In this document: positions 1-64,000 of the stretch, one piece after another
How the letters are laid out: every line of letters starts with the position of its first letter
How positions within the stretch are numbered: the first letter of the stretch is position 1
From: Pseudoflavonifractor phocaeensis
Lineage (GTDB): Bacteria; Bacillota; Clostridia; Oscillospirales; Oscillospiraceae
DNA: 64,000 nucleotides
Direction of reading: 5' to 3'
Assembly (NCBI RefSeq): GCF_021531815.1
Contig: NZ_JADYUM010000001.1
Coordinates: 1 to 64,000 of the forward strand
Notes under the pieces: generated by a model
Databases searched by the model: none
The model's input: the letters and a program-made list of their open reading frames with translations, nothing else
Told to the model about the DNA's origin: nothing
Translations under genes and position numbers: made by a program

Positions 1-1
1 C

Positions 2-1396
2 CCCTACATCCACTCTCCCGCCTCCCCCCGCTACTCCCCCGAGGAATACAATGTGATGGAGATCGATTTTGACGCTCTCATCCGCGGGGAGGAAAACGAG
101 GAGCTGCTGGCCGCCCACCGCTGGTTCGCCCAGCGGCAGCCCAGTAAAAAGAACCGGTGGACCGGCCGCTTCGCGGGGAAAAATCTGGTTTGGGTGGTGG
201 CGGAGGGCTTCTCCCCCCAGGCCATGGACCCGGTGCGTACCCCCACCCTCTGGCAGCTCTCCCATCAAGGCTTCGTGTTCCAGAATTTCTACACGCCCCT
301 CTGGGGCGTCTCCACCTCCGACGGTGAGTATGTCACCACCACCGGGCTGATTCCCAAATCCGGCGTGTGGAGCTACTCCCAGTCTTCCTCCAACTACATG
401 CCCTTTGCCCTGGGCACCCAGTTCCGCAAACAGGGCTACCGCACCATGGCCTTTCACGATTATCTCTACGACTATTATGACCGCAACCTCTCCCACCCCA
501 ATATGGGCTATGATTACGTGGCTCTTGGCCAGGGGTTGGAGGAGGAGGACATCATTCCCCAGCAGTTCCTGGAGGCGGAGAACGCCTTCCCTCCCTCTGA
601 CCGGATGATGATGGAGAAAATCGTCCCCATGTTCGTCAACGAGGACCGCTTTATGGTCTATTGCCTGACGGTGAGCGGACACCTGAATTATACCCTGGAG
701 GAGAACGCCATGTCCGTCCTCCACTGGGATGAGGTGAAGGACCTGCCGTACAGCGACGCCGTCAAGTGCTACCTGGCCAGCCAGATGGAGCTGGAGCTGG
801 CCATGGAGAGCCTGGTGTCCCAGCTGGAGGCGGCCGGTAAACTGGAGGACACAGTCATTGTCCTGTCCGCCGACCACTACCCCTACGGCCTCACCGACGA
901 GGAGTACAGCGAACTGCTGGGCCACCCGGTGGACCCGGTGTTCGAGATCTACGAAAACACCTTGATCCTCTGGAGCGCCGATATGGAGGAGACGGTGTAT
1001 GTGGACAAATACTGCTCCAGCCTGGACGTAATGCCCACTCTGTCCAACCTGTTCGGCCTGGAGTATGACTCCCGGCTGGTCATGGGCACAGACATTCTGT
1101 CCGACACCCCCGGGCTGGTCATATGCTCCAATTACAGCTTTCTCAACCAGGAGGGGACCTACAACTCCGTCACGGACCAGTTTACCCGCTGGGACGGACA
1201 GGACCCCGACCTGGAACGGGTGACCTCCCTGGTGGCTGATGTTCAGAACCGGGTAGCCTACTCGGCACTGATCCTAGACCAGGATTATTACCGCCTCGCT
1301 TTGGACGGGCCGCCCAAGGAAGACCACTCCGCCTTTTCCCTCCTGAATCCCCACCGGAACAGCTCCGACCGGCCCGAAGACAGCCGGCTGCCGTAA
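2..1396 (+). CDS. LTA synthase-family sulfatase-fold membrane protein, C-terminal part (5' end outside window)
   Basis: The frame is open from the first bases of the window, so the start codon lies upstream and only about 464 residues are seen. They match the extracellular catalytic domain of the lipoteichoic-acid synthase/alkaline-phosphatase superfamily: a segment reading GVSTSDGEY holds the position of the catalytic Thr, and SADHYPYG near visible residue 290 is the Asp-His metal-binding motif. The N-terminal membrane helices expected for LtaS would be upstream. It probably transfers glycerol-phosphate or phosphoethanolamine to a cell-surface glycolipid or polymer. The donor is not evident from the sequence. 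A strong hairpin follows the stop codon. Family assignment is fairly sure; the exact product is not. Confidence 0.8.
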   Translation, partial: PYIHSPASPRYSPEEYNVMEIDFDALIRGEENEELLAAHRWFAQRQPSKKNRWTGRFAGKNLVWVVAEGFSPQAMDPVRTPTLWQLSHQGFVFQNFYTPLWGVSTSDGEYVTTTGLIPKSGVWSYSQSSSNYMPFALGTQFRKQGYRTMAFHDYLYDYYDRNLSHPNMGYDYVALGQGLEEEDIIPQQFLEAENAFPPSDRMMMEKIVPMFVNEDRFMVYCLTVSGHLNYTLEENAMSVLHWDEVKDLPYSDAVKCYLASQMELELAMESLVSQLEAAGKLEDTVIVLSADHYPYGLTDEEYSELLGHPVDPVFEIYENTLILWSADMEETVYVDKYCSSLDVMPTLSNLFGLEYDSRLVMGTDILSDTPGLVICSNYSFLNQEGTYNSVTDQFTRWDGQDPDLERVTSLVADVQNRVAYSALILDQDYYRLALDGPPKEDHSAFSLLNPHRNSSDRPEDSRLP

Positions 1397-1407
1397 TCAG
1401 ACAGACA

Positions 1408-1446
1408 AAAGACCGCCCGCCGGCTGATTGCCGGCGGGCGGTCTTC
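1408..1446 (+). terminator. Hairpin terminator after the LTA synthase-like gene
   Basis: A GC-rich inverted repeat (GACCGCCCGCCGGC, loop TGATT, then its complement) begins 12 bases after the stop codon and ends in GGTCTT. The U-tract is short, but stem strength and position fit an intrinsic terminator. Confidence 0.7.
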
Positions 1447-1479
1447 ATGAGAGGGAGAAAGAGAATATCATATCTATCA

Positions 1480-1660
1480 TTACCGCCGGAGCGGGTATCT
1501 TTGGTCTGCCTCCCCGGGGCGCTGCCGGCAGGGAGGCAGTAACTGGTCCCTGGTCTATCATGTACCGGACCGCCCGCCCAGAGACACGGCGGGCGGCAGG
1601 TGCCGGTCTTCCCGGCCTTGGCAATTGGTTTTCTCTGTTCCCAGGACGCCTGCAGTATAC
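1480..1660. other. Structured non-coding stretch, function unknown
   Basis: No convincing gene lies between the terminator at 1446 and the repeat element starting at 1777. This part contains two strong inverted repeats: CTGCCTCCC/GGGAGGCAG at about 1507-1541 and a GC-only stem around 1570-1600 (ACCGCCCGCC/GGCGGGCGG). It could be a structured RNA on either strand. I looked for 6S, SRP, RNase P, tmRNA, cobalamin and T-box signatures and found no match. The 182 bases after the repeat element, up to era at 2726, show nothing recognisable. Confidence 0.3.
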
Positions 1661-1776
1661 CATCCTTTTTCCCACGATTCTTCACCAAAGGAAGAACGTT
1701 CCATGAACATTTTGTGAACCTTATCCCCACCCGCCGTTCGTTTTTCGGACAAAATGGCCAAATTCATCCAATGATG

Positions 1777-2543
1777 TAAATTTTAGTTTATTGTTCTATA
1801 GAACCTAAAACCTATGTGATGTAGGGCAAGGGCTCTGCCCTTGCCTTTCCAGGTGCACCAAATACTGGGAGAGATTTTTGCACTTGAACACTTCGCCTGC
1901 GGGCGGGACGGGGGATGGAGATATTTCGCCCCCGGGCGAGGTACTTTTGTAGAGATACAAAAGTACCCAAAAAATCTCCGGGGCTTCGGCCCCGGCCCCC
2001 AAGGGGCGTCCTACAAAAAAGCCTGCCTCACGTCCGGCGCCCATTCCCTGGTTTTGCTGCCTCACCTTCCGGGCCTTCGGCCCTGAGTGAAACGAATTTG
2101 GATAAGAACAGCCACCGGATGTCAGCGCCTGGGGCTCCGAATTGTGCGGCGTGGTTCCTGACTGCGCTGCCCCGCCCCGCTGTGCAAAACTAGATTCAGT
2201 GGCACGTCCCACCGGGCGGCCCCGGCGGGCCACGGAAGTAAGAAGCATCAAGAACAGGTTTTGCCTGTATCGAGGCGGGCTATATTGCTGATCCCCCGTA
2301 AAACCTCCGAATTTTGTGAAGCAAAAAGGCGGTGTGCTCCAAATCAAATTTTGCGGCTTGGGTTTCGCGCAGGGCAGCTGGGCTCCCGTAGTGGGGTCCG
2401 GGGTAAGGCCGTTGGCGGCGGAGGGCGCAGCCCGAAGCCGGCCTGGCCGTCCCCCGGCCATCTTTTGGTGACTTTTGGATGGCTCCAAAAGTCACTCGCC
2501 GCCGCAGCGGTGAAATCTCCTAACCCTATAAACTAAAATTTTA
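1777..2543 (+). mobile_element. Repeat element copy A (MITE-like, no transposase)
   Basis: This is the first of three copies of a long non-coding element. The left end reads TAAATTTTAGTTT and the right end is its inverse complement, AAACTAAAATTTTA. The body carries a hairpin GTACTTTTG/CAAAAGTAC at about 1940-1967, UUCG-loop hairpins GGGGCTTCGGCCCC and GGGCCTTCGGCCC, and a terminal-side stem GTGACTTTTGG/CCAAAAGTCAC. It is about 94 bases longer than the other copies, through extra sequence inside the left end that has its own hairpin (GCAAGGGCTCTGCCCTTGC). Open frames across it are broken or frameshifted relative to the other copies, so I regard it as non-coding. It lies between two genes of unrelated operons. 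Confidence 0.75.
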
Positions 2544-2725
2544 TGGATTCATCAGCTTCCGAACCCCTTGATTTTACTCGCTTTTCTCCCATCCAAGGCA
2601 TAGAAAAGAGAGCCCCGGGCTAAAATCCAAGACTCTCTCAGAGTACGATGTGATTGCTGATTTGAAGGTGAGCAGGGGGGGAATATTGAGAACAGGTTTC
2701 GTGGGATTATGCACCTGTTTTTCCA

Positions 2726-3628
2726 TTAGTTGTCACAGCGGTAACCAAAATTCTGAATGGCCGCCGGATTATCCCGCCAGTTTTCCTTCACTTTCACCCA
2801 AGTCTGAAGGAACACTTTGGTCCCCATGAACCGCTCCATGTCCTGCCGAGCCAGGGTGGACACCTTTTTCAGCATGGCGCCCCCCTTGCCGATGATGATC
2901 CCCTTGTGGCTGTTCTTCTCGCAGTAGATGGTGGCATCCACCTCCACCACCTCATCGTCCCGCTCGGAAAACCGGGTGATCTCCACGGCGGTCCCGTGGG
3001 GGATCTCCTTGTCCAGACAGAGGAGCAGCTTCTCCCGCAGGATCTCGGCCATCATCTGCCGCTCTGGCTGGTCGGAGGTCATATCCTCCGGAAACAGCTG
3101 GGGGCCCTCGGGCAGGAAGCCCTCCAGCACGTTCAGCAGCTCCTCCACTCCCTCGCCGGTCTTGGCGGAGATGGGGACCACTGCGGTAAAGTCACAGGCC
3201 TGCTGGTACAGTGAAATGACCTCCAGCAGTTTTTCTTTCTGCTCCAGGGTGTCAACTTTATTGATGACCAGTACCGAGGGGCAGTTCAGCGTTCTGATCC
3301 GGTCCAGAAGCTGCTGCTCCGGAGCGCCGATGTTGGGGATGGGCTCCACCAGCAGCATGATCCCGTCCACGTCGGCCACGGACTCCTTGACCACGTTGAC
3401 CATATAGTCCCCCAGCCGGGTACGGGCCTTGTGAAGACCCGGGGTATCCACAAAGACGAACTGGCACTCTCCCCGGTTCTTGATGCCGCAGATGCGGTTC
3501 CGGGTGGTCTGGGGCTTGTTGGTGACAATGGCCACCTTCTCCCCCACCAGGGCGTTGGTCAGAGTGGACTTGCCCACGTTGGGCCGCCCGCAGATGGTGA
3601 TGATTCCGGATTTTTTGATGGTAGACAT
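2726..3628 (-). CDS. era: GTPase Era
   Basis: A 300-residue GTPase that binds 16S rRNA and assists 30S subunit assembly. G-motifs are in order: GRPNVGKST at residues 14-22, the TTRNRI switch, DTPG at 61-64, NKVD at 123-126 and SAK at 154-156. A C-terminal KH RNA-binding domain follows, with the loop IIIGKGGAMLKK near residue 245. Length is normal for the family. It is the last gene of a minus-strand operon RluA-ybeY-VOC-era. The ybeY-era neighbourhood is common in Firmicutes and fits a shared role in rRNA maturation. The chosen ATG has GAGGATC about ten bases upstream. Confidence 0.97.
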   Translation of the reverse strand: MSTIKKSGIITICGRPNVGKSTLTNALVGEKVAIVTNKPQTTRNRICGIKNRGECQFVFVDTPGLHKARTRLGDYMVNVVKESVADVDGIMLLVEPIPNIGAPEQQLLDRIRTLNCPSVLVINKVDTLEQKEKLLEVISLYQQACDFTAVVPISAKTGEGVEELLNVLEGFLPEGPQLFPEDMTSDQPERQMMAEILREKLLLCLDKEIPHGTAVEITRFSERDDEVVEVDATIYCEKNSHKGIIIGKGGAMLKKVSTLARQDMERFMGTKVFLQTWVKVKENWRDNPAAIQNFGYRCDN

Positions 3629-3665
3629 AACAGATGATCCTCAACTTTCTTTGAGCGTTCTTGAT

Positions 3666-4133
3666 TCAGCGCATACAGGAGCGGACAAATTTCAGGGGGA
3701 CGTCCATGCGGCACGCGGTCTGCTCAGGCGTCATGCCGCTGTCCAGAAAACGCCGGCACACAGTCTTCATGTTTTCCCCCACCTCGAGGATGTGCCCGTC
3801 CGGGTCGTACAGGCGGACCACCCGCTGGCCCCAGCGGTGCTCCTTGGGCGGATGGACATAGGAAATTCCCGGACATGCCGACAGTTTAGCCAGGAAGCCG
3901 TCAAAGTCATCCTCCTCAAAATACAGCTCTGCCGCCCGGCCGCCAAACCGGATGTCCCCGGGTCCGGCCCCAAGGAACTCCTGCCAGCTGTCCAGGGTCT
4001 GGAGGCAGACGCCGCCCGTCAGAGTGACGTTGGCCCCGAAGTCCTGGATCACCCGCAGACCCAGCACCTCCCGGTAAAACCGGATGGACCGCTTCAGGTC
4101 GGTCACCGCCAAAAGAGGATTCTGAAATTTCAT
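3666..4133 (-). CDS. VOC (glyoxalase/bleomycin resistance) superfamily protein with C-terminal extension
   Basis: A 155-residue protein whose first 120 residues form one VOC module: the opening MKFQNPLLAVTDLKRSIRFY, a central VRLYDPDGHILEVGE metal-ligand strand, and the usual paired beta-alpha-beta-beta-beta units. The last 30 residues (GMTPEQTACRMDVPLKFV) are a helical extension resembling a small helix-turn-helix; its role is unknown. VOC proteins bind divalent metals and act on diverse small substrates or antibiotics, so no reaction can be named. It sits between ybeY and era, and its ribosome-binding site AGGAGG overlaps the ybeY stop codon, so it is co-translated with ribosome-maturation genes although probably unrelated to them in function. 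Confidence 0.8.
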   Translation of the reverse strand: MKFQNPLLAVTDLKRSIRFYREVLGLRVIQDFGANVTLTGGVCLQTLDSWQEFLGAGPGDIRFGGRAAELYFEEDDFDGFLAKLSACPGISYVHPPKEHRWGQRVVRLYDPDGHILEVGENMKTVCRRFLDSGMTPEQTACRMDVPLKFVRSCMR

Positions 4134-4141
4134 TGCTCCTC

Positions 4142-4630
4142 CTATTCCCGGGTGATGCCCAGTGTCCCCAAAATAGCCTCTTCCCTAGCCCGCATCTGTG
4201 CCTTCATAGGGCCCTCGTCCAGGTGGTCATAGCCCAGCAGGTGGAGCACCGAGTGGACGGTGAGGTAGCACACCTCCCGCTCCAGGCTGTGGCCGAACTC
4301 CGCCGCCTGGGACTCCGCCCGCTCCAGGGAGATGCACATGTCCCCCAGGGGGCACAGCTCCGTGGCCGGGTCCAGATATTCCTCCCCCTGGGGAGGCGCC
4401 CCGGGCTCCAGCTCAAACATGGGGAAAGACAGCACGTCGGTGGGGCGGTCCACCTCCCGCATGTCCAGGTTGACCTGGTGAATGCCCTCGTCATCGGTGA
4501 GCAGGACGTTGATCTCACAGGGCAGCTCCACGCCCTCCGCCTCCAGGGCGGCGAAGATCACTTCCTCCATCCGGCCGGTCAGCCCCTCCGGGACCTCCAC
4601 GTCCGCGTCAAACAGGATCTCATGGTTCAT
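4142..4630 (-). CDS. ybeY: Endoribonuclease/rRNA maturation factor YbeY
   Basis: A 162-residue protein with the UPF0054 signature HSVLHLLGYDH, in which His126, His130 and His136 are the zinc ligands. YbeY acts in 16S rRNA 3'-end processing and ribosome quality control. The upstream part (VNLDMREVDRPTDVLSFP) also matches the family closely. Its start codon overlaps the stop codon of the upstream pseudouridine synthase by four bases (ATGA), so the two are translationally coupled. The ribosome-binding site GGAGGAG lies within the end of that gene. Confidence 0.97.
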   Translation of the reverse strand: MNHEILFDADVEVPEGLTGRMEEVIFAALEAEGVELPCEINVLLTDDEGIHQVNLDMREVDRPTDVLSFPMFELEPGAPPQGEEYLDPATELCPLGDMCISLERAESQAAEFGHSLEREVCYLTVHSVLHLLGYDHLDEGPMKAQMRAREEAILGTLGITRE

Positions 4631-5625
4631 GGCTCTCTCTCCTCCCCCGGCCCGGTCACCCCCGGGACGGAACCGAAATATTCTTCCACAAAGTCCACGT
4701 TCTCCACCTGGAAGGTCCGGCCGTTGAGATGCTCCAAGGGGCCGGCGTCGGTGGTGAACCGGAAGGTCAGCTTATAGGAATACAGGGCCTGGCCGTGGCG
4801 GCCGTATTTCCGGTTGTCCCGCTCGCTGCCGTACTTACCGTCTCCGATAAGGGGGTGTCCGGCGGCGGCGAACTGGGCCCGGATCTGGTGGGTCCTGCCG
4901 GTAATCAGGTCACATTCCACCAGGGACAGGCCGTTTTTCACCGCCAAGGTCTTATATAAGGTGACGGCGGTCTTGGCCCCCGGCTCGGGCCGGGACCGGA
5001 CGTAGACCTGTTTTTTCACCTCGTCCTTAAAAAGATAGCCCTCCAGCTTTCCCTCCCGGGGCTCCAGCTTCCCCCGGACAGCGCAGAGGTAGTATTTGTT
5101 CAGTTCCCGGTCCTTGATCTTCTGGTTCATCACCCGCAGGCCCTCGGCGGTCTTGGCGGCGATGACGATGCCCCCGGTGTTCCGGTCGATGCGGTTGCAC
5201 AGGGCGGGGGCAAAGGAGTTCTCCCAGTAGGGGGACCACTCCTTCTTCTGGTACAAATAGGCCTGGATGTGGGTGAGCAGGGTGTTCACCCGCTCGTTCT
5301 CGTCGGGATGGACCACCAGCCCGGGCCGCTTGTCCAGGAGCATGATGTGTTCGTCCTCATAGAGGATGTTCAGCTTGGGCTGGTACAGGGACAGAAAGGC
5401 GTTTTCCGGGGTGGGCTTGTCAAAAAACTCGTCGTTGATATATAATTGCAGCACATCCCCCACATTGAGCCGCACGTCCCGCTTGGAGCCCTTTCCGTTC
5501 ACCTTCACCCGCTTCAGGCGGATATACTTCTGGGCCAGTGGGGCGGGCAGCAGGGGCAGGGTCTTGGCAAGCCAGCGGTCCAGCCGCTGCCCGGCGTCGT
5601 TTTTTCCAATGGTGAATTCCTTCAT
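4627..5625 (-). CDS. RluA-family pseudouridine synthase
   Basis: A 332-residue enzyme that converts uridine to pseudouridine in rRNA or tRNA. An N-terminal S4 domain (DAGQRLDRWLAKTLP and KRVKVNGKGSKRDVRLNVGD) precedes the catalytic domain. The catalytic motif is NRIDRNTGGIVIAAKT, a variant of HRLDxxTSG with the catalytic Asp kept. LITGRTHQIRAQFAAAGHPL is the conserved RluA C-terminal motif. I place the start at the ATG preceding KEFTIGKND, because an earlier ATG 21 codons upstream has no ribosome-binding site and lies in the divergent promoter region. RluC/RluD-type paralogues cannot be told apart here. Confidence 0.93.
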   Translation of the reverse strand: MKEFTIGKNDAGQRLDRWLAKTLPLLPAPLAQKYIRLKRVKVNGKGSKRDVRLNVGDVLQLYINDEFFDKPTPENAFLSLYQPKLNILYEDEHIMLLDKRPGLVVHPDENERVNTLLTHIQAYLYQKKEWSPYWENSFAPALCNRIDRNTGGIVIAAKTAEGLRVMNQKIKDRELNKYYLCAVRGKLEPREGKLEGYLFKDEVKKQVYVRSRPEPGAKTAVTLYKTLAVKNGLSLVECDLITGRTHQIRAQFAAAGHPLIGDGKYGSERDNRKYGRHGQALYSYKLTFRFTTDAGPLEHLNGRTFQVENVDFVEEYFGSVPGVTGPGEEREP

Positions 5626-5659
5626 TCCGCCAACCGTCCTTTGGTATGAGCTACCATAG

Positions 5660-5688
5660 ATTGCAACACAAAAAAATGTTTTTGTCAA
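5660..5688 (-). promoter_or_regulatory. Possible promoter of the RluA-ybeY-VOC-era operon
   Basis: On the minus strand TTGACA (5688-5683) is followed after 17 bases by TGCAAT (5665-5660). The -35 is perfect and the -10 weak. It lies back-to-back with the yceD promoter. Confidence 0.4.
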
Positions 5689-5704
5689 TATATGAAAAAA
5701 AGGT

Positions 5705-5733
5705 TTGACAAGTCTGGGAAATGTCTTTATAAT
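5705..5733 (+). promoter_or_regulatory. Vegetative promoter of yceD-rpmF
   Basis: TTGACA at 5705-5710 and TATAAT at 5728-5733 are separated by exactly 17 bases, a perfect sigma-A consensus as expected for a ribosomal-protein transcript. A strong ribosome-binding site (GGGGAGGAAGG) follows just before the ATG at 5784. Confidence 0.9.
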
Positions 5734-5783
5734 ACTCTCCGTACCATTATGCGAGTACGGGGCAAACCCCGGGGAGGAAGGCC

Positions 5784-6287
5784 ATGCGTCTGGAACTGAA
5801 AGACATTATCCACGTCCCGGACGCAAAGAAAACCTTCCAATTTCAGGTAGACCTGTCTGACCTGGAGTTCTATGGGCGCAAGCCCATCACCCGGCCCGTC
5901 CTGGCCGAGGGCAGCGTGACCAACCACGCCGGCGCTCTGGTTCTGGAGGGGGCGGCCCGTTCCGTGCTGGACTTGGCCTGCGACCGCTGCGGGAAGGAGT
6001 TTTCCCGGGAAAAGGCGGTCCAACTGGACAGTCTGGTGGCTCAGACCCTGGAGGATGAGGAAAACGACGAGATCATCCTGCTGGAAGGGACCGAGTTAGA
6101 CCTGGACGACGTGGTGACCACGGCCTTCGTCCTCGCGATGGATACCAAAAACCTTTGCTCAGACGACTGCAAAGGGCTGTGCGCCGGGTGCGGAGTCAAC
6201 CTCAACGAGGAACCCTGCCGGTGCAGACCTGAAGTAGATCCAAGACTGGCAGCCCTTGCGCAGCTGTTGGATAAAGATGCTGAGTGA
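5784..6287 (+). CDS. yceD: YceD/DUF177 family, large-subunit rRNA accumulation protein
   Basis: A 167-residue DUF177 protein. Cysteine pairs CDRCGKEF in the middle and CSDDCKGLCAGCG near the C-terminus are typical of the family and may bind metal. YceD is needed for normal 23S rRNA levels in some bacteria and in plastids; its mechanism is not settled. It is directly upstream of rpmF, the standard arrangement, and shares the strong promoter at 5705-5733. Confidence 0.92.
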   Translation: MRLELKDIIHVPDAKKTFQFQVDLSDLEFYGRKPITRPVLAEGSVTNHAGALVLEGAARSVLDLACDRCGKEFSREKAVQLDSLVAQTLEDEENDEIILLEGTELDLDDVVTTAFVLAMDTKNLCSDDCKGLCAGCGVNLNEEPCRCRPEVDPRLAALAQLLDKDAE

Positions 6288-6335
6288 GTAGTCGAAGTGC
6301 CTTGATGGGCACGAAAACCGAAGGAGGTGTCACCC

Positions 6336-6521
6336 ATGGCGGTTCCTAAGAGAAAAGTGTCTAAGGCCCGGCGCGATAAGCGGCGCAGCTCCGTTTGGAA
6401 GCTGGAGACTCCCGGTATCGTGACCTGCCCCAAGTGCGGGGCTTACCGGCTGCCTCACCGGATGTGCAAAAATTGCCTGACCTACAATGGCCATACCTTT
6501 GGCCAGGCCGAGGCCCAGTAA
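6336..6521 (+). CDS. rpmF: Ribosomal protein bL32
   Basis: A 61-residue basic protein beginning [18 protein letters not shown], with the zinc-ribbon cysteines CPKCG and CKNC, so it is the zinc-binding form of L32. The start is the ATG at 6336: AAGGAGG at 6321-6327 is spaced correctly for it, whereas a GTG at 6327 overlaps the Shine-Dalgarno itself. Second gene of the yceD-rpmF operon, followed by a terminator. Confidence 0.98.
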
Positions 6522-6533
6522 GTGAATTTTGCG

Positions 6534-6571
6534 AAAAAGACTGCTGTACGCCGTACAGCAGTCTTTTTTAT
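6534..6571 (+). terminator. Intrinsic terminator of yceD-rpmF
   Basis: A perfect stem GACTGCTGTACG/CGTACAGCAGTC is flanked by an A-run and followed by TTTTTTAT. The A-run also lets it act in the opposite direction, at the end of recO. Confidence 0.93.
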
Positions 6572-6639
6572 ATGGTTCGCGGCCTTCTTTCTCCCGCGCA
6601 GGACGTGGGAAGGCGCACTTTATTCCGCCGAAACGGACT

Positions 6640-7404
6640 TCACGTCCCTCCCGGCGCCATCCGCATCTGCTTATAAAAATCCAGGGTGCGGAAACCCCGT
6701 TCCAACTGGGTGTAGAGGTAGGCCTCGGTCAGGTCGGCCAGCTGCCGCAGGATCTCCCCCTCCGCCCGGAAAGAGAACAGCCGCTTGGGGTCCCCGTAGG
6801 CGATATGCCGCATGGCCTCCAGGGCCTGGCTGTCCAAGGGCATGGAGATGCCCTCCCCCACTTCATCCCGGCACCGGGCGCAGTGGAGGACTCCCTCCTT
6901 CAAATGGAACCGGGGGTCCTCCGGCGGCTCGGTCCCGCAGACGGCACAGCCGTCCAGCAGAGGCTCATACCCCGCCAGACACATAGCCTTTAATTCAAAG
7001 GCCGCCTTCACCAGCTCCAGGGGCTTGGACAGCTTGTCCAGGGCATGAAGGCTGTTCAAAATCAGGGACAGCAGATCCGGGCTGGGCATATCCTCCACCG
7101 CCAGCAGCTCGGTGACCTCGGCGAAATAGCAGGCCAGGGCCAGTTTGTCCAGGTCGTCCCGGACGCCCCGGAACTGGCGCTCCGTGGCCGCCTCCTTCAC
7201 CGTCCAGCGGCCCTGGTAGTCGTAAAGCACCATCTCCGACCAGCACAGCAGCTGGCAGCCGGCGGCGAGTGGGCTGCCCTTCTTCCGGCTGCCCCGGGCG
7301 GAGGCGGTGACCTTGCCCAGGTCCTGGGTCAAAAGGGTCAGGATCTTATCCGATTCTTTGTAGTCCACGGACCGGAGGACCAAGGCCTTTGTGGTGGTGT
7401 GCAT
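6640..7404 (-). CDS. recO: DNA repair protein RecO
   Basis: A 254-residue recombination mediator that loads RecA on SSB-coated DNA. It starts with the RecO OB-fold (TTTKALVLRSVDYKESDKIL) and carries a C-terminal zinc-binding region with CAVCG and CARCRDE. The ATG at 7404 is chosen because AGGAGGG sits six to seven bases upstream; a GTG two codons earlier touches that site directly. The yqzL-like gene lies 33 bases upstream on the same strand, the usual Firmicutes pair. Confidence 0.95.
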   Translation of the reverse strand: MHTTTKALVLRSVDYKESDKILTLLTQDLGKVTASARGSRKKGSPLAAGCQLLCWSEMVLYDYQGRWTVKEAATERQFRGVRDDLDKLALACYFAEVTELLAVEDMPSPDLLSLILNSLHALDKLSKPLELVKAAFELKAMCLAGYEPLLDGCAVCGTEPPEDPRFHLKEGVLHCARCRDEVGEGISMPLDSQALEAMRHIAYGDPKRLFSFRAEGEILRQLADLTEAYLYTQLERGFRTLDFYKQMRMAPGGT

Positions 7405-7437
7405 GGGCACCCTCCTATGTATGGGGCCGCTGGCCCC

Positions 7438-7593
7438 TCAGATTTGACGCGGACTGCGCACGCCTCCGCTGAACGCCGTCTTGGACGGCAGATCCGGGAG
7501 GGCTTTTTTCGCGTCCCGCTCTCCCCGGATGGCCAGGTAGGCCTCCGGCAGTCCGGTGATAAAAAACAGTCTCCACAAACCCCGTTCATCCAT
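7438..7593 (-). CDS. yqzL: YqzL-like small protein
   Basis: A 51-residue reading frame preceded by GGGAGG seven bases before the ATG. Its first part reads LWRLFFITGLPEAYL, matching the short YqzL family pattern of an aromatic W..F.. followed by TG and (E/D)AYL. YqzL lies directly upstream of recO in Bacillus and many Clostridia, as here. Its function is unknown. The tail (KTAFSGGVRSPRQI) is less family-like. The assignment rests on pattern plus position. Confidence 0.7.
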   Translation of the reverse strand: MDERGLWRLFFITGLPEAYLAIRGERDAKKALPDLPSKTAFSGGVRSPRQI

Positions 7594-7656
7594 GACCCAG
7601 CCTCCCGTTTTCTCTGTACCGTTAGGCTGGCTGCTGAAACGGCGCGTTATAAGCGG

Positions 7657-8329
7657 TAAATTTTAGTTTTCTGAGGATTTCGCCTGCGGGCGGGACGGGA
7701 GATAGGGGTGTTTCGCCCCCGGGCGAGGTTCTTTTGTAGAGATACAAAAGTACCCAAAAAATCTCCGGGGCTTCGGCCCCGGTCCCCAAGGGGCGTCCTT
7801 CAAAAAAGCCTGCCTCACGTCCGGCGCACATTCCCTGGTTTTGCTGCCCTGCCTTCCGGGCCTTCGGCCCTGAGCGGAGTGAATTTGAATACAGGCAACC
7901 GCTGAATACCGGCGCCTACGTTTCCGAATTGTGTGGCGTAGTGCTTGGCCGCGCTGCCCCGCCCCGTTGTGCAAAACTTGATTCAGTGGCACGTCCCACC
8001 GGGCGGCCCCGGCGGGCCACGGAAGTAAGACACAACAAGCACAGGTTTTGCCTGTATCGAGGCGGACTGTATTGCATATCCCCCGTAAAACCTCCGAATT
8101 TTGCGAAGCAAAAAGGCGGTGTGTTCCAAATCAATTTTGCGGCTTGAGTTTCACGCAGGGCCGCTGGGCTCCCGTAGTGGGGTCCGGGGGTAAGGCCGTT
8201 GGCGGCGGAGGGCGCAGCCCGAGGCCGGCCTGGCCGTCCCCCGGCCATCTTTTGGTGACTTTTGGATGGCTCCAAAAGTCACTCGCCGCCGCAGCGGCGA
8301 AATCTCCTAACCCTATAAACTAAAATTTA
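7657..8329 (+). mobile_element. Repeat element copy B (MITE-like, no transposase)
   Basis: A 673-base copy with perfect 13-base terminal inverted repeats: TAAATTTTAGTTT at 7657-7669 and AAACTAAAATTTA at 8317-8329. Inside the ends the similarity continues imperfectly (left GGATTTCGCC, right as complement of GGCGAAATC). Strong stems include CTTTTG/CAAAAG at about 7732-7750, GGGGCTTCGGCCCC and GGGCCTTCGGCCC with UUCG loops, TTTTGCGAAGCAAAA, and GTGACTTTTGG/CCAAAAGTCAC near the right end. Both ends carry TA, compatible with insertion at TA. The right end overlaps the rlmA stop codon. Reading frames conserved in the other copies are interrupted here. Confidence 0.8.
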
Positions 8330-9172
8330 GTCATCCTTTCTGCGGTACCAATGAATGTCAAACCCGATCCCTGTCTCCAGCTGATGCAGTTCTTTCAGCC
8401 GTTCCACCCCTGCCTTTGGAGTCTTCCAGGCGTAGGGTGTCATTCCGAACAGGGCCATGATGTCCGCCCCATTCTCCAGCGTGATCCGCCCCCGCACCTG
8501 CTCCACCCCCTGCCAGAGGAAGCCGGGGTAGTCCTCCCGCTTGGCCGGGTTCTCATAGGGCTGCTCGTATAAAACTTCCTTCATCTCCCACAGGTGCCGC
8601 GGGGCCGGGACCACATAGCAGTACAGTCCCCCGGGTTTCAGGACCCGGGCGAACTCCTCCGCCGCCAGGGGAGAAAACACGTTGGTCAGGATGTCCACGC
8701 TCCGGTCCGCCAAGGGCAGGCGGTAGACCGAGGCCACGGCAAACTCCCCCTGGGGCAGCCGCCTGGCCGCCCGGCGCAGGGCAAATTTGGACAGGTCCAC
8801 CCCGGCCATCCCGGGTTTCTTCCCCGCCCCGGTGAGGGCATGGAACAGTCCCTCGGTATAGTACCCCTGGCCGCAGCCGCTGTCCAGCAGCACCGGGCTC
8901 TGCTCCTCCCCCGACTCCCGGACCACCAGATGGCACAGGGCATCCCGCAGAGGGGCATAATACCCCTTCTCCAGAAAGGCCGACCGGGCGGCCACCATCT
9001 CCTTGTCGTCCCCCGGGTTCTGAGAGTGCTTCCGGTTGGCCGGGAGCAGATGGGTGTATCCGGCGGCGGCAATATCAAAACAGTGTCCGGCAGGACAGCG
9101 GTATTGATGCTCCTCCCTCTCCAGCGGCCCGGCGCACAGGGGACAGCAAAACAGGCTTTTCAAACACTTCAC
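8327..9172 (-). CDS. rlmA: 23S rRNA (guanine-N1)-methyltransferase, RlmA type
   Basis: A 281-residue SAM-dependent enzyme of the RlmA family, which methylates N1 of G745 or G748 in 23S rRNA; the latter activity gives tylosin resistance in some species. The N-terminal zinc ribbon is visible (CCPLCAGP then YRCPAGHCFD), followed by the family motif HSQNPGDDKEMVAARSAFL and SAM motif I LLDSGCGQGYYTEGL near residue 97. The start is a GTG with only a weak ribosome-binding site. The stop codon TAA (complement of 8327-8329) is formed by the last three bases of repeat copy B, so insertion may have replaced the original 3' end. Confidence 0.9.
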   Translation of the reverse strand: MKCLKSLFCCPLCAGPLEREEHQYRCPAGHCFDIAAAGYTHLLPANRKHSQNPGDDKEMVAARSAFLEKGYYAPLRDALCHLVVRESGEEQSPVLLDSGCGQGYYTEGLFHALTGAGKKPGMAGVDLSKFALRRAARRLPQGEFAVASVYRLPLADRSVDILTNVFSPLAAEEFARVLKPGGLYCYVVPAPRHLWEMKEVLYEQPYENPAKREDYPGFLWQGVEQVRGRITLENGADIMALFGMTPYAWKTPKAGVERLKELHQLETGIGFDIHWYRRKDD

Positions 9173-9198
9173 CTCATTGTCTCAGGTCAGCCGGGCCG

Positions 9199-10827
9199 TT
9201 ACCAGGCCGCCACGGTGCCGTCACACCTGGGTTCGGTCCCGCCCACCAGCAGGCCGTTGTCCGTCCGCCAGATGATCTCGCCCCGGCCCATGTCGATGTT
9301 GCTGTTTACTACCTCCACCTCGTGGCCCATCTCCGCCAGCTTCTTTCCCACATGGGCGGGAACTTCCCGCTCCAGCTGGATGTGCTTGCCGCCTATCCAC
9401 TGCATCCGCGGCGCGTCCAGGGCCTCCTGGGGGTTCATATGGTAATCAATGGTGTTCACCGCCACCAGAACGTGGCCCTGGGGCTGCATGAAGGCTCCCA
9501 TGACGCCGAAGGGGCCCACCGCCTCCCCGTCCTCGAGCATAAAGCCGGGGATGATGGTGTGGTAGGACTTCTTGCCCCCGGCCAGACAGTTGTCGCTGTT
9601 GGGGTCCAGGGAGAAGTTGGCGCCCCGGTTTTGCAGGGAGATGCCGGTACCGGGAATGGCAACGCCCGCGCCGAAGGTGGTGTAGTTGCTCTGGATGAAG
9701 GACACCATGTTGCCGAAGGGGTCGGCGGTACACAGGTAAATGGTGCCGCCGCAGGAGGGGTCTCCCGCTTCGGGCATCAGGGCTTTGCCGGTGACCAGGG
9801 CACGGCGGCGGGCGGCGTACTCCTCGGAGAGCATATCCTCCACCCTAGTCCTCATGTAACGGGGGTCGGCCACATAGGTCTTGGTGTCGGCGAAGGCCAG
9901 CTTGATGGACTCCAGAATTTTGTGGTATGTATCAGCGCACTCCTTCTCCCCGGACAGCTCCAACCCCTTCAGGATGTTCAAGGCCATAAGGACTGTGATG
10001 CCGTGGCCGTTGGGCGGGATCTCACAAATGGTGTAGCCCTTGTAGTCGGCGGTGATGGGTTCCACCCACGCCGGATGGTAATTTCTGAAATCGTCCTCGC
10101 AGAAATATCCCCCGGTCTCCCGGCTGAAGGCGACGATCTTCTCCATCAACGGCCCCCGGTAGTAGCTCTCGCAGTCGGTGGCCGCCAGCTCCTCCAGGGT
10201 CTGGGCGTACTCCTCCCAGCGGAACAGGTCGCCCGCCCGGTAAGGGGAGCCGTCCTCCTTCATAAAGGACTTCCACCAGTAGGCGTGGGGAGCCGGGTCC
10301 TTCTCCATGGCCGCGGCGATGCGGGCGGAGTCCTTGACCCACTGGGGCTCCAGGTTGACAGACACCGGGCAGCCCTCCCGGGCGTAGGAGATGGCGGGGG
10401 CGAACAGCTCAGACAGGGGCTTGGTTCCGAAGCGGCGGTTCAGCTCCGCCCAGCCGGCGGGAGCGCCGGGGACCATGGTGGGCACCCAGCCCGCCCTGGG
10501 CATCTCCGTATAGCCCAGGTCCCGCACCGTCCGGGCGTCCAGCGCCATGGGGGCCACGCCGCTGGCGTTGAGGCCGTAGAGCTTCTTCTCCTTCTCCACC
10601 CACACCAGGGCGAAACAGTCGGACCCCAGGCCGTTTCCCGTGGGCTCCAGCAGGGGCATGGCAGAGGCCATGGCCACGGCGGCGTCCATGGCGTTGCCCC
10701 CGGCTTTCATCACGTCCAGGCCGATCTGGGCCCCCAGAGGCACCGACGTGCAGGCCATGGCATGGCGGGCGTAAACCACATTCCGGTGGGAGGGATAGGC
10801 GTATTTCTGGGGATCAAACTGAGGCAT
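9199..10827 (-). CDS. ggt: Gamma-glutamyltransferase
   Basis: A 542-residue Ntn-hydrolase precursor. The central CGGTIYLCTADPFGN near residue 360 contains the Thr at which the proenzyme self-cleaves and which acts as nucleophile. GNAMDAAVAMASAMPLLEPTGNGLG near the start and GAFMQPQGHVLV late in the protein are GGT signatures. It transfers or hydrolyses gamma-glutamyl groups from glutathione and similar peptides. No signal peptide is visible, so it may be cytoplasmic, unlike the E. coli enzyme. I use the ATG at 10827 (AAGGAGA upstream), 35 codons inside a longer open frame that has no ribosome-binding site. A perfect 20-base palindrome lies in its leader. Confidence 0.9.
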   Translation of the reverse strand: MPQFDPQKYAYPSHRNVVYARHAMACTSVPLGAQIGLDVMKAGGNAMDAAVAMASAMPLLEPTGNGLGSDCFALVWVEKEKKLYGLNASGVAPMALDARTVRDLGYTEMPRAGWVPTMVPGAPAGWAELNRRFGTKPLSELFAPAISYAREGCPVSVNLEPQWVKDSARIAAAMEKDPAPHAYWWKSFMKEDGSPYRAGDLFRWEEYAQTLEELAATDCESYYRGPLMEKIVAFSRETGGYFCEDDFRNYHPAWVEPITADYKGYTICEIPPNGHGITVLMALNILKGLELSGEKECADTYHKILESIKLAFADTKTYVADPRYMRTRVEDMLSEEYAARRRALVTGKALMPEAGDPSCGGTIYLCTADPFGNMVSFIQSNYTTFGAGVAIPGTGISLQNRGANFSLDPNSDNCLAGGKKSYHTIIPGFMLEDGEAVGPFGVMGAFMQPQGHVLVAVNTIDYHMNPQEALDAPRMQWIGGKHIQLEREVPAHVGKKLAEMGHEVEVVNSNIDMGRGEIIWRTDNGLLVGGTEPRCDGTVAAW

Positions 10828-10907
10828 GGCGCATTTCTCCTTTTCCCTTTCACTGATTTTATTACGATTATCCATCCTGAACAAGGTTATATGTCTTTTG
10901 CTGGGAT

Positions 10908-10927
10908 CGTGCGGCGGCCGCCGCACG
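10908..10927. repeat. Perfect 20-base GC palindrome in the ggt leader
   Basis: GTGCGGCGGCCGCCGCAC extended by one pair on each side, about 80 bases upstream of the ggt start codon. It could form a leader hairpin or be a protein-binding site; nothing more can be said. Confidence 0.5.
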
Positions 10928-11033
10928 AACAAACCGCAATGGGGTCGATCCAGCAGACATTATTATACTAAAAACCGATCTCTTTGAACAGCGGGACGGA
11001 GAAATTTTATCTCCGCCCGCCGGTGGAAACAGA

Positions 11034-11066
11034 AGCGCCCGCTCACTGGAGCGGGCGCTTTTTCGT
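11034..11066. terminator. Bidirectional-type terminator after folD
   Basis: Stem AGCGCCCGCTC/GAGCGGGCGCT with loop ACTG, followed by TTTTT on the plus strand and a T-rich stretch on the minus strand. It ends the minus-strand ymfF-ymfH-lgt-folD operon. Confidence 0.85.
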
Positions 11067-11073
11067 ATGTATC

Positions 11074-11916
11074 TTATTTCCCGTGACGCCGGGCAGCCCG
11101 GAGGGTATTCTCCATCAGCATGGCCCGGGTCACCGGGCCCACGCCGCCGGGGACAGGGGTGATATAGGAGACCTTTTCCAGCGCCTCCTCAAAGACCACG
11201 TCGCCGCAGAGCTTGCCTTCGGTGTTCCGGTTCACGGCCACGTCCACAACCACGGCCCCCGGCTTGATCATATCGCCGGTGACCAGGCCCGTATGGCCGG
11301 CGGCAGACACCAGAATATCCGCCTGACGGCACTCCGCCGCCAGGTCCGGCGTCTTGGTGTGGCAGACGGTGACGGTGGCGTCTCCCCACAGCATGAGCAT
11401 TGCCTGAGGCTTGCCCACGATGTTGGACCGGCCCACCACCACGCAGCGTTTGCCGCTGGGGTCGATCTCATACTCGCTCAGCAGGCGCATCACCCCCGCT
11501 GGGGTGCAGGGCCAGAGGGTCTCCTCCCCCATCATCAGATAGCCCATGTTAGCCGGGTGGACGCAGTCCACGTCCTTGTCCGGTCGGATGGCCAGTTCCA
11601 CCGCCTTGCCGTCCAGATGTCCCGGCAGGGGGAACTGCACCAGCAGGCCGTCGATGTCCTCCCGCTGGTTCAGCGCCCCGATCAGGTCCAGCAGTTCCTC
11701 CTGTGTGGTCTCGCCAGGGAGCACATACTCCTCACTGTAAATGCCGCACTGGCTGCAGTCCTTCTTCTTTCCGTTGACATAGACCTTGGAGGCGGGGTTC
11801 TCCCCCACCAGCACCACGGCGAGGCCTGGCTTCCGGTCCATTTTCTCCACCTGCTCCCGCACGTGGTCCTTGATCTTGGCCGCCAGGGCCTTTCCGTCCA
11901 TGATCACAGCAGACAT
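11074..11916 (-). CDS. folD: Bifunctional methylenetetrahydrofolate dehydrogenase/cyclohydrolase FolD
   Basis: A 280-residue enzyme interconverting 5,10-methylene-THF, methenyl-THF and 10-formyl-THF. Family landmarks are VLVGENPASKVYVNGKKKDC with the catalytic Tyr and Lys, QFPLPGHLDGK, VVVGRSNIVGKPQA (the NADP-binding loop) and the C-terminal TPVPGGVGPVTRAMLMENT. It is the last gene of the operon, three bases after lgt, with AAGGAGGAATGA overlapping the lgt stop codon. Confidence 0.97.
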   Translation of the reverse strand: MSAVIMDGKALAAKIKDHVREQVEKMDRKPGLAVVLVGENPASKVYVNGKKKDCSQCGIYSEEYVLPGETTQEELLDLIGALNQREDIDGLLVQFPLPGHLDGKAVELAIRPDKDVDCVHPANMGYLMMGEETLWPCTPAGVMRLLSEYEIDPSGKRCVVVGRSNIVGKPQAMLMLWGDATVTVCHTKTPDLAAECRQADILVSAAGHTGLVTGDMIKPGAVVVDVAVNRNTEGKLCGDVVFEEALEKVSYITPVPGGVGPVTRAMLMENTLRAARRHGK

Positions 11917-11919
11917 GGC

Positions 11920-12945
11920 TCATTCCTCCTTGCCGTCATCCGCAGGAGGCTTTCTGTTCTCGTCTGCCGGATGCTCGCTTTGATTGTCGGCCGTTTCCGG
12001 GGCGGCCTCCCCATTTTCCGCCTTCTGGCGGGCGGCCAGCCGGCCCACATAGAGCACCGACGGGCTGCGCAGGTTCCTCCGCCACATCCAGACCATGGCC
12101 ACCGCCGCGGCCACCGCCGTGAGGACGGCAAACATCTGGGAGGTGCGGATGGGAGCGCCGAACAGTTCCAGGCCGAAGAAGTACAGGCTGTCGGTACGCA
12201 GGCCCTCGATCCAGGCCCGGCCCAGGCCGTACCAGAAGAAATAAAACAGGAAGCACTGGCCGTCAAATTTCCGCTTTTTCCCGATCCAGTAGACCGCAAT
12301 CAAGCCCACCAGGTTCCAGGCCGACTCATAGAAAAAGGTGGGGTGCACGCCCAAATTGCCGGACAGGATGGCCTGGGCCCCCGCCTCGTCCACGTAGCCG
12401 TGGGCCAGCGTGTATTCCGCGATGGAGGGGGAACACATCCGCCAGGGCAGGGTAGTAACGTCGCCGAAGGCCTCCACATTCATGAAGTTGCCCCACCGGC
12501 CGATGAGCTGGCCGATGAACAGGCCGTGGACCCCCAGGTCGGCATAGGCCAGGAAGCTGATCTTCCGCACGCGGCAGAAGATCAGCAGCACAATGGCCGA
12601 GGAGATGATGGCCCCATAGATGGCCAAGCCGCCGTCACTGTACCGGAAAATAGCCCCCCAGTCCAGGGAGCCGTCCTCCAGCCGGTACAGGTCCAGGTTG
12701 AACACCACATAGTAGACCCGGATGGCCACCAGGGCGGCTGGGACGGCGAAGAGCATCATGTCGATGATCTGGTCCTCATTGATGCCGAAGCGGGGGGCCC
12801 ACCTGATGCACAGGAAGACCGCCAGCAGCAGCCCGGAGGCGATGATGACTCCATACCAGTAGATGGGCCGGCCCAGAATGGTGAGGGCCACCCGGTTCAG
12901 GGTAAACTCCAGCCCCAGTCCGGGGAAGGAGACCACGTTCGTCAT
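11920..12945 (-). CDS. lgt: Prolipoprotein diacylglyceryl transferase
   Basis: A 341-residue integral membrane enzyme that adds diacylglycerol from phosphatidylglycerol to the lipobox cysteine of prolipoproteins. About seven membrane helices are visible, with the Lgt signature GRWGNFMNVEAFG near residue 150 and HPTFFYESAWNLVG near 200. The C-terminal 55 residues are a charged, low-complexity cytoplasmic tail not needed for the fold. Its ATG overlaps the preceding peptidase stop codon (ATGA). At least one lipoprotein client in the window is TctC (57882-58916). Confidence 0.96.
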   Translation of the reverse strand: MTNVVSFPGLGLEFTLNRVALTILGRPIYWYGVIIASGLLLAVFLCIRWAPRFGINEDQIIDMMLFAVPAALVAIRVYYVVFNLDLYRLEDGSLDWGAIFRYSDGGLAIYGAIISSAIVLLIFCRVRKISFLAYADLGVHGLFIGQLIGRWGNFMNVEAFGDVTTLPWRMCSPSIAEYTLAHGYVDEAGAQAILSGNLGVHPTFFYESAWNLVGLIAVYWIGKKRKFDGQCFLFYFFWYGLGRAWIEGLRTDSLYFFGLELFGAPIRTSQMFAVLTAVAAAVAMVWMWRRNLRSPSVLYVGRLAARQKAENGEAAPETADNQSEHPADENRKPPADDGKEE

Positions 12946-14225
12946 GCTTCCTTCCCCCTCTTGGGCGTCACCAGGGACAGGGCGGTCCGTTCGTCGGTCA
13001 CCCAGTTCTCGATCAGCTTCTCCGCGTCCTCCTTGGTGACGGAGGCGAACAGGTCGGCGAAGCGCAGGTAGTCAAATCCGGCGAAGAAAGCCTGGGCCTG
13101 CCCCACACAGAGGTTCTCAAAAGAGTTCAAGCCCCGGACCTTGGCCCCGTAGAGGCCCTTTTTCAGCCGCTCCCACAGCTGGGGATCGATGCCCTCCCGG
13201 CCGATCCGGGCGGCCTCGCCGGCGATCGCCTTGCGGACGGCGTAGGGATCCTTTGACTCTCCTCCGGCGTACAGGAAGGAGCAGCCGGGGTAGCTCTCAT
13301 AGCCGTAAGCGAAGTTCTGGTTGATGAGGCCCTCCCGGTACAGCTTGGCGTACAAGGGGCTGGAGTTGCCCGTCAGGGCCTCCATGGCCAGTTCGGCCAC
13401 CAGCTGCTGCTTCAAGTCCCCCTCCCCCTTCTCGGGGGCGGCGCCCTTATAGCCCAGCTGGAAAATGGGGGTGGACACCTCCATGGCGGTCTCGATGACG
13501 CTCTGGGCCGCCCGATCACTCTCCTTCTCCCCGTAGTCCTTGAGGGCGATGGGGCCGGCCTCCCTGGGCAGGATCTCCCGGGCCACGTCACAGATGTGCT
13601 CCGGGTCCACATTGCCCGCCACGCACAGGGTCATGTTGGCCGGGTCGTAAAATGCCTTGTGGCAGGCGTAGAGGGTATCGGCGGTGATATGGGAGATGGA
13701 CTCCACGCTGCCCGCCACGCTGACCCGGATGGGATGGCGCTTGTACAGGGCGGCCATCAGGTTCATAAACACCTTCCAGTCGGGGTTGTCCTGGATCATG
13801 CCGATCTCCTGGCCGATGATGCCCTGCTCCTTGTCCACGCTCTCCTGGGTGAACCAGGGAACGGAGACGAAGGACAGGAGGATACGCAGGTTTTCCTCAA
13901 ACTTTTCGGTGGACTCAAAGTAGTAGCCGGTGATGGCGGAGCTGGTGAAGGCGTTGGGACTGGCCCCGTTGGCCGCCAGCTCCTGTAGGGCGTTGCCCTC
14001 CTTGGTATCGAACATCTTATGCTCCAGGTAGTGGGCCACTCCGGCGGGGGTATCGTGCCACTCCCCATCCAGGAAGAAGCGCATATCCATGCCGCCGTAG
14101 TTGGTGGCGAAGAAGGCATAGCCCTTCTGGAACTCAGGCTTGGGGAACACAAAGACATTCAGGCCGTTTTCCAGCACCTGGTGGTACATCTTCTCCCCCA
14201 CCCGGGAAAAATTCACCTGTTCCAT
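12942..14225 (-). CDS. M16-family zinc metallopeptidase, YmfH-like (catalytic partner)
   Basis: A 427-residue protein of the pitrilysin family. The inverted zinc motif HxxEH is present as HYLEH, residues 65-69, in the context AGVAHYLEHKMFD, so this partner should be catalytic. Further landmarks are AYEEP-like spacing of a downstream Glu and the region TLCVAGNVDPEHICDVA. M16 enzymes often work as a pair of an active and an inactive subunit forming a closed chamber, and the adjacent upstream gene is the inactive partner. The pair corresponds to Bacillus ymfH/ymfF. The substrate is unknown. Confidence 0.9.
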   Translation of the reverse strand: MEQVNFSRVGEKMYHQVLENGLNVFVFPKPEFQKGYAFFATNYGGMDMRFFLDGEWHDTPAGVAHYLEHKMFDTKEGNALQELAANGASPNAFTSSAITGYYFESTEKFEENLRILLSFVSVPWFTQESVDKEQGIIGQEIGMIQDNPDWKVFMNLMAALYKRHPIRVSVAGSVESISHITADTLYACHKAFYDPANMTLCVAGNVDPEHICDVAREILPREAGPIALKDYGEKESDRAAQSVIETAMEVSTPIFQLGYKGAAPEKGEGDLKQQLVAELAMEALTGNSSPLYAKLYREGLINQNFAYGYESYPGCSFLYAGGESKDPYAVRKAIAGEAARIGREGIDPQLWERLKKGLYGAKVRGLNSFENLCVGQAQAFFAGFDYLRFADLFASVTKEDAEKLIENWVTDERTALSLVTPKRGKEA

Positions 14226-14228
14226 GGG

Positions 14229-15512
14229 TCAGTCCTCCTTTCCCTTCAGGAAGTAGATGGTGTCCAGCTCCAGCCGCTGGGCCGCCGCCATGACCTGCTC
14301 CCGGGTCACGGCCTCAAACCGGGCGGCCAATTCCTCCGGGGTGTCGTCCAGCCCGGCCGCCGCCTGACCCAGCCAGAATTCCTCCTGGCGGGCCTGGTCG
14401 TCCAGCGCGGCCAGGTGGCTGCTGACCACGGTACGGCGGGCCCCCTCCAGCTCCCAGTCCTCGATCTTGCCCGCACGGATGTTGTCCAGCTGGGTCATGA
14501 TCTCATCCCGGGCCTGCTGGTACTTGTCAAACTCGATGCCGGAGGACACCAGCACCAGCCCCTTCATCTTCTCCAGCATGGAGCTGGCGTAGTAGCACAG
14601 GGACAGCTTCTCCCGCACGTTGAGGAACAGCTTGGACAGGGTTGTGCCGCCGAAGATGGCGTTGCACAGGACCAAGGCGGGATAGTCCTCCTCCCAGCAG
14701 GTCTGGCCGCCGGTGCGGAAGCCCATGGCCAGCTTGCCCTGGGTCACGTCCATGGCCTCCTCGATCACCCGGGGCTCAGGTCCGGCGGAGATGCGCACCT
14801 CGCAGTCCGGGTCCAGCCGGTCCTCATTCACCGGCAGGCCCGCCAGAGCGGAGCGCATGGCCTCCTCCACCCGGCCGGGCGCGGCGGAGCCGCAGTAGTA
14901 GACTTCCACAGCGGCCTCATGCATCAGCTCCTGATACCGCCGCCACAGGGAGGCGGGGGCGATGGCCTCCACATGGGCCTCGTCCCCCAGCTTGTCCACC
15001 CCAAAGGACTCCTCTCCGCACATGAGCTGGGTCAGGCGGTGGGTGGCGTAGGTCCTCTTGTCATTGATCTGGCCCCGGATGCGGTCCAGCAGATTGGCCT
15101 TTTCCCCCGCAGTGTAGTCGGGATCAAAGGCGCCGTCCCGGGTGTAGGGCTTCAGCAGCACCTCACCCAGAAGGTTGGCGGCGGGCTCCAGGATCTTTTC
15201 CCCCTCCAGGGCGTAGGCGTCGTCCAGGAAGCTGGCCACGAAGCCCACGCACTGGGTCTCCCCCTTCTTCCGGACCACCGGCTCGATGGCGCCGCCGTAC
15301 AGCTGGTCCAGGGCGGCGGACAGGGACTCCATGTCCGGATGGACCCCGGTGCCCCGGCGCAGGACCGAGGGGACCAGGGCGTTGGCCGCCGCCGTCTTGG
15401 GGTCCAGGGGGGCCATCAGCGTAATGGACAGGTAAGCGCTTTTAAATTTATCCGTGTGGACTGTACGCAGCCACACGCCGGGGAACAGCTCCCGGCGTTC
15501 CGTTTGTGACAT
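14229..15512 (-). CDS. M16-family peptidase-like protein, YmfF-like (no HxxEH)
   Basis: A 427-residue M16-fold protein. At the position of the zinc motif it reads ANALVPSVLRRGTGV, with no HxxEH, so it is probably the non-catalytic half of a heterodimer with the downstream gene. The second half contains FGGTTLSKLFLNVREKLSLCYYASS, the conserved Arg-Tyr substrate-binding motif, which suggests it contributes to peptide binding. I start at the ATG preceding SQTERREL (GAAAGGA upstream), not 11 codons earlier. First gene of the operon with ymfH, lgt and folD. Confidence 0.88.
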   Translation of the reverse strand: MSQTERRELFPGVWLRTVHTDKFKSAYLSITLMAPLDPKTAAANALVPSVLRRGTGVHPDMESLSAALDQLYGGAIEPVVRKKGETQCVGFVASFLDDAYALEGEKILEPAANLLGEVLLKPYTRDGAFDPDYTAGEKANLLDRIRGQINDKRTYATHRLTQLMCGEESFGVDKLGDEAHVEAIAPASLWRRYQELMHEAAVEVYYCGSAAPGRVEEAMRSALAGLPVNEDRLDPDCEVRISAGPEPRVIEEAMDVTQGKLAMGFRTGGQTCWEEDYPALVLCNAIFGGTTLSKLFLNVREKLSLCYYASSMLEKMKGLVLVSSGIEFDKYQQARDEIMTQLDNIRAGKIEDWELEGARRTVVSSHLAALDDQARQEEFWLGQAAAGLDDTPEELAARFEAVTREQVMAAAQRLELDTIYFLKGKED

Positions 15513-15732
15513 ATAAGGATGTTCCTTTCTCCGGGAAAATGGCAAAATTCGCAGATGGACATATCATACCACGACTGGTGGCAAAAAGTAAAGTGTGATA
15601 GTTGGTTGATGTCACCGAAATAGGGTATACCCGGTCCAAAAAATTTTTAAAAAAGCCCCGCTTGGTATGGTTTTGAAGTCCGCCCCATTGTATAATGGTG
15701 CCAGCCGAATTTGGAAAGGAAGGACCAGCCCC

Positions 15733-16359
15733 ATGACTGACCCCAGAGAGTTTTGGAATATGCGCTCCCGCAATTACGACGACCAGGTGGGCCCCCTCTA
15801 TGAGGACGCCTATACCCGGACGGCAAACAACACATTAAAATACCTCAAGCCCGGGGACCAGGTGCTGGACTTCGCCTGCGGCACCGGGATCGTCACCCTG
15901 CAGCTTGCCCCCCATGTGGCCCACATCCGGGCCATCGACATCTCCGACGAGATGGTGGCCCAGGCCAGCAAGAAGCTGGAGGGCGGGCAGTTCCCCAACG
16001 TGGAAATTACCCAGACCGACCTGTTTGACCCCTGTCTGGAGCCGGAGACCTTTGACGCAGTCACCGCCTTCAACGTGTTGTGTTATGTGGACGACCCGGC
16101 CAGGGTCTTCGCCCGCATCCGGGAGCTGCTCAAGCCCGGCGGCATGTTCCTCTCCGCCACCGACTGTCTGGGCCAGAAGCCGACAAAAGCGGGCCTCAAG
16201 AAGTTCTGGAAGAGCCGCACCGGCTCCATGCCCTATGTGGCCTTCTACACCATGAAGGGGCTGGAGCGGACCATTGCCCAAAACGGCTTTGCTGTTCTAG
16301 ACCGGGAAAACCTGTTTCCCGCTCCCCCCAACCTGTTCGTGGCCGCGCAAAAGGAATGA
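15733..16359 (+). CDS. Class I SAM-dependent methyltransferase
   Basis: A 208-residue Rossmann methyltransferase. Motif I is VLDFACGTGIVTLQLAP at about residues 44-60, the acidic ribose-binding residue follows in IRAIDISDEMV, and FDAVTAFNVLCYVDDP with LLKPGGMFLSATD forms motifs II and III. It resembles UbiE/MenG- and Methyltransf_11-type enzymes, but lacks clear quinone-specific signatures, so the substrate is unknown. It is a stand-alone gene with GGAAAGGAAGG before the ATG at 15733, and a possible -10 TATAAT at 15691-15696 without a good -35. Confidence 0.85.
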   Translation: MTDPREFWNMRSRNYDDQVGPLYEDAYTRTANNTLKYLKPGDQVLDFACGTGIVTLQLAPHVAHIRAIDISDEMVAQASKKLEGGQFPNVEITQTDLFDPCLEPETFDAVTAFNVLCYVDDPARVFARIRELLKPGGMFLSATDCLGQKPTKAGLKKFWKSRTGSMPYVAFYTMKGLERTIAQNGFAVLDRENLFPAPPNLFVAAQKE

Positions 16360-16365
16360 TGTTCT

Positions 16366-16400
16366 GCCGCCCGCCGGTTTTCCGGCGGGCGGTTTTTTTC
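16366..16400. terminator. Terminator between convergent methyltransferase and glucan synthase genes
   Basis: Stem CCGCCCGCCGG/CCGGCGGGCGG with a T-rich loop, followed by TTTTTTT on the plus strand. It sits between two convergent genes and probably serves both. Confidence 0.93.
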
Positions 16401-16405
16401 CGTCT

Positions 16406-19400
16406 TTACAGGGTGACCTCCAGCCCGTGTTCTCCTTTCAGCTCCGACAGGAGAACACCGTTTGGGACAGGGGCCCCGTCCAGCAGGACGGAGGAGCTGC
16501 CCGTCCGCCGCACCCGGATGCGGAGCAGCCCGGCGTGCAAAGTCCACTGGGCAGAATATCCGGGCCAATCCGGGGGCAGGTTTGGCTTCACAAACAGGCG
16601 GCCCTCCCGGACCTTCAGGCCCAGCAGCTCCCCCACCGCCACCTGCCAGTACCAGCCCGCCGCACCGGTGTACCAGCTCCAGCCCGCCCGGCCCTCCCGG
16701 CCGGGTGCAGAGGACACATCGGCGGCAATGACGTAGGGCTCTGCCCGGTATTCCCGGGTGGGATGGTGCTCAGGCAGCAGGGCCCGCAGCACCTCCCAGC
16801 CCTCCCCTGCCCGGTCCAGCCGGAAGCAGGCCAGGGCCAGCCAGAGGGCGGCATGGGTATACTGTCCCCCGTTCTCCCGGACCCCGGCGGGATAGCCCTT
16901 GATATAGCCCGGGTCCCGGTCCTCCCCGCCGTCAAAGGCCGGGTCAAAGAGCCGGACCACCTGGTGTTCCCGGTCGAACAGCCGGTCCAGGGCGGCGGAC
17001 ACCGCCCGGTCTGCCTGTTCCCGGTCCGCGCCTTGGGGCAGGGCGGCGAAGGATTGGGCGATGGAGTCGATCTGGCACCGGCGGCTTTGGGCGGAGCCCA
17101 GCGGGGTCCCATCATCATAGTAGCCCCGGCGGTACCATGCTCCGTCCCAGGCACGGTGGGCGGCGGACAGATATTCCGACGCCCGTTTCAGCAGCTCTTC
17201 CGCCCTCTTCTCCTCCCCCACGCGGCGGCAGAGGGGGGCGAATTCCTGCAGGACCACCACCAGAAACCAGGTGAGCCACACCGACTCCCCCTTTCCTCCG
17301 GCCCCCACCCGGTTCATGCCGTCGTTCCAGTCTCCGCCTCCCATGAGGGTCAGGCCGTGGGGGCCGGGTCCCCGTTCCAGGACACAGCGGACAGCGGCCA
17401 GGGCGTGGCGGTACAGGCTGTCCTCCTTTTCGCTGGCCCGGGGGACCTCGTACCGCTCCATCTCTCTGTCGGCCAAGGGAGGAGAGGCGAGATAGGGCGC
17501 CCGCTCATCCAGAACCGACCAATCCCCTGTGACGGCGCAGTAGCGGCTCAGGACCCAGGGCAGCCAAAGCAGGTCGTCGCTGATCCGGGTGCGGACTCCG
17601 GCTCCGTGGGGCGGGTGCCACCAGTGCTGGACGTCCCCCTCCTCAAACTGGCGGGACGCGGCCAGCAGAAGCTGTTCCCTCGTCCGCTCCGGCCAAGTCC
17701 AGAGCAGAGCGGCCGCGTCCTGGAGCTGGTCCCGGAAGCCGTAGGCTCCGCCGTTCTGGTACTGGGAGGTCCGGGCCATCAGGCGGCAGGCCGCCACCTG
17801 GTACAGGCACCAGCCGCCCAGATAGCGGTCCAGGGCGGGGTCCGGGGTATTCACCCGCAGTGCCGACACCTTGTTCTTCCACCAGTCCGCCGTCTCCTCC
17901 CGGGCACCGTCCAGCCGCCTGGGAGTAAAGCGGTACTCCGGCCCGTTCTTCCCGGGGGTGGCCAGCAGCGTCAGCGGCAAGTCTTGGGCCAAAGGATGGG
18001 ACAGAAGCTCCCGTCCTTTCAGACATACTCTCAGCACGCCGGAGGTTCCGGTCAGGATAAAGGTCAGCGTGCGGTAATTCTCCCCCGTGGGGACAAAACC
18101 CCGGGTAAGCAGCGTGCCGTTTTTGAGCCGCTTCTCCCACCGGGCCGCGCCGGGAGCGTAGGTGACGGTACAGGGCAGGCCGTCTCCCGCCGCGAACACG
18201 GAGACCTCTCCCCCTTCCAGGTCCAGCAGGATACGCTCCGGGCCACCCACCGCCAGGGGATCGTTGGTCCAGGGCGTCAGCCTGCCCTCCCGGGCGTTGC
18301 CGCCGGTCCACAGGAAGCCCGCCCCCGTCTCGTCCGTGAGCCAGCCGAATTCCGGATTACATAATAGTTGGCTCCACCCCACCGGGGGCAGCCGGTCCCC
18401 TGTCTGAATGGAGACTGTGTCACCCTCCAGCCGCCAGGGGGCGGGACCGGGAGCCACCTCTACCGGAGTCGGCGGGACGATTTTCTCCTGCCGGGCAGGT
18501 TCCGTCTCCCGGGGCAGGGGCAGCACCGCCTTGGCCCAGGCCAGCACCGCAGGTGCCCCCTCCTTGCCCACCAGATGGACGCCTCCCTTGGCCCCCAGGG
18601 CCGACTCCGCTCCCAACTCCTTCAGCCCCTCCAGAATGGCGGTGCGCAGGGGACGGCGGTAGTCGCCTCCCTCCTCCACCACCAGGACCAGGTCAAAGGG
18701 ATACCCGGACCGGGTCAGCAGCTGGTGCCAGCGGCACCACAGCAGGGCCTGTTCCTGCTCCTCTTGTCCCGCCACAGGACCGGCGGCGATGGGCAGGTCC
18801 CCGGAGATGCCAAAGGGCCACAGAGAGGACTGGGGCGGACGCTCCTTGTCCTCCTCCCGGGCCGCCAGCTTGTCCAGCAGGCGAAAGCCCTCCAGGGCCT
18901 GGAGTTCCGTCAGGGACAGCCGCCGTACCAGAGGGGCCAGACTTCCTGGCTCCCCACCCCTGAGGACCCGGCGGGCCTCCTCAGCGGCTACCTCGGGTCT
19001 GTCCCCCACCGCCAAGGCCAGGGCGAAGGCGGCCCGTTCTCCCGGCCCCAGGGTGACCGGGAACCGGACCATGAGACAGGGGTCGGTCCCCACTCCTTGG
19101 CCCAGGGGGCCCGGTTTGCGCCCGGGCAGAGCCCGCAGCCCGCCCCGGCCCAAAGCCGCCTCCCGGTCCAGAGCCAGGTCAGCCTCCTCACCGTCCCACA
19201 GAACGGCCAGCACCGGTTCCCGGCTCCCGCTCCGGGCACGCCGGCAGAACAGGACGCCTCCTTCCGTCCGCTGTCCCTCCAGGAACAGCCGGGAAAAAGC
19301 GGGGTGGGCCGCAAAATCCCGCAGGGGGCAGAGCACCGGCTCCAGGTACAGGAGCAGCTCTCCCACCAGCGGCTGCGTCCCCTCCCAGGTCAACTCCACC

Positions 19401-22400
19401 CTGCGTAATTCCCCGTTTTCCCGCCGCGGGACGGACAACGTGGTACGGGCGGTCAGGCCGCCCCGGCGGAGGGTCCATGCGGCCCCGGCGGCGTAAAACT
19501 CCCAGCGGTACTCTCCATCTTGATACAGGGGGGCGGGGGTCAGGCCGAAAAGCTCCCTTTCTCCCTGAAAGAAAAAGGACACGCCCGCCGGGGCGTAGTA
19601 TTCCCCCGGTCCGGCCAGGGTGACTTGGTCGTCCCACAGTCTGGAGTCGGTCAGGCCGCTGTCCCGGACCAGGACGGACCAGCTGCCGTTGGATACCAAA
19701 TGGCACCGGGGGTACAGCAGCCCCCAGTCCTCCCCCGTCCGCTCCAGGCCGGGACCGGAAACCGGCTTGGGTTTCTCCGGAATGTCCCGGTCCCGCTGGC
19801 GGGTCACCGGCTCCCCCACCGGCACCCGCTCCTGGAGCAGTTCCCGGTAGGCCGCCATGTCCCGGTCCGTCATGAACCGCTTCTGCATGATATTGTCCCG
19901 CAGCGCGTTGTCAATGGCCACCAGACTCATGCCCAAATGGTGAGACATATAGGAACGGACCACCTCATAGTCCTCCCGGCCGTGCAGGTGGGAGGGGGTG
20001 TAGTCCACCGCCTCGTACAGGCCATAGCGGCCCTCCAGCCCCATATCCCGCAGGCGGCGCAGGTTGGCCAGGGCGCTTCGTGGGGCCAGGAGGAGGGCCA
20101 GGAAAGAGGAGTAGGGAGACACCACCAGTTCGGAATCCAGCCCCCGCTTCAGTCCCAGAACCTGGACCCCGTGGGCCTTGTACTGGTAATTCATGGCCGG
20201 GTCAAAGGCGTAAAACCCCGACTCGGAGATGCCCCAGGGGGTCTTGGTCTTGACTCCCCGCCGTTTCTGGGCGTAGATGCAGAAGGCCAGCGTCTCATAG
20301 AGAAAGGAGTTGGGCTCACAGGGCAGGAGCAGGTTGGGCATGAAGTATTCGAACATGGTCCCCGTCCAGGAGGCCATGCCGCTGTAATCGTTGTCCCCCA
20401 GCAGCATCCGCCCCAGCCGCCGCCAGTGCCGGGGCTCCACCTCGCCCCGGGCGATGGCGATATAGCTGGTCTGCCGGGCCTCGCTGGCCATCAGGTCGTA
20501 ATAGCCGCCGGTGAGCTTCTCCCGCTCCACCTCGTAGCCGATGGAAAACAGCTTCCGGTCCCGGTCATAAAGGGGGGCGCAGTCCATGGCCCCGGCCAAG
20601 GCCATGGACCGGCGGGACAGGTCCTCCTCTCCCCACTCCTGCAACCCTTCCCCCAGGGCAATGAGGCAGCCCCGGAGGTTGCCGCTGTCCACGGTGGACA
20701 CATACCTGGGGTGGAGGGGACACAGGGAAGCCGTGTCGTACCAGTTGTACAGGTGTCCCCTCCATTTATCCAGCCCCTCCACCGTGTCCAGGATATGGGC
20801 AATGAGTTCCGCCGCCCGCTGCCGGGACAGCAGGTCCAGGTCAGCCGCCGCCATGGCGGACAGGAGGGCAAGGCCGATATTGGTGGGCGAGGTCCGCCGG
20901 GCCAGCACGGGTCCGGGCTGCTCCTGCCAGTTGTCCGGCGGCAGCCAGTGGTCCCCGGGCTGGAGGAAGTCGGCAAAATACCGCCAGATCAGGGTGGCCT
21001 CATGGAGCAGGAATGCCCGGTCGGAGGGAGACAGCTTTTTCCCTCCGGCAGAGGGCTGGCTGATGGCCCAGGCCAGTGCGGGGGCCATCAGCCAAAGGAA
21101 GCCCACCGCCATGCCCAGGCGCAGCCGGGCAGACACCAGGGTGAACAGCCCCACCGCCACGGAGAACCACAGCTTTTGATAGTAGGACCACAAGCTGTCC
21201 TTCCCCTTTTCCGCCTGGTCCGCCGTCACCCAGGCCAACATGTTTTTGTGGGACACCCCCATCCGCCACAGGGCGGTGCAGGCGGCAGAGGCGCAGATAT
21301 AGGCGTGGTAGGGCAGGAACAGCAGCTGGAAGGCGGTCTGAAGGACCGCCCCCGCCAGTCCGGCGATGACGGTGGAGTGGTAACGGCGGTGCTTGCCGTT
21401 CCGCCGCCGGGCAGCCAGCTCCGCCCCGGACAGCAGCAGGTTGGAGGCGGCGGCCACCACAGCCACGCCCCCCGCCCAGGCAAAGGCCGCGTCCCACCGG
21501 CAGATGCCCAGCACCAGAGCGGCCAGGGTGAACACCGGAGACAGGGAGCGGCGGAGGTTATCAAAAATCTTCCACCGGGCCAGCAGGGTCAGCGGGTTGT
21601 CCTCCTCCCCTCCCTGGCCGTCCGGCACCCGGGAAAACAGCCACGGCAGCAGCTGCCAGTCCCCCCGGACCCAGCGGTGGAGCCGTGCGAAATAGCTGTA
21701 CACCTTCCAGGGGCAGCCGTCGGTGAGCTCCACCTCCCCCAGCAGCCCCGCCCGGAGGTAGCTGCCCTCCAGCAGGTCGTGGGACAAAATGGCATTCTCC
21801 GGGAAACGGCGGTCCAGACAGGTGAAAAAGGCGTCCACCTGGAAAATTCCCTTGCCGGTGTAGGTCCCCTGGTCAAAGAGGTCGTGATATACGTCGCTGG
21901 CGGCAGAGCCGTAGGGGTCCACACCCCCCAGTCCCCCGAAGACCCGGGAGAACAAGGAGCGGTTGGCCGCTTCCAGGTCCACCGCCACCCGGGGCTGAAA
22001 CAGGGCGTGGCCCGACGCCACCACCCGCCGCTTCCGGTCCACCTCCGGCTGGTTCAGCGGGTGGAGCATGGCCCCCACCAGTTCCCGGGCGGTGCCCACG
22101 TTCAGGCTGGTGTCTGAGTCCAGGGTGATGACAAACTTGGTTCCCCTCAGGCTCTCCCGGTCCCCGGCCTCCACCTCCAGACCGGTTGGCCGTTCCTTCA
22201 GCAGGCGGACCAGCTGGAGCAGGGCGCCCCGTTTCCGCTCCCAGCCCAGGTACTTTTCATCCCGGGGGCTAAATTGGGGGCGGCGGAAGAACAGGTAGAA
22301 GCCGCCGCCGTATTTCCGGTTCAGCTGTTCCACTGCCTCCCTGGCGCTTTCCACCCAAGCCCGGCCCGTTTCCCCCATGGGGGGCCCGCTGTCGGGCAGG

Positions 22401-23575
22401 TCGGCCAGGATCCCGAAGCGCAGTTCCGCCCCCGCGTCCCGGTTGGCCAGCCGGTACCGCTCCAGCAGGCCGGCCAGCTTTGGCCCGCTGTCCGGCCCGG
22501 TGAGCAGGGCCACCACCACGCACAGGGTCCGGCCATGGGCGGGGATCCCGCCCTCCAGCTCCATCCGGAACACCGGACGGGGCGGCACCAGCCGCACTAG
22601 GGCAAAGTCCAGCACATTTTTCACGATGTCGGACAGGGGCAGCAGCAGGAGCAGAGGGAGCATCCAGGACCTTGCCCATATGCCCATGGCCAGGGCCGCG
22701 CCCAGGGACAGGCCGCACACCGCCCACACATAACCCGCGCCGGAGGGCAGGCGCGCCTTTCTGCCCAGAGGCTGGCGGTAGAGGTACCAGCCGATGTGCT
22801 GTCGGACCCCAGTCCCCTTTTGGGCCAGGTCCAACGCACGGCGGGCCGCCTGACCCTCCTCCAGCCGGTACTTTCTGGCCAGGCGGCACACCTGCTGGCG
22901 GTAGCGGCGACGGCTGTCCTCATCCATGTGGGGATAGTGGCCTGAGGGGTCCTGGCGCAAAATGGCCTCCACCCGGCTGCCCCCCTCCAACACCGGCCCC
23001 CAATTGGCCGCGGACAGGGCCCGCAGCGAGGAGAACAGCGCCTCAAAACTCCCCGCGTCCCCCTTGCCCGCTTCCAGAGCTTCCACATCGCCGCACAGCT
23101 CTCCCAGCCGCTCCACTGCCGCCCCGGCCAATGCCGGCACGAACAGAGACAGTTCCCGCTCGCTCAAGGGCAGCACAGATTGGAAGGCGGACAGATACCG
23201 GGCCACCTGTCCGCTCTCCAGATTCGGCGCCGCCCACAGCAGCCCCTGGGCGCAGTGCCACAACAGACACATGCCATTCTCTGTCCCCCGGAGAGGACGG
23301 CCCTTTCGGAAGGAGCGCACGGCCTCCCAGCCCTCCCGCAACGCCAGATAGCGGTTGTCCAACAGCCACTCCACGGCCGGAGGAAGTGTGGTGCGCCCTG
23401 CGCTCCATTCGGTCAGGCAGCGGCAGGTACGCTCCATCTTCTCCAACGCGTCTCGAATGGCCCCTTCCAATTTTTTTACAGGGATGAATCCCGAAGGCTT
23501 CAATTCCCGGGCGGCATTGACCGCATAGTTGGCCAGATGGGCGTCATCCATTGGGACGTTGGGCGTATTGGACAT
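16406..23575 (-). CDS. Cyclic beta-1,2-glucan synthase-like protein (GT84-GH189-GH94 architecture)
   Basis: A 2,389-residue membrane protein. After an alpha-helical N-terminal region and membrane helices comes a processive glycosyltransferase domain, with LDSDTSLNVG near residue 483 (UDP-sugar/metal-binding Asp) and LHRWVRGDWQLLPWL near 637. A second membrane block follows, then a glycoamylase-like transglycosylase domain (LYNWYDT and YVSTVDSGNLRG near 950; SWTGTMFEYFMPN near 1070). The C-terminus is a GH94 phosphorylase-like domain with GGGDWNDGMNRVG near 2080. This is the domain order of Brucella Cgs and Rhizobium NdvB, which polymerise, length-trim and cyclise beta-1,2-glucan; those are about 2,800 residues. 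The start with GGAGG upstream is preferred over a longer frame. A beta-1,2-glucan product is inferred, not proven. Confidence 0.9.
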   Translation of the reverse strand: MSNTPNVPMDDAHLANYAVNAARELKPSGFIPVKKLEGAIRDALEKMERTCRCLTEWSAGRTTLPPAVEWLLDNRYLALREGWEAVRSFRKGRPLRGTENGMCLLWHCAQGLLWAAPNLESGQVARYLSAFQSVLPLSERELSLFVPALAGAAVERLGELCGDVEALEAGKGDAGSFEALFSSLRALSAANWGPVLEGGSRVEAILRQDPSGHYPHMDEDSRRRYRQQVCRLARKYRLEEGQAARRALDLAQKGTGVRQHIGWYLYRQPLGRKARLPSGAGYVWAVCGLSLGAALAMGIWARSWMLPLLLLLPLSDIVKNVLDFALVRLVPPRPVFRMELEGGIPAHGRTLCVVVALLTGPDSGPKLAGLLERYRLANRDAGAELRFGILADLPDSGPPMGETGRAWVESAREAVEQLNRKYGGGFYLFFRRPQFSPRDEKYLGWERKRGALLQLVRLLKERPTGLEVEAGDRESLRGTKFVITLDSDTSLNVGTARELVGAMLHPLNQPEVDRKRRVVASGHALFQPRVAVDLEAANRSLFSRVFGGLGGVDPYGSAASDVYHDLFDQGTYTGKGIFQVDAFFTCLDRRFPENAILSHDLLEGSYLRAGLLGEVELTDGCPWKVYSYFARLHRWVRGDWQLLPWLFSRVPDGQGGEEDNPLTLLARWKIFDNLRRSLSPVFTLAALVLGICRWDAAFAWAGGVAVVAAASNLLLSGAELAARRRNGKHRRYHSTVIAGLAGAVLQTAFQLLFLPYHAYICASAACTALWRMGVSHKNMLAWVTADQAEKGKDSLWSYYQKLWFSVAVGLFTLVSARLRLGMAVGFLWLMAPALAWAISQPSAGGKKLSPSDRAFLLHEATLIWRYFADFLQPGDHWLPPDNWQEQPGPVLARRTSPTNIGLALLSAMAAADLDLLSRQRAAELIAHILDTVEGLDKWRGHLYNWYDTASLCPLHPRYVSTVDSGNLRGCLIALGEGLQEWGEEDLSRRSMALAGAMDCAPLYDRDRKLFSIGYEVEREKLTGGYYDLMASEARQTSYIAIARGEVEPRHWRRLGRMLLGDNDYSGMASWTGTMFEYFMPNLLLPCEPNSFLYETLAFCIYAQKRRGVKTKTPWGISESGFYAFDPAMNYQYKAHGVQVLGLKRGLDSELVVSPYSSFLALLLAPRSALANLRRLRDMGLEGRYGLYEAVDYTPSHLHGREDYEVVRSYMSHHLGMSLVAIDNALRDNIMQKRFMTDRDMAAYRELLQERVPVGEPVTRQRDRDIPEKPKPVSGPGLERTGEDWGLLYPRCHLVSNGSWSVLVRDSGLTDSRLWDDQVTLAGPGEYYAPAGVSFFFQGERELFGLTPAPLYQDGEYRWEFYAAGAAWTLRRGGLTARTTLSVPRRENGELRRVELTWEGTQPLVGELLLYLEPVLCPLRDFAAHPAFSRLFLEGQRTEGGVLFCRRARSGSREPVLAVLWDGEEADLALDREAALGRGGLRALPGRKPGPLGQGVGTDPCLMVRFPVTLGPGERAAFALALAVGDRPEVAAEEARRVLRGGEPGSLAPLVRRLSLTELQALEGFRLLDKLAAREEDKERPPQSSLWPFGISGDLPIAAGPVAGQEEQEQALLWCRWHQLLTRSGYPFDLVLVVEEGGDYRRPLRTAILEGLKELGAESALGAKGGVHLVGKEGAPAVLAWAKAVLPLPRETEPARQEKIVPPTPVEVAPGPAPWRLEGDTVSIQTGDRLPPVGWSQLLCNPEFGWLTDETGAGFLWTGGNAREGRLTPWTNDPLAVGGPERILLDLEGGEVSVFAAGDGLPCTVTYAPGAARWEKRLKNGTLLTRGFVPTGENYRTLTFILTGTSGVLRVCLKGRELLSHPLAQDLPLTLLATPGKNGPEYRFTPRRLDGAREETADWWKNKVSALRVNTPDPALDRYLGGWCLYQVAACRLMARTSQYQNGGAYGFRDQLQDAAALLWTWPERTREQLLLAASRQFEEGDVQHWWHPPHGAGVRTRISDDLLWLPWVLSRYCAVTGDWSVLDERAPYLASPPLADREMERYEVPRASEKEDSLYRHALAAVRCVLERGPGPHGLTLMGGGDWNDGMNRVGAGGKGESVWLTWFLVVVLQEFAPLCRRVGEEKRAEELLKRASEYLSAAHRAWDGAWYRRGYYDDGTPLGSAQSRRCQIDSIAQSFAALPQGADREQADRAVSAALDRLFDREHQVVRLFDPAFDGGEDRDPGYIKGYPAGVRENGGQYTHAALWLALACFRLDRAGEGWEVLRALLPEHHPTREYRAEPYVIAADVSSAPGREGRAGWSWYTGAAGWYWQVAVGELLGLKVREGRLFVKPNLPPDWPGYSAQWTLHAGLLRIRVRRTGSSSVLLDGAPVPNGVLLSELKGEHGLEVTL

Positions 23576-23675
23576 AAGAATACCTCCAGGGATAAATTTC
23601 TGATTTCCATCCAGTTTGCCCCGGCTCTGGGTGAATATACCAAAGAAACCAGCTCTTGTTGTCAAGGAATTTGAC

Positions 23676-23704
23676 TTGACAAACAGGGCAAACTGTGCTA
23701 TCAT
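23676..23704 (+). promoter_or_regulatory. Vegetative promoter of ylxM-ffh
   Basis: TTGACA at 23676-23681 and TATCAT at 23699-23704, spacing 17. It lies in the divergent region upstream of the glucan synthase gene. Confidence 0.8.
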
Positions 23705-23759
23705 TCCGTTTGTAAAGTTAATCAGCTTTACATTTCAGAATATAAGGAGGTCGGGACCC

Positions 23760-24125
23760 ATGAAAAACCAGGCTTACCGCATGGCGATGCTGTTCGATTT
23801 TTACGGCGATGTGCTGACGGACCGGCAGAAGGAGTTCTACGACCTCTATTACAACGAGGACCTGTCCCTGGGGGAGATCGCGGAGAATTACAACATCACC
23901 CGCCAGGGCGTCCGGGACGTCATCGTCCGGGCCGAGGCCATCCTCACCGATTTGGAGGACAAGACCGGTCTCATCAAGCGTTTCCACACCATGACGGAAC
24001 AACTCCGGCAGGTCCGGGACGACGCCCAGCGGCTGGCGGACCTGTCCGCCCGGCGGGATGACGAAGAGATGGAAGTCCTCTCCCTCCGCATCCGGGACGC
24101 CGCCGACACCCTTTTGAAGGAGTAA
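23760..24125 (+). CDS. ylxM: YlxM-family putative DNA-binding protein
   Basis: A 121-residue UPF0122 protein with a sigma-70 region-4-like helix-turn-helix (RQKEFYDLYYNEDLSLGEIAENYNITRQGVRDVIVRAE, residues about 20-55) and a coiled C-terminal half. In Firmicutes it is almost always directly upstream of ffh; in Streptococcus it modulates SRP GTPase activity. The real start is MKNQAYRM, with AAGGAGG upstream, well inside a longer frame. It ends three bases before ffh. Confidence 0.93.
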   Translation: MKNQAYRMAMLFDFYGDVLTDRQKEFYDLYYNEDLSLGEIAENYNITRQGVRDVIVRAEAILTDLEDKTGLIKRFHTMTEQLRQVRDDAQRLADLSARRDDEEMEVLSLRIRDAADTLLKE

Positions 24126-24128
24126 CCC

Positions 24129-25514
<1,386 letters not shown>

Positions 25515-25596
25515 CCACCGCCGCGCGCTTTGTTGGTAAAACACCCCCGTGTGTTTTCCATATATAACTTACAAATACATTTGGAGGTGAATATAA

Positions 25597-25836
25597 ATGG
25601 TTAAAATCAGACTGCGTCGTATGGGCGCCAAGAAGGCTCCCTTCTACCGCATCGTGGTGGCTGACTCCCGCTATCCCCGTGACGGCCGTTTCATCGAGGA
25701 GATCGGCACTTACAATCCCGTTGTCAACCCCGCCGAGCTGAAGGTGGACGTGGACCGCGCTCAGGCTTGGATCAAGACCGGAGCTCAGCCCACCGAGACC
25801 GTCCGTGACCTGCTGAAAAAGGCCGGCGCGCTGTAA
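25597..25836 (+). CDS. rpsP: Ribosomal protein bS16
   Basis: A 79-residue protein with the S16 signature [22 protein letters not shown] at its N-terminus. Preceded by TTGGAGGTGA. Codon choice is that of a highly expressed gene. Standard neighbour of ffh and khpA. Confidence 0.98.
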
Positions 25837-25856
25837 GGCTGGAGGTTTTACACGCA

Positions 25857-26087
25857 ATGAAAGAGCTTCTGACCTACGTGGCCCAGAACCTGGTGGAGCA
25901 CCCCGAACAGGTCTCCGTCAACGAGGTCGAGGGCGACGGAGAGACCGTTCTGGAGCTGCGGGTAGCCCCCGAGGACATGGGCAAGGTGATCGGCCGCCAG
26001 GGCCGTATTGCCAAGGAGATCCGTGTTCTGATCCGCTCTATGGCCCAGCGGTCCGGAAAACGCGTCTCTGTGGAGATCGTAGACTAA
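25857..26087 (+). CDS. khpA: KH-domain RNA-binding protein KhpA
   Basis: A 76-residue single-KH-domain protein with the GxxG loop in VIGRQGRIAKEIRVLI (residues 41-56). KhpA pairs with KhpB (EloR/Jag) in RNA binding and in control of cell elongation in Firmicutes. The rpsP-khpA-rimM order is typical; here a terminator and repeat copy C separate khpA from rimM. Confidence 0.95.
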   Translation: MKELLTYVAQNLVEHPEQVSVNEVEGDGETVLELRVAPEDMGKVIGRQGRIAKEIRVLIRSMAQRSGKRVSVEIVD

Positions 26088-26125
26088 AACAAAGGCGCAG
26101 GGAGTTTTCCTGCGCCTTTGTTTTA
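26086..26125 (+). terminator. Intrinsic terminator after khpA
   Basis: A near-perfect stem AAAACAAAGGCGCAGG/CCTGCGCCTTTGTTTT begins within the khpA stop codon. It ends the ylxM-ffh-rpsP-khpA transcript before rimM. Confidence 0.95.
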
Positions 26126-26149
26126 TCTGAAAAATGATATTCAGTGTGG

Positions 26150-26822
26150 TAAATTTTAGTTTATAGGGTTAGGAGATTTCGCCGCTGCGGTGGCGAGTGA
26201 CTTTTGGAGCCATCCAAAAGTCACCAAAAGATGGCTGGGGGACGGCCAGGCCGGCCTCGGGCTGCGCCCTCCGCCGCCAACGGCCTTACCCCCGGACCCC
26301 ACTACGGGAGCCCAGCGGCCCTGCGCGAAACCCAAGCCGCAAAATTTGATTTGGAACACACTGCCTTTTGCTTCGCAAAATTCGGAGGTTTTACGGGGGA
26401 TCAGCAATACAGCCCGCCTCGATACAGGCAAAACCTGTTCTTGATGCTTCTTACTTCCGTGGCCCGCCGGGGCCGCCCGGTGGGCCGTGCCACTGAATCA
26501 AGTTTTGCACAACGGGGCGGGGCAGCGCAGCCAAGAATCACGCCGCACAATTCGGAAACTCAGGTGCCGGTATTCAGCGGTTGCCTGTATTCAAATTCAC
26601 TCCGCTCAGGGCCGAAGGCCCGGATGGCGGGGCAGCAAAACCAGGGGATGGGCGCCGGACGTAAGGAAGGCTTTTTTGTAGGACGCCCCTTGGGGACCGG
26701 GGCCGAAGCCCCGGAGATTTTTTGGGTACTTTTGTATCTCTACAAAAGTACCTCGCCCGGGGGCGAAACATCCCTATCCCCCGTCCCGCCCGCAGGCGAA
26801 ATCCTCAGAAAACTAAACTTTT
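26150..26822 (-). mobile_element. Repeat element copy C (MITE-like, inverted relative to A and B)
   Basis: A 673-base copy, the same length as copy B but in the opposite orientation. Its left end TAAATTTTAGTTT (26150-26162) is intact; the other end is decayed to AAACTAAACTTTT (26810-26822). All the internal hairpins of copy B are present, including the two UUCG-loop stems. A long frame here (from 26204) resembles one in copy A, but differs from it by frameshifts, so coding is doubtful. It lies between the khpA terminator and rimM, whose start codon is 41 bases beyond it. Confidence 0.8.
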
Positions 26823-26862
26823 CCTTTTCTCAATACAATTTACTACAACGGAGGATCACACA

Positions 26863-27360
26863 ATGCCGGAACAATATCTGGAAGTGGGAAAAGTCACCAG
26901 CACCCACGGCGTGATGGGTGAGGTACGGGTCCAGCCTTGGGCGGACTCTCCGGAATTTCTGTGTCAATTCAAGACCCTGTACGTCGACCAGGCCCACTGG
27001 CCCATCAAGGTGGAGCGGGCCCGGGTCCACAAGAACATGGTCATCCTCAAGTTTGAGGGGATCACCGACGTGCCAAGCGCCCTGTCCATGCGCAACGCCA
27101 TCCTCTATATTGACCGGGCCGACGCCAAGCTGCCCAAGGGCAGCTTCTTCCTGGCCGACCTGATGGGGCTGGAGGTCCGGGACGCCCAGTCCGGACAGGT
27201 GTTGGGCAAGATCGCCGACATCATGAACCTGCCCGCCAACAACGTCTATGTGGTCCGGGGCGGCGAACGGGAGCTGCTGATCCCCGCCGTTCCCCAATTC
27301 ATTGCCGAAACCAATGTGGAGGACGGTTACCTGCGGGTCAACATGATGGAAGGACTGTAA
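26863..27360 (+). CDS. rimM: 16S rRNA processing protein RimM
   Basis: A 165-residue ribosome-maturation factor binding S19 in the 30S head. The N-terminal beta-barrel opens EQYLEVGKVTSTHGVMGEVRV and the C-terminal PRC-barrel is seen in FFLADLMGLEVRDAQSGQVLG and PAVPQFI. The ATG at 26863 follows CGGAGGATC. The longer frame upstream belongs to repeat copy C and is not coding. trmD and rplS, which usually follow, are absent from this locus. Because khpA ends in a terminator, rimM must use a promoter in or near the repeat, or rely on read-through. Confidence 0.95.
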   Translation: MPEQYLEVGKVTSTHGVMGEVRVQPWADSPEFLCQFKTLYVDQAHWPIKVERARVHKNMVILKFEGITDVPSALSMRNAILYIDRADAKLPKGSFFLADLMGLEVRDAQSGQVLGKIADIMNLPANNVYVVRGGERELLIPAVPQFIAETNVEDGYLRVNMMEGL

Positions 27361-27401
27361 AGCACTCGCTCGCCTGTTTTCCTATGCGCTTGGAGGTCGC
27401 C

Positions 27402-28559
27402 ATGAGACAAGATTGGAAGCTCTTTCTCCGGCTGGGCGTCACCCTGTTTGGGCTGTTCCTGGCCATCCACTACTGGGATCCCCTCTGTCTGGCCCTCTCC
27501 CTCATGTCCGGGGCCGCTTTTCCCCTGCTGCTGGGCGGAGTCATCGCCTACGCCGTCAATATTCTGATGAGTTTTTATGAGCGGCACCTCTTTCCCGGAA
27601 ATGCCGGACCCGCCGTCAAGCTTCGGCGGCCAGTCTGTCTGCTGCTGGCCTTTGCCAGCCTGGCCGCTCTGGTGGTGCTCATTGTCCGGATGATTTTGCC
27701 TGAACTGGTCCAGTGCGTGGGTCTGCTGTTTCAAAAGGCCGCTCCCCTGGCGGAGGAGCTGGGGATGCTGCTGAACAAGAATCTGGACCTGTCCCAGCTT
27801 CTCAACTCCTACGGCGCCGCTCTCACCGACGGCACCGTGGATTGGAAGGAGGCCCTGTCCACTGCCCTCAAATGGCTGGGCCAGGGGCTGGGAGGCGTCA
27901 TGGGGTCCGTTCTGTCCCTGTTCTCCTCCCTGTTTTCCGCCGCCTTCACCGCCATCGTCAGCCTGATCTTCTCCATCTACCTGTTGACCGGAAAGGAACG
28001 GCTGAGCCGTCAAGCTTCTCTGCTCCTCCGGACCTACCTGAAGCCCCGCTGGTATGAGCGGATGATGTACTTTCTTCAGACACTGGACAACTGCTTCCGC
28101 CGGTTCCTGGTGGGCCAGTGCACCGAGGCGGTGATCCTGGGCCTGCTGTGCATGGGCGGCATGCTACTGTTCCGCTTCCCTTACGCCACCATGGTGGGCG
28201 CTCTTATCGGCTTTACCGCCCTCATCCCCGTAGCCGGAGCCTACATCGGCGCGGGAGTGGGTGCTTTCATGATCTTTACCGTCTCCCCTGTCCAAGCCCT
28301 GCTGTTTTTGGTGTTCATTGTGGTCCTCCAGCAGCTGGAGGGCAACCTAATCTATCCTAAGGTAGTAGGGTCCTCCATCGGCCTGCCCGGCATCTGGGTG
28401 CTGGCCGCCGTCACCGTGGGAGGCGGCATCCTGGGCATCTTTGGCATGCTGTTGGCTGTCCCCCTGGCCGCCGCCTGCTACCAGATGGTGCGCGAGGATG
28501 TAAAGCGCCGCACCCCTCCGGCGTCCGCCGGAGAGGCCGGCAGCCCGGACCAGGAATAA
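27402..28559 (+). CDS. AI-2E/PerM-family transporter
   Basis: A 385-residue membrane protein of the AI-2 exporter superfamily: eight predicted membrane helices with a large soluble loop after the third, and the conserved region ALIGFTALIPVAGAYIGAGVGAFMI. NLIYPKVVGSSIGLPGIWVL is the family's C-terminal signature. Members have been linked to export of autoinducer-2 or to sodium/proton exchange; the substrate here is unknown. The ATG at 27402 has TTGGAGG at proper spacing; one six codons earlier does not. Confidence 0.88.
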   Translation: MRQDWKLFLRLGVTLFGLFLAIHYWDPLCLALSLMSGAAFPLLLGGVIAYAVNILMSFYERHLFPGNAGPAVKLRRPVCLLLAFASLAALVVLIVRMILPELVQCVGLLFQKAAPLAEELGMLLNKNLDLSQLLNSYGAALTDGTVDWKEALSTALKWLGQGLGGVMGSVLSLFSSLFSAAFTAIVSLIFSIYLLTGKERLSRQASLLLRTYLKPRWYERMMYFLQTLDNCFRRFLVGQCTEAVILGLLCMGGMLLFRFPYATMVGALIGFTALIPVAGAYIGAGVGAFMIFTVSPVQALLFLVFIVVLQQLEGNLIYPKVVGSSIGLPGIWVLAAVTVGGGILGIFGMLLAVPLAAACYQMVREDVKRRTPPASAGEAGSPDQE

Positions 28560-28564
28560 AAAAC

Positions 28565-28608
28565 GTCCCTTCTCCCGCCGCATTGAGCGGAGGAGAAGGG
28601 ACATGTTT
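28565..28608. terminator. Terminator between convergent AI-2E and EamA transporter genes
   Basis: Stem GTCCCTTCTCC/GGAGAAGGGAC with a 16-base internal loop region. U-tracts are short on both sides. It abuts both stop codons. Confidence 0.7.
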
Positions 28609-29531
28609 TATGTATCCTCAGGCGCTTCATCTGGAATTTTTTTCTTCCCGCGCAGGGAATCCCACTGGGAGAGAAGCAGGCCCAGCATGGTAAGTGCCGC
28701 GCCGCCCAGGGAGGCCGGCGTCATGGACTCATGGAGGACAAGGGCTGAGCAGATCAGGGTAATGACCGGGGTGAGATAGAGATATACTGCGGTCTTGACC
28801 GCTCCCAGAGCGCCCACGGCAAAGCCCCAGGTAACAAAGCACAGGGCGCAGGCCCCAATGCCCAGATAGAGGAAGGTGCCTGTATAGAGGGGGTCCACGA
28901 AGCGCTCCAGCCCCCACCGGAAATCCATGAGGGCCGCGGCTGGGACCATGAATACCAGACCGTAGAGGAAGGTACGCCGGGTGGTTTGAAGCACGGAGTA
29001 GCCGAAGGTCCCGATATGCCGTACCAGCAGGGAATACACCCCCCACATGGCCGCCGCGCCCAGAGCCAACAGATCTCCCCGCCAGTCCAGGGACACCTCC
29101 GCCAGGCTGGGAAAGCTGATCAGGCAGATACCCGCCATGGCGGTCACAAAGCCCAGGAAAAACCAGCCGCTGGGACGGCCATCCTCCCGGCCCGTCCACC
29201 AGGCAAACAAGGCGGTGAACAGCGGGGCGGCGGTAACGATGACCCCCACATTGGCAGCTGTGGTATAGGACAGGGCCACATTCTCCATCAGGTAATAGAG
29301 GCAGGCTCCGGTCAAGCCGGCGGCGGCAAAGGCCAGTTCCTGCCGCCGGTTCCGCACCCGCAGCAGATGGGGACAGGCCACGAACAAGGCCGCCACCCCC
29401 AGCAGGAAACGGAACACCAGGATCTCCACCGGCGCAAAGGCCCGCAGCAGGATCTTGGTGGCAATAAAGGTGGTGCCCCAGTTTAAAACCGTAAACAGGG
29501 CGGCCAGATGGCCCAGAGCCCGTTTTTCCAT
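28608..29531 (-). CDS. EamA/DMT-superfamily transporter
   Basis: A 307-residue protein with ten predicted membrane helices in two EamA repeats (GHLAALFTVLNWGTTFIATKILL at the start; WGVYSLLVRHIG near the middle). The end of repeat two (LTPVITLICSALVLHESMTPASLGGAALTMLGL) is diagnostic. Such proteins export metabolites or amino acids; the substrate cannot be told. Preceded by TTTAGGAGAGG and a hairpin that may be a terminator for the upstream operon. Confidence 0.88.
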   Translation of the reverse strand: MEKRALGHLAALFTVLNWGTTFIATKILLRAFAPVEILVFRFLLGVAALFVACPHLLRVRNRRQELAFAAAGLTGACLYYLMENVALSYTTAANVGVIVTAAPLFTALFAWWTGREDGRPSGWFFLGFVTAMAGICLISFPSLAEVSLDWRGDLLALGAAAMWGVYSLLVRHIGTFGYSVLQTTRRTFLYGLVFMVPAAALMDFRWGLERFVDPLYTGTFLYLGIGACALCFVTWGFAVGALGAVKTAVYLYLTPVITLICSALVLHESMTPASLGGAALTMLGLLLSQWDSLRGKKKIPDEAPEDT

Positions 29532-29550
29532 ATCGGGATCCTCTCCTAAA

Positions 29551-29592
29551 GCAAAAAATCAAGGTCCGGACCCGCTTACGCGGTCCGGACCT
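29551..29592 (-). terminator. Terminator between the CarD operon and the EamA gene
   Basis: On the minus strand the stem GGTCCGGACC(GCG)/(CGC)GGTCCGGACC with loop TAAG is followed by TTGATTTTTTGC. It ends the CarD/cytidylate-kinase-like transcript or acts as an attenuator for the EamA gene 20 bases further on. Confidence 0.8.
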
Positions 29593-29696
29593 CCGGTCTC
29601 AGATGCGCTCTGTCAGCAGACAAAAGCCAGTATACACGCTTTTTCTGGAAAAAGCTAGGCCCTGTGGAAAAATTGCCCCACGGGCACAGCTCCTCC

Positions 29697-30320
29697 TCAG
29701 CCCTCCTGCTTCGGCGCGGACAGGCCCGCCGCCGCCAGGATCAGGTCGGGACACCGCTCCACCCCCAGGGCCCCGCTGTCCAGGGACAGGTGGTAGTTCT
29801 GGCACACGCCCCAGTCCCGCCCGGTGTAGTGCTTATAGTTCACCCGGCGCTTCTTGTCCTTCTCCTGGAGCCGCTGCTCCGGGCTGCGCTCCGACTCTCC
29901 GTACAGGCGGACAATGCGCTCCGCCCGGAACGCCATGGGGGCGTGAACAAAGACATGGAAGCTGTCCTCCCGCTCCCTCAGGATATAGTCTGCGCAGCGG
30001 CCCACGATCACACAGCTGCCCTTCTCCGCCAGTTCCAGGATCACATCCCGCTGCATGCACCACAAAAAGTCGGAAGCGGACATGCCCCGCATGACTCCCG
30101 GCGTCCCCTGCCCCGAAAGGGCATAGGAGAGGATGCTCTTGGTGGCGGCAAACTCACCCCGGTCCTCGATGAATGCGGGATCAAAGCCCGTCTTGGCCGC
30201 CACCTCCTTGACCAGTTCCTTGTCGTAATAGCTCCAGCCCAGGCGCTGGGCCAGTTCCTTGGCAATACTCCGGCCGCCGCTGCCAAATTCACGGCTGACG
30301 GTGATCACTTTTTTCTCCAT
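29697..30320 (-). CDS. Cytidylate kinase-like family protein
   Basis: A 207-residue P-loop protein of the Cytidylate_kin_2 family. It begins VITVSREFGSGGRSIAKELAQRLG, in which GSGGRSIA is the nucleotide-binding loop, and continues WSYYDKELVKEVAAKTG, typical of this family rather than canonical Cmk. CVIVGRCADYIL is another family motif. The substrate is not established for this branch. It follows the CarD-like gene on the same strand and both probably share the promoter at 30959-30987. Confidence 0.87.
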   Translation of the reverse strand: MEKKVITVSREFGSGGRSIAKELAQRLGWSYYDKELVKEVAAKTGFDPAFIEDRGEFAATKSILSYALSGQGTPGVMRGMSASDFLWCMQRDVILELAEKGSCVIVGRCADYILREREDSFHVFVHAPMAFRAERIVRLYGESERSPEQRLQEKDKKRRVNYKHYTGRDWGVCQNYHLSLDSGALGVERCPDLILAAAGLSAPKQEG

Positions 30321-30349
30321 AAAAATTCCTCCTTGCCGGCCTTTCCGGC

Positions 30350-30850
30350 TCAGACTTGCTCCATTGCCTCCACCCGGCGGCAGATATAGTCCTTCACCTG
30401 ATCCGGCGGGATGTCCAGGGCGGCGGCCAGCTCCCCGTGGAGCATCTCCTCCGCCCGTTTAAAGGTCCGTTCATCTACCTGGCCCAGGCGGCGGCCCCGC
30501 CGTCCCTTGGCGTAGATAGCCCGGATCAGCCGTACCAAATCCACACAGTCGTAGCTTTTCAGCAGAGACTGATAGTGTTCGTTGAGCAGCCGGGGATTGT
30601 TGTTCTCATAGACCTCCTCCGGAATCTCAGGGATGCGGTCGATCAGCGCCTCCGCCTCCTCCCGGGTCATTACGGGACGAATGGAGACGTTGGTGTCCAC
30701 CGGGATAAAGATCTTGCCCGCTCCGTACAGGGGCGTCAATGTGTAGTAATCCGTCCCCTTCTGAGCACCCCGCATCTCCAGCGGACCGATGGCCGCCACA
30801 CGGCAGACGCCCTCCGCGCCATAGACCACCAGTTCTCCTACCTGATACAT
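30350..30850 (-). CDS. CarD/CdnL-family transcriptional regulator
   Basis: A 166-residue protein starting MYQVGELVVYGAEGVCRV, the RNA-polymerase-interacting Tudor-like CarD domain shared with the TRCF N-terminus, followed by a helical DNA-contacting domain (TREEAEALIDRIP). CarD proteins bind the RNAP beta subunit and stabilise open complexes. The start has GGGAGG upstream; the longer frame overlaps the promoter. Downstream is the cytidylate-kinase-like gene. Confidence 0.9.
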   Translation of the reverse strand: MYQVGELVVYGAEGVCRVAAIGPLEMRGAQKGTDYYTLTPLYGAGKIFIPVDTNVSIRPVMTREEAEALIDRIPEIPEEVYENNNPRLLNEHYQSLLKSYDCVDLVRLIRAIYAKGRRGRRLGQVDERTFKRAEEMLHGELAAALDIPPDQVKDYICRRVEAMEQV

Positions 30851-30958
30851 TCCTGACCGCACCTCCCGCAAGATTTCTCCAATCAATACAGCAGCGCACG
30901 GCTCACACAGTTCCCAAAAGAGGGTACGATCCTGCAAACCGCACGCTGTTCCCTCTTA

Positions 30959-30987
30959 AATATAGCACATTTTCCAGAAAAATGTAA
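30959..30987 (-). promoter_or_regulatory. Promoter of the CarD/cytidylate-kinase-like operon
   Basis: On the minus strand TTACAT (30987-30982), a 17-base spacer, and TATATT (30964-30959). The region is AT-rich against a GC-rich background. Confidence 0.65.
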
Positions 30988-31012
30988 GCAAAATTTTAAA
31001 GGTGCACTCCGG

Positions 31013-32398
31013 TCAGGCCTTTTCCCGGCCGGCTGCGATCTCCCGCTTCAGCTGCCGGTCCGTCTGGACGATGATAATGACCGAGGCGACAAAGGCCACC
31101 GCGTCGGACACCGGCATGGAATAGAGGACCCCCATCAGGCCGAATTTTCGGGGCAGCAGCATGACCAGGGGTACCGCCAAAATCACTTCCCGGAACAGAG
31201 ACAGGAAGGTAGACTGGATCGGCTTACCGAGGGACTGAAGGAAGATAAACGCCGCCTTGTTCACACAGGCCAAAATAATCAGACACAGGTAGATGCGGAA
31301 GGTGAGAACGGCGAACTGCTCATACAGCTCGCTCTCGCTGCCGAACAGTCCGATCAGCTGCAGGGGGAAGAGTTCCACCACCGCGAAGGCTGCGACACCC
31401 AGGATAGTCTCAGCGGTCAGCAACTTCCACATCAGTTCCCGGACCCGCTCAAAACGCCGGGCACCGAAGTTGAAACCCACCACGGGGATACAGCCGGCTG
31501 CCATTCCGATGACGATGGAGATCACGATCTGGAACACCTTCATCACGATGCCCAACACCGTCAGGGGAATATCCTCTCCGTAGATGGACCGGCCTCCGTA
31601 GAGCCGCAGCATGTTGTTGGTTGTCGCCATGGCGACCACCAGAGAGATCTGACTGAGAAAGCTGCAGAACCCCAGTGGAATGAACTTGGCCATCAGCGAA
31701 GGACGGAGCGTGAAGCTGGGGCGGTCCAACTTTACCAACTTCATCCGGAACAGATACCACAGGGCCAGGGCCGCTGTGATGACCTGCCCCGCCACCGTGG
31801 CGATAGCCGCGCCCTTGACCCCCCAGCCCAGCACGAAGATGGCGATGGGGTCCAGGATCACGTTGGCCACTGCGCCCGCCAGGGTGGATGCCATGGCGAA
31901 GCGGGGACTGCCGTCAGAGCGGATGATCGGGTTCATGGTCTGGCCGAACATGTAAAAGGGGATGCCCATGCCGATCCAGGTAAAGTAATCCCAGGCGCAG
32001 GCGAAGTTACTCTCCGTGGCTCCAAAGAGCCACAAAATAGGCTCCCGGCCCGCCAGGTAGACGGCCGCCAGGATCAGTCCGCTGGCCAGTGCCAGCACCA
32101 CCGCGTTGCCCACGGTACGGCGGGCGTGCTCCTGGTCTCCCCGTCCCAGGCTGATGCTGACGAAGGAACAGGCGCCGTCCCCGATCATGGTGGCCACGGC
32201 CAGCGCCGCCACTGTCAGGGGGAAGACCACGTTGGTGGCCCCGTTGCCCAGCATGCCCACGCCCCAGCCGATGAAGATCTGGTCCACAATGTTGTAAAGG
32301 GCAGCCACCAGCAGGGAGATGACGCAGGGGACCGCGAACTTCAGCATCAGCCGTCCCACCCGCTCGGTGGCTAAAAATTGACTGTTTTCTTGTTCCAT
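31013..32398 (-). CDS. MATE-family multidrug/sodium efflux transporter
   Basis: A 461-residue protein with twelve predicted membrane helices in two MatE repeats. It begins GRLMLKFAVPCVISLLVAALYNIVDQIFIG, the NorM/DinF signature, with a second repeat opening around GFCSFLSQISLVVAMATTNN. MATE pumps expel cationic drugs and metabolites using sodium or proton gradients. The leader contains a terminator directly after the promoter (32434-32476), so expression is likely controlled by attenuation. AGGAGG lies 11 bases before the ATG. Confidence 0.93.
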   Translation of the reverse strand: MEQENSQFLATERVGRLMLKFAVPCVISLLVAALYNIVDQIFIGWGVGMLGNGATNVVFPLTVAALAVATMIGDGACSFVSISLGRGDQEHARRTVGNAVVLALASGLILAAVYLAGREPILWLFGATESNFACAWDYFTWIGMGIPFYMFGQTMNPIIRSDGSPRFAMASTLAGAVANVILDPIAIFVLGWGVKGAAIATVAGQVITAALALWYLFRMKLVKLDRPSFTLRPSLMAKFIPLGFCSFLSQISLVVAMATTNNMLRLYGGRSIYGEDIPLTVLGIVMKVFQIVISIVIGMAAGCIPVVGFNFGARRFERVRELMWKLLTAETILGVAAFAVVELFPLQLIGLFGSESELYEQFAVLTFRIYLCLIILACVNKAAFIFLQSLGKPIQSTFLSLFREVILAVPLVMLLPRKFGLMGVLYSMPVSDAVAFVASVIIIVQTDRQLKREIAAGREKA

Positions 32399-32433
32399 AC
32401 TTTGACTTTCCTCCTAAGAACAAAATGCCGCAT

Positions 32434-32476
32434 AAAAAAAGAAATGCGTAAGTCCGGTCTGGACTTACGCATTTCT
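32434..32476 (-). terminator. Leader terminator/attenuator of the MATE gene
   Basis: On the minus strand a perfect 15-base stem (GAAATGCGTAAGTCC/GGACTTACGCATTTC, loop AGACC) is followed by TTTTTTT. It begins only about ten bases after the predicted transcription start and 36 bases before the MATE start codon. As placed, it would stop transcription unless the hairpin is disrupted. Confidence 0.85.
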
Positions 32477-32492
32477 GCTACGCAACGGTTAT

Positions 32493-32521
32493 ATTTTAGG
32501 CTGAAAAGTTGGATTTGTCAA
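32493..32521 (-). promoter_or_regulatory. Promoter of the MATE gene leader
   Basis: TTGACA (32521-32516) and TAAAAT (32498-32493) on the minus strand, spacing 17. Transcription would start near 32486, immediately before the leader terminator. Confidence 0.75.
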
Positions 32522-32642
32522 GTTTTCTTCTGAAAACTCTCCTTTCCCTTTGCACGGATGTATGTTATTTCTGCACGCCCCCGCCGAAACAGGCTATCTT
32601 CTCTGACAGCGCCTTTCCAGCCGTTTGACAAACCGGAATTTG

Positions 32643-32912
32643 TTATTGTCTCAATTCTCTTAATAACTCTTCTGCAGTTGTCCCAAAGAGTTTTGCCAGT
32701 GCAGAGAGATTTGAAGTACTGGGATCAGAAGCACCGCTTTCCCATTTCGAAATGGCCTGTCTGCTAACGCCAAGCGCTTCAGCTACAAACTCTTGAGTCA
32801 TTTGGCACTCCATTCGGTGTCGCTTTATGACCTCCCCAAGGGATTTTGCAATCTCCGTCTTTTCCTTTCTTACAGTTTCTGATTTGAGATATTTCCGCAA
32901 TGCCTTTATCAA
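32643..32912 (-). CDS. Small XRE-family helix-turn-helix regulator
   Basis: An 89-residue protein with a canonical Cro/CI helix-turn-helix: IKRHRMECQMTQEFVAEALG, then VSRQAISKWESGASDPSTSNL (about residues 28-70). The first 25 residues are a charged helix. The start is a TTG whose bases overlap the stop codon of the upstream 24-residue membrane peptide, so translation is probably coupled. Base composition here is lower in GC than the neighbours, suggesting acquired DNA. Its target is unknown; the MATE gene downstream on the same strand is a candidate. Confidence 0.85.
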   Translation of the reverse strand: MIKALRKYLKSETVRKEKTEIAKSLGEVIKRHRMECQMTQEFVAEALGVSRQAISKWESGASDPSTSNLSALAKLFGTTAEELLRELRQ

Positions 32913-32983
32913 AAGTAAATTAACGCCAAAATTATTGCAAGATAAACAGGAAACACAAGTAAAATAGGTAATCTAAAAAACAT
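32909..32983 (-). CDS. Predicted 24-residue hydrophobic membrane peptide
   Basis: A short frame beginning MFFRLPILLVFPVYL and continuing hydrophobic to its end, long enough for one membrane helix. GAGG lies about eight to ten bases before its ATG. Its TGA stop overlaps the TTG start of the XRE regulator. No family is recognised. It could be a sensor peptide, a type I toxin-like peptide or a leader that couples translation. Support is the ribosome-binding site, the uniform hydrophobicity and the overlap. Confidence 0.45.
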   Translation of the reverse strand: MFFRLPILLVFPVYLAIILALIYF

Positions 32984-33255
32984 ATTTTCAACCTCATTTT
33001 TACTGTGATTATACTAATTCTTCTTCAGTTGCTCTACCAACTATTGCGCAACTTTGGGTTACAGGGCAATTTCTACAGAAAAACAACTTTCGATTGATCG
33101 AGTTTATCATACCATGCCATGAAACTATGTGTAACAAAGATCGTTGATGAAACCGCCGAAGTTTCCGGCATCCGTTCAAAAGGGAAAAGGCAGTCTGAAG
33201 GATCCCGTTGCAAAAGCTTGATTTTTGCTTTCCCTCCCCATGGTCCAGATCCGCA
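32984..33255. other. AT-rich gene-poor intergenic stretch
   Basis: Lower GC than the surroundings. It contains a TATAAT at about 33010-33015 on the minus strand, which may be the -10 for the small peptide/XRE pair without a good -35. No gene or RNA is recognised in the rest. Confidence 0.4.
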
Positions 33256-33283
33256 TTGTAATTTTCAGGGAATTTGGTATAAT
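33256..33283 (+). promoter_or_regulatory. Promoter of the HAD-like gene
   Basis: TTGTAA at 33256-33261 and TATAAT at 33278-33283, spacing 16. Confidence 0.6.
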
Positions 33284-33345
33284 ATAACCCACAGTTCCCT
33301 TGGAAGACCGGGCAACACAGGGTTCCCGGCCGAAGTGGAGGTATT

Positions 33346-33789
33346 ATGAGACTGCAAGGCGCGATCTTTGATCTTGAAGGTGCCGTGTTGGACAGGGAAG
33401 GTTCTCCCCTGCCCGGGCTGGAGCCTTTCCTTTCCCTGATGAAGGTGGAGGATGTGTGGATGTACCTGGTCACCGGCGGGCCCTCCGCCCTGGCCCAGCA
33501 GACATTGGAGGCCAACGGCCTCTCCGCCTTTTTCCGCGGCATCCTGTCCGCCCCCGAGCAGGGCATCGGCCTCCAGCAGCCCGGCATCTATGAAAAGGCG
33601 GTGCGGCGGCTGCGGACCGCTCTGCCCGCCACAGCGGTTTTTACCGCCCGGGGAGACATGGCCGCCGTGTTGAAGGCCGCGGGTTTTCCCGTGGTCCTGG
33701 TGGGCACGGGCCACGCCCCAGAGGCCCGGGACCTTGCGGACGAGACGGTACCGGACTACGGCGCCATGGTCCGCAGCTCTGGTAATTGA
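33346..33789 (+). CDS. Small HAD-superfamily phosphatase-like protein
   Basis: A 147-residue Rossmannoid protein. Motif I reads AIFDLEGAVLD, keeping the nucleophile Asp but with Glu where the second Asp of DxD is usual. YLVTGG fits motif II, and the C-terminal half (GDMAAVLKAAGFPVVLVGTG, then ADETVPDYGAM) resembles the end of beta-phosphoglucomutase-type HADs. There is no room for the usual cap domain, and the usual DD of motif IV is not clear, so activity may be altered. GGAGG precedes the ATG. Confidence 0.6.
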   Translation: MRLQGAIFDLEGAVLDREGSPLPGLEPFLSLMKVEDVWMYLVTGGPSALAQQTLEANGLSAFFRGILSAPEQGIGLQQPGIYEKAVRRLRTALPATAVFTARGDMAAVLKAAGFPVVLVGTGHAPEARDLADETVPDYGAMVRSSGN

Positions 33790-33909
33790 TTTCTCCCGCC
33801 AGATTGCCCCTGTCCCGGAGCATGTCAGGCGTCTGACCTTTATCCGCACTCAGGCAATTTTGTCAGCAAGGGAATATACTTTACATTGAAGCGAGGTGCG
33901 TTCCATTCT

Positions 33910-34875
33910 ATGAACGAGATCGGTATTATGGAGGTGGGCGGCTTCCGGGTGGGCCACGCCCAGAACGTGGAGGCCGCCACCGGCTGCACTGTGATCCTAT
34001 GCGACCGGATGAGTCCCGCCGGACTGGACGTCCGGGGCGGCGGCCCCGCTTCCCGGGAGTCCCAGATCCTGAATCCGGTGGCCAATGCCGAGGGCATCAA
34101 CGCGGTGCTCCTCTCCGGAGGCAGCGCCTTCGGCCTGGACTCCGCCGGCGGAGTGCAGAAATATCTGGAGGAGCGGGACATCGGCTTTGACGTGGGAGTC
34201 ACCAAGGTCCCTCTGGTCAGCCAGTCCTGCCTCTTTGACCTGTCGGTGGGCAGCAAAGACATCCGTCCCGACGCCGCCATGGCCTATGCCGCCTGCGAAA
34301 ACGCCAGCGCGGCCGCCCCCGCTGAGGGCAACGTGGGGGCCGGCACCGGCTGCTCCGTGGGCAAGTACCGCGGAATTGACCGGGCCATGAAGTCCGGCTT
34401 CGGCACCTACGCCCTCCAGGCCGGGGCCCTGAAGGTGGGCGCCCTGGTGGCTGTCAACGCCCTGGGTGACATCTATGGACCCGACGGCCGGCAGGTGGCC
34501 GGACTGCTGGACCCGGAGCGGACCGGCCTGGCCAGCACCTTGGACGAGCTGTTCCGTGACGTCACCCTGGCGGAGAACCTCTTTACCGGGAACACCACCC
34601 TTGGCGTGATCGTCACCAACGCCAGGTTCCAGAAAACGCAGCTGACCAAGATCGCCGGCATGACCCACAACGGCTACGCCCGGGCCATCCGCCCGGTCCA
34701 CACCACCGCCGACGGCGACAGCATCTACGCCCTGTCGGTGGGACAGGTCCCCGGTGACCTCAACGTGGTGGGAGCCATGGCCGCCCTGGCCATGGAGCGG
34801 GCCATTCTCCGTGCGGTGCAGTCCGCCCGTTCCGCCTACGGCCTGCCCGGTTGGGAAGCCATTCACGGCGATTGA
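33910..34875 (+). CDS. P1-family (DmpA/NylC-type) peptidase or amidohydrolase
   Basis: A 321-residue Ntn-hydrolase precursor of the DmpA/NylC superfamily. The N-terminal region VGGFRVGHAQN and the glycine-rich LLSGGSAFGLDSAGGV are typical. GNVGAGTGCSVGK follows, and the late motif GNTTLGVIVTNA contains the Thr expected to self-cleave and act as nucleophile. Members cleave N-terminal D- or L-aminoacyl amides, beta-peptides or nylon oligomers; the substrate is unknown. I start at the ATG before NEIGIM (GAGGTG upstream). Confidence 0.88.
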   Translation: MNEIGIMEVGGFRVGHAQNVEAATGCTVILCDRMSPAGLDVRGGGPASRESQILNPVANAEGINAVLLSGGSAFGLDSAGGVQKYLEERDIGFDVGVTKVPLVSQSCLFDLSVGSKDIRPDAAMAYAACENASAAAPAEGNVGAGTGCSVGKYRGIDRAMKSGFGTYALQAGALKVGALVAVNALGDIYGPDGRQVAGLLDPERTGLASTLDELFRDVTLAENLFTGNTTLGVIVTNARFQKTQLTKIAGMTHNGYARAIRPVHTTADGDSIYALSVGQVPGDLNVVGAMAALAMERAILRAVQSARSAYGLPGWEAIHGD

Positions 34876-34936
34876 CCTTTTCAATCAACTTATCGCAGGG
34901 CCTGTGAGGGGGCAAACTTTCCGGCCCCCTTCCACG

Positions 34937-34979
34937 AAAACACCCCGGAGACGGCGCAAGCCGTTTCCGGGGTGTTTTT
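34937..34979. terminator. Bidirectional terminator between convergent genes
   Basis: Stem AACACCCCGGA(A)ACGGC/GCCGTTTCCGGGGTGTT with loop GCAA, A-run before and TTTTT after. It serves the P1 peptidase and the convergent pyrophosphatase gene. Confidence 0.93.
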
Positions 34980-34989
34980 CGCTCTGTAT

Positions 34990-36606
34990 TTAGCCCCACA
35001 AACTGGTCAGCATGGGGATGATCTGTTTCTTCCGGGAGAGGATCTTGGGCAGGAAAGCGCAATTGTCCTCCTTGCTGCGGATATTGAACGCCTGACGGAC
35101 GTTATCCTCATCCCCCACGAACAGCAACTGCGTGCCGTCCAGCAGCACATCGGTGATCATCAGCAGCACCATATCCAGCTTGTTCCTCCGGCGGTTTTCC
35201 CGCATGGCCGCCAGGAACTCGTCCCGGCGCTTCAGCAGCCGCTCAGAGTCCATGCAGGTGATCTGGCTCACCGCAAGGTTGTGGCCGGCAATATGGAACT
35301 CCTTATAATCGGTGCCCAGCATGGCCTCTACCGTTTTGTCATCGCCGCAGGTGGCGGAGAAGATGGCCTGTCCCAGCTCCTCCAGGGAGACATTGGCGAT
35401 CCGGGCCATCCGGTTGGCCACGTCGATGTCCCGCTGGGTGCAGGTGGGAGATTTGAACATGACGGTATCGGACACGATGGCCGCCGCCATGAGGCCTGCC
35501 ATGGTCTCGCTGGGCATCAAGCCTTTCTCCTGATACATCCCGGCCACGATGGTGTTGGTACTGCCCACGGGCTCGTTACGGACGTAGATGGGGTTCTTGG
35601 TCTCGATGTCGGCCAGGCGGTGGTGGTCCACGATCTCCAGGATCTCCGCCTGGTCCAGGCCGGCCACCGACTGGGCCAGTTCGTTGTGGTCCATGAGGAT
35701 GACACGCTTCCGGCGGGGCCGCAGCAGGTGGAACCGTGACAGCATGCCTACCACCCGCTCGTTTTCATCCAGAATGGGGTAGGCACGGAAACGGCTCTCC
35801 AACACCTTGTTCTTTACGTCGTCGATGTAATCCTCCAAGTGGAAGTACACTAGGTCCTGGCGCTTGCAGATGCCGCTGATGGGCATGGCCTGACAGATCA
35901 GGCGCACCACCCGGTAGGCATCAAAGGGAGTGGAGATGATGCAGGTTTCCGTCTCCATCTCCAACAGCTCCTGGCACACCTCCGCCTGGCAGACGATGAC
36001 GCAGTTCACATTCAGCTCCAGCGCCCGGCGGATCATATCGGGCTGGTCGCCGCAGACCACGATGCTGTCCCGGCGGGAAAAAATCAGATTCTCCCGGCCG
36101 GTGGGCAGGGCAATGGTCACCTCGCCGGCGATGACGTCCCGCATCTCGCCGCTCTTGTTCAGGATCCTGCCCTCCAGCACGGACAGCAGGTTATAGACGG
36201 GGATCCCCTTGATGTAGGGGTCGCTCACGGAGGCCACGTCGCTGCTGGCAATGTCGCCCGCTGAGATCATGCCGTACAGGGTGCCGTCCTCGTTGCCTAC
36301 GGGGAGAACAGAGATCTTATCCGCCTGCATGGTCTGCCAGGCACGGCTGATGGTGGCGCCCGGGGACAACAGCGGCGGCGTATCATAGTCCAGGTCCTGG
36401 ACCTGGGTGCGCAGGTTGGTGATCAGCTGGGGAGGCTGCACCCCAAACCGTTCCAGAACGGCCTGGGTCTCGTCGCTGATCTGCCCCAACCGTGCCGCCT
36501 GGTACCGGCGGTCTCCCAGGGCATTTTTCAGCGCGGCGTAAGCCATGGCCGACACGATGGAATCGGTATCCGGGTTGCGGTGTCCGGTGATATAGATCGT
36601 ATCCAT
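34990..36606 (-). CDS. Family II manganese-dependent inorganic pyrophosphatase-like protein with CBS and DRTGG domains
   Basis: A 538-residue protein of the DHH family. ITGHRNPDTDSIVSAMAYA holds the first metal-binding His and Asp residues, and IVDHHRLAD is the DHH motif. Inserted between the two catalytic halves are a CBS domain, a DRTGG domain and a second CBS domain (for example SVLPVGNEDGTLYGMISAGDI and AYPILDENERVVGMLSRF), the regulatory cassette known from clostridial CBS-PPases that bind adenine nucleotides. It hydrolyses pyrophosphate in the cytoplasm. Start: ATG at 36606 after AAGGAGA. Confidence 0.92.
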   Translation of the reverse strand: MDTIYITGHRNPDTDSIVSAMAYAALKNALGDRRYQAARLGQISDETQAVLERFGVQPPQLITNLRTQVQDLDYDTPPLLSPGATISRAWQTMQADKISVLPVGNEDGTLYGMISAGDIASSDVASVSDPYIKGIPVYNLLSVLEGRILNKSGEMRDVIAGEVTIALPTGRENLIFSRRDSIVVCGDQPDMIRRALELNVNCVIVCQAEVCQELLEMETETCIISTPFDAYRVVRLICQAMPISGICKRQDLVYFHLEDYIDDVKNKVLESRFRAYPILDENERVVGMLSRFHLLRPRRKRVILMDHNELAQSVAGLDQAEILEIVDHHRLADIETKNPIYVRNEPVGSTNTIVAGMYQEKGLMPSETMAGLMAAAIVSDTVMFKSPTCTQRDIDVANRMARIANVSLEELGQAIFSATCGDDKTVEAMLGTDYKEFHIAGHNLAVSQITCMDSERLLKRRDEFLAAMRENRRRNKLDMVLLMITDVLLDGTQLLFVGDEDNVRQAFNIRSKEDNCAFLPKILSRKKQIIPMLTSLWG

Positions 36607-36748
36607 CAATCTTCTCCTTCAAGTCGTCCGCCGCGGCGAAGCCGGGCCGGAAAAAGCGAACGTGTTTGCTTTAGTATAAATCCTTCTTCCGAACTTGGCA
36701 AGGAAAACCTGGAAACCTCTCCGGATTCCTGAAAAGTCTCCGGCAAAT

Positions 36749-36787
36749 AGAAAAGGACCACCGGCAGGCCGGTGGTCCTTCTTTTTA
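36749..36787. terminator. Terminator of the dehydratase operon
   Basis: Stem AAGGACCACCGGC/GCCGGTGGTCCTT, flanked by A-rich and T-rich tracts on both sides. It starts at the stop codon of the last gene of the minus-strand operon 41290-36785. Confidence 0.9.
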
Positions 36788-37912
36788 CAACATTTCGCAG
36801 AAGCTCTGGATGCGGGTGCGGATCTGCTCGAAGCTGCCGACCTGCTGGTCGATGCTGACGGCCACGGTGTGGTACCCGGCGTCATGCAGATCGTTCTCGT
36901 ACCAGGGCTGGTCGTACTCCTCCGGGTCGCAGAACTTCATCATGCAGGAGATAACGCCCTGGGCGCCGGTCTCCTGGCACATCTTGACCAGCATGGCCCC
37001 TCTGGGCTTGCCCAGCTCATGGATCAGGCTGCAGCCGTAGCGCTCATTCCACTGCAGGGCCAGACGCTTCAGACCGCCGCCGCCCTTCTCAGGGGTATCG
37101 GCGCGGTACTGGCGGGACTCCTGAGCCAGGTCGTCGGCCACAACGGCCACCTGGTTCTCAGACAGAATGTCCAGGATCTGGTCAGGTTCACAGGTGATGC
37201 CGGCCAGCACCACCTTGGGCCCGGTCCAATGGCAGACAGGCAGCTTCTCCAGCTCCTCCACGATCTCGCGGACGATGGCGGTGTGCTCGCCCTTCTCATA
37301 GAAGAAGGCGCTCTTGAACACGGCGTGGCGGACCTTGGGGGTGATAACGTCCAGATGGTCGTTGGCCACCTGGGCGAACCGGCGCATGATGGCGTTATGC
37401 TCGTTATAGATGTTGATGGACCGGCACAGGGCGGCCTCATTCATCATGTTCCCGGTGATGGTGGTCAGCATGGTCAGCACAGTTTCAAACTCGCTGATCA
37501 GGTAGTCCACACTGGCGGGAGACTTGCGGTTCTGGGGGTAGACGATGGGGATCATAGGGATGGACTTCACGCCGAACCGCCAGTTCTGGGTCATGCACCG
37601 CAGGGTGTCACAGATGGCGGGAATGATCACAGCGGACAGACCCTCATAGGTCCCGTTCAGCCCGAACTCCATATCAGACTGCATGATGGGACAGGCGAAG
37701 GCAGGCAGATAGCTCTTGGCCAGCTTCGGCTCCACCTGGCCGCCCCAAAGCCCCATGGGGATCATGCCGGAAGCGTGGACCAACTCCTCCGGGGTATAGG
37801 GCGGGAAGCAGCCCACCACTTTCTTTCCCTGGGCCAGATAGTAGTCCAGACGGGCCTTCGGATTATCACAGGCCGCCTTCAGCAGCGCCAGATTTTCCTT
37901 CAGATCAGCCAT
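36785..37912 (-). CDS. 2-hydroxyacyl-CoA dehydratase, beta subunit (HgdB/FldC/HadC type)
   Basis: A 375-residue subunit of the radical, iron-sulfur dehydratase that removes water from (R)-2-hydroxyacyl-CoA to give (E)-2-enoyl-CoA. The fold opens VVGCFPPYTPEELVHASGMIPMGL, and conserved cysteines occur in FACPIMQSD, AICDTLRC, LAGITCEPDQ and ISCMMKFCDPEE, consistent with [4Fe-4S] ligands. Its start overlaps the end of the alpha-subunit gene by eight bases. The ATP-dependent activator (HgdC/FldI/HadI) required by this class is not encoded in the window. Acyl specificity cannot be read from the sequence. Confidence 0.92.
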   Translation of the reverse strand: MADLKENLALLKAACDNPKARLDYYLAQGKKVVGCFPPYTPEELVHASGMIPMGLWGGQVEPKLAKSYLPAFACPIMQSDMEFGLNGTYEGLSAVIIPAICDTLRCMTQNWRFGVKSIPMIPIVYPQNRKSPASVDYLISEFETVLTMLTTITGNMMNEAALCRSINIYNEHNAIMRRFAQVANDHLDVITPKVRHAVFKSAFFYEKGEHTAIVREIVEELEKLPVCHWTGPKVVLAGITCEPDQILDILSENQVAVVADDLAQESRQYRADTPEKGGGGLKRLALQWNERYGCSLIHELGKPRGAMLVKMCQETGAQGVISCMMKFCDPEEYDQPWYENDLHDAGYHTVAVSIDQQVGSFEQIRTRIQSFCEML

Positions 37913-39200
37913 TGTTCTTCGCCTCCTTGTTCTGCTTCATGACTTCCACCAGGCCCTGGATCCGCGTCTCAAACTGGGCCTCGCTGTAGTTGCGGTAGTC
38001 CGCCTGATCGCCGTCGAAGGAGGTGAAGGGTACGCCGGCCAGTTCAGACAGCTGGCGCTGGACCTCCATCATCTGGCAGTCCATGACCTTACAGCTGCGG
38101 TTGACGTGGTAGATGGTGCCGTCGCAGTCAAACTGCCGGAGGGCCTCCAGGCGGCGGGACAGCATGGTGGTCAGGTTATCGCCGTTGGTGGAGGCAAAGC
38201 AGTAGGCCCGGGCCATGCCGTCCAGGTCCTCGTAGTTGATGGCCCACGCCTTGCCGTAGCTGGAGGCCACCATGTTGATGCCGTACTTCTTCAGGGTGCG
38301 CAGGTTATGGCTCAGGAAGGGCCAGCAGGCGATGCCGTCCCAGGAGACACGGTACTCCTGCTCCACAGGGAAAGTGGAAGTCCCATTCTTGATGCTCTCC
38401 TCCATCTCGGCGTTCAGCTGCTCCATGATGGCGGTGGTGGATTCCTTGCCCCGGTTGCACACCATGGCGGACATGTAGTTGAACAGCTCGAAGCCGCCGA
38501 TGGGGGCGGGCTTGTGGTCCAGCAGGCCGTTAGCCCGCTCCCACAGATAGCTGTTGCGCTGGGAGATCTCCATGATCTTCTTGAACCGCTCATCGTCCCA
38601 GGTCTTCCCGGTGAACTCACACAGATCCTTGATCAGCTGGTCGATCTGGGCCCGGACATAGCGCACCCGGGTCTCCGTGACGTAGTCGAAGGGGTTATAG
38701 CAGGTATCGATGAAGAAAACGGGGATGTCCAGCTGGCGGGCCAGGTTCTCATACCACTTGGTCAGCTGGTTGCAGATGTTGTTGGTCAGCAGCAGGAAGT
38801 CGGGCTTGACCATCTTGCCGCCGTCGGGCAGCTCCACCTCACTCTCGCCGTTGAGGACGGCGGCGTAGGCCAGATTCAACTTGGCGTAAGCGCACAGGTC
38901 GTTGGAATATCCCAGGGCGCCTTCGCACTCCTGGAGGAAGGGATCGGCCTGGTGGCGGGCGGCAATACCGGCGGCGTGGTTTTCAGGATACAGCACGTTC
39001 AGCCCCAGGGTCTCAGCGATCTCCTGGGGGAAGATGGAGGCGGACCAGCCTACCTTCTCTCCCCGCTCTTTGGCCAGACGGGCATTCTCAAACAGGGCGG
39101 CGGTCTGTTCCCCGATCATGATCATGGACTTGGGCTTGGGACGCTTGGGCTTTGGCGCGGGAGCGGCGGTGGCTTCCACGTTGGCAACAGGTTCACTCAT
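37905..39200 (-). CDS. 2-hydroxyacyl-CoA dehydratase, alpha subunit (HgdA/FldB/HadB type)
   Basis: A 431-residue partner of the beta subunit. A Pro-rich, basic N-terminal stretch (APAPKPKRPKPKS) precedes the dehydratase fold. Cysteines lie in LQECEGALGYSNDLCAYAK, LLTNNICNQLTKWYENLA and NRSCKVMDCQMMEVQRQL, the pattern expected for the [4Fe-4S]-bearing subunit. It is translated before the beta subunit with an eight-base overlap, giving equal amounts. I start at the ATG before SEPVANVE, behind AGAAGG; an upstream GTG lacks a site. Third gene of the operon. Confidence 0.92.
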   Translation of the reverse strand: MSEPVANVEATAAPAPKPKRPKPKSMIMIGEQTAALFENARLAKERGEKVGWSASIFPQEIAETLGLNVLYPENHAAGIAARHQADPFLQECEGALGYSNDLCAYAKLNLAYAAVLNGESEVELPDGGKMVKPDFLLLTNNICNQLTKWYENLARQLDIPVFFIDTCYNPFDYVTETRVRYVRAQIDQLIKDLCEFTGKTWDDERFKKIMEISQRNSYLWERANGLLDHKPAPIGGFELFNYMSAMVCNRGKESTTAIMEQLNAEMEESIKNGTSTFPVEQEYRVSWDGIACWPFLSHNLRTLKKYGINMVASSYGKAWAINYEDLDGMARAYCFASTNGDNLTTMLSRRLEALRQFDCDGTIYHVNRSCKVMDCQMMEVQRQLSELAGVPFTSFDGDQADYRNYSEAQFETRIQGLVEVMKQNKEAKNNG

Positions 39201-39248
39201 CAGGTTCTGACCTTCTCTCAAAAAATTTTCAGAATACACGCGGGAGGA

Positions 39249-40451
39249 TCAACGGATCTCCTGCTTTTCGTACATGTCGGCGATCTTCTCCTTGGAATAC
39301 CCCAGCTCGGCCAGGACCTCGGCGGTGTCGGCGCCGATCTCCCGGGAAGGCTTGTACTCAAACTGCTCCGGGTCCACGGAAGCGAAGTGAACGGGACCAT
39401 TCACAAACACCGTCTTGGTGCCGTCCGAATACTCATGCTTGTGGACATAGTGGTTGGCAATGGCCTGGGGATCGTCGGGCACGTCCTTGAAGTGCCGCAG
39501 CACCTCATGGGGCAGGTCATGCTCCTCCAGTACCTTGTCCCAGTAGGCCACGGGGTGCTGGGCAAACACCTTGTCAAAGATGTGGGTCAGCTCGGTCTTA
39601 TTGGCGTAATAGGCCGCGGGAGTGGAGTACTTGGGGTCGGTGGCGATCTCTGGCATTCCAATGAGGGCGCAGAACTCGGGGAAGCGGCGGAAGTCGATGA
39701 CGGCCAGGTAGAGCCACTCGCCGTCGGAGCCCTGGTATGTATTGCTGCCGGCGTGTCCGCAGTCATAGCGGTCACGGGGGAGCTTGCGGCCATTGAAGCC
39801 GTTCAGGATACCGGTGCTGCCGATAAAGGCGCCGATCTGGAGCAGGGACACGTCCACCTTATCGCCCACACCGGTCTTCTCCCGGCGGTACAGGGCGGCG
39901 GCGATACCGCCGGACATGGCCACGGCCACACTGTGGTCGCCTACGCCGCCGATGGGGACCAGAGGACCGGCGCCTGCGGGGGGCAGGTCGGCCATCAGTC
40001 CGGAGCGGGAGAAGAAGGCGGTATAGTCATAGCCGGGGCGGTCCTTATCCGGACCCTTGTCGCCGTATCCCAGCACATGGGCGTGGATCAGGCGGGGGAA
40101 TCTTTCCTTCACCTGCTCATAGGCCAGGCCCATGCCCTCCAGAGCCTGGGTGCGGTAATTGGTAATCAGAACGTCGGCATTCTCCAGCAGCTTCATCATG
40201 GCGTCGTGTCCCTCTTTGGTGCGCAGATTCAGAGAGACAAAGCGCTTGTTCAGGTTCTGCATGTCGAAGTTGGGGTTGGCATCCTTGGTGCAGGGAGACA
40301 TGGTGGTTCCGGCTTGCTTACGCCAGGCGTCTCCGTTCATGGACTCCACCTTGATGACGTCAGCGCCCCACTCGGCCAGAATACGGGCGGTCATGGGACC
40401 GGCCAGCATCGTGGACAGCTCGATGACACGAATACCTTCCATGGGTTTCAT
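39249..40451 (-). CDS. Family III CoA-transferase (CaiB/BaiF, FldA/HadA-like)
   Basis: A 400-residue enzyme that moves CoA between acids without a free intermediate. It begins MKPMEGIRVIELSTMLAGPMTARILAEWGADVIKVE, diagnostic of the family, and the catalytic Asp is expected in PNFDMQNLNKRFVSLNLR. Also seen is YTAFFSRSGLMADLP. Family III members paired with dehydratases include FldA (phenyllactate) and HadA (2-hydroxyisocaproate), so the likely job is making 2-hydroxyacyl-CoA from the free hydroxyacid, with the product acyl-CoA as donor. Strong GAGGAGG upstream of the ATG at 40451. Confidence 0.93.
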   Translation of the reverse strand: MKPMEGIRVIELSTMLAGPMTARILAEWGADVIKVESMNGDAWRKQAGTTMSPCTKDANPNFDMQNLNKRFVSLNLRTKEGHDAMMKLLENADVLITNYRTQALEGMGLAYEQVKERFPRLIHAHVLGYGDKGPDKDRPGYDYTAFFSRSGLMADLPPAGAGPLVPIGGVGDHSVAVAMSGGIAAALYRREKTGVGDKVDVSLLQIGAFIGSTGILNGFNGRKLPRDRYDCGHAGSNTYQGSDGEWLYLAVIDFRRFPEFCALIGMPEIATDPKYSTPAAYYANKTELTHIFDKVFAQHPVAYWDKVLEEHDLPHEVLRHFKDVPDDPQAIANHYVHKHEYSDGTKTVFVNGPVHFASVDPEQFEYKPSREIGADTAEVLAELGYSKEKIADMYEKQEIR

Positions 40452-40507
40452 AATCAATAATCCTCCTCAAACCTTACAGTTTATTCAACAAATCCATATG
40501 GGCGGGA

Positions 40508-41290
40508 TCAGCGGCCCTTGAACTGGGCGGGACGCTTCTCCAGGAAAGCCGCGGTGCCCTCTTTCCGGTCATCGGTGCTCAGGGCGATGGTCTGGGCCAT
40601 GCGCTCCATCATCAGGCCGGTGGCCATGTCCGTGTTGCTGCCCATGTTGATACAGATCTTGGCCATGGAGACGGCCACGGGACCCTTGGTCATGATCTGT
40701 CTGGCCAAGGCCTCCGCCTCCGCCATCACGGCCTCGCGGGTATCCTCCGTCACCCGGTTCACCAGACCGATCTCCTTGGCCTCCTCGGCAGTGATGATGG
40801 CACCGGAGAAGATCAGTTCCTTCGCCTTGCCCGGGCCGACCAGGCGGACCAGGCGCTGGGTGCCACCGGCGCCGGGGATCAGGCCCAGGTTGACCTCAGG
40901 CTGTCCGAACTTGGATCGCCGGGTGGCAATGCGGATGTCACAGGCCAGGGCCAACTCACAGCCGCCGCCCAGGGCGTAGCCGTTGATGGCACAGATCACG
41001 GGCTTGGCCAGATCTTCCAGTTCCTTCAGCGCGATGGTAGCGGTGCCGACCATCTGGACCATGTGGTCCCGGTCGTGAAGTTCCCGGATATCCGCGCCGC
41101 TGGCCAGGGCCTTGTCCCCGGCTCCGGTCACGATCACCACTTTGACGGAATCGTCCTCCCGGGCGCAGCGGACCGCCGCGCTGATGTCCCGCCACATTTC
41201 AGGCGTCAACGCGTTCCGGGCCTCCGGCCTGTTCAGCGTCAAATACAGAATACCCTCCTTATTCTCATATAAAACATTTTCAAAGTTCAT
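40508..41290 (-). CDS. Enoyl-CoA hydratase (crotonase family)
   Basis: A 260-residue crotonase. LTLNRPEARNALTPEMW and the oxyanion-hole segment GDKALASGADIRELHD are present. ICAINGYALGGGCELALACDIRIA and FGQPEVNLGLIPGAGGTQRLVRLVG contain the two catalytic glutamates of true hydratases. It should add water to the enoyl-CoA made by the dehydratase, giving 3-hydroxyacyl-CoA. It is the first gene of the minus-strand operon. The ribosome-binding site AAGGAG is unusually far (15 bases) from the ATG. Confidence 0.94.
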   Translation of the reverse strand: MNFENVLYENKEGILYLTLNRPEARNALTPEMWRDISAAVRCAREDDSVKVVIVTGAGDKALASGADIRELHDRDHMVQMVGTATIALKELEDLAKPVICAINGYALGGGCELALACDIRIATRRSKFGQPEVNLGLIPGAGGTQRLVRLVGPGKAKELIFSGAIITAEEAKEIGLVNRVTEDTREAVMAEAEALARQIMTKGPVAVSMAKICINMGSNTDMATGLMMERMAQTIALSTDDRKEGTAAFLEKRPAQFKGR

Positions 41291-41365
41291 AGTAGCACCG
41301 TCTTTCTCCTTCTTGATTCAGCGTTTCATGGAGCTATATGCCAAATCTTCTCTTTCATCTAAGCA

Positions 41366-41381
41366 AGCAAAAATCATGCCA
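41366..41381 (-). promoter_or_regulatory. Candidate sigma-54 promoter of the hydratase-CoA transferase-dehydratase operon
   Basis: On the minus strand TGGCAT (41381-41376), five bases, then TTGCT (41370-41366), one mismatch from the TGGCAC-N5-TTGCW consensus. It lies 76 bases upstream of the first start codon. Confidence 0.65.
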
Positions 41382-41730
41382 ATTTCCCCTCGTTCCTCTC
41401 TCCCGCTCCCCTCTGCCGCGATTTCTTCCAGCCCTCTCTTTACAGCCCGAAACACCGCTTGTGCTTCTCCTGTCCCGGTCCGGAATCTTTCCGGCCGTGC
41501 CGCCCGCTTCTGCCTCCCTCCCCCGGGTCATTTCCTCATGGAAAACCATGGGAAATCACCCCGCCGCAGCTATATGCCACACCTGTTAAATAAAAACACT
41601 TATTTCGTTCTCATTGTTTATGCGGCCCGTTCCGATGTGAGATTTTTCTCTTGGAGCGCCGCTTTCCTGCTGTAAATTTCATTCCATCCCCCTTTTCGTG
41701 TTCAGCCGCCCGCTTTTTCTGCTCCTTTTC

Positions 41731-41798
41731 TTGCATTTTTCTTGCACAAACGTGCATTTGCACTTTTTGTTTTGCACTTTTGCACAGTTTTATGCACT
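41731..41798. promoter_or_regulatory. Cluster of TGCAC/GTGCA motifs, candidate enhancer for a sigma-54 activator
   Basis: Seven TGCA cores within 65 bases, at 41732, 41743, 41753, 41759, 41773, 41781 and 41793, mostly as TTGCAC or TGCACTTTT. The cluster lies between two divergent candidate sigma-54 promoters, roughly 350 and 415 bases from them. The same motif is clustered at 57401-57455 upstream of tctC. The wider region 41291-42297 has no convincing gene. Confidence 0.6.
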
Positions 41799-42002
41799 TT
41801 TTCATGTTCATGTCCTCCTCTTTTTTACCCTCAACCATATTTTTTCTCTTGTTCAACATATTTTCAGAGCGGCAAAACAGCATGTTTCCGGAAGGGCCGC
41901 AGGACACCGGCGATCCCATCCACTGGCAGAAATACTGTGGATTTTCACCACAAAATCCAGCAGCCGCCCCAAGATATGGGGGGATTTGCCTTGGAAATCC
42001 GC

Positions 42003-42031
42003 TTGAAACTCCCAATTTTTTATAGTATAAT
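42003..42031 (+). promoter_or_regulatory. Vegetative-type promoter in front of a hairpin, possible small RNA
   Basis: TTGAAA at 42003-42008 and TATAAT at 42026-42031, spacing 17. Transcription would start just before the perfect hairpin at 42041-42074. There is no credible coding frame behind it before the thiolase gene. Confidence 0.6.
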
Positions 42032-42040
42032 CTTGCACGT

Positions 42041-42074
42041 GGACAACGGCGCCTCAACACAGGCGCCGTTGTCC
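42041..42074 (+). ncRNA. Perfect 14-bp hairpin at a predicted transcript 5' end
   Basis: GGACAACGGCGCCT, loop CAACAC, and its exact complement, followed by TATTTCTATAT. A second small stem (AAGACCG/CGGTCTT) is at about 42113-42135. It may be a short regulatory RNA or the leader of the thiolase operon. It lacks a full U-tract, so termination is uncertain. Confidence 0.4.
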
Positions 42075-42213
42075 TATTTCTATATCTAATAGGAGAATGG
42101 GCGCTCTGCCGCAAGACCGGCTTGTTCTCGGTCTTCATCCATTTCGCTCGTATACAGATTCCTCCCATGCAAAATAAAAAAACTTCAGTCTCTTCTTGAC
42201 CCAGCTTCCATTT

Positions 42214-42229
42214 TGGCACGTTACATGCT
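42214..42229 (+). promoter_or_regulatory. Candidate sigma-54 promoter of the thiolase operon
   Basis: TGGCAC at 42214-42219, spacer GTTAC, then ATGCT at 42225-42229, one mismatch from TTGCT. The thiolase start codon is 69 bases downstream. Confidence 0.7.
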
Positions 42230-42297
42230 TGATAAATTTTAAGAGTCAGTTCGCCATTTCACAAAACCTGACAAATATGAAAGGGAGTACCTGAGAT

Positions 42298-43488
42298 ATG
42301 AAGCAAGTGTATATCATGGGCGCCGTTCGTACTGCCATCGGCAAGTACGGAGGCTCACTGAAAAGCGTTCCCGCCCATCAGTTGGGCGCCCTGGTCATTA
42401 AGGAGTCTCTGAACCGTGCCGGCGTTGACGGCTCCATGGTGGATGAGGTGATCCTGGGCGAGGTGCGCCAGAGCACCGAAGCCTCCAACATCGCCCGCTG
42501 CGCCGCTTTGGAGGCCGGCCTCCCCGAGTCTGTCCCCGGTTTTACTGTCAACCGCCTGTGCGCCTCCGCCATGCAGGCCACCCTGTGCGGCTGCCAGGAG
42601 ATCTGGCTGGATCAGGCCGATGTGATCGTCGCCGGCGGCACCGAGAACATGAGCCGCGCCCCCATCTATCTGCGCGGCACCCGCTGGGGCGGCAACAAGA
42701 ACACCCTGGTGGACTCCAACATTGAGGCCGGCAGCACCGCCGCCCCCGCCTCCGTCTATGGTACCGGCCTGAGCATGACCCGCACCGCCGAGAACGTGGC
42801 CGAGCGGTTCAACATCACCCGGGAACAGCAGGACGCCTTCTCCGTGGAGAGCCAGCGCCGCGCCCTGGCCGCCATTGAGGCCGGCTACTTCAAGGACGAG
42901 ATCGTCCCCGTGGAGGTCCAGGAGAAGAAGCGCTCCTTTATCTTTGACACCGACGAATTCCCCCGCCCCGGCACCACCATGGAGGTGCTGGCCAAGCTGC
43001 GTCCCATCGTGAAGGCTGACGGCACCGTGACCGCCGGCAACTCCTGCGGTCTGAACGACGGCGCCGCCGCTCTGGTTCTCATGTCCGAGGACAAGGTGCG
43101 GGAGACCGGCCTGAAGCCCATGGCCCGTATCGTGGACATCACCACCGCCGCTCTCGACCCCGCCATCATGGGCTACGGCCCCTACTATGCCACCAACAAG
43201 ATCCTGAAGCGCACCGGCATGACCCTGGACCAGATCGATCTGGTGGAGCTGAACGAGGCCTTTGCCTCCCAGTCCGTGGCCTGCATCCGTGACCTGGGAC
43301 TGGACCCCGCCAAGGTCAACATCAACGGCGGCGCCATCGCCCTGGGCCATCCCCTGGGCTGCACCGGCGCCCGCCTCATCGTCACCCTGATCCACAACCT
43401 GAAGCGCACCGGCGGCCGCTACGGACTGGCCACCCTGTGCATCGGCGGCGGACAGGCCATGGCCGCCATCGTGGAGCGCATGGACTAA
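42298..43488 (+). CDS. Acetyl-CoA C-acyltransferase (thiolase)
   Basis: A 396-residue type II thiolase. The nucleophile Cys lies in [11 protein letters not shown] near residue 88, and the C-terminal [18 protein letters not shown] and [11 protein letters not shown] hold the catalytic His and Cys. It cleaves 3-oxoacyl-CoA with CoA to acetyl-CoA and a shortened acyl-CoA, or condenses in reverse. It opens a plus-strand operon with a 3-hydroxyacyl-CoA dehydrogenase, a hydroxyacid dehydrogenase and an aminotransferase, divergent from the dehydratase operon. GGGAG precedes the ATG. Confidence 0.95.
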
Positions 43489-43525
43489 ATATTGAAAACC
43501 ATCGAGTAAAGAAAGGTGCATTGTT

Positions 43526-44416
43526 ATGAAGATCGAAGATATTAAAACTGTTCTCGTGGTAGGCGCCGGCGCCATGGGCCAGCAGATCGCCATGAACACC
43601 GCCCTCAATGGCCGCGCCCATGACTACAAGGTGATCCTGTGCGACTCCTTCCCCGCCGCCCTGGAAAAGGCCAAGAAGTGGGCCCCCGAGTATCTGGCCG
43701 GCCGCGTGGCCAAGGGCCGCATCACCCAGGAGGAGGCGGACAAGGTGGCCGCCAACTTGGTCTTCTCCGACAACGTGGAGGAGGCCGCCGCCCAGGCCGA
43801 CCTGGTCATCGAGGCGATCATTGAGAATCTGGACGCCAAGCGGGACCTGTTCCAGAAGATCAGCAAGGTGTGCAAGCCCGACACCATTCTGGGTACCAAC
43901 AGCTCCAACATCGTCAGCTCCAAGCTGGCCGACGTCACCGAGCACCCCGAGCGCCTGCTGAACATGCACTACTTCAACCCCGCCCTGGTGATGCAGCTGG
44001 TGGAGATCGTCCGCGGCCCCCACACCGCCGACGAGACCATCAAGACCGCTTACGCGTTCGCTGAAAACACCGGTAAGAAGCCCATCATCATCCAGAAGGA
44101 GATCGCCGGCTTCGTGGCCAACCGGATCAACGCCGCCGTCACCCGTGAGGCTTGCCTGCTGCTGGAGAAGGGTATCGCCTCTGTGGAGGACATCGACACC
44201 GCCTGCGAAAAGGGCCTGAACTACCCCATGGGTCCCTTCCGCCTCATGGATCTGACCGGCCTGGATGTCAACTACTATGTCCGCCGGGACCGCTTCGCCG
44301 AGAGCGGCGATCCCAACGACGCCCCCAGCCCCCTGGTCATCGACAAGGTCATCAAGGGCGAGTACGGCCGCAAGACCGGCAAGGGCTGGTACGACTATTC
44401 CGATTCCAAAAAGTAA
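43526..44416 (+). CDS. 3-hydroxyacyl-CoA dehydrogenase (Hbd family)
   Basis: A 296-residue NAD-dependent dehydrogenase. VLVVGAGAMGQQIA is the dinucleotide-binding loop, GTNSSNIVSSKLAD and HYFNPALVMQLVEIV carry the catalytic Ser/His/Asn residues, and GFVANRINAAVTREA is the C-terminal domain signature. It oxidises 3-hydroxyacyl-CoA to 3-oxoacyl-CoA, the step between the hydratase and the thiolase. The loop lacks the more usual GxGxMGxGIA ending (Gln replaces the third Gly), which is tolerated in the family. Confidence 0.94.
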   Translation: MKIEDIKTVLVVGAGAMGQQIAMNTALNGRAHDYKVILCDSFPAALEKAKKWAPEYLAGRVAKGRITQEEADKVAANLVFSDNVEEAAAQADLVIEAIIENLDAKRDLFQKISKVCKPDTILGTNSSNIVSSKLADVTEHPERLLNMHYFNPALVMQLVEIVRGPHTADETIKTAYAFAENTGKKPIIIQKEIAGFVANRINAAVTREACLLLEKGIASVEDIDTACEKGLNYPMGPFRLMDLTGLDVNYYVRRDRFAESGDPNDAPSPLVIDKVIKGEYGRKTGKGWYDYSDSKK

Positions 44417-44460
44417 GAGAGAAAGACGAGATTTGAGAAAGAAAGGTTAGGAGCTACGAC

Positions 44461-45435
44461 ATGAAATTTGTTTTGACCCATTCCTTGAGCCAGGCCGGCA
44501 TGGACGTTCTTCATGCAAGCGGCGCGGAACTGTTCGTCGCCAACTCTGCCGAGCCCGCCACCTATCTGGACCAGCTGAAGGACGCCGACGGCTTCATCAT
44601 CCGCGTCGGCCTCTGTCCCGCCTCCATCATCGACCAGTGCCCCAACCTGAAGGTCATCGGCCGGACCGGCGTGGGATATGACAACGTGGACGTGGCCCAC
44701 GCCACCTCCCTGGGCATCCCCGTGGTCTTCACCCCCGGTGCCAACAACCGCTCCGTGGCGGAGCACGCCGTGGCCTCCATGTTCGCCCTGGCCAAAAACA
44801 TGAAGGAAGCCGATGAAGAGCTGCGTCAGGGCAACTGGAAGATCCGCGACGCCAAGAAGGCCTTTGAGCTGTATGGCAAGAAGGTCGGTATTATCGGCGT
44901 AGGCGCCATCGGCAAGTATGTGGCTGAGATCTGCCAGGGCGTCGGTATGAAGACCGCCGGCTTCAGCCACTCCAAGAATCGGGCCAAGGTGGAAGCCGCC
45001 GGCTGCGAATACTATGAGGATATGGATCAGCTGCTGCGCGACTGCGACATCATCACCATCCACAACCCCCTCACCCCCGAGACCAAGAATATGATCTCCG
45101 CTCCCCAGTTGGCCATGATGAAGAAGACCGCTCTGCTCATCAATACCAGCCGTGGTCCCATTGTCAACGAGCAGGATCTGGCTGACGCTCTGAACAACGA
45201 CGTCATCGCCGGCGCTGCTGTGGATGTGTACAGTGTGGAACCCGCCGAGTTGAGCAACCCCGTGTTCAACGCCAAGAACTTGATCGTCACTCCCCACTCC
45301 GCCGCTCTCACCCGCGAGGGCACCGACCGCATGGGCGCCTGGTGCGCTGAAGGCTGCGTGGCCATCTGCAACGGCCAGCGCTGGGAGAACGTGGTGGACA
45401 AGTCTGTCTACAACCACGAGAAGTTTGCCAAGTAA
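44461..45435 (+). CDS. D-2-hydroxyacid dehydrogenase
   Basis: A 324-residue member of the D-isomer-specific family. VGIIGVGAIGKYVAEIC is the NAD loop. The catalytic Arg is in NTSRGPIVNEQDL, the Glu in DVYSVEPAE and the His in VTPHSAALTREG. In this operon it most likely reduces a 2-oxoacid from the aminotransferase to the (R)-2-hydroxyacid used by the CoA-transferase and dehydratase, as LdhA and FldH do in leucine and aromatic amino-acid fermentation. The preferred side chain cannot be inferred. Confidence 0.93.
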   Translation: MKFVLTHSLSQAGMDVLHASGAELFVANSAEPATYLDQLKDADGFIIRVGLCPASIIDQCPNLKVIGRTGVGYDNVDVAHATSLGIPVVFTPGANNRSVAEHAVASMFALAKNMKEADEELRQGNWKIRDAKKAFELYGKKVGIIGVGAIGKYVAEICQGVGMKTAGFSHSKNRAKVEAAGCEYYEDMDQLLRDCDIITIHNPLTPETKNMISAPQLAMMKKTALLINTSRGPIVNEQDLADALNNDVIAGAAVDVYSVEPAELSNPVFNAKNLIVTPHSAALTREGTDRMGAWCAEGCVAICNGQRWENVVDKSVYNHEKFAK

Positions 45436-45484
45436 ACAGTAAGAAGTAATTCCATCTGTTCATGAGAGAAAGGAGCAAATTATT

Positions 45485-46690
45485 ATGGTCAGTTCTTATG
45501 ATTTGAATGTCGGTGCTAAGCGGTTGGAGAAGGTAGAACCCTCCCTGATCCGTACCGTGCTGGACCGCACCGCCGTCCTGCGCGGCGAGGGCAAGCCCGT
45601 CATCGCTTTCAGTGCCGGCGAGCCCGACTTCAACACCCCCTCCGACATTAAGGAGGCCACGATCCGCGCCATCACCAACAACCAGACCAAGTACGGCTCC
45701 AACCAGGGTTATCCTCCCCTGCGTAAGCTGCTGCAGGGCTACATCAAGGAAGAGACCGGCATTGACTACGACCCCAACACCGAGATTCTGATCACCAGCA
45801 GCGCCGCCGAGGCTCTGAACAACTCCATCATGGCTTTTGTGGACGAGGGTGACGAGGTCATCGTTCTGACTCCTGCCTTTGTCTCCTACAAGAGCCTGAT
45901 CAACATGTGCGGCGCCAAGTTTGTGGACATCCCTCTGAGTGCTGAAAACGGCTTCCAGGTGGACATCGAAGCTGTTAAAGCCGCCATCACTGACAAAACC
46001 AAGATGCTGGTCATGAACAGCCCCAGCAACCCCACTGGCGCCGTATTCAGCTACGACAATCTGAAGCAACTGTGCGAGTTGGCCGTGGAGCACAACTTCC
46101 TGATCCTCTCCGATGAGATCTACAGCCGTCTGGTCTATGACGGAGCTGAGTTCCACTCCATCGCCTCCTTCCCCGGCATGAAGGAGCGTTCCATCATCGT
46201 CAGCGGCTTCTCCAAGACCTTTGCCATGACCGGCTGGCGTCTTGGCTACATTGCCACCTCTGCCAAGCTGCGCGGTCACATCCTGCGCGTCCACCAGTAT
46301 TCCACCACCTGCTCCCCCACCTTCATTCAGGTCGGTCTGGCTGAGTCCATGAACACCCCCAACACCAAGAAGCAGGTGGAAGAGATGCTGGCCGCCTTCG
46401 CAAACCGCCGCAAGCTCATCATGAAGCTGCTGGACGAGATCCCCGGCCTGACCTATGTCAAGCCCTACGGCGCTTTCTATATCATGGTGGATGTCTCCGC
46501 TCTCAACATCAGCAGCATGGACTTCTCCATGAAACTGCTGGAAGAGAAGTATGTTGCCACCGTTCCCGCCGTGGGTCTGGATGATCACACTGGCAAGTAT
46601 GTCCGTTTCTCCTACGCTACCTCTGAGGAGAATATTGTGGAAGGTTTCCGCCGTATCAAGGAAATGGTTGAGGAAATGCGCAAGGCGTAA
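45485..46690 (+). CDS. Class I/II PLP-dependent aminotransferase
   Basis: A 401-residue fold-type I aminotransferase. SAGEPDFNTP is the substrate-binding segment, NSPSNPTGAVFS the cofactor-binding motif, and SGFSKTFAMTGWRLGY contains the PLP-binding Lys and a conserved Arg. It converts an amino acid to its 2-oxoacid, feeding the dehydrogenase encoded just upstream. Last gene of the thiolase operon. Codon usage is biased toward highly expressed codons, more so than the neighbours, which suggests a major flux. Confidence 0.94.
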   Translation: MVSSYDLNVGAKRLEKVEPSLIRTVLDRTAVLRGEGKPVIAFSAGEPDFNTPSDIKEATIRAITNNQTKYGSNQGYPPLRKLLQGYIKEETGIDYDPNTEILITSSAAEALNNSIMAFVDEGDEVIVLTPAFVSYKSLINMCGAKFVDIPLSAENGFQVDIEAVKAAITDKTKMLVMNSPSNPTGAVFSYDNLKQLCELAVEHNFLILSDEIYSRLVYDGAEFHSIASFPGMKERSIIVSGFSKTFAMTGWRLGYIATSAKLRGHILRVHQYSTTCSPTFIQVGLAESMNTPNTKKQVEEMLAAFANRRKLIMKLLDEIPGLTYVKPYGAFYIMVDVSALNISSMDFSMKLLEEKYVATVPAVGLDDHTGKYVRFSYATSEENIVEGFRRIKEMVEEMRKA

Positions 46691-46779
46691 CGCTTTTTCA
46701 CAATCTGTTGTCCGATAGAGAGTTCAAGCCGGTGCATACGCAGATCGCAACACTTTAGTCATTTAATTCGGCTTCTCTA

Positions 46780-46809
46780 TTGACAAACGCATATGGCTTG
46801 GGCCATAAT
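46780..46809 (+). promoter_or_regulatory. Promoter before the M20 remnant
   Basis: TTGACA at 46780-46785 and CATAAT at 46804-46809, spacing 18. The same -35 and -10 hexamers make up the larA-like promoter at 55708-55736. Confidence 0.7.
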
Positions 46810-46813
46810 GCTT

Positions 46814-46831
46814 TTGTATGATGTATACATT
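46814..46831 (+). promoter_or_regulatory. GntR-type operator (18 bp), site 1
   Basis: TTGTATGATGTATACATT starts four bases after the -10. The identical 18-mer is at 55682-55699 in the larA-like promoter. It contains the palindrome ATGTATACAT and fits the GT...AC pattern of FadR-subfamily GntR sites. The regulator encoded at 51015-51680 is the natural candidate. Confidence 0.7.
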
Positions 46832-46873
46832 CGGCGGGGCGGAACCAGGCTGTTCCGTGTTCCGTCCCCGCCG
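46832..46873 (+). other. Leader hairpin downstream of operator 1
   Basis: CGGCGGGG(C)GGAAC pairs with GTTCCG(T)CCCCGCCG. It ends right before GGAGGAG, a ribosome-binding site not followed by a usable start codon, consistent with loss of the original gene start. Confidence 0.55.
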
Positions 46874-47000
46874 GAGGAGTACATCAGGCACGATACTTCT
46901 TTCGCAGGCTGTCGTCTGAGGGAGAGAATGCGTTCTGCGAAGTGGTATAAATGATCAGAAAAAGAAAAGAGATATTCAGTATGTCCGAAAATGAGAACAC

Positions 47001-47747
47001 ATGATCGCCGACGGCGCCCTGGAGGGCGTAGACGCCATCTTCGGCCTTCGTGTGGACCCCGATTATCCCACCGGGATGGTCGTGTCCAAGAATGAAGCTG
47101 TTATGGCTGCCTCTGACTGGCTGATGATCGACATCTGTGGTACAGGCGCCCATGGCGCTTACCCTCACCGCGGCGTGGACGCTATCGTAATCGCCGGCCA
47201 ATTTATTACGGCGGTTCAGGCTCTGATCTCCCGGGAGCTCAATCCCCTCGATTCCGCGGTCATCACATTCGGCGCGATCAGCGGCGGCAAGACCCGCAAC
47301 GTGATCTGCGACAACGTCCATCTGGAGGGCATTCTCCGCACCCTGAAGCCCGAAGTCCGGGAACGCACCATTACCCGTATCGAGGCCATGCTGGACGGCA
47401 TCACCAAGGCCTACGGCGGCTCTTACCAATTCAAGCGGAAAAAGAGCTACTCCGCCACCATCAACGACGGCCGCTTCGTGGACTTCATCCAGCAGAACGC
47501 GGTCTCCCTGTTCGGCGAAGGAGCCTTCACTCCCCTCCCCGGCTCCAGACTGGGCTGTGAGGACTTTGGCTATTATCTGGAAAAAGTTCCCGGCGCCTTC
47601 TGGTTCCTGGGCACCGGCAACGCCGAGAAAGACACCCAGCATCCCTGGCACAGCCCCCTGTTCAACATCGATGAGGACGCCCTGGTCAACGGCGTAGCGC
47701 TGCAGGCCGCTCTGGCTTACCGCTACCTGGAATCCCCGATCCGTTAA
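47001..47747 (+). pseudogene. M20-family amidohydrolase remnant lacking its N-terminus
   Basis: About 248 residues of an M20 (hippurate hydrolase/N-acyl-amino-acid amidohydrolase) protein are intact: MIADGALEGVDAIFGLRVDP aligns with the middle of the family, followed by GTGAHGAYPHRGVDA (dimerisation-domain His) and C-terminal GCEDFGYYLEKVPGAFWFLG. The first roughly 130 residues, with the metal-binding HxHPE and GxDDA-like motifs, are missing, and in-frame upstream there is a TGA at 46992. A promoter, an operator and GGAGGAG remain upstream, so I read this as a 5' deletion. Without the metal site it should be inactive. Confidence 0.75.
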
Positions 47748-47787
47748 ATTTTCTCTCTCAAGTGAGAGGATTAGCCCATATTCGCCA

Positions 47788-47802
47788 TATTTGTATACAT
47801 TA
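47788..47802 (-). promoter_or_regulatory. GntR-type operator-like site 3, before the alanine-racemase-like gene
   Basis: On the minus strand the site reads AATAATGTATACAAA, sharing ATGTATACA with the two 18-bp operators. It lies 24 bases before the start codon at 47826. I see no clear -35/-10 pair here. Confidence 0.5.
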
Positions 47803-47825
47803 TTCTCCATTCAGGACGTGTTGAC

Positions 47826-48989
47826 ATGGATATTAACTGTTACAACAGCCGTTTGGACATCGATTTGGATACCATCGGCGAAAACATCAACAAGATCCGG
47901 GCCTATACCGGCGGTCTGGAAGTGCTTCCCGTGGTCAAGAGCAACGCTTACGGCCTGGGAACTGTCCCCGTCGCCAACTATCTGGTCCGGGAGTGCGGCA
48001 TCCGTTTTCTCGCCACTGCCCGCATCTTTGAAGCATGTCAGATCCTGGACTCCGGCTGTACGGATGCTGAGATCATGATCCTGGGGCCGGTCCCGTCTTA
48101 TTCCATCCCCGTGGCAGTGGAGCGCGGCATCCAGATCCCCCTGTTTTTAAAGCAGGATGCCAAGCAGTTGAGCGAGGAGGCCGCAAAGCGCGGCATTTCC
48201 CAGGTCAAGGCGCACCTCAAGATCGAAACCGGGATGAACCGGATCGGTGTAAAACCCGGCGAGGAACTGGACGATTTTCTCCGCTATGTCAACAGCTTGG
48301 GCAACATCACCATTGATGGTGTGTTCACCCACTTTGCCACAGCGGATCAGGCCAACGAGGGTGCCGGCAATGATTTTACCCGGGAGCAGTTCGCCCGGTT
48401 CCAGCAGGGTCTGGATCAGGTCAAACAGGCGGGCATCTCCCCCCGCTTCATCCACTGCTGCAACACCGGCGCCACCACCTGGCTGAAAGAGGCCTATCCG
48501 CTCTGCACTCATGTGCGGGTGGGCAGCCTGTATCTGGGCTACTCCTCCATCCAGAACGACTGGAACCCCATCGGCGTGAAAGAGTCTGCCAGCTGGAAGA
48601 CCCTGATCGTAAATCTGAGGACCATCCAGCCCGGAGAGAGCGTGGGCTATGGCCGGGCCTTCCGGCCTACCTCCCCCGCCAAGGTGGCCACCATCGGCAT
48701 CGGCTACGGCGATGGTTACGTGCGCAGCTTTGCCATGAACCACGCGCCTGTTCTGGTTCACGGAACGCGCTGTCCCTTCGTGGGGACCGCCATGGACCAG
48801 AGCTTTGTGGACGTGACTGGAGTAGACTGCCAGATTGGCGACGAAGTCACGCTCTTCGGTGCGGACGGCTCCGGCAACCAAATCTCCGGTCTGGAGATCG
48901 GCCATTTAATGGGAGAGACCCGTCTGGCAATGTTCACCCACATCACAGAGCGGGTCGCCCGGGTATACCATACCAAAAAAGAAGGTTGA
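47826..48989 (+). CDS. Alanine racemase-family PLP enzyme
   Basis: A 387-residue fold-type III enzyme. The PLP Lys is in LPVVKSNAYGLG (Lys38). The catalytic Tyr from the C-terminal domain is in GIGYGDGYVR, and VGTAMDQSFVDVT matches the usual MDQxxVDVT. Departures from housekeeping Alr (KSNAYG for KADAYG, GYGDGY for GYADGY) hint at a broad-specificity or non-alanine amino-acid racemase. It racemises amino acids between L and D forms in the cytosol. Its position behind an amidohydrolase remnant and before an NhaC transporter suggests catabolic use. Confidence 0.85.
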   Translation: MDINCYNSRLDIDLDTIGENINKIRAYTGGLEVLPVVKSNAYGLGTVPVANYLVRECGIRFLATARIFEACQILDSGCTDAEIMILGPVPSYSIPVAVERGIQIPLFLKQDAKQLSEEAAKRGISQVKAHLKIETGMNRIGVKPGEELDDFLRYVNSLGNITIDGVFTHFATADQANEGAGNDFTREQFARFQQGLDQVKQAGISPRFIHCCNTGATTWLKEAYPLCTHVRVGSLYLGYSSIQNDWNPIGVKESASWKTLIVNLRTIQPGESVGYGRAFRPTSPAKVATIGIGYGDGYVRSFAMNHAPVLVHGTRCPFVGTAMDQSFVDVTGVDCQIGDEVTLFGADGSGNQISGLEIGHLMGETRLAMFTHITERVARVYHTKKEG

Positions 48990-49215
48990 CCTTCACAGTT
49001 TCCGATTAGATCAGCGGTTTCTTTTTAATAAACCTGGGAGCAGAGGGGGAATTGGGAGCCGCTCTTCTAATATAGCCGGCTGTGACAAGCCGACAGCATC
49101 GTTTGAAAGAGGAAAGGAAAATAGAGGAAACGAGGTGTCATCCCGGAGTATTCTGATTCATTCCGCATCATCCGCGAATCCGCATTTTAAGCGAGAAAAT
49201 CGAGGAGGAAAAGTG

Positions 49216-50667
49216 ATGGAAAATAAGAAACAAAAAGCCACGATGGGCGAAAGTATCGCTTTGATGTTAGTGATCATCGCCGAGATCGTGATCTGCGTCC
49301 GCGCAGGTTTGAACCTCGAGATTCCCCTGTTCCTGACGTGGCTGATCATCTGGATCTTCGCGAAGGTCAGAAAATTTGATTGGTCCGTTGTGGAAGGCTA
49401 TCTGCTTGACGGTGTCCGTGCCGGTTTCCAATCGGTCATGATCGTCGGCGCGGTCGGCCTTCTGATCGGCACATGGATCCTCTGCGGCTGTATCCCCACC
49501 ATGATCTATTATGGTTTGGAAATCATCAGCCCCAAGATTTTCCTGCCCGCTACCCTGATCCTGTGCTCTATCCTGTCCACCATGACCGGCACCTCCTATG
49601 GCTCGGCCGCTTCTGCCGGCCTGGCCTGCATGGGTATCGGTATCTCCATGGGCTTCCCTCCGGGACTGATCGCCGGCGCGGTCATCAGTGGTGCTCTGTT
49701 TGGCGACAAGATGTCTCCCTTCTCTGACACCACCAACCTGGCCCCCGCTATGGCTGGCGGCACCCTGTTCGGCCACATCAAGTCCATGTGCTTCACCACC
49801 CTGCCCGGCTGGCTGATCTGCTTGGTCATCTTCGGCGTTGTCGGCGGCAGATACAGCACCACCGGCTACGATCCCACCACCGTCAATGAGTACCTGGCCG
49901 GTCTGGCCGCCAACTTTAACCTGGGCCCCATCACCCTGATCCCCATCGTCCTGGTTATCGTTATGCTGCTGATCAAGGTCCCCGCTCTGCCCACCATTCT
50001 GTGCGGCGCTGTTGTGGGCGCCATCACCGCCATGATCGCTCAGGGCGCCACCTGGGTGCAGTGCTTCGGCGTCATGAAGACTGGCTTCTCCATTGACTCC
50101 GGCGTGTTCCTGGTTGACAAGCTGCTCAACCGCGGCGGTATCTCCAGCATGTACAACATCATGATGATCATGATCTTCGCCATGGGCATGGGCAATGCCC
50201 TGGACAAGATGGGCGTCCTGATGAACCTGGTCGGCGGCCTGATCCACAAGATCGACTCCGTCCTGAAGCTGGTCGGCGTCACCATGCTGGTCTCCTACAT
50301 CTCCGGCATGATCGGCTGCACCATGTCCATGTCCCACGTCGTGACCGGCAAGCTCATGGCCCCCATCTACAAGGAAAAGGGTGTGGATCCCCACGTTCTG
50401 TCCCGTACCATGGAGGACTGCGGCACTCTGGGCGGCACTCTGATGCCCTGGCACACCAACGCCGTTTACTTTACCGGCACCCTGGGTGTTCTGTACAGTG
50501 AGTACATCCCCTGGGTCCTCCTCTGCTACATCGTCCCCATTCTGGCCCTTGTTGCTGCCGCCACCGGTTACGCCATCTGGTACGTGGATCCCGAAACTGG
50601 CAAGCGCATCCCCAAGGAACAGGCTCCGATCTATCAGGAGAAGATGGCCGGCAAGTCCGCCAAGTAA
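49216..50667 (+). CDS. NhaC-family sodium:proton antiporter
   Basis: A 483-residue transporter with about twelve membrane helices. Conserved stretches include GSAASAGLACMGIGISMGFPPGLIAGA and GALFGDKMSPFSDTTNLAPAMAG, the NhaC signature with charged residues in the membrane. The family includes Na+/H+ antiporters and MleN-type malate-H+/lactate-Na+ exchangers, so organic-acid exchange is an open alternative. The ATG at 49216 follows GAGGAGG; a longer frame upstream lacks support. Codon use is that of a strongly expressed gene. Confidence 0.9.
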   Translation: MENKKQKATMGESIALMLVIIAEIVICVRAGLNLEIPLFLTWLIIWIFAKVRKFDWSVVEGYLLDGVRAGFQSVMIVGAVGLLIGTWILCGCIPTMIYYGLEIISPKIFLPATLILCSILSTMTGTSYGSAASAGLACMGIGISMGFPPGLIAGAVISGALFGDKMSPFSDTTNLAPAMAGGTLFGHIKSMCFTTLPGWLICLVIFGVVGGRYSTTGYDPTTVNEYLAGLAANFNLGPITLIPIVLVIVMLLIKVPALPTILCGAVVGAITAMIAQGATWVQCFGVMKTGFSIDSGVFLVDKLLNRGGISSMYNIMMIMIFAMGMGNALDKMGVLMNLVGGLIHKIDSVLKLVGVTMLVSYISGMIGCTMSMSHVVTGKLMAPIYKEKGVDPHVLSRTMEDCGTLGGTLMPWHTNAVYFTGTLGVLYSEYIPWVLLCYIVPILALVAAATGYAIWYVDPETGKRIPKEQAPIYQEKMAGKSAK

Positions 50668-50703
50668 TTCTTCTGATCTCGTTTCTCTATTCATCCTCTT
50701 CAT

Positions 50704-50744
50704 ACGAAAAGCGTCCGGGCCAAACGGCCCGGACGCTTTTTATT
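50704..50744 (+). terminator. Terminator of nhaC
   Basis: Stem AAGCGTCCGGGCC/GGCCCGGACGCTT with loop AAAC and a following TTTTTATT. Confidence 0.93.
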
Positions 50745-50755
50745 CGTTCACACAT

Positions 50756-50788
50756 AAAATGGTCCGCCCCTCAGGGGCGGACCATTTT
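50756..50788. repeat. 33-bp palindrome, copy 1
   Basis: A nearly perfect palindrome with arms AAAATGGTCCGCCCC and GGGGCGGACCATTTT. An identical 33-base copy lies at 50953-50985. Together they enclose two further palindromes in the nhaC-gntR gap. Confidence 0.85.
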
Positions 50789-50790
50789 GT

Positions 50791-50820
50791 AGGCTGTCGA
50801 AAAAGCTTTTTCGACAGCCT
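50791..50820. repeat. 30-bp perfect palindrome
   Basis: AGGCTGTCGAAAAAG followed by its exact inverse complement, directly adjacent to palindrome copy 1. Such cruciform-capable sequence is common at ends of insertion-sequence remnants, but no transposase is nearby. Confidence 0.8.
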
Positions 50821-50872
50821 GAGCAAATTTGCAAACATGAAAAAATGTTTCCAAATTTGTACTGATTGAAAA

Positions 50873-50899
50873 GAAAGGGAACCCTGACGGTTCCCTTTC
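50873..50899. repeat. Hairpin between the two 33-bp palindromes
   Basis: GAAAGGGAACC, loop CTGAC, GGTTCCCTTTC. Part of a palindrome-rich 347-base gap between nhaC and the gntR gene that holds no gene. Confidence 0.75.
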
Positions 50900-50952
50900 A
50901 AACTATCCTTCCCTCCGAATCCTTGAAGGATCAGGGTTTATTGACAAGCTGG

Positions 50953-50985
50953 AAAATGGTCCGCCCCTCAGGGGCGGACCATTTT
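50953..50985 (-). terminator. 33-bp palindrome copy 2, likely terminator of the larA-gntR operon
   Basis: Identical to the palindrome at 50756-50788. On the minus strand it starts 29 bases after the gntR stop codon and ends in CCATTTT, so it probably terminates that operon. Confidence 0.7.
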
Positions 50986-51014
50986 GTTTCCATACCGCAG
51001 GCAGACGGCGAACC

Positions 51015-51680
51015 TCAACTCTGCGCCGACCGGTTTTTCAATTGTTCCTTGATACAGAGACACGCCAACTCCAAATGCCTGGAATCGATCTCAACTGCCC
51101 GCTCGGCATCCCCCGACGCCAAAGCGCTGATCAACTCCCGGTGCTCAGAAATCGAGTCCTGAAACCGTTTGCTGCTGTTCAGGGATAAAACGCGGAACTG
51201 CTGGTTCATGGAGCGGACCCGGTAATACAGGTCCTCCACCAGATGGTTGCCGCCCAGGCAGACGATTTGGTTATGAAGCTCGTCATCGGCGGCGACGTAG
51301 ACGTCGATCTCCCCCTGCTCATAGGCGTCTCCCAGTGCCCGGCCGATCTGGCTCAGGAGCACTCCCTTGCTGTCGGTCATGTTCTGGGCCGCGCGGCGGA
51401 TGGCATAGGTCTCCAGCATCACCCGGACGTCGAAGATCTCCTCGATGTCCCGGGCGGTAAACTCCCTAACATAGACGCCCTTATTGGGCACTTCAATGAC
51501 CAATCCGTCCCCCGCCAACTGATGCAGGGCCTCCCGGACCGGGCTGCGGCTGACATGGAGCTGGTTGGCCAGCTCCACTTCCTGAAGCCGCTGACCGGGA
51601 GCAAATTCGCCTTTCCAAAGTGCAGTGCGCAAAATCGTATAGATCTGGCTTCGTATGGTCTGGACTGGCTGGTTGGCCAT
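51015..51680 (-). CDS. GntR-family (FadR/FCD) transcriptional regulator
   Basis: A 221-residue regulator. The winged helix-turn-helix is in PGQRLQEVELANQLHVSRSPVREAL (about residues 28-52), followed by an all-helical FCD ligand/metal-binding domain (residues 80-215, with HNQIVCLGGNH and EHRELISAL carrying the metal-ligand His residues). It probably senses a carboxylate. Last gene of the larA-like operon, and therefore likely autoregulated through the site at 55682-55699. Start chosen behind AGGAGGAGG, not the longer frame. Confidence 0.92.
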   Translation of the reverse strand: MANQPVQTIRSQIYTILRTALWKGEFAPGQRLQEVELANQLHVSRSPVREALHQLAGDGLVIEVPNKGVYVREFTARDIEEIFDVRVMLETYAIRRAAQNMTDSKGVLLSQIGRALGDAYEQGEIDVYVAADDELHNQIVCLGGNHLVEDLYYRVRSMNQQFRVLSLNSSKRFQDSISEHRELISALASGDAERAVEIDSRHLELACLCIKEQLKNRSAQS

Positions 51681-51740
51681 GTTTCCTCCTCCTATCATAC
51701 TGCGGCCGCACCGGCGGCACACCCCGGAGGAGGTGCCACC

Positions 51741-52799
51741 TCAGATCCGGGTCAGGTCGCCCACGATCTCCGCCTCGCTGAACAGCGCAGTGGTCCCTCC
51801 GGTGTGGAAGTAAACAACGGTGCTGCCCTTCGGGATGCGGCCATCCCGAATATACTCCATCAATCCATGGAACCCCTTTCCGGAATAGACGGGGTCGGTA
51901 AACAGGCCCTCGCTCCGGGCCAGGTAGCGGATGTCGTCATTGGCTGCTTTGCTGGGCATCTCATATCCGGGGGCAAAGTAATTGGGGTCGCACACAAATT
52001 GGGAGAGGTCCGTCCTCTCCTCGGCCCCGATCCGCTCCAGAGCCTGGTTGGCCAGACCGGCCACGTGCTTGGGATAGCCCTCGGGGTCCTTGGGGCTGAC
52101 CTGGATCCCGATCAGCTTGACGTCGCTGCCCAGCAGCGCTTTTCCCGCGGACAGGCCAGCCAGTGTGCCGCCGGTCCCGGTGCTGGTGAAGAAATAATCC
52201 GGATGGATCCCCTGGTCCCGCAGCTGGCCCATGGTCTCCACGAAGGAGTCCGCATATCCCACGACGCCTACCGCCGTGGAACCGCCGGAGGGCATATCGT
52301 ATACCTTGTGGCCTTCCCGCTCCAGCTCCGCGATCCGCTCCTCCACCTGGCCGCGGCAGCGCACAAAGGTATCCGCCATCAACTCGCCGGGCAGCGTGGG
52401 CAGAATATGGATCTCCGCCCCCAGAATGGTGTCCAGCAGCAGGTTGGCCCGGATATCTTCCTCCTTGGGCTCCACCAGCGCGGCCAGATACAGGATGGGC
52501 TTCATACCGCACTTCCGGGCTGCCGTGGCGGTCTCCATGGCGTGGTTGGACTGGGTGGCACCGTAGGTGATCACGGTGTCGCAGCCCTTGGCCTGGGCGT
52601 CACCCAGCAGATACTCCAACTTGCGCATCTTATTGCCGCCAAACAGCGTCATACCGGAAAAGTCTTCCCGCTTGATGTACAGTTCAACTCCTGTGTCCTG
52701 GCTGACCTTCTCCAGCTTGTGAATGGGCGTGGGGAAAAATCCCAGCTTGACCCGTACCTGGCGGTGGATCAGCTCCTGTGCCTGTTCAACCGTTTTCAT
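51741..52799 (-). CDS. PLP-dependent D-cysteine desulfhydrase/ACC deaminase/CuyA-family lyase
   Basis: A 352-residue fold-type II PLP enzyme. GGNKMRKLEYL holds the PLP Lys (Lys57), GATQSNHAMETATAA the conserved SNH, TSTGTGGTLAG binds phosphate, and FHTGGTTALFSE is the C-terminal family motif. Homologues include D-cysteine desulfhydrase, 1-aminocyclopropane-1-carboxylate deaminase and the L-cysteate sulfo-lyase CuyA; annotation tools rarely separate them. All release ammonia and pyruvate or a related oxoacid. Neighbouring SuyAB-like genes make a CuyA-type role worth testing, but the sequence alone does not decide. Confidence 0.85.
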   Translation of the reverse strand: MKTVEQAQELIHRQVRVKLGFFPTPIHKLEKVSQDTGVELYIKREDFSGMTLFGGNKMRKLEYLLGDAQAKGCDTVITYGATQSNHAMETATAARKCGMKPILYLAALVEPKEEDIRANLLLDTILGAEIHILPTLPGELMADTFVRCRGQVEERIAELEREGHKVYDMPSGGSTAVGVVGYADSFVETMGQLRDQGIHPDYFFTSTGTGGTLAGLSAGKALLGSDVKLIGIQVSPKDPEGYPKHVAGLANQALERIGAEERTDLSQFVCDPNYFAPGYEMPSKAANDDIRYLARSEGLFTDPVYSGKGFHGLMEYIRDGRIPKGSTVVYFHTGGTTALFSEAEIVGDLTRI

Positions 52800-52868
52800 G
52801 ATGCTCCTCCTTTATAACATATCATCGCCCCGCCGGGATGTCAAATTTTTCCGCGGATCTTTTTCCAG

Positions 52869-54047
52869 TCAGATCACCGGTCCCAGACAGAAAATGTCCA
52901 TGGAGCCGAAATAGGACAGCGCCTCATTCTTCGTCATCTGGCCGGACAGGACCTTGAGCAGCAGCGCAAAGGCCTCTTCTCCCACCTGCTCGATGGTCTT
53001 CTCGCCGGTGATGATGGTCCCCGCGTTCAAATCCATGTCGTGGCTCATGCGGGCATAGGTATTGGGATTGCCGCAGACTTTGATGACCGGCATGGAGGGG
53101 AAGCCCTGGGGCGCTCCGCGGCCGGTGGAAAACATCATGAACTGGGCGCCCGTGGCGGCCATGCCCGTCAGGATCTCCGGCTCACGGCCCGGCGCGTCCT
53201 TGATCCACAGCCCCTTCTGATCTGTGACGGCCTCCGTATACTCCAACACACCCTGGATCGGACGGTGCCCGGACTTCACAATGGCGCCCAGGCTTTTTTC
53301 CTCGATGGAGGACAGGCCGCCCGCGATATTGCCGGGAGTAGGCTGTCCGCCCCGCATATCTTCGCCGATGGATTTGGCCCGCCGCTCCATCCGGTCCACG
53401 ATCTCAAAGATCTTCTTTCCCACCGGGCCGTCGGGTCCGCCCACGGCGCGGTTGGCCAGAATGTGCTCGCCGCCCAGAAATTCCGTGGTCTCCCCAAAGA
53501 CTACCGTGGCGCCCAGGTCCACCAGTTTATCGGCCACATAGCCGATGACGCAGTTGGAAGCCATGCCCGACGTAGTATCGGAAGCCCCGCATTTGATGGC
53601 CATGACCACGTTGGAAATGTCCGCCTCCTCCCGCTGCTGGCCGGAGACCTGGAGAACCAGGGACTGGGCCGCGTCGATCCCCGCCTGGATGGCCCGGGAG
53701 GTCCCGCCCAGCTCCTGGATCCGGATGATCTCCACCGGCTTGCCTGTGGCGCGCAGCTCAGCGAGCATCCGCTCGTGGTCGGTGCCCTCACAGCCCAGGC
53801 TGACGATCAGCGCCGCGGCCACATTGGGGCTCTTGCCCAAATTGATGAGTACGTCCGTCACCCGGTGAAGGTCCAGGGGGAGCTGGCAGCAGCCCTGGTG
53901 GTGGAAATAGCCGATGGTCCCCTGGACCTGGCGGCAGATGGCCTGCGCCACATCGTTGGCACAGATCACGCTGGGGATCACCGCCACCAGGTTGCGGGAA
54001 CCGTACCGTCCATCCGGCCGCTTATATCCCTGAAATGTATAGCCCAC
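52869..54047 (-). CDS. UxaA-family hydro-lyase/sulfo-lyase, large (C-terminal type) subunit
   Basis: A 392-residue large subunit of the altronate dehydratase superfamily. Family landmarks are RPDGRYGSRNLVAVIPSVICAND, the Cys-bearing GCCQLP, VSLGCEGTD and MAIKCGASDTTSG (iron-centre ligands), and TGRGAPQGFPSMPVIKV. Members include altronate and galactarate dehydratases and SuyB, the large subunit of sulfolactate sulfo-lyase. The start is GTG with AAGGAGGAGA in front; its small SAF-domain partner ends 14 bases upstream. Fusion in other species confirms that the two function together. The substrate is unresolved. Confidence 0.88.
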   Translation of the reverse strand: MGYTFQGYKRPDGRYGSRNLVAVIPSVICANDVAQAICRQVQGTIGYFHHQGCCQLPLDLHRVTDVLINLGKSPNVAAALIVSLGCEGTDHERMLAELRATGKPVEIIRIQELGGTSRAIQAGIDAAQSLVLQVSGQQREEADISNVVMAIKCGASDTTSGMASNCVIGYVADKLVDLGATVVFGETTEFLGGEHILANRAVGGPDGPVGKKIFEIVDRMERRAKSIGEDMRGGQPTPGNIAGGLSSIEEKSLGAIVKSGHRPIQGVLEYTEAVTDQKGLWIKDAPGREPEILTGMAATGAQFMMFSTGRGAPQGFPSMPVIKVCGNPNTYARMSHDMDLNAGTIITGEKTIEQVGEEAFALLLKVLSGQMTKNEALSYFGSMDIFCLGPVI

Positions 54048-54060
54048 TGTCTTCTCCTCC

Positions 54061-54360
54061 TTACAAATCCCCACGGCCGCGCATGGCCTCCATATTGTGT
54101 ACGTGCACATATTCCCCTTTTCGGATCCCGCGGCTGGCCGCACCGATGGACTCGCCATACTTCATGATGGCGCTGCCCTTGGGAATGTCAACGAGGGCGA
54201 TCTTATGTCCATAAGGTACATCCCCGATGACCGGGATAATCTCGGAGTTCCCCCGCTTGTCCCGCACCTCCACGCAGGTCCCGTCTGTGATCTGTTCCGC
54301 AAAGATGGTGGCCACGTTGTCCTTGTCATCCACCTTCAGCGCCAGCTTCAATTCTTCCAT
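54061..54360 (-). CDS. UxaA/SuyA-type small subunit (SAF domain)
   Basis: A 99-residue SAF-domain protein: DKDNVATIFAEQI, then VPYGHKIALVDIPKGSAIMKYGE and the end KGEYVHVHNMEAMRG. This is the N-terminal module of altronate dehydratases and, when separate, the small subunit of SuyAB-like lyases. It is encoded directly before the large subunit, with TAAGGAGAGG upstream. A paralogue is at 61176-61457 (same HNxxxxRG ending). Confidence 0.9.
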   Translation of the reverse strand: MEELKLALKVDDKDNVATIFAEQITDGTCVEVRDKRGNSEIIPVIGDVPYGHKIALVDIPKGSAIMKYGESIGAASRGIRKGEYVHVHNMEAMRGRGDL

Positions 54361-54377
54361 GATGACCGCTCCTCTCC

Positions 54378-55652
54378 TTATTTGACCGCCAGAACAGACA
54401 CGCCGTCCGGTATCACAACCACTTCAGCGCTGCCGCCCATCATCTGGTACGCCATCTCCAGCGCCTCATCCGGAGTGGAGGCGGGGATCATATTGGCCTT
54501 TCGGACCAGGTCATGATCCAGATAGGTGGTAACCAGGATCACCTTGAACTTTTTCAGGATGCGGGCGTAGGCCTGGGCGCACCACTGCTCAGCGATGGAT
54601 TCCCTGGCCGGGATCGCGGACAAGTAACTGTCGATCTCCTCGGGGGTGCCGCGCAGCATCAGCTTTTCAAAATTGGTACCGCCCATCCCGTCCCGGCAGG
54701 CGCAGCACATAATGATGACTCCGCCCTCTCTGCAGCACACCTCAGCGGTAGAGGCCGCCTTGGGACTCTGATACAGGTTCTGGTCCAGGGGATAGCCGCC
54801 GTTTGAAGTGACAACGATATCTCCCTGTACCGCAGGCCGCTGGGCAAGGCTCCGAACAAAGGCCACGCCCTCTCCGTGGGCCTGTTCCAGATCGCCGCTG
54901 AAGGCGGCGATGACCTTTTTCTCCGCGTTGAGAGCCACATTTAAAATAAACTGAACGTTGACCTTCCTTGCGGCATACACCATGTCCTCATGGATGGGAT
55001 TGTGCTCCAGCACGCCGGCAGCGGCATAAGGGCTGGCCACCGCCTTATAGGAGTGGTTCTCGTTCACCGTGGCGGCGTTGCAGCTGCCGGGCAGGATACT
55101 CTTTCTTCCGCCGGAAAAACCGGCGAAGAAATGGGGCTCGATAAAGCCCTCGCACAACAGCAGGTCACAGTGCAGGACCGTCTTATTGACCCACAGCTCC
55201 GCTCCCGACGGCAGCTCACACACATGCTCGAAATCCTCATCCTGGAACGCTTTGTTGATCACGATCTTCTCATGATCCACGATCTCATCGCCGAACATCC
55301 GGCGCTGCTCCTCCTCTGTGGTGGCCCGGTGCAGTCCGGTGGCAATGAAAATGGTGACGTCCGCATCCGGATTGCCGCTGCGGATCTCCTCCAGCAGCAG
55401 CGGCAGGGTGATCTTGCTGGGAACCGCTCTGGTATGGTCGCTGGTCACCAGGGTGATCTTTTTCTTACCCCGGGCCAGCTCCCGCAGCCGGGGCGTTCCG
55501 ATGGGGTTGGCCAGCGCGCGCCGCACCAACTCTTCCTGTCCGGCCTCGGGGACGTACTCCTCCGTCTGGGCGGTGATGACCGCTTTCAGATTCTTTTCTT
55601 CCACATGAATCGGGATCGTGGACACGTCATAGGGGATCGCAATGTTAACCAT
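54378..55652 (-). CDS. LarA-family nickel-dependent 2-hydroxyacid racemase
   Basis: A 424-residue LarA homologue. All residues known from the Lactobacillus plantarum enzyme are at the same numbers: Asp72 and Arg75 (DHTR), His108 (TGLHR), His174 (EPHFF), Lys184 (GGRK) and His200 (NENH). It should therefore bind the nickel-pincer nucleotide and interconvert a 2-hydroxyacid's enantiomers. The superfamily covers lactate, malate, phenyllactate and other hydroxyacids, so lactate is not assured. The cofactor genes larB, larC and larE are not in the window. The start at 55652 has AAGGAGG; first gene of the operon through gntR. Confidence 0.92.
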   Translation of the reverse strand: MVNIAIPYDVSTIPIHVEEKNLKAVITAQTEEYVPEAGQEELVRRALANPIGTPRLRELARGKKKITLVTSDHTRAVPSKITLPLLLEEIRSGNPDADVTIFIATGLHRATTEEEQRRMFGDEIVDHEKIVINKAFQDEDFEHVCELPSGAELWVNKTVLHCDLLLCEGFIEPHFFAGFSGGRKSILPGSCNAATVNENHSYKAVASPYAAAGVLEHNPIHEDMVYAARKVNVQFILNVALNAEKKVIAAFSGDLEQAHGEGVAFVRSLAQRPAVQGDIVVTSNGGYPLDQNLYQSPKAASTAEVCCREGGVIIMCCACRDGMGGTNFEKLMLRGTPEEIDSYLSAIPARESIAEQWCAQAYARILKKFKVILVTTYLDHDLVRKANMIPASTPDEALEMAYQMMGGSAEVVVIPDGVSVLAVK

Positions 55653-55681
55653 GTGGTACCTCCTTCCAATTTTTCGCCGTA

Positions 55682-55699
55682 TTGTATGATGTATACATT
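55682..55699 (+). promoter_or_regulatory. GntR-type operator (18 bp), site 2
   Basis: TTGTATGATGTATACATT, identical to 46814-46831. It lies between the -10 of the larA-like promoter and the ribosome-binding site, where a bound repressor would block transcription. Confidence 0.75.
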
Positions 55700-55707
55700 T
55701 CGATTGT

Positions 55708-55736
55708 ATTATGGTCTCTTGACAATCTCTTGTCAA
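55708..55736 (-). promoter_or_regulatory. Promoter of the larA-like operon
   Basis: On the minus strand TTGACA (55736-55731), a 17-base spacer and CATAAT (55713-55708). The -35 is embedded in a perfect inverted repeat CTCTTGACA-N6-TGTCAAGAG (55716-55739), a possible second regulatory site. Confidence 0.75.
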
Positions 55737-55887
55737 GAGACTTTCCACTCGTATTGAGTGCTGAACCAAGAAACCGTCTCTTCATCATCCGCATCGCCCC
55801 TAAAACGGGCATAAAAATGCACCTTTCCCTCTGGTTTTCGCCATGGCGCCGCGTATTCCCCCGGCCGACTCAAAGGATTTCTCCCCT

Positions 55888-57318
55888 TTACTCCTCCTCG
55901 TCTTTCTGGTAGCTGCACCGGGAAGGGATGTGGTATTCCTTGATCTTATATTGCAGCTGCCGGCGGGAAATGCCAAGGTACTCCGCTGTTTTGCCCCGGT
56001 GATTATTGCACACCTCCAGGGCTGCCAGAATTTTTTCCTTGCTCAGTTTTCCCGCAGGCTGTCTCGGTTTCTCTCTTTCTGGCCTGATGGTCTCCTGGGC
56101 AACGTTTTCTCCACCCAGCATGCCGGAGGGGATACTGGAGATCTCAATGGTGGCATATGGCGTCATGACCACCATGCGCTCCACAAAATTCCGGATCTCC
56201 CGCACATTGCCTGGCCACTGGTACTGGGTCACCTCATCCAGCACATGCTGGGAGAAGGTTTTTTTCAAATTATATTTCTTGCAGAAATACTCCAGGAAGT
56301 TCAGGCATAGGGGCACAATGTCCTCCTTCCGGCTCCGTACCGGCGGAATGATGAGGGGGATCACGTGGAGGCGGTAATACAGGTCCGCCCGGAAGGTCCC
56401 CTGCTTGACCATCTCCTTCAAATCCCGGTTGGTGGCGGCGATCAGCCGGAAATCCACCTTTTTGCTCCGAACCGCGCCCACCCGCTGGATGCTCTTTTCC
56501 TCGATCATCCGCAGAACTTTTCCCTGCACCTCCAAGGGCAGAGAATTGATCTCATCCAAAAACAGCGTTCCGCCGTCAGCAGCCTCCGCCAGACCGATCT
56601 TGCCCTCCCGGTTGGCCCCCGTAAAGCTGCCCTTTTCATAACCGAACAGCTCCGCTTCAATCAGGTTCTCCGGAAAAGCCGCGCAGTTTACCGTCACCAA
56701 GGGCTTGTCCTTCCGTTTACTGTGCTCGTGGATGTAGTGGGCAAAGACCTCCTTGCCCGTACCGGACTCGCCGTAGAGCAGGACCGTGGAGTCCAGGGGC
56801 GCGATGTTGTCAGCCACTGAGATCAACTGCACCATATCCGGACTTTTCGCCACAATACCCACTTTTTCCTTCCGCACACTCGGGGCTTGCGTGTACAGGA
56901 TCTTATTTTCCTCCATCAGCATCTTATACAGATGCTGAAATTCATCCACATCCTGCAGCAGTGTAATAACATATTTAATGTTGCTGTTCCCGTCAAAAAT
57001 CGGCGTTCCGGTGACGATCCGCATCCGGAAAGGGCCTCCCGCCTTCTGCAGGTCCTGGTAATACTGCAGGCGGCTGACCCGCCGCTTCTCCTGGCAGACC
57101 AAGTCAAATACACACACGTCAATGACGCTCATAAAGTCATGGACGTTCATTTTCAAATATTCCTTACGGGGAATATTTCTCCAGTTGATCATAACCGTGT
57201 TGGCAAACAGAACATTTCCCACGGAATCATATACCATGACGCCCGCGTCAATGTTGTCCAACACCATGCTGAACGGAAGCTGCTCATGCAGCTCATTGGA
57301 TGACAGCACGCCTTCCAT
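55888..57318 (-). CDS. Sigma-54-dependent transcriptional activator (PAS-AAA+-Fis)
   Basis: A 476-residue enhancer-binding protein. A PAS-type sensory domain (about residues 14-130, LDNIDAGVMVYDSVGNVLFAN) is followed by the AAA+ domain: Walker A GESGTGKE at 183-190, sigma-54 contact loop GSFTGA at 230-235 (variant of GAFTGA), Walker B GTLFLDE, and WPGNVREIRNFVERM. The C-terminus is a Fis helix-turn-helix (KTAEYLGISRRQLQYKIKEY). No receiver domain is present, so it probably senses a small ligand directly. It is divergent from tctCBA, with TGCAC motifs and a sigma-54 promoter in between. Start behind GGGAGG. Confidence 0.95.
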   Translation of the reverse strand: MEGVLSSNELHEQLPFSMVLDNIDAGVMVYDSVGNVLFANTVMINWRNIPRKEYLKMNVHDFMSVIDVCVFDLVCQEKRRVSRLQYYQDLQKAGGPFRMRIVTGTPIFDGNSNIKYVITLLQDVDEFQHLYKMLMEENKILYTQAPSVRKEKVGIVAKSPDMVQLISVADNIAPLDSTVLLYGESGTGKEVFAHYIHEHSKRKDKPLVTVNCAAFPENLIEAELFGYEKGSFTGANREGKIGLAEAADGGTLFLDEINSLPLEVQGKVLRMIEEKSIQRVGAVRSKKVDFRLIAATNRDLKEMVKQGTFRADLYYRLHVIPLIIPPVRSRKEDIVPLCLNFLEYFCKKYNLKKTFSQHVLDEVTQYQWPGNVREIRNFVERMVVMTPYATIEISSIPSGMLGGENVAQETIRPEREKPRQPAGKLSKEKILAALEVCNNHRGKTAEYLGISRRQLQYKIKEYHIPSRCSYQKDEEE

Positions 57319-57400
57319 CGAAATCAACCTCCCGTACTATCATATTACAGCAGTATTCTACCACAATTTGCATCATAGGGAAAGATTTTCAGGCACATTT

Positions 57401-57455
57401 CAAAGTGCAAATTTTGCACTTCACTTTTCATTGCACTTTGCACTTTTTGTGCACC
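57401..57455. promoter_or_regulatory. Cluster of GTGCA/TGCAC motifs, candidate enhancer upstream of tctC
   Basis: Five cores in 50 bases (57405, 57415, 57432, 57439, 57449), including the near-palindrome AAGTGCAAATTTTGCACTT. It lies 250-300 bases upstream of the sigma-54 promoter and about 85 bases upstream of the activator gene. It resembles the cluster at 41731-41798. The rest of the 563-base gap 57319-57881 is AT-rich without genes. Confidence 0.65.
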
Positions 57456-57700
57456 TGTAACGATGTGTTTTCCTTTGGGCCGGCAGGCTCTCTCCGTTTT
57501 CCCCGTTTGGGAGAAATTTTAACGCTATTTTCCGGCGTTTTTTTATCTATTTTTTCCCATCTGATCTGCGCCGAAAAAAGAGAGTTTTTCCGGAATAATT
57601 CACTTGTTTTTAAAGCACGATCTCTTTTTTGCTCTGCAACAAAGTCCTCAATTTTTCTGCCTGAATTTTCTTTTGCATTTTTTCTCCGGCAGGCGAATTT

Positions 57701-57716
57701 TGGCACATTCTTTGCT
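57701..57716 (+). promoter_or_regulatory. Sigma-54 promoter of tctCBA
   Basis: TGGCAC at 57701-57706, five bases, TTGCT at 57712-57716: an exact match to the -24/-12 consensus TGGCAC-N5-TTGCW. The transcript would have a leader of about 150 bases before tctC. Confidence 0.85.
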
Positions 57717-57806
57717 TTATTAAGATATGTAACTTATTTTTTTATGCAACATCCCCTATTTTCCTGTTCCGGTCCACACCGGGGCGCCGGATGCCCGGTA
57801 TCGGAA

Positions 57807-57857
57807 CGCACAACCCGTTTATGACGTATGAGGGAATACCCTTGTACGAGTCATAAA
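57807..57857 (+). other. Imperfect inverted repeat in the tctC leader
   Basis: ATGACGTATGAGGG, AATA, then CCCTTGTACGAGTCAT: the arms pair imperfectly. It lies just before the tctC ribosome-binding site and may form a leader hairpin or a protein site. Confidence 0.4.
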
Positions 57858-57881
57858 AAATAAAAATGGAGGAGAATATCA

Positions 57882-58916
57882 ATGAAAAAACTTTTGTCCG
57901 CTTTGCTCGTCTCCGCTATGTTACTCTCCCTCGCCGCCTGTGGCTCTTCCGGGAAGACTTCTTCCACTGAAAGCAGCAAGTCCTCGGCTTCCGCGTCTTC
58001 CTCTGCCGCTGCCTCTCAGCCCGCCACGAAGGATGACTACCCCACCAAGCCCATCACTGATATCGTCTGCACCTCCGCCGGCGGCAGTACCGACCTGTAC
58101 AACCGTCTGATCGGCTCTTACATTGAAAAGTACCTCGGCCAGGGCTTCGTGGTTGAGAACGTGACCGGCGGTGCCCAGGTCATCGGCACCACCCAGCTGG
58201 CCAATTCCGAGCCCGACGGCTACACCCTCGGCGGCGGCTGGAGCGCCTCCTTCGGTATGCGTCCCTACCTGCTGGAAGTCACCTATGATGTGGACGACTT
58301 CACCTTTGTCTGCGGCATCCTGAACCAGATCGAGGCCGTTATCGTCCGCGCCGACTCCCCCTTCCAGACTCTGGATGACCTGATCGCTTATGTTGGCGAG
58401 CACCCCGAGACTCCCTACGGCGCCGGTGATGCCGGTTCCTTCCAGTACCTCTGGGCCCGCTACGTCATGAACCAGAAGGGCGTCAACGGCACCTTTATCC
58501 CCCACAACGGTGATGCCGCTGCTCTGACCTCCCTGCTGGGCGGCGCCGTGGACTTCGTCTTTGCTGAGACCACCTCCGCCATGAGCGGCATCAAGTCCGG
58601 TGACTACCGCGTCCTGGCTACCTGCATGACCGAGCGCGACCCCGCCACTCCCGATGTCCCCTGCCTGACCGAGCTGGGCTATGAGTGCAAGCTGTCCCAC
58701 ACCATGTCCCTGATCATGCCCGCCGGCGTGCCCCAGGAACGCGTGGACAAGGTCTACAACGCCGTGGAGCAGGTCATGCAAGATCCCGAGTTCATCGAGC
58801 AGTGCAAGCAGGCCGGCTTCTCCGCTTGCTTCAAGACCGGCGCTGAGATCCGTGAGGAGATCGACAACCTGGCTGCCATCGTGAAGCCCATGATCGATGC
58901 GGGTGAGCTGGGCTGA
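57882..58916 (+). CDS. tctC: Tripartite tricarboxylate transporter (TTT) substrate-binding lipoprotein TctC
   Basis: A 344-residue lipoprotein: signal peptide KKLLSALLVSAMLLSLAAC with lipobox LAAC and Cys20 as the lipidated residue, then a Ser/Ala-rich linker and the Bug-type binding fold. YPTKPITDIVCTSAGGSTDL is the usual opening, where the family binds the carboxylate, and GYTLGGGWSASFGMRPYL and GAGDAGSFQYLWAR are conserved. It captures an organic acid at the membrane for the TctAB permease. Known ligands of the family include citrate, other di- and tricarboxylates, and sulfolactate. Confidence 0.93.
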   Translation: MKKLLSALLVSAMLLSLAACGSSGKTSSTESSKSSASASSSAAASQPATKDDYPTKPITDIVCTSAGGSTDLYNRLIGSYIEKYLGQGFVVENVTGGAQVIGTTQLANSEPDGYTLGGGWSASFGMRPYLLEVTYDVDDFTFVCGILNQIEAVIVRADSPFQTLDDLIAYVGEHPETPYGAGDAGSFQYLWARYVMNQKGVNGTFIPHNGDAAALTSLLGGAVDFVFAETTSAMSGIKSGDYRVLATCMTERDPATPDVPCLTELGYECKLSHTMSLIMPAGVPQERVDKVYNAVEQVMQDPEFIEQCKQAGFSACFKTGAEIREEIDNLAAIVKPMIDAGELG

Positions 58917-58954
58917 TCTGAGCTAAACCCAGTTTTTCCTCAACTATAGACAAA

Positions 58955-58990
58955 GCCCGGGAGGGGATGGTTTCCATACCTCTCCCGGGC
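58955..58990 (+). other. Intergenic hairpin between tctC and tctB
   Basis: GCCCGGGAG...CTCCCGGGC with a central GGTTTCC loop. It has no U-tract, so it more likely stabilises the tctC message or causes partial termination, giving more binding protein than permease. Confidence 0.7.
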
Positions 58991-59010
58991 CATCGCAAAT
59001 GAGGTGCGAA

Positions 59011-59526
59011 ATGAATAACCTATTTCAAAAACGTATCGTCATCAAGAAATCCTATTCGGATCTGGGGCTGGGCATTCTGTTCGCCTTGCTGACGCTGTAC
59101 ATGCTTTTTATCGGCAACTATAAGTTTATCAAGGTCGGTTTCGGCGCCGTCGGCAAAGTCGATGACCGGCTGTTCCCCACCATCGTTATGGTCATCGCCC
59201 TGATTTGTGCCTGCGCGATCATCGTCCTCGCCATCGGGGATATCAAGCGGGATAAGAAACTCGTTGCGGCCGGAAAGCAGCCTGCAACCGTAGAGTTTTC
59301 CATCATGGTTCTGTTTCTGTTCGCTGTTGGCCTTTTCTTCTACCTGACTATGAAAAAAATCGGCTATCCGCTGTGTAACTTTATCTGTGTATACGCCGCT
59401 TATTATATGCATGGAGGCAGAAAAATCTGGAAGGGCGTACTTCTGGCCGGTATTTTCACGCTGATTTGCTACCTGTTCTTCGCCGTCTACCTGGGTGTGA
59501 ATCTGCCATTGGGCTTCTCACTGTAA
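59011..59526 (+). CDS. tctB: TTT small membrane subunit TctB
   Basis: A 171-residue protein with four predicted membrane helices, the first in LGLGILFALLTLYMLFIG. Size and place between tctC and tctA identify it; sequence conservation in this subunit is low. It starts at the ATG before NNLFQKR, behind GAGGTG. It ends 21 bases before tctA. Confidence 0.85.
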   Translation: MNNLFQKRIVIKKSYSDLGLGILFALLTLYMLFIGNYKFIKVGFGAVGKVDDRLFPTIVMVIALICACAIIVLAIGDIKRDKKLVAAGKQPATVEFSIMVLFLFAVGLFFYLTMKKIGYPLCNFICVYAAYYMHGGRKIWKGVLLAGIFTLICYLFFAVYLGVNLPLGFSL

Positions 59527-59547
59527 TCTGAACAGGAGGTCGTTTCA

Positions 59548-61068
59548 ATGTCATTTAGTTTTGCCAACATTATCGCCGGTTTCCAGCAGATCGGCACGCT
59601 GAACTGCATCCTGATGATCGCATTCGGCACACTGCTGGGTATCATCATCGGCGCGCTCCCCGGCCTGACGGCCACCACTGGTGTCGCTATTTTCCTTCCC
59701 CTCACCTTCTACATGGAACCTGTTCCCGCCCTTGGATTCTTGGTGGGCATCTACTGCGGCGGCATGTACGGCGGCTCTATCACCGCCATCCTGATCAACA
59801 CCCCGGGTACGCCCGCCGGCGCCGCAACGGTTCTGGACGGACATCCAATGGCACAAAAAGGCGAAGCATACCGGGCACTGCAGATGGCGCTTTACGCCTC
59901 CACCATCGGCGGTCTGATCTCCTGCGTTGCCCTCATGTTCTTCGCCCCTCTCCTGGCCTCCGCCGCCCTGAAGTTCAGCTACGCGGAATACTTCGCCCTG
60001 GGCGTGTTCGGCCTGTCCATCGTGGCCGGCCTCTCCAACGGCAATATTTTCAAGGGCCTGCTGGCCTGCTGCATCGGCCTTTTCATCGGCTGTATGGGCA
60101 TGGACCCCATCTCCGGCTATCCCCGGCTCACCTTCGGCGTCACCTCCTTCCTGGGCGGTTTCCAGCTGATCCCCGTGCTGATCGGTATCTTCGCTTTTTC
60201 GGAACTGATCAAGCAGTGTGCTGAGAAAGTGCGCCGGAAGGATGAGAAGGAAGAGATATTCCCCGTATCCGGCAAAAGCCTGACCAAAGCGGACTGGAAA
60301 CGGTCCATCTCTCCCCTTATCAAGGGTTCCCTCATCGGTACCTTTATCGGCGCCGTCCCCGCCACCGGCGGCGGTACCGCCGCGTTCCTCTCCTACGGCG
60401 AGGCCCGCCGGGCCAGCAAGCACCCCGAGGAGTTCGGCAACGGCAGTATTGAAGGCATCGCCGCCTCCGAGTCCGCCAACAACGGCGCCACCGGCGGCAC
60501 CTTCATCCCCATGCTGTGCCTGGGCATCCCCGGCGACTCCGTCACCGCGGTTCTGATGGGCGCTCTGATCATTCAGGGCCTCACCCCCGGCCCCACCCTG
60601 TTCACCGACCACGCCGACACTGTCAACGGTCTGTACATCGCCCTTCTGATTGCCAACATCTTCATGCTGATCATGGGTCAGGTTGGTCTGCGCTGGTTCT
60701 ATAAGGTCTGCCTCATCCCCAAGGAGATCCTCCAGCCCATTATCTTCGGCCTGTGTCTCATCGGCTCCTACGCGGCCAACTCCAACCTGTTTGATGTAGG
60801 CACCATGCTCGTCTTCGGTCTGCTGGGCTACCTCCTTATCCGCGCCGGCGTGCCTATGACCCCCATCCTGCTGGGCCTGATCCTCGGCAACATCACCGAA
60901 TCCAACCTGCGCCGTGGTCTGATCCCCACCCAGGGCAATTTCCTGAAGTTCATCAATCGTCCCATCTGTCTGGCCATCCTCGCGATCACCATCTTCTCCC
61001 TGGCATTCACCATCATCCGGATGCTGCGGGACCGGAAGGCTGGCAAGGAGATCAATGAGGAGGAATAA
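59548..61068 (+). CDS. tctA: TTT large permease subunit TctA
   Basis: A 506-residue permease with about twelve membrane helices. GIIIGALPGLTATTGVAIFLPLTF and GGMYGGSITAILINTPGTPAGAATVLDGHP are the TctA signature, and the second half repeats it (GAVPATGGGTAAFLSYGEARRASKHPEEFG). Transport is driven by an ion gradient. Strong AGGAGG upstream. Followed by a hairpin and a UxaA-type lyase pair, so the substrate may be what that lyase acts on. Confidence 0.95.
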   Translation: MSFSFANIIAGFQQIGTLNCILMIAFGTLLGIIIGALPGLTATTGVAIFLPLTFYMEPVPALGFLVGIYCGGMYGGSITAILINTPGTPAGAATVLDGHPMAQKGEAYRALQMALYASTIGGLISCVALMFFAPLLASAALKFSYAEYFALGVFGLSIVAGLSNGNIFKGLLACCIGLFIGCMGMDPISGYPRLTFGVTSFLGGFQLIPVLIGIFAFSELIKQCAEKVRRKDEKEEIFPVSGKSLTKADWKRSISPLIKGSLIGTFIGAVPATGGGTAAFLSYGEARRASKHPEEFGNGSIEGIAASESANNGATGGTFIPMLCLGIPGDSVTAVLMGALIIQGLTPGPTLFTDHADTVNGLYIALLIANIFMLIMGQVGLRWFYKVCLIPKEILQPIIFGLCLIGSYAANSNLFDVGTMLVFGLLGYLLIRAGVPMTPILLGLILGNITESNLRRGLIPTQGNFLKFINRPICLAILAITIFSLAFTIIRMLRDRKAGKEINEEE

Positions 61069-61096
61069 CCTCTTCCCTCTTTCATCACGTCTATCT

Positions 61097-61130
61097 GAAC
61101 GGGCAACTCCGGACTCGGATTTGCCCGTTC
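61097..61130 (+). other. Hairpin between tctA and the second SAF gene
   Basis: GAACGGGCAA/TTGCCCGTTC with a 14-base loop and no U-run. Either a weak terminator or an mRNA-stabilising stem within the operon. Confidence 0.6.
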
Positions 61131-61175
61131 GCTCTAACAATCTTCATTTTCCATCATCAAAGTGAGGTATGACGC

Positions 61176-61457
61176 ATGACTGAAAAACGAATGTTGATCC
61201 TGGCCAGCGGCGACAACGTGGGTGTGCTGCTGGAGGATGCCCAGCAAGGCGATATTGCCGTCAGCGGCGATATCCGCGTGCCTTGTCTGGAGGACATCAA
61301 ATTCTGCCACAAGATTGCCCTGAATGACCTGCCCAAACACACTTATTTCATCAAATACGGCGAGATCATCGGATATGCCCTGCGCGACATCAAAAAGGGC
61401 GAGTGGGTCCACACACACAATCTGGATGACGTGCGCGGAAGAGAGGGGATGCTGTAA
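61176..61457 (+). CDS. UxaA/SuyA-type small subunit (SAF domain), second copy
   Basis: A 93-residue SAF protein with ASGDNVGVLLEDAQQGD, CHKIALNDLPKHTYFIKYGE and the end VHTHNLDDVRGREG, parallel to the protein at 54061-54360. Its stop codon shares one base with the ATG of the large subunit (TAATG), giving tight coupling. It presumably forms a heteromeric lyase with that protein. Confidence 0.9.
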   Translation: MTEKRMLILASGDNVGVLLEDAQQGDIAVSGDIRVPCLEDIKFCHKIALNDLPKHTYFIKYGEIIGYALRDIKKGEWVHTHNLDDVRGREGML

Positions 61458-62632
61458 TGGATCAGATTTTAGGTTACCGCCGTCCAAACGGCACATTTGG
61501 TGTGCGCAATCACATCGCTGTGATCCCTTCCGTATTCTGCGCCAACCACACGGCCAAGATGGTGGCCAGCCAGGTGCAGGGTGCCATCGCGTTCCCCCAC
61601 CCCGACGGCTGCGGCCAGCACGGCAAGGACCTGCAGCAGACCATCAACACCCTGGCCGGCATCGGACGCAACCCCAATTTCGGCGCCGTCCTGGTGGTCG
61701 GACTGGGGTGTGAACGGATCCACGCCGACTCCCTGGCCGCTCTCATTGCGGAGAGCGGAAAGCCTGTCCAGTACCTGAACATTCAGGAAATGGGCGGCAC
61801 CCTAAAGGCCATCGAGGCCGGCGTCAAGATCGTCCGGGACTTCGCCTTCCAGCTCTCTCAGCAGCAGCGCGAGCCGTTCCCCATATCTGAGCTGATCCTG
61901 GGGCTGAAATGCGGCGGGACCGACGCCACCTCCGGCATCGCCGCCAACCCGGCCCTGGGTCTGGCCGTGGACAAGATCGTCGCCCAGGGCGGAACCGCTT
62001 TCCTCTCCGAGCTGGCGGAGCTGCTGGGCACGGAGCACATCATGGAGCGCCGTTCTGAGACCCCCGAGGTCTATCAGCGCATCAAGCAGGAGCTGAGCCA
62101 CTGCGAAGACGTGCTGGAGCGGATGACCAAAGACTATGTGCGCACCAGCGAACAGGCGGCTCTGGTCACCCCCGGAAACTTCGAGGGCGGCGTCAGCTCC
62201 GTCTCGGAGAAGGCCCTGGGCGGGATCCATAAGTCCGGCAGCAGCAAATTTGTCGGCGTTCTGGACTACGCCGAGCAGCCCTCCAAAAAGGGCCTGTTCC
62301 TGATGGCGGCGGCCGGCGGCGACTCCGACATCGCCACCAGCTTGGTGGCCGGTGGGGCGCAGATCATCGCCTTCACCACCGGCCGCGGCACCCCCACCGG
62401 CTTCCCCGGCGTGCCTGTTTTGAAGATCACCGGGAACAGCAACACCTACCGCAACATGGAAGATGACCTGGATTTCAACGCCGGACAGGTCATTGACGGC
62501 ACCCTTACCCTGGAGCAGGCCGGAGAGGGGATCTATCAGGAGATCCTGGCTATCGGCTCCGGCAAGCCCACCAAGGCGGAAGTGACCGGCCACGACGAGC
62601 TGTTCGCCATTGGCCGCTACGAGTGCTATTGA
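61457..62632 (+). CDS. UxaA-family hydro-lyase/sulfo-lyase large subunit, second copy
   Basis: A 391-residue paralogue of the protein at 52869-54047, with the same landmarks: RPNGTFGVRNHIAVIPSVFCAN, Cys in DGCGQHG, GLGCERIHAD and LKCGGTDATSG, then TGRGTPTGFPGVPVLKITGN. The first Cys motif differs (GCGQH versus GCCQLP), so the two may prefer different substrates. It follows tctCBA and is probably co-induced with uptake. Substrate candidates are sugar acids, sulfolactate or other 2,3-substituted acids. Confidence 0.88.
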   Translation: MDQILGYRRPNGTFGVRNHIAVIPSVFCANHTAKMVASQVQGAIAFPHPDGCGQHGKDLQQTINTLAGIGRNPNFGAVLVVGLGCERIHADSLAALIAESGKPVQYLNIQEMGGTLKAIEAGVKIVRDFAFQLSQQQREPFPISELILGLKCGGTDATSGIAANPALGLAVDKIVAQGGTAFLSELAELLGTEHIMERRSETPEVYQRIKQELSHCEDVLERMTKDYVRTSEQAALVTPGNFEGGVSSVSEKALGGIHKSGSSKFVGVLDYAEQPSKKGLFLMAAAGGDSDIATSLVAGGAQIIAFTTGRGTPTGFPGVPVLKITGNSNTYRNMEDDLDFNAGQVIDGTLTLEQAGEGIYQEILAIGSGKPTKAEVTGHDELFAIGRYECY

Positions 62633-62634
62633 TC

Positions 62635-63537
62635 TCACATCCCGCTGTGGGGAACAAATTCCGTCAGAAAGGCACGGAAGGCTTTCATCACCGGTGTCAA
62701 ACGCCGTTCCTTCCGCCAGAACAGCCCTAACTGCCGGACCGCGCAGTCATCCTCAATGGGAACACACGCGAAGGGCCGAAACATCTCCGCAACAATGGGC
62801 TGCTTCAGCGCGGGGCCATATAGCAAAACAATGCCCATCCCGCTGGCCAGCAGGCGCGGACGCAAAGGGAAGTCACATTCCGTTATAATATTGGGGGTAA
62901 TACCCGCCTTCTGGAACATATTCATACAAAAAACGGTATAGGGCATCTCCCTCAGCGTAGAAATGATCGGTTCGTCTTTCAGGTCAAGCAGTGTTACCGC
63001 TTGCCTGCCCTCCAGCCTGTGCCCCCGGGGCAGGCAGGCATATATTCTGCCTCCCTGCAGGGGCAGACACTCCAGCCGCTCGTCCGACATATCCTCTGTT
63101 CCCACCAGTGCCATATCCAACCGCCCGGACAACAGATTGTCTTTCATGGCCGGCAGCACTTCGCTCTGTTGCGTGATCCGGTACTGGGGGTATTTCTGCT
63201 TGAAGGCAATGATCGCTTCACCCCAAGCATTGGTGCCGCTGATGGCAAGAGAGAGGGTGCTGCTGTCTCCCTGTCCCCCCAGTGCTTTGACCGTATTCTC
63301 TCCATCTGCCAGCATGAGCAGCGCACCGTTTACATACTGCAGATACCTCCGCCCGCACTCGTTCAGCCGCAGGCCACCCCCATTCCGGTCAAACAGGCGC
63401 ACACCAAGTTCCCGCTCCAGTTTCGAGATCATCGTAGACAAAGTAGTTTGAGAAATATAAAGTTTTTCCGCTGTCCGTCCCAGATGCTGTTCATCAGCCA
63501 AAGCCTGAAAATACTGTAATTGCAGCAGAGAAATCAT
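62635..63537 (-). CDS. LysR-family transcriptional regulator
   Basis: A 300-residue regulator. The N-terminal winged helix-turn-helix reads LQLQYFQALADEQHLGRTAEKLYISQTTLSTMISKLERELG, and a two-lobed effector domain follows. The start is placed at the ATG before ISLLQLQYF (AAAGGAGA upstream). It is divergent from the IlvD/Edd gene, the classical LysR arrangement, and convergent with the second UxaA gene (two bases between stops). The effector is likely an intermediate of the acid pathway. Confidence 0.92.
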   Translation of the reverse strand: MISLLQLQYFQALADEQHLGRTAEKLYISQTTLSTMISKLERELGVRLFDRNGGGLRLNECGRRYLQYVNGALLMLADGENTVKALGGQGDSSTLSLAISGTNAWGEAIIAFKQKYPQYRITQQSEVLPAMKDNLLSGRLDMALVGTEDMSDERLECLPLQGGRIYACLPRGHRLEGRQAVTLLDLKDEPIISTLREMPYTVFCMNMFQKAGITPNIITECDFPLRPRLLASGMGIVLLYGPALKQPIVAEMFRPFACVPIEDDCAVRQLGLFWRKERRLTPVMKAFRAFLTEFVPHSGM

Positions 63538-63670
63538 ATCATTTTCTCCTTTTATCCTTCTATTTTTATAGTAGTCTCTACGATGATTATATGCTTTACA
63601 CCATTGCTGCACAAGGGTAATATAAAAAAAAGTAATGGGAGCATACCCAAGAAATCAGGAGGAGATTTAT
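63538..63670. promoter_or_regulatory. Divergent LysR-IlvD/Edd control region
   Basis: A 133-base AT-rich gap. TAGTAGTCTCTACGA at about 63571-63585 contains the inverted repeat GTAG-TCT-CTAC, a plausible LysR site. AGGAGGAG precedes the dehydratase ATG. Confidence 0.45.
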
Positions 63671-64000
63671 ATGAGCGAAAAAATCAAAAAACTCCGCAAC
63701 GGAGAGATGACTGACGGCATCATCAACGCCGGCAACCGCACCCTGCTGTACGCCCTGGGCATCGACAAGGAGGAGATGGAAAAGCCTTTTATCGGCGTGG
63801 TCAACTCCTGGAACGAGATGCACCCCGGACACAAGCACCTGCGGGAGCTGTCCGCCGCGGTAAAAGAAGGCATCATCGCGGCCGGTGGCCAGCCCTTTGA
63901 GTTCAACACCATCGCCCTGTGTGACGGCGAGACCCAGGGCCACAAAGGCATGTGCTTTGTCCTCCCCTCCCGTGACCTGATCGCGGACAGCGTGGAGGTC
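63671..64000 (+). CDS. IlvD/Edd-family dehydratase, N-terminal part (runs off the window)
   Basis: 110 codons are visible. The start is the ATG behind AGGAGGAG. KPFIGVVNSWNEMHPGHKHLRELSAAVKEG and the following FEFNTIALCDGETQGHKGM and LPSRDLIADSVEV match the N-terminus of dihydroxy-acid/6-phosphogluconate dehydratases; the Cys in ALCDGE is an iron-sulfur ligand. HPGHKHL replaces the VPGHVHL usual in IlvD. Control by an adjacent LysR gene and the catabolic surroundings favour a sugar-acid or related dehydratase over valine biosynthesis, which is an inference. Confidence 0.85.
   Translation, partial: MSEKIKKLRNGEMTDGIINAGNRTLLYALGIDKEEMEKPFIGVVNSWNEMHPGHKHLRELSAAVKEGIIAAGGQPFEFNTIALCDGETQGHKGMCFVLPSRDLIADSVEV

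Follow-up and report, generated by a model that had tools for sequence, protein, structure and literature searches.

The window, a 64-kb stretch of a draft genome (G000), carries three non-coding copies, A, B and C, of an element bounded by 13-bp terminal inverted repeats (TIRs). They lie where the original prediction placed them, the third inverted; the limits given for B and C (673 bp each) stand, whereas copy A ends on the right at 2542 rather than 2543. The window contains the following features:

Copy A, 1777..2542, plus strand: 766 bp; a mosaic in which the large body follows a different left end module (1777 to ~1891)
Copy A TIR, 1777..1789, plus strand: exact
GGCAAGGGC/GCCCTTGCC hairpin in the left module of copy A, 1825..1845, plus strand: GTAG directly before the hairpin; REP-like in look only
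Copy A TIR, 2530..2542, minus strand: 1 mismatch
Copy B, 7657..8329, plus strand: 673 bp; large body
Copy B TIR, 7657..7669, plus strand: exact
Copy B left arm of the long inverted module, 7722..7770, plus strand: 76% complementary to 8239-8287; contains hairpin 7727-7754
Copy B CCGGGGCTTCGGCCCCGG hairpin, 7765..7782, plus strand: present in the sequence
Copy B right arm of the long inverted module, 8239..8287, plus strand: contains hairpin 8255-8282; stem variation compensatory among copies and species
Copy B TIR, 8317..8329, minus strand: exact; the outer TAA of this TIR (8327-8329) serves as stop codon for an RlmA-domain gene (8327-9172, minus strand)
Copy C, 26150..26822, minus strand: 673 bp, inverted; the same intergenic gap in the sister species G060 holds a 200-bp element with a different body
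Copy C TIR, 26150..26162, plus strand: exact
Copy C TIR, 26810..26822, minus strand: 2 mismatches

Copies B and C are 95% identical, and copy A, whose left end module differs, aligns to B only from about B position 23. Allowing up to 2 mismatches, the end motif TAAATTTTMGTTT occurs seven times in the window, six of them at the ends of A, B and C, compared with a mean of 0.36 and a maximum of 3 occurrences in 100 shuffles. The ends had been described as common to the three copies; the motif is present at all six, but they are not identical (A right, 1 mismatch; C window-right, 2). The internal hairpins named in the prediction are present in the copies. Its description of the body as GC-rich does not hold relative to the surroundings, since the 36 elements found in G000 average 57% G+C against 60% for the window.

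These 36 TIR-bounded elements, paired by allowing at most 5 mismatches over both ends together, measure 173–800 bp; many are mosaics of common modules, and in one case (C2:46) the start of the contig probably truncates the copy. Together with 52 BLAST matches to copy B in the same genome, they bear out the expectation of many copies. Several G000 contigs end inside element copies, so the true number of elements is probably higher than 36. The stretches extracted from G060 yielded 34 elements, including 12 of 255–268 bp that are 93–99% identical to one another (median 96%). Sizes across both genomes range from 145 to 854 bp, with a mean G+C by class of 55–59%. The large body is one of several module-built body types, and the notion of one 0.67-kb element has to be given up, while the MITE-like character of the copies, non-coding and multicopy with TA at both termini, is supported.

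The same ends were sought elsewhere in the genome and in relatives, and were found. Exact TIRs occur in 8 of the 61 genus genomes compared, with more than two matches only in G000 (35) and G060 (84), both of which gave zero matches to a reversed-pattern control; the other six have 1–2 matches, comparable to the control, which reaches 3 in some genomes. Copy B matched in 24 of 60 genomes, a set that includes its own genome and excludes G060, with only short parts matching outside its own. Compared with 50,697 phage and 72,556 plasmid records, copy B gave no match at E≤1e-5, and a phage or plasmid origin was rejected on this basis; among viral contigs there was one match to a G060 small-class end and none to two large-class patterns. 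Our best reading assigns the three window copies to a modular, non-autonomous family bounded by TIRs, MITE-like in build and BOX-like in habit.

Element termini read R|TAAATTTTMGTTT...AAACKAAAATTTA|Y, and a pyrimidine, C or T, lies just outside the terminal TA at 66 of 68 ends in G060 and at 62 of 72 in G000. TA is found at both ends, no duplication beyond it stands out over shuffles, and empty orthologous sites are compatible with TA duplicated or not. The terminal TAA of the TIR is often the stop codon of the abutting gene: frames of at least 100 codons end at the first TIR triplet at 43 of 140 ends, compared with 29 of 280 for the two remaining frames (Fisher p 4.6e-7). Fifteen sites, selected for having a frame that ends at them, were compared with relatives. 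At 13 of these, the gene stops at the same position, or no more than about two codons from it, in one or more relatives without the element; other relatives at the same sites extend up to 7 codons (C3:33925 and C33:186913 in genome G011). Empty stop codons in the sister species are TAA or TGA, while filled sites have R...Y on the two sides, a pattern not accounted for by simple duplication of TA at a stop codon.

To compare occupancy between the two species, we aligned the G000 sites with G060, which has an element at the same place for 23 of 36 sites (16 with both flanks matched, 2 with both flanks at contig ends and 5 with one flank only); one-flank matches to a G060 element at C17:17300, C41:77938 and C2:46 are excluded from the 23. 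In the 16 measured pairs the shared body amounts to at most 15% of the shorter body (mean overlap 0.03, largest 0.15), against 0.11 over all cross-species pairs and 0.67/0.57 within species. Bodies at shared sites resemble other copies of their own genome instead of the orthologous occupant, and at 14 of the 16, G060 has a short occupant (<400 bp) whose body is unrelated. Relatives of the large bodies do occur in the other of the two species, 64–67% identical over most of their length, at different sites. The flanks of the 16 pairs are 80–92% identical between species, compared with 93–99% among the 12 G060 copies. The combination of shared sites, unlike bodies and G060 copies nearly identical to one another next to these more divergent flanks makes the sites look old and the bodies young.

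Traces of earlier occupants and of loss were also detected. At C22:103062 in G060, a second TIR end lies 23 bp past the element, exactly at the position of the G000 TIR end. The copy B site is rearranged in G060 with a short trace left, AGCGG-TAAATTTTA at its left flank; TAAATTTC marks a loss in G000 at a G060 insertion site, and C8:22671 is represented in G060 by a decayed remnant without a TIR. Five of the 36 G000 sites have no element in G060 (copy A, from one flank only, C17:10118, C22:112122, C27:5373 and C40:148098), and three (C3:14638, C3:71234 and C11:165074) were counted neither as shared nor as empty. Nine G060 sites without a clear G000 partner were also compared; five are empty in G000, one has a truncated remnant there, one is rearranged, one is unclassified, and the serC site is occupied in G000, at contig ends. 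Filled and empty orthologous sites thus exist at ten places (five each way), some judged from one flank, which indicates that some sites were filled recently or lost their element without leaving a trace.

We consider it probable that the elements form a non-autonomous family akin to MITEs and BOX, in which new bodies take the place of old ones at occupied sites through excision followed by repair or re-insertion. Elements would have entered the shared sites before the two species split; resident elements would later have been excised or lost, and the gap would have been filled from, or re-entered by, the body type then active in that lineage, with the net outcome that interiors turn over and sites persist. 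The enzyme would likely be a cut-and-paste transposase directed to TA and working on the TIRs in trans, which we put forward only as a candidate class, and turnover could proceed by template repair, cassette exchange or re-insertion. The original prediction had proposed mobilization in trans at TA and a search for an autonomous transposon with the same ends: none is present among the TIR matches listed, and a search that covered DDE_3 and DDE_Tnp_1, in draft assemblies that break at element copies, detected no DDE_3 (PF13358) in 4 genomes, including G000 and G060, and no DDE_Tnp_1 (PF01609) in these two carriers. Besides this missing partner, points against body replacement are the ten sites empty in one species, the R...Y borders of filled sites, the five shared sites that were matched by a single flank, the three sites placed in neither group and the relatives of large bodies at non-corresponding sites. 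An unpaired TIR-like site in G000 (C11:135654) holds two ORFs, in which nothing was recognized by eye.

Other histories could be written for the same sites. The TIRs might be recombination sites of fixed docking sites with exchangeable cassettes, with a dedicated recombinase, or else gap repair induced by a transposase, carrying out the swap; a lineage would then re-fill dozens of gene-end sites with a new interior, keeping both site and stop codon, an account that we regard as possible but doubtful. It is likewise conceivable, though we think it unlikely, that each species acquired its own body type in a separate invasion, the shared sites being insertion hot spots (TA at a stop codon, flanked by R and Y). 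The palindromic flank preference at element ends, the excess of ends at stop codons and the ten sites empty in one of the two species are consistent with such independent insertion, and some overlap of sites would be expected if only a few hundred stop codons were eligible. However, shared sites also exist away from stop codons (copy C in the window, C12:30882, C40:152447 and C33:158591), the older TIR end persists beside the new element at the shared site C22:103062, and 23 of 36 is, on an informal judgement of the eligible targets, high for chance.

The remaining alternatives concern what the bodies do. A large structured RNA family (~600–670 nt), riding on a mobile element or spread by one, would be compatible with body replacement, and we hold it to be decidedly unlikely. 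The fold of copy B is better than those of all 20 shuffles (z −3.25), the large body has been kept between species at different sites, and a search for compensatory base changes among copies found that the variable hairpin stem covaries, with up to 4 pair types per position; the stems were chosen for having 3 mismatches or fewer, which in itself raises the pairing rate. Read on the element plus strand, the hairpin modules hold 8 G.T versus 3 A.C (counts split by module, the two end modules being read on opposite strands), but among pairs present in both RNAalifold folds the balance is reversed, 3 G.T versus 9 A.C, and the RNAalifold energies of the two strands are nearly equal (−108.7 and −107.0), with no strong global fold for 19 large-class copies. 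No described RNA family was matched (Rfam, no match in the window at the gathering threshold and none at E≤1 for 7600-8400), and the short, unrelated G060 occupants at shared sites also argue against this reading. Of the RNA-level selection originally proposed, compensatory pairing is real in the variable hairpin stem, and the two counts that bear on a favored strand point in opposite directions. The elements could instead act as bidirectional transcription terminators at gene ends, selected whatever the body, which we consider improbable. Terminator-like sites exceed shuffles in the 36 G000 elements (110 versus 28), in 8 large G060 elements (28 versus 7.5) and at 7500-8500 of the window (8 versus 1.7), but the 26 small G060 elements, which occupy many of the same sites, contain 10 versus 10.2; termination as a role common to all elements therefore fails for the small class. 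Finally, minus-strand frames of 207–228 codons in five G000 copies could suggest a protein-coding gene family, to which we give almost no credence: the frames are broken in B, in several other G000 copies and in all 7 large G060 copies examined, and substitutions between A and C within the A frame are flat by codon position (14/17/19). The predicted disruption of frames between copies is confirmed, and the large class shows no coding capacity at the level tested.

If, under body replacement, sites are stable and their contents replaceable, then a repeat at an orthologous site is no evidence of the repeat itself being ancestral. A bacterial genome could turn over all of its repeats while using no new insertion sites, and strain genomes would allow a direct test of how concerted evolution arises in bacterial intergenic repeats. 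That the elements sit exactly on stop codons also suggests how they could persist with little harm.

Tn3-derived TIMEs are typified by Tn3-type ends and a 5-bp duplication, neither of which is seen in the elements described here. The likeness to TIMEs lies in their being mosaic non-autonomous elements, as described in the consulted part of PMC4133298. The bacterial MITEs RUP, Correia/NEMIS and ERIC, described in an excerpt of PMC2229807 as <200 bp and A+T-rich with target duplication, share with the present family TIRs, 5'-TA termini, non-coding character and multiple copies; unlike them, the elements here measure 145–854 bp, have a mean G+C of 55–59% by class and show no duplication beyond TA, and the DDE_3 and DDE_Tnp_1 searches gave no partner transposase for them. 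The GTAG-REPs, whose ends often give flanking ORFs a TAG stop codon (PMC3733652, in part), and the REPINs (PMC3116915, in part) are likewise palindromic intergenic repeats. Some modules here hold a GTAG-flanked hairpin, as in GTAG-REPs, but REPs are 20–40 bp (same portion of PMC3733652), and the REP-like hairpins would be parts inside larger TIR-bounded elements. BOX of Streptococcus pneumoniae is composite, modular and intergenic, with orthologous inserts that vary in length, and supplies the stop codon of the adjoining gene in 36 cases without strong evidence of truncation (sections consulted of PMC3049150). The present elements are similarly modular, intergenic and stop-codon-supplying, a likeness in habit only, not from sequence; they differ from BOX as portrayed in those sections in having clear TIRs and lengths up to 854 bp, and in that the whole interior differs between species, whereas BOX length variation is partly a matter of boxB number. 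Among the titles and abstract openings of open-licence PMC papers, we found none on this family or on whole-body exchange at conserved sites. Repeats that supply stop codons are already known from BOX and GTAG-REPs; the exchange of whole bodies at conserved sites appears to be new.

The three element copies predicted in the window were all recovered, as follows:

Copy A, 1777–2542
Copy B, 7657–8329
Copy C, 26150–26822, inverted

With up to two mismatches allowed, the 13-bp terminal inverted repeat (TIR) occurs seven times in the window versus 0.36 times in shuffles, and six of the seven occurrences are the ends of A, B, and C. B and C are 95% identical; A has the same body as B from approximately B position 23 onward, with a different left end module. 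A 49-nt module lies at both ends of the body, the two inverted relative to each other and 76–78% complementary, each with its own perfect or near-perfect hairpin. No reading frame is conserved between copies, in agreement with the original prediction of a non-coding element. The TAA at the right end of B is the stop codon of an RlmA-domain gene. B sits at a synteny break, with its left flank on contig C12 and its right flank on contig C65 of the sister species draft genome (G060); directly after the left flank, this element-free G060 site carries a short TIR-like trace, TAAATTTTA. The window also contains a 2432-codon ORF with glycosyl hydrolase 94 and glucoamylase-type domains (16406–23704, minus strand).

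In the draft genome of the species itself (G000; 2.67 Mb, 45 contigs), B as query gave 52 matches, many covering it only in part. When flanking sequence is read as well, these matches and those to the exact TIR define 36 TIR-bounded elements of 173–800 bp (at most five mismatches over both ends combined), a count that would miss elements unlike B that lack an exact TIR. Several contigs end within copies, and C2:46 (contig:position) is probably a copy truncated where its contig begins. The elements are differing combinations of a few common end and body modules. The exact TIR is present in 8 of 61 genus genomes, with more than two matches only in G000 (35) and G060 (84), both of which have zero control matches; a longer pattern from the end of the short, small-class G060 elements occurs in G060 alone among 64 genus genomes. 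Body modules without the TIR are found in other species of the genus, and the covarying hairpin module is part of larger intergenic repeats there that lack TAAATTTT ends. Gene ends in another genus genome, G007, carry GTAGGGGCGG paired with inverted CCGCCCCTAC-type repeats, resembling REPINs. An IMG/VR contig with integrase-like, PolC-like, and ispG-like ORFs (by eye) has a small-class element on the upstream side of the ispG-like gene, close to a site filled in G000 (C33:148461) and G060.

Many of the elements are seated on stop codons. The base outside the terminal TA, read outward, is C or T at 62 of 72 G000 ends and 66 of 68 G060 ends, and no duplication longer than TA rises above shuffles at these ends. 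Open frames of 100 codons or more extend in phase to the first TIR triplet at 43 of 140 ends; in the two remaining frames the count is 29 of 280 (p = 4.6e-7). For 15 G000 sites picked because a frame ended there, we read the homologue in G060 and in as many as three further genomes of the genus; at 13, at least one element-free relative stops at the same place or within 1–2 codons, and some other relatives extend further, by up to 7 codons. At C11:123615 the G060 stop precedes the element by 18 nt, and C42:26711, among the 15, is not clearly a gene. In a further genus genome (G012, C1:2196100–2197000), the 3′ end of the gene of the C43:81593 site is present in two copies separated by other sequence, an arrangement resembling element insertion accompanied by a long duplication.

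Comparing the flanks of the 36 G000 elements with those of 34 G060 elements, we found 16 pairs matched on both flanks (80–92% identity), with equal or nearly equal boundaries. At five further G000 sites, a one-flank match places a G060 TIR at the same end of the gene, and two more, matched on both flanks, lie at G060 contig ends, giving 23 shared sites among the 36. G060 has no element at A (one flank), C17:10118, C22:112122, C27:5373, and C40:148098, a decayed remnant at C8:22671, and a rearrangement at the site of B; outside the 23, three sites have a match on a single flank and three have no assignment. In the reverse comparison, nine G060 sites lacking a clear G000 partner proved empty in G000 in five cases and held a truncated remnant in one. 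A short TIR-like trace, TAAATTTC, is present at an empty site in G000.

The two species have elements with shared sites, conserved ends, turned-over bodies, and mosaic composition. The aligned body fraction averages 0.03 over the 16 pairs (maximum 0.15) and 0.11 over all cross-species pairs; within species it is 0.67 (G000) and 0.57 (G060). The G060 occupant is shorter than 400 bp in 14 of the 16 pairs. Among the seven further shared sites, five of them compared over only 71–155 bp of the G060 element, four have no body match and one has a 17-bp match in the TIR alone; matches at the other two are mostly inverted, apart from a 49-bp (69%) and a 28-bp match in the same orientation. The large body, the type seen in B, occurs in both species at different sites, 64–67% identical over most of its length.

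We read this pattern, from draft genomes, one per species, as a probable exchange of bodies at retained sites. The competing reading, that elements inserted independently into hot targets, would also place different bodies at one site, and we regard it as rather unlikely. The G060 site C22:103062 has a second TIR end 23 bp past the new element, exactly at the end position of the G000 element, a direct sign of an earlier occupant. Twelve G060 elements of 255–268 bp are 93–99% identical (median 96%), above the 80–92% of orthologous flanks; assuming that shared occupancy was inherited, the spread of these bodies into already occupied sites would postdate the species split. In such an exchange, the resident element may have been excised, or lost between the AAATTT repeats of its two ends, and the site may then have been refilled by gap repair using another copy, by cassette exchange, or by re-insertion. 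The element ends are compatible with a TA-directed transposase acting in trans as candidate enzyme; PF13358 (DDE_3) is absent from the four genomes searched and PF01609 (DDE_Tnp_1) from the two searched, in drafts that break at copies. Empty stop codons in the sister species are TAA or TGA, whereas filled sites have a purine before and a pyrimidine after, so the right flank seen at filled sites is not what simple TA duplication at a stop codon would produce.

In folding, B surpasses all 20 of its shuffled versions (z = −3.25). The terminal hairpin has kept its pairing despite many substitutions. Its 35 distinct stems, one of which looks unrelated, contain 396 Watson-Crick cells and as many as four kinds of pair at a single position, a pairing rate inflated by collecting only stems with at most three mismatches. 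The compensatory pairing is real. Counts that would indicate a favored strand point in opposite ways: hairpin modules on the element plus strand have 8 G.T and 3 A.C, versus 3 G.T and 9 A.C among the 41 pairs common to RNAalifold folds of both strands, whose energies are nearly equal. RNA-level action stays putative. Terminator-like sites are in excess in G000 elements and large G060 elements and show no excess in 26 small G060 elements, which rules out termination as a function common to all elements.

Non-autonomous TIR repeats and seating on stop codons are already known. BOX elements (36 cases) and GTAG-REPs are likewise reported to provide the stop codon of a flanking gene. Exchange of entire bodies at sites that sister species share looks new.
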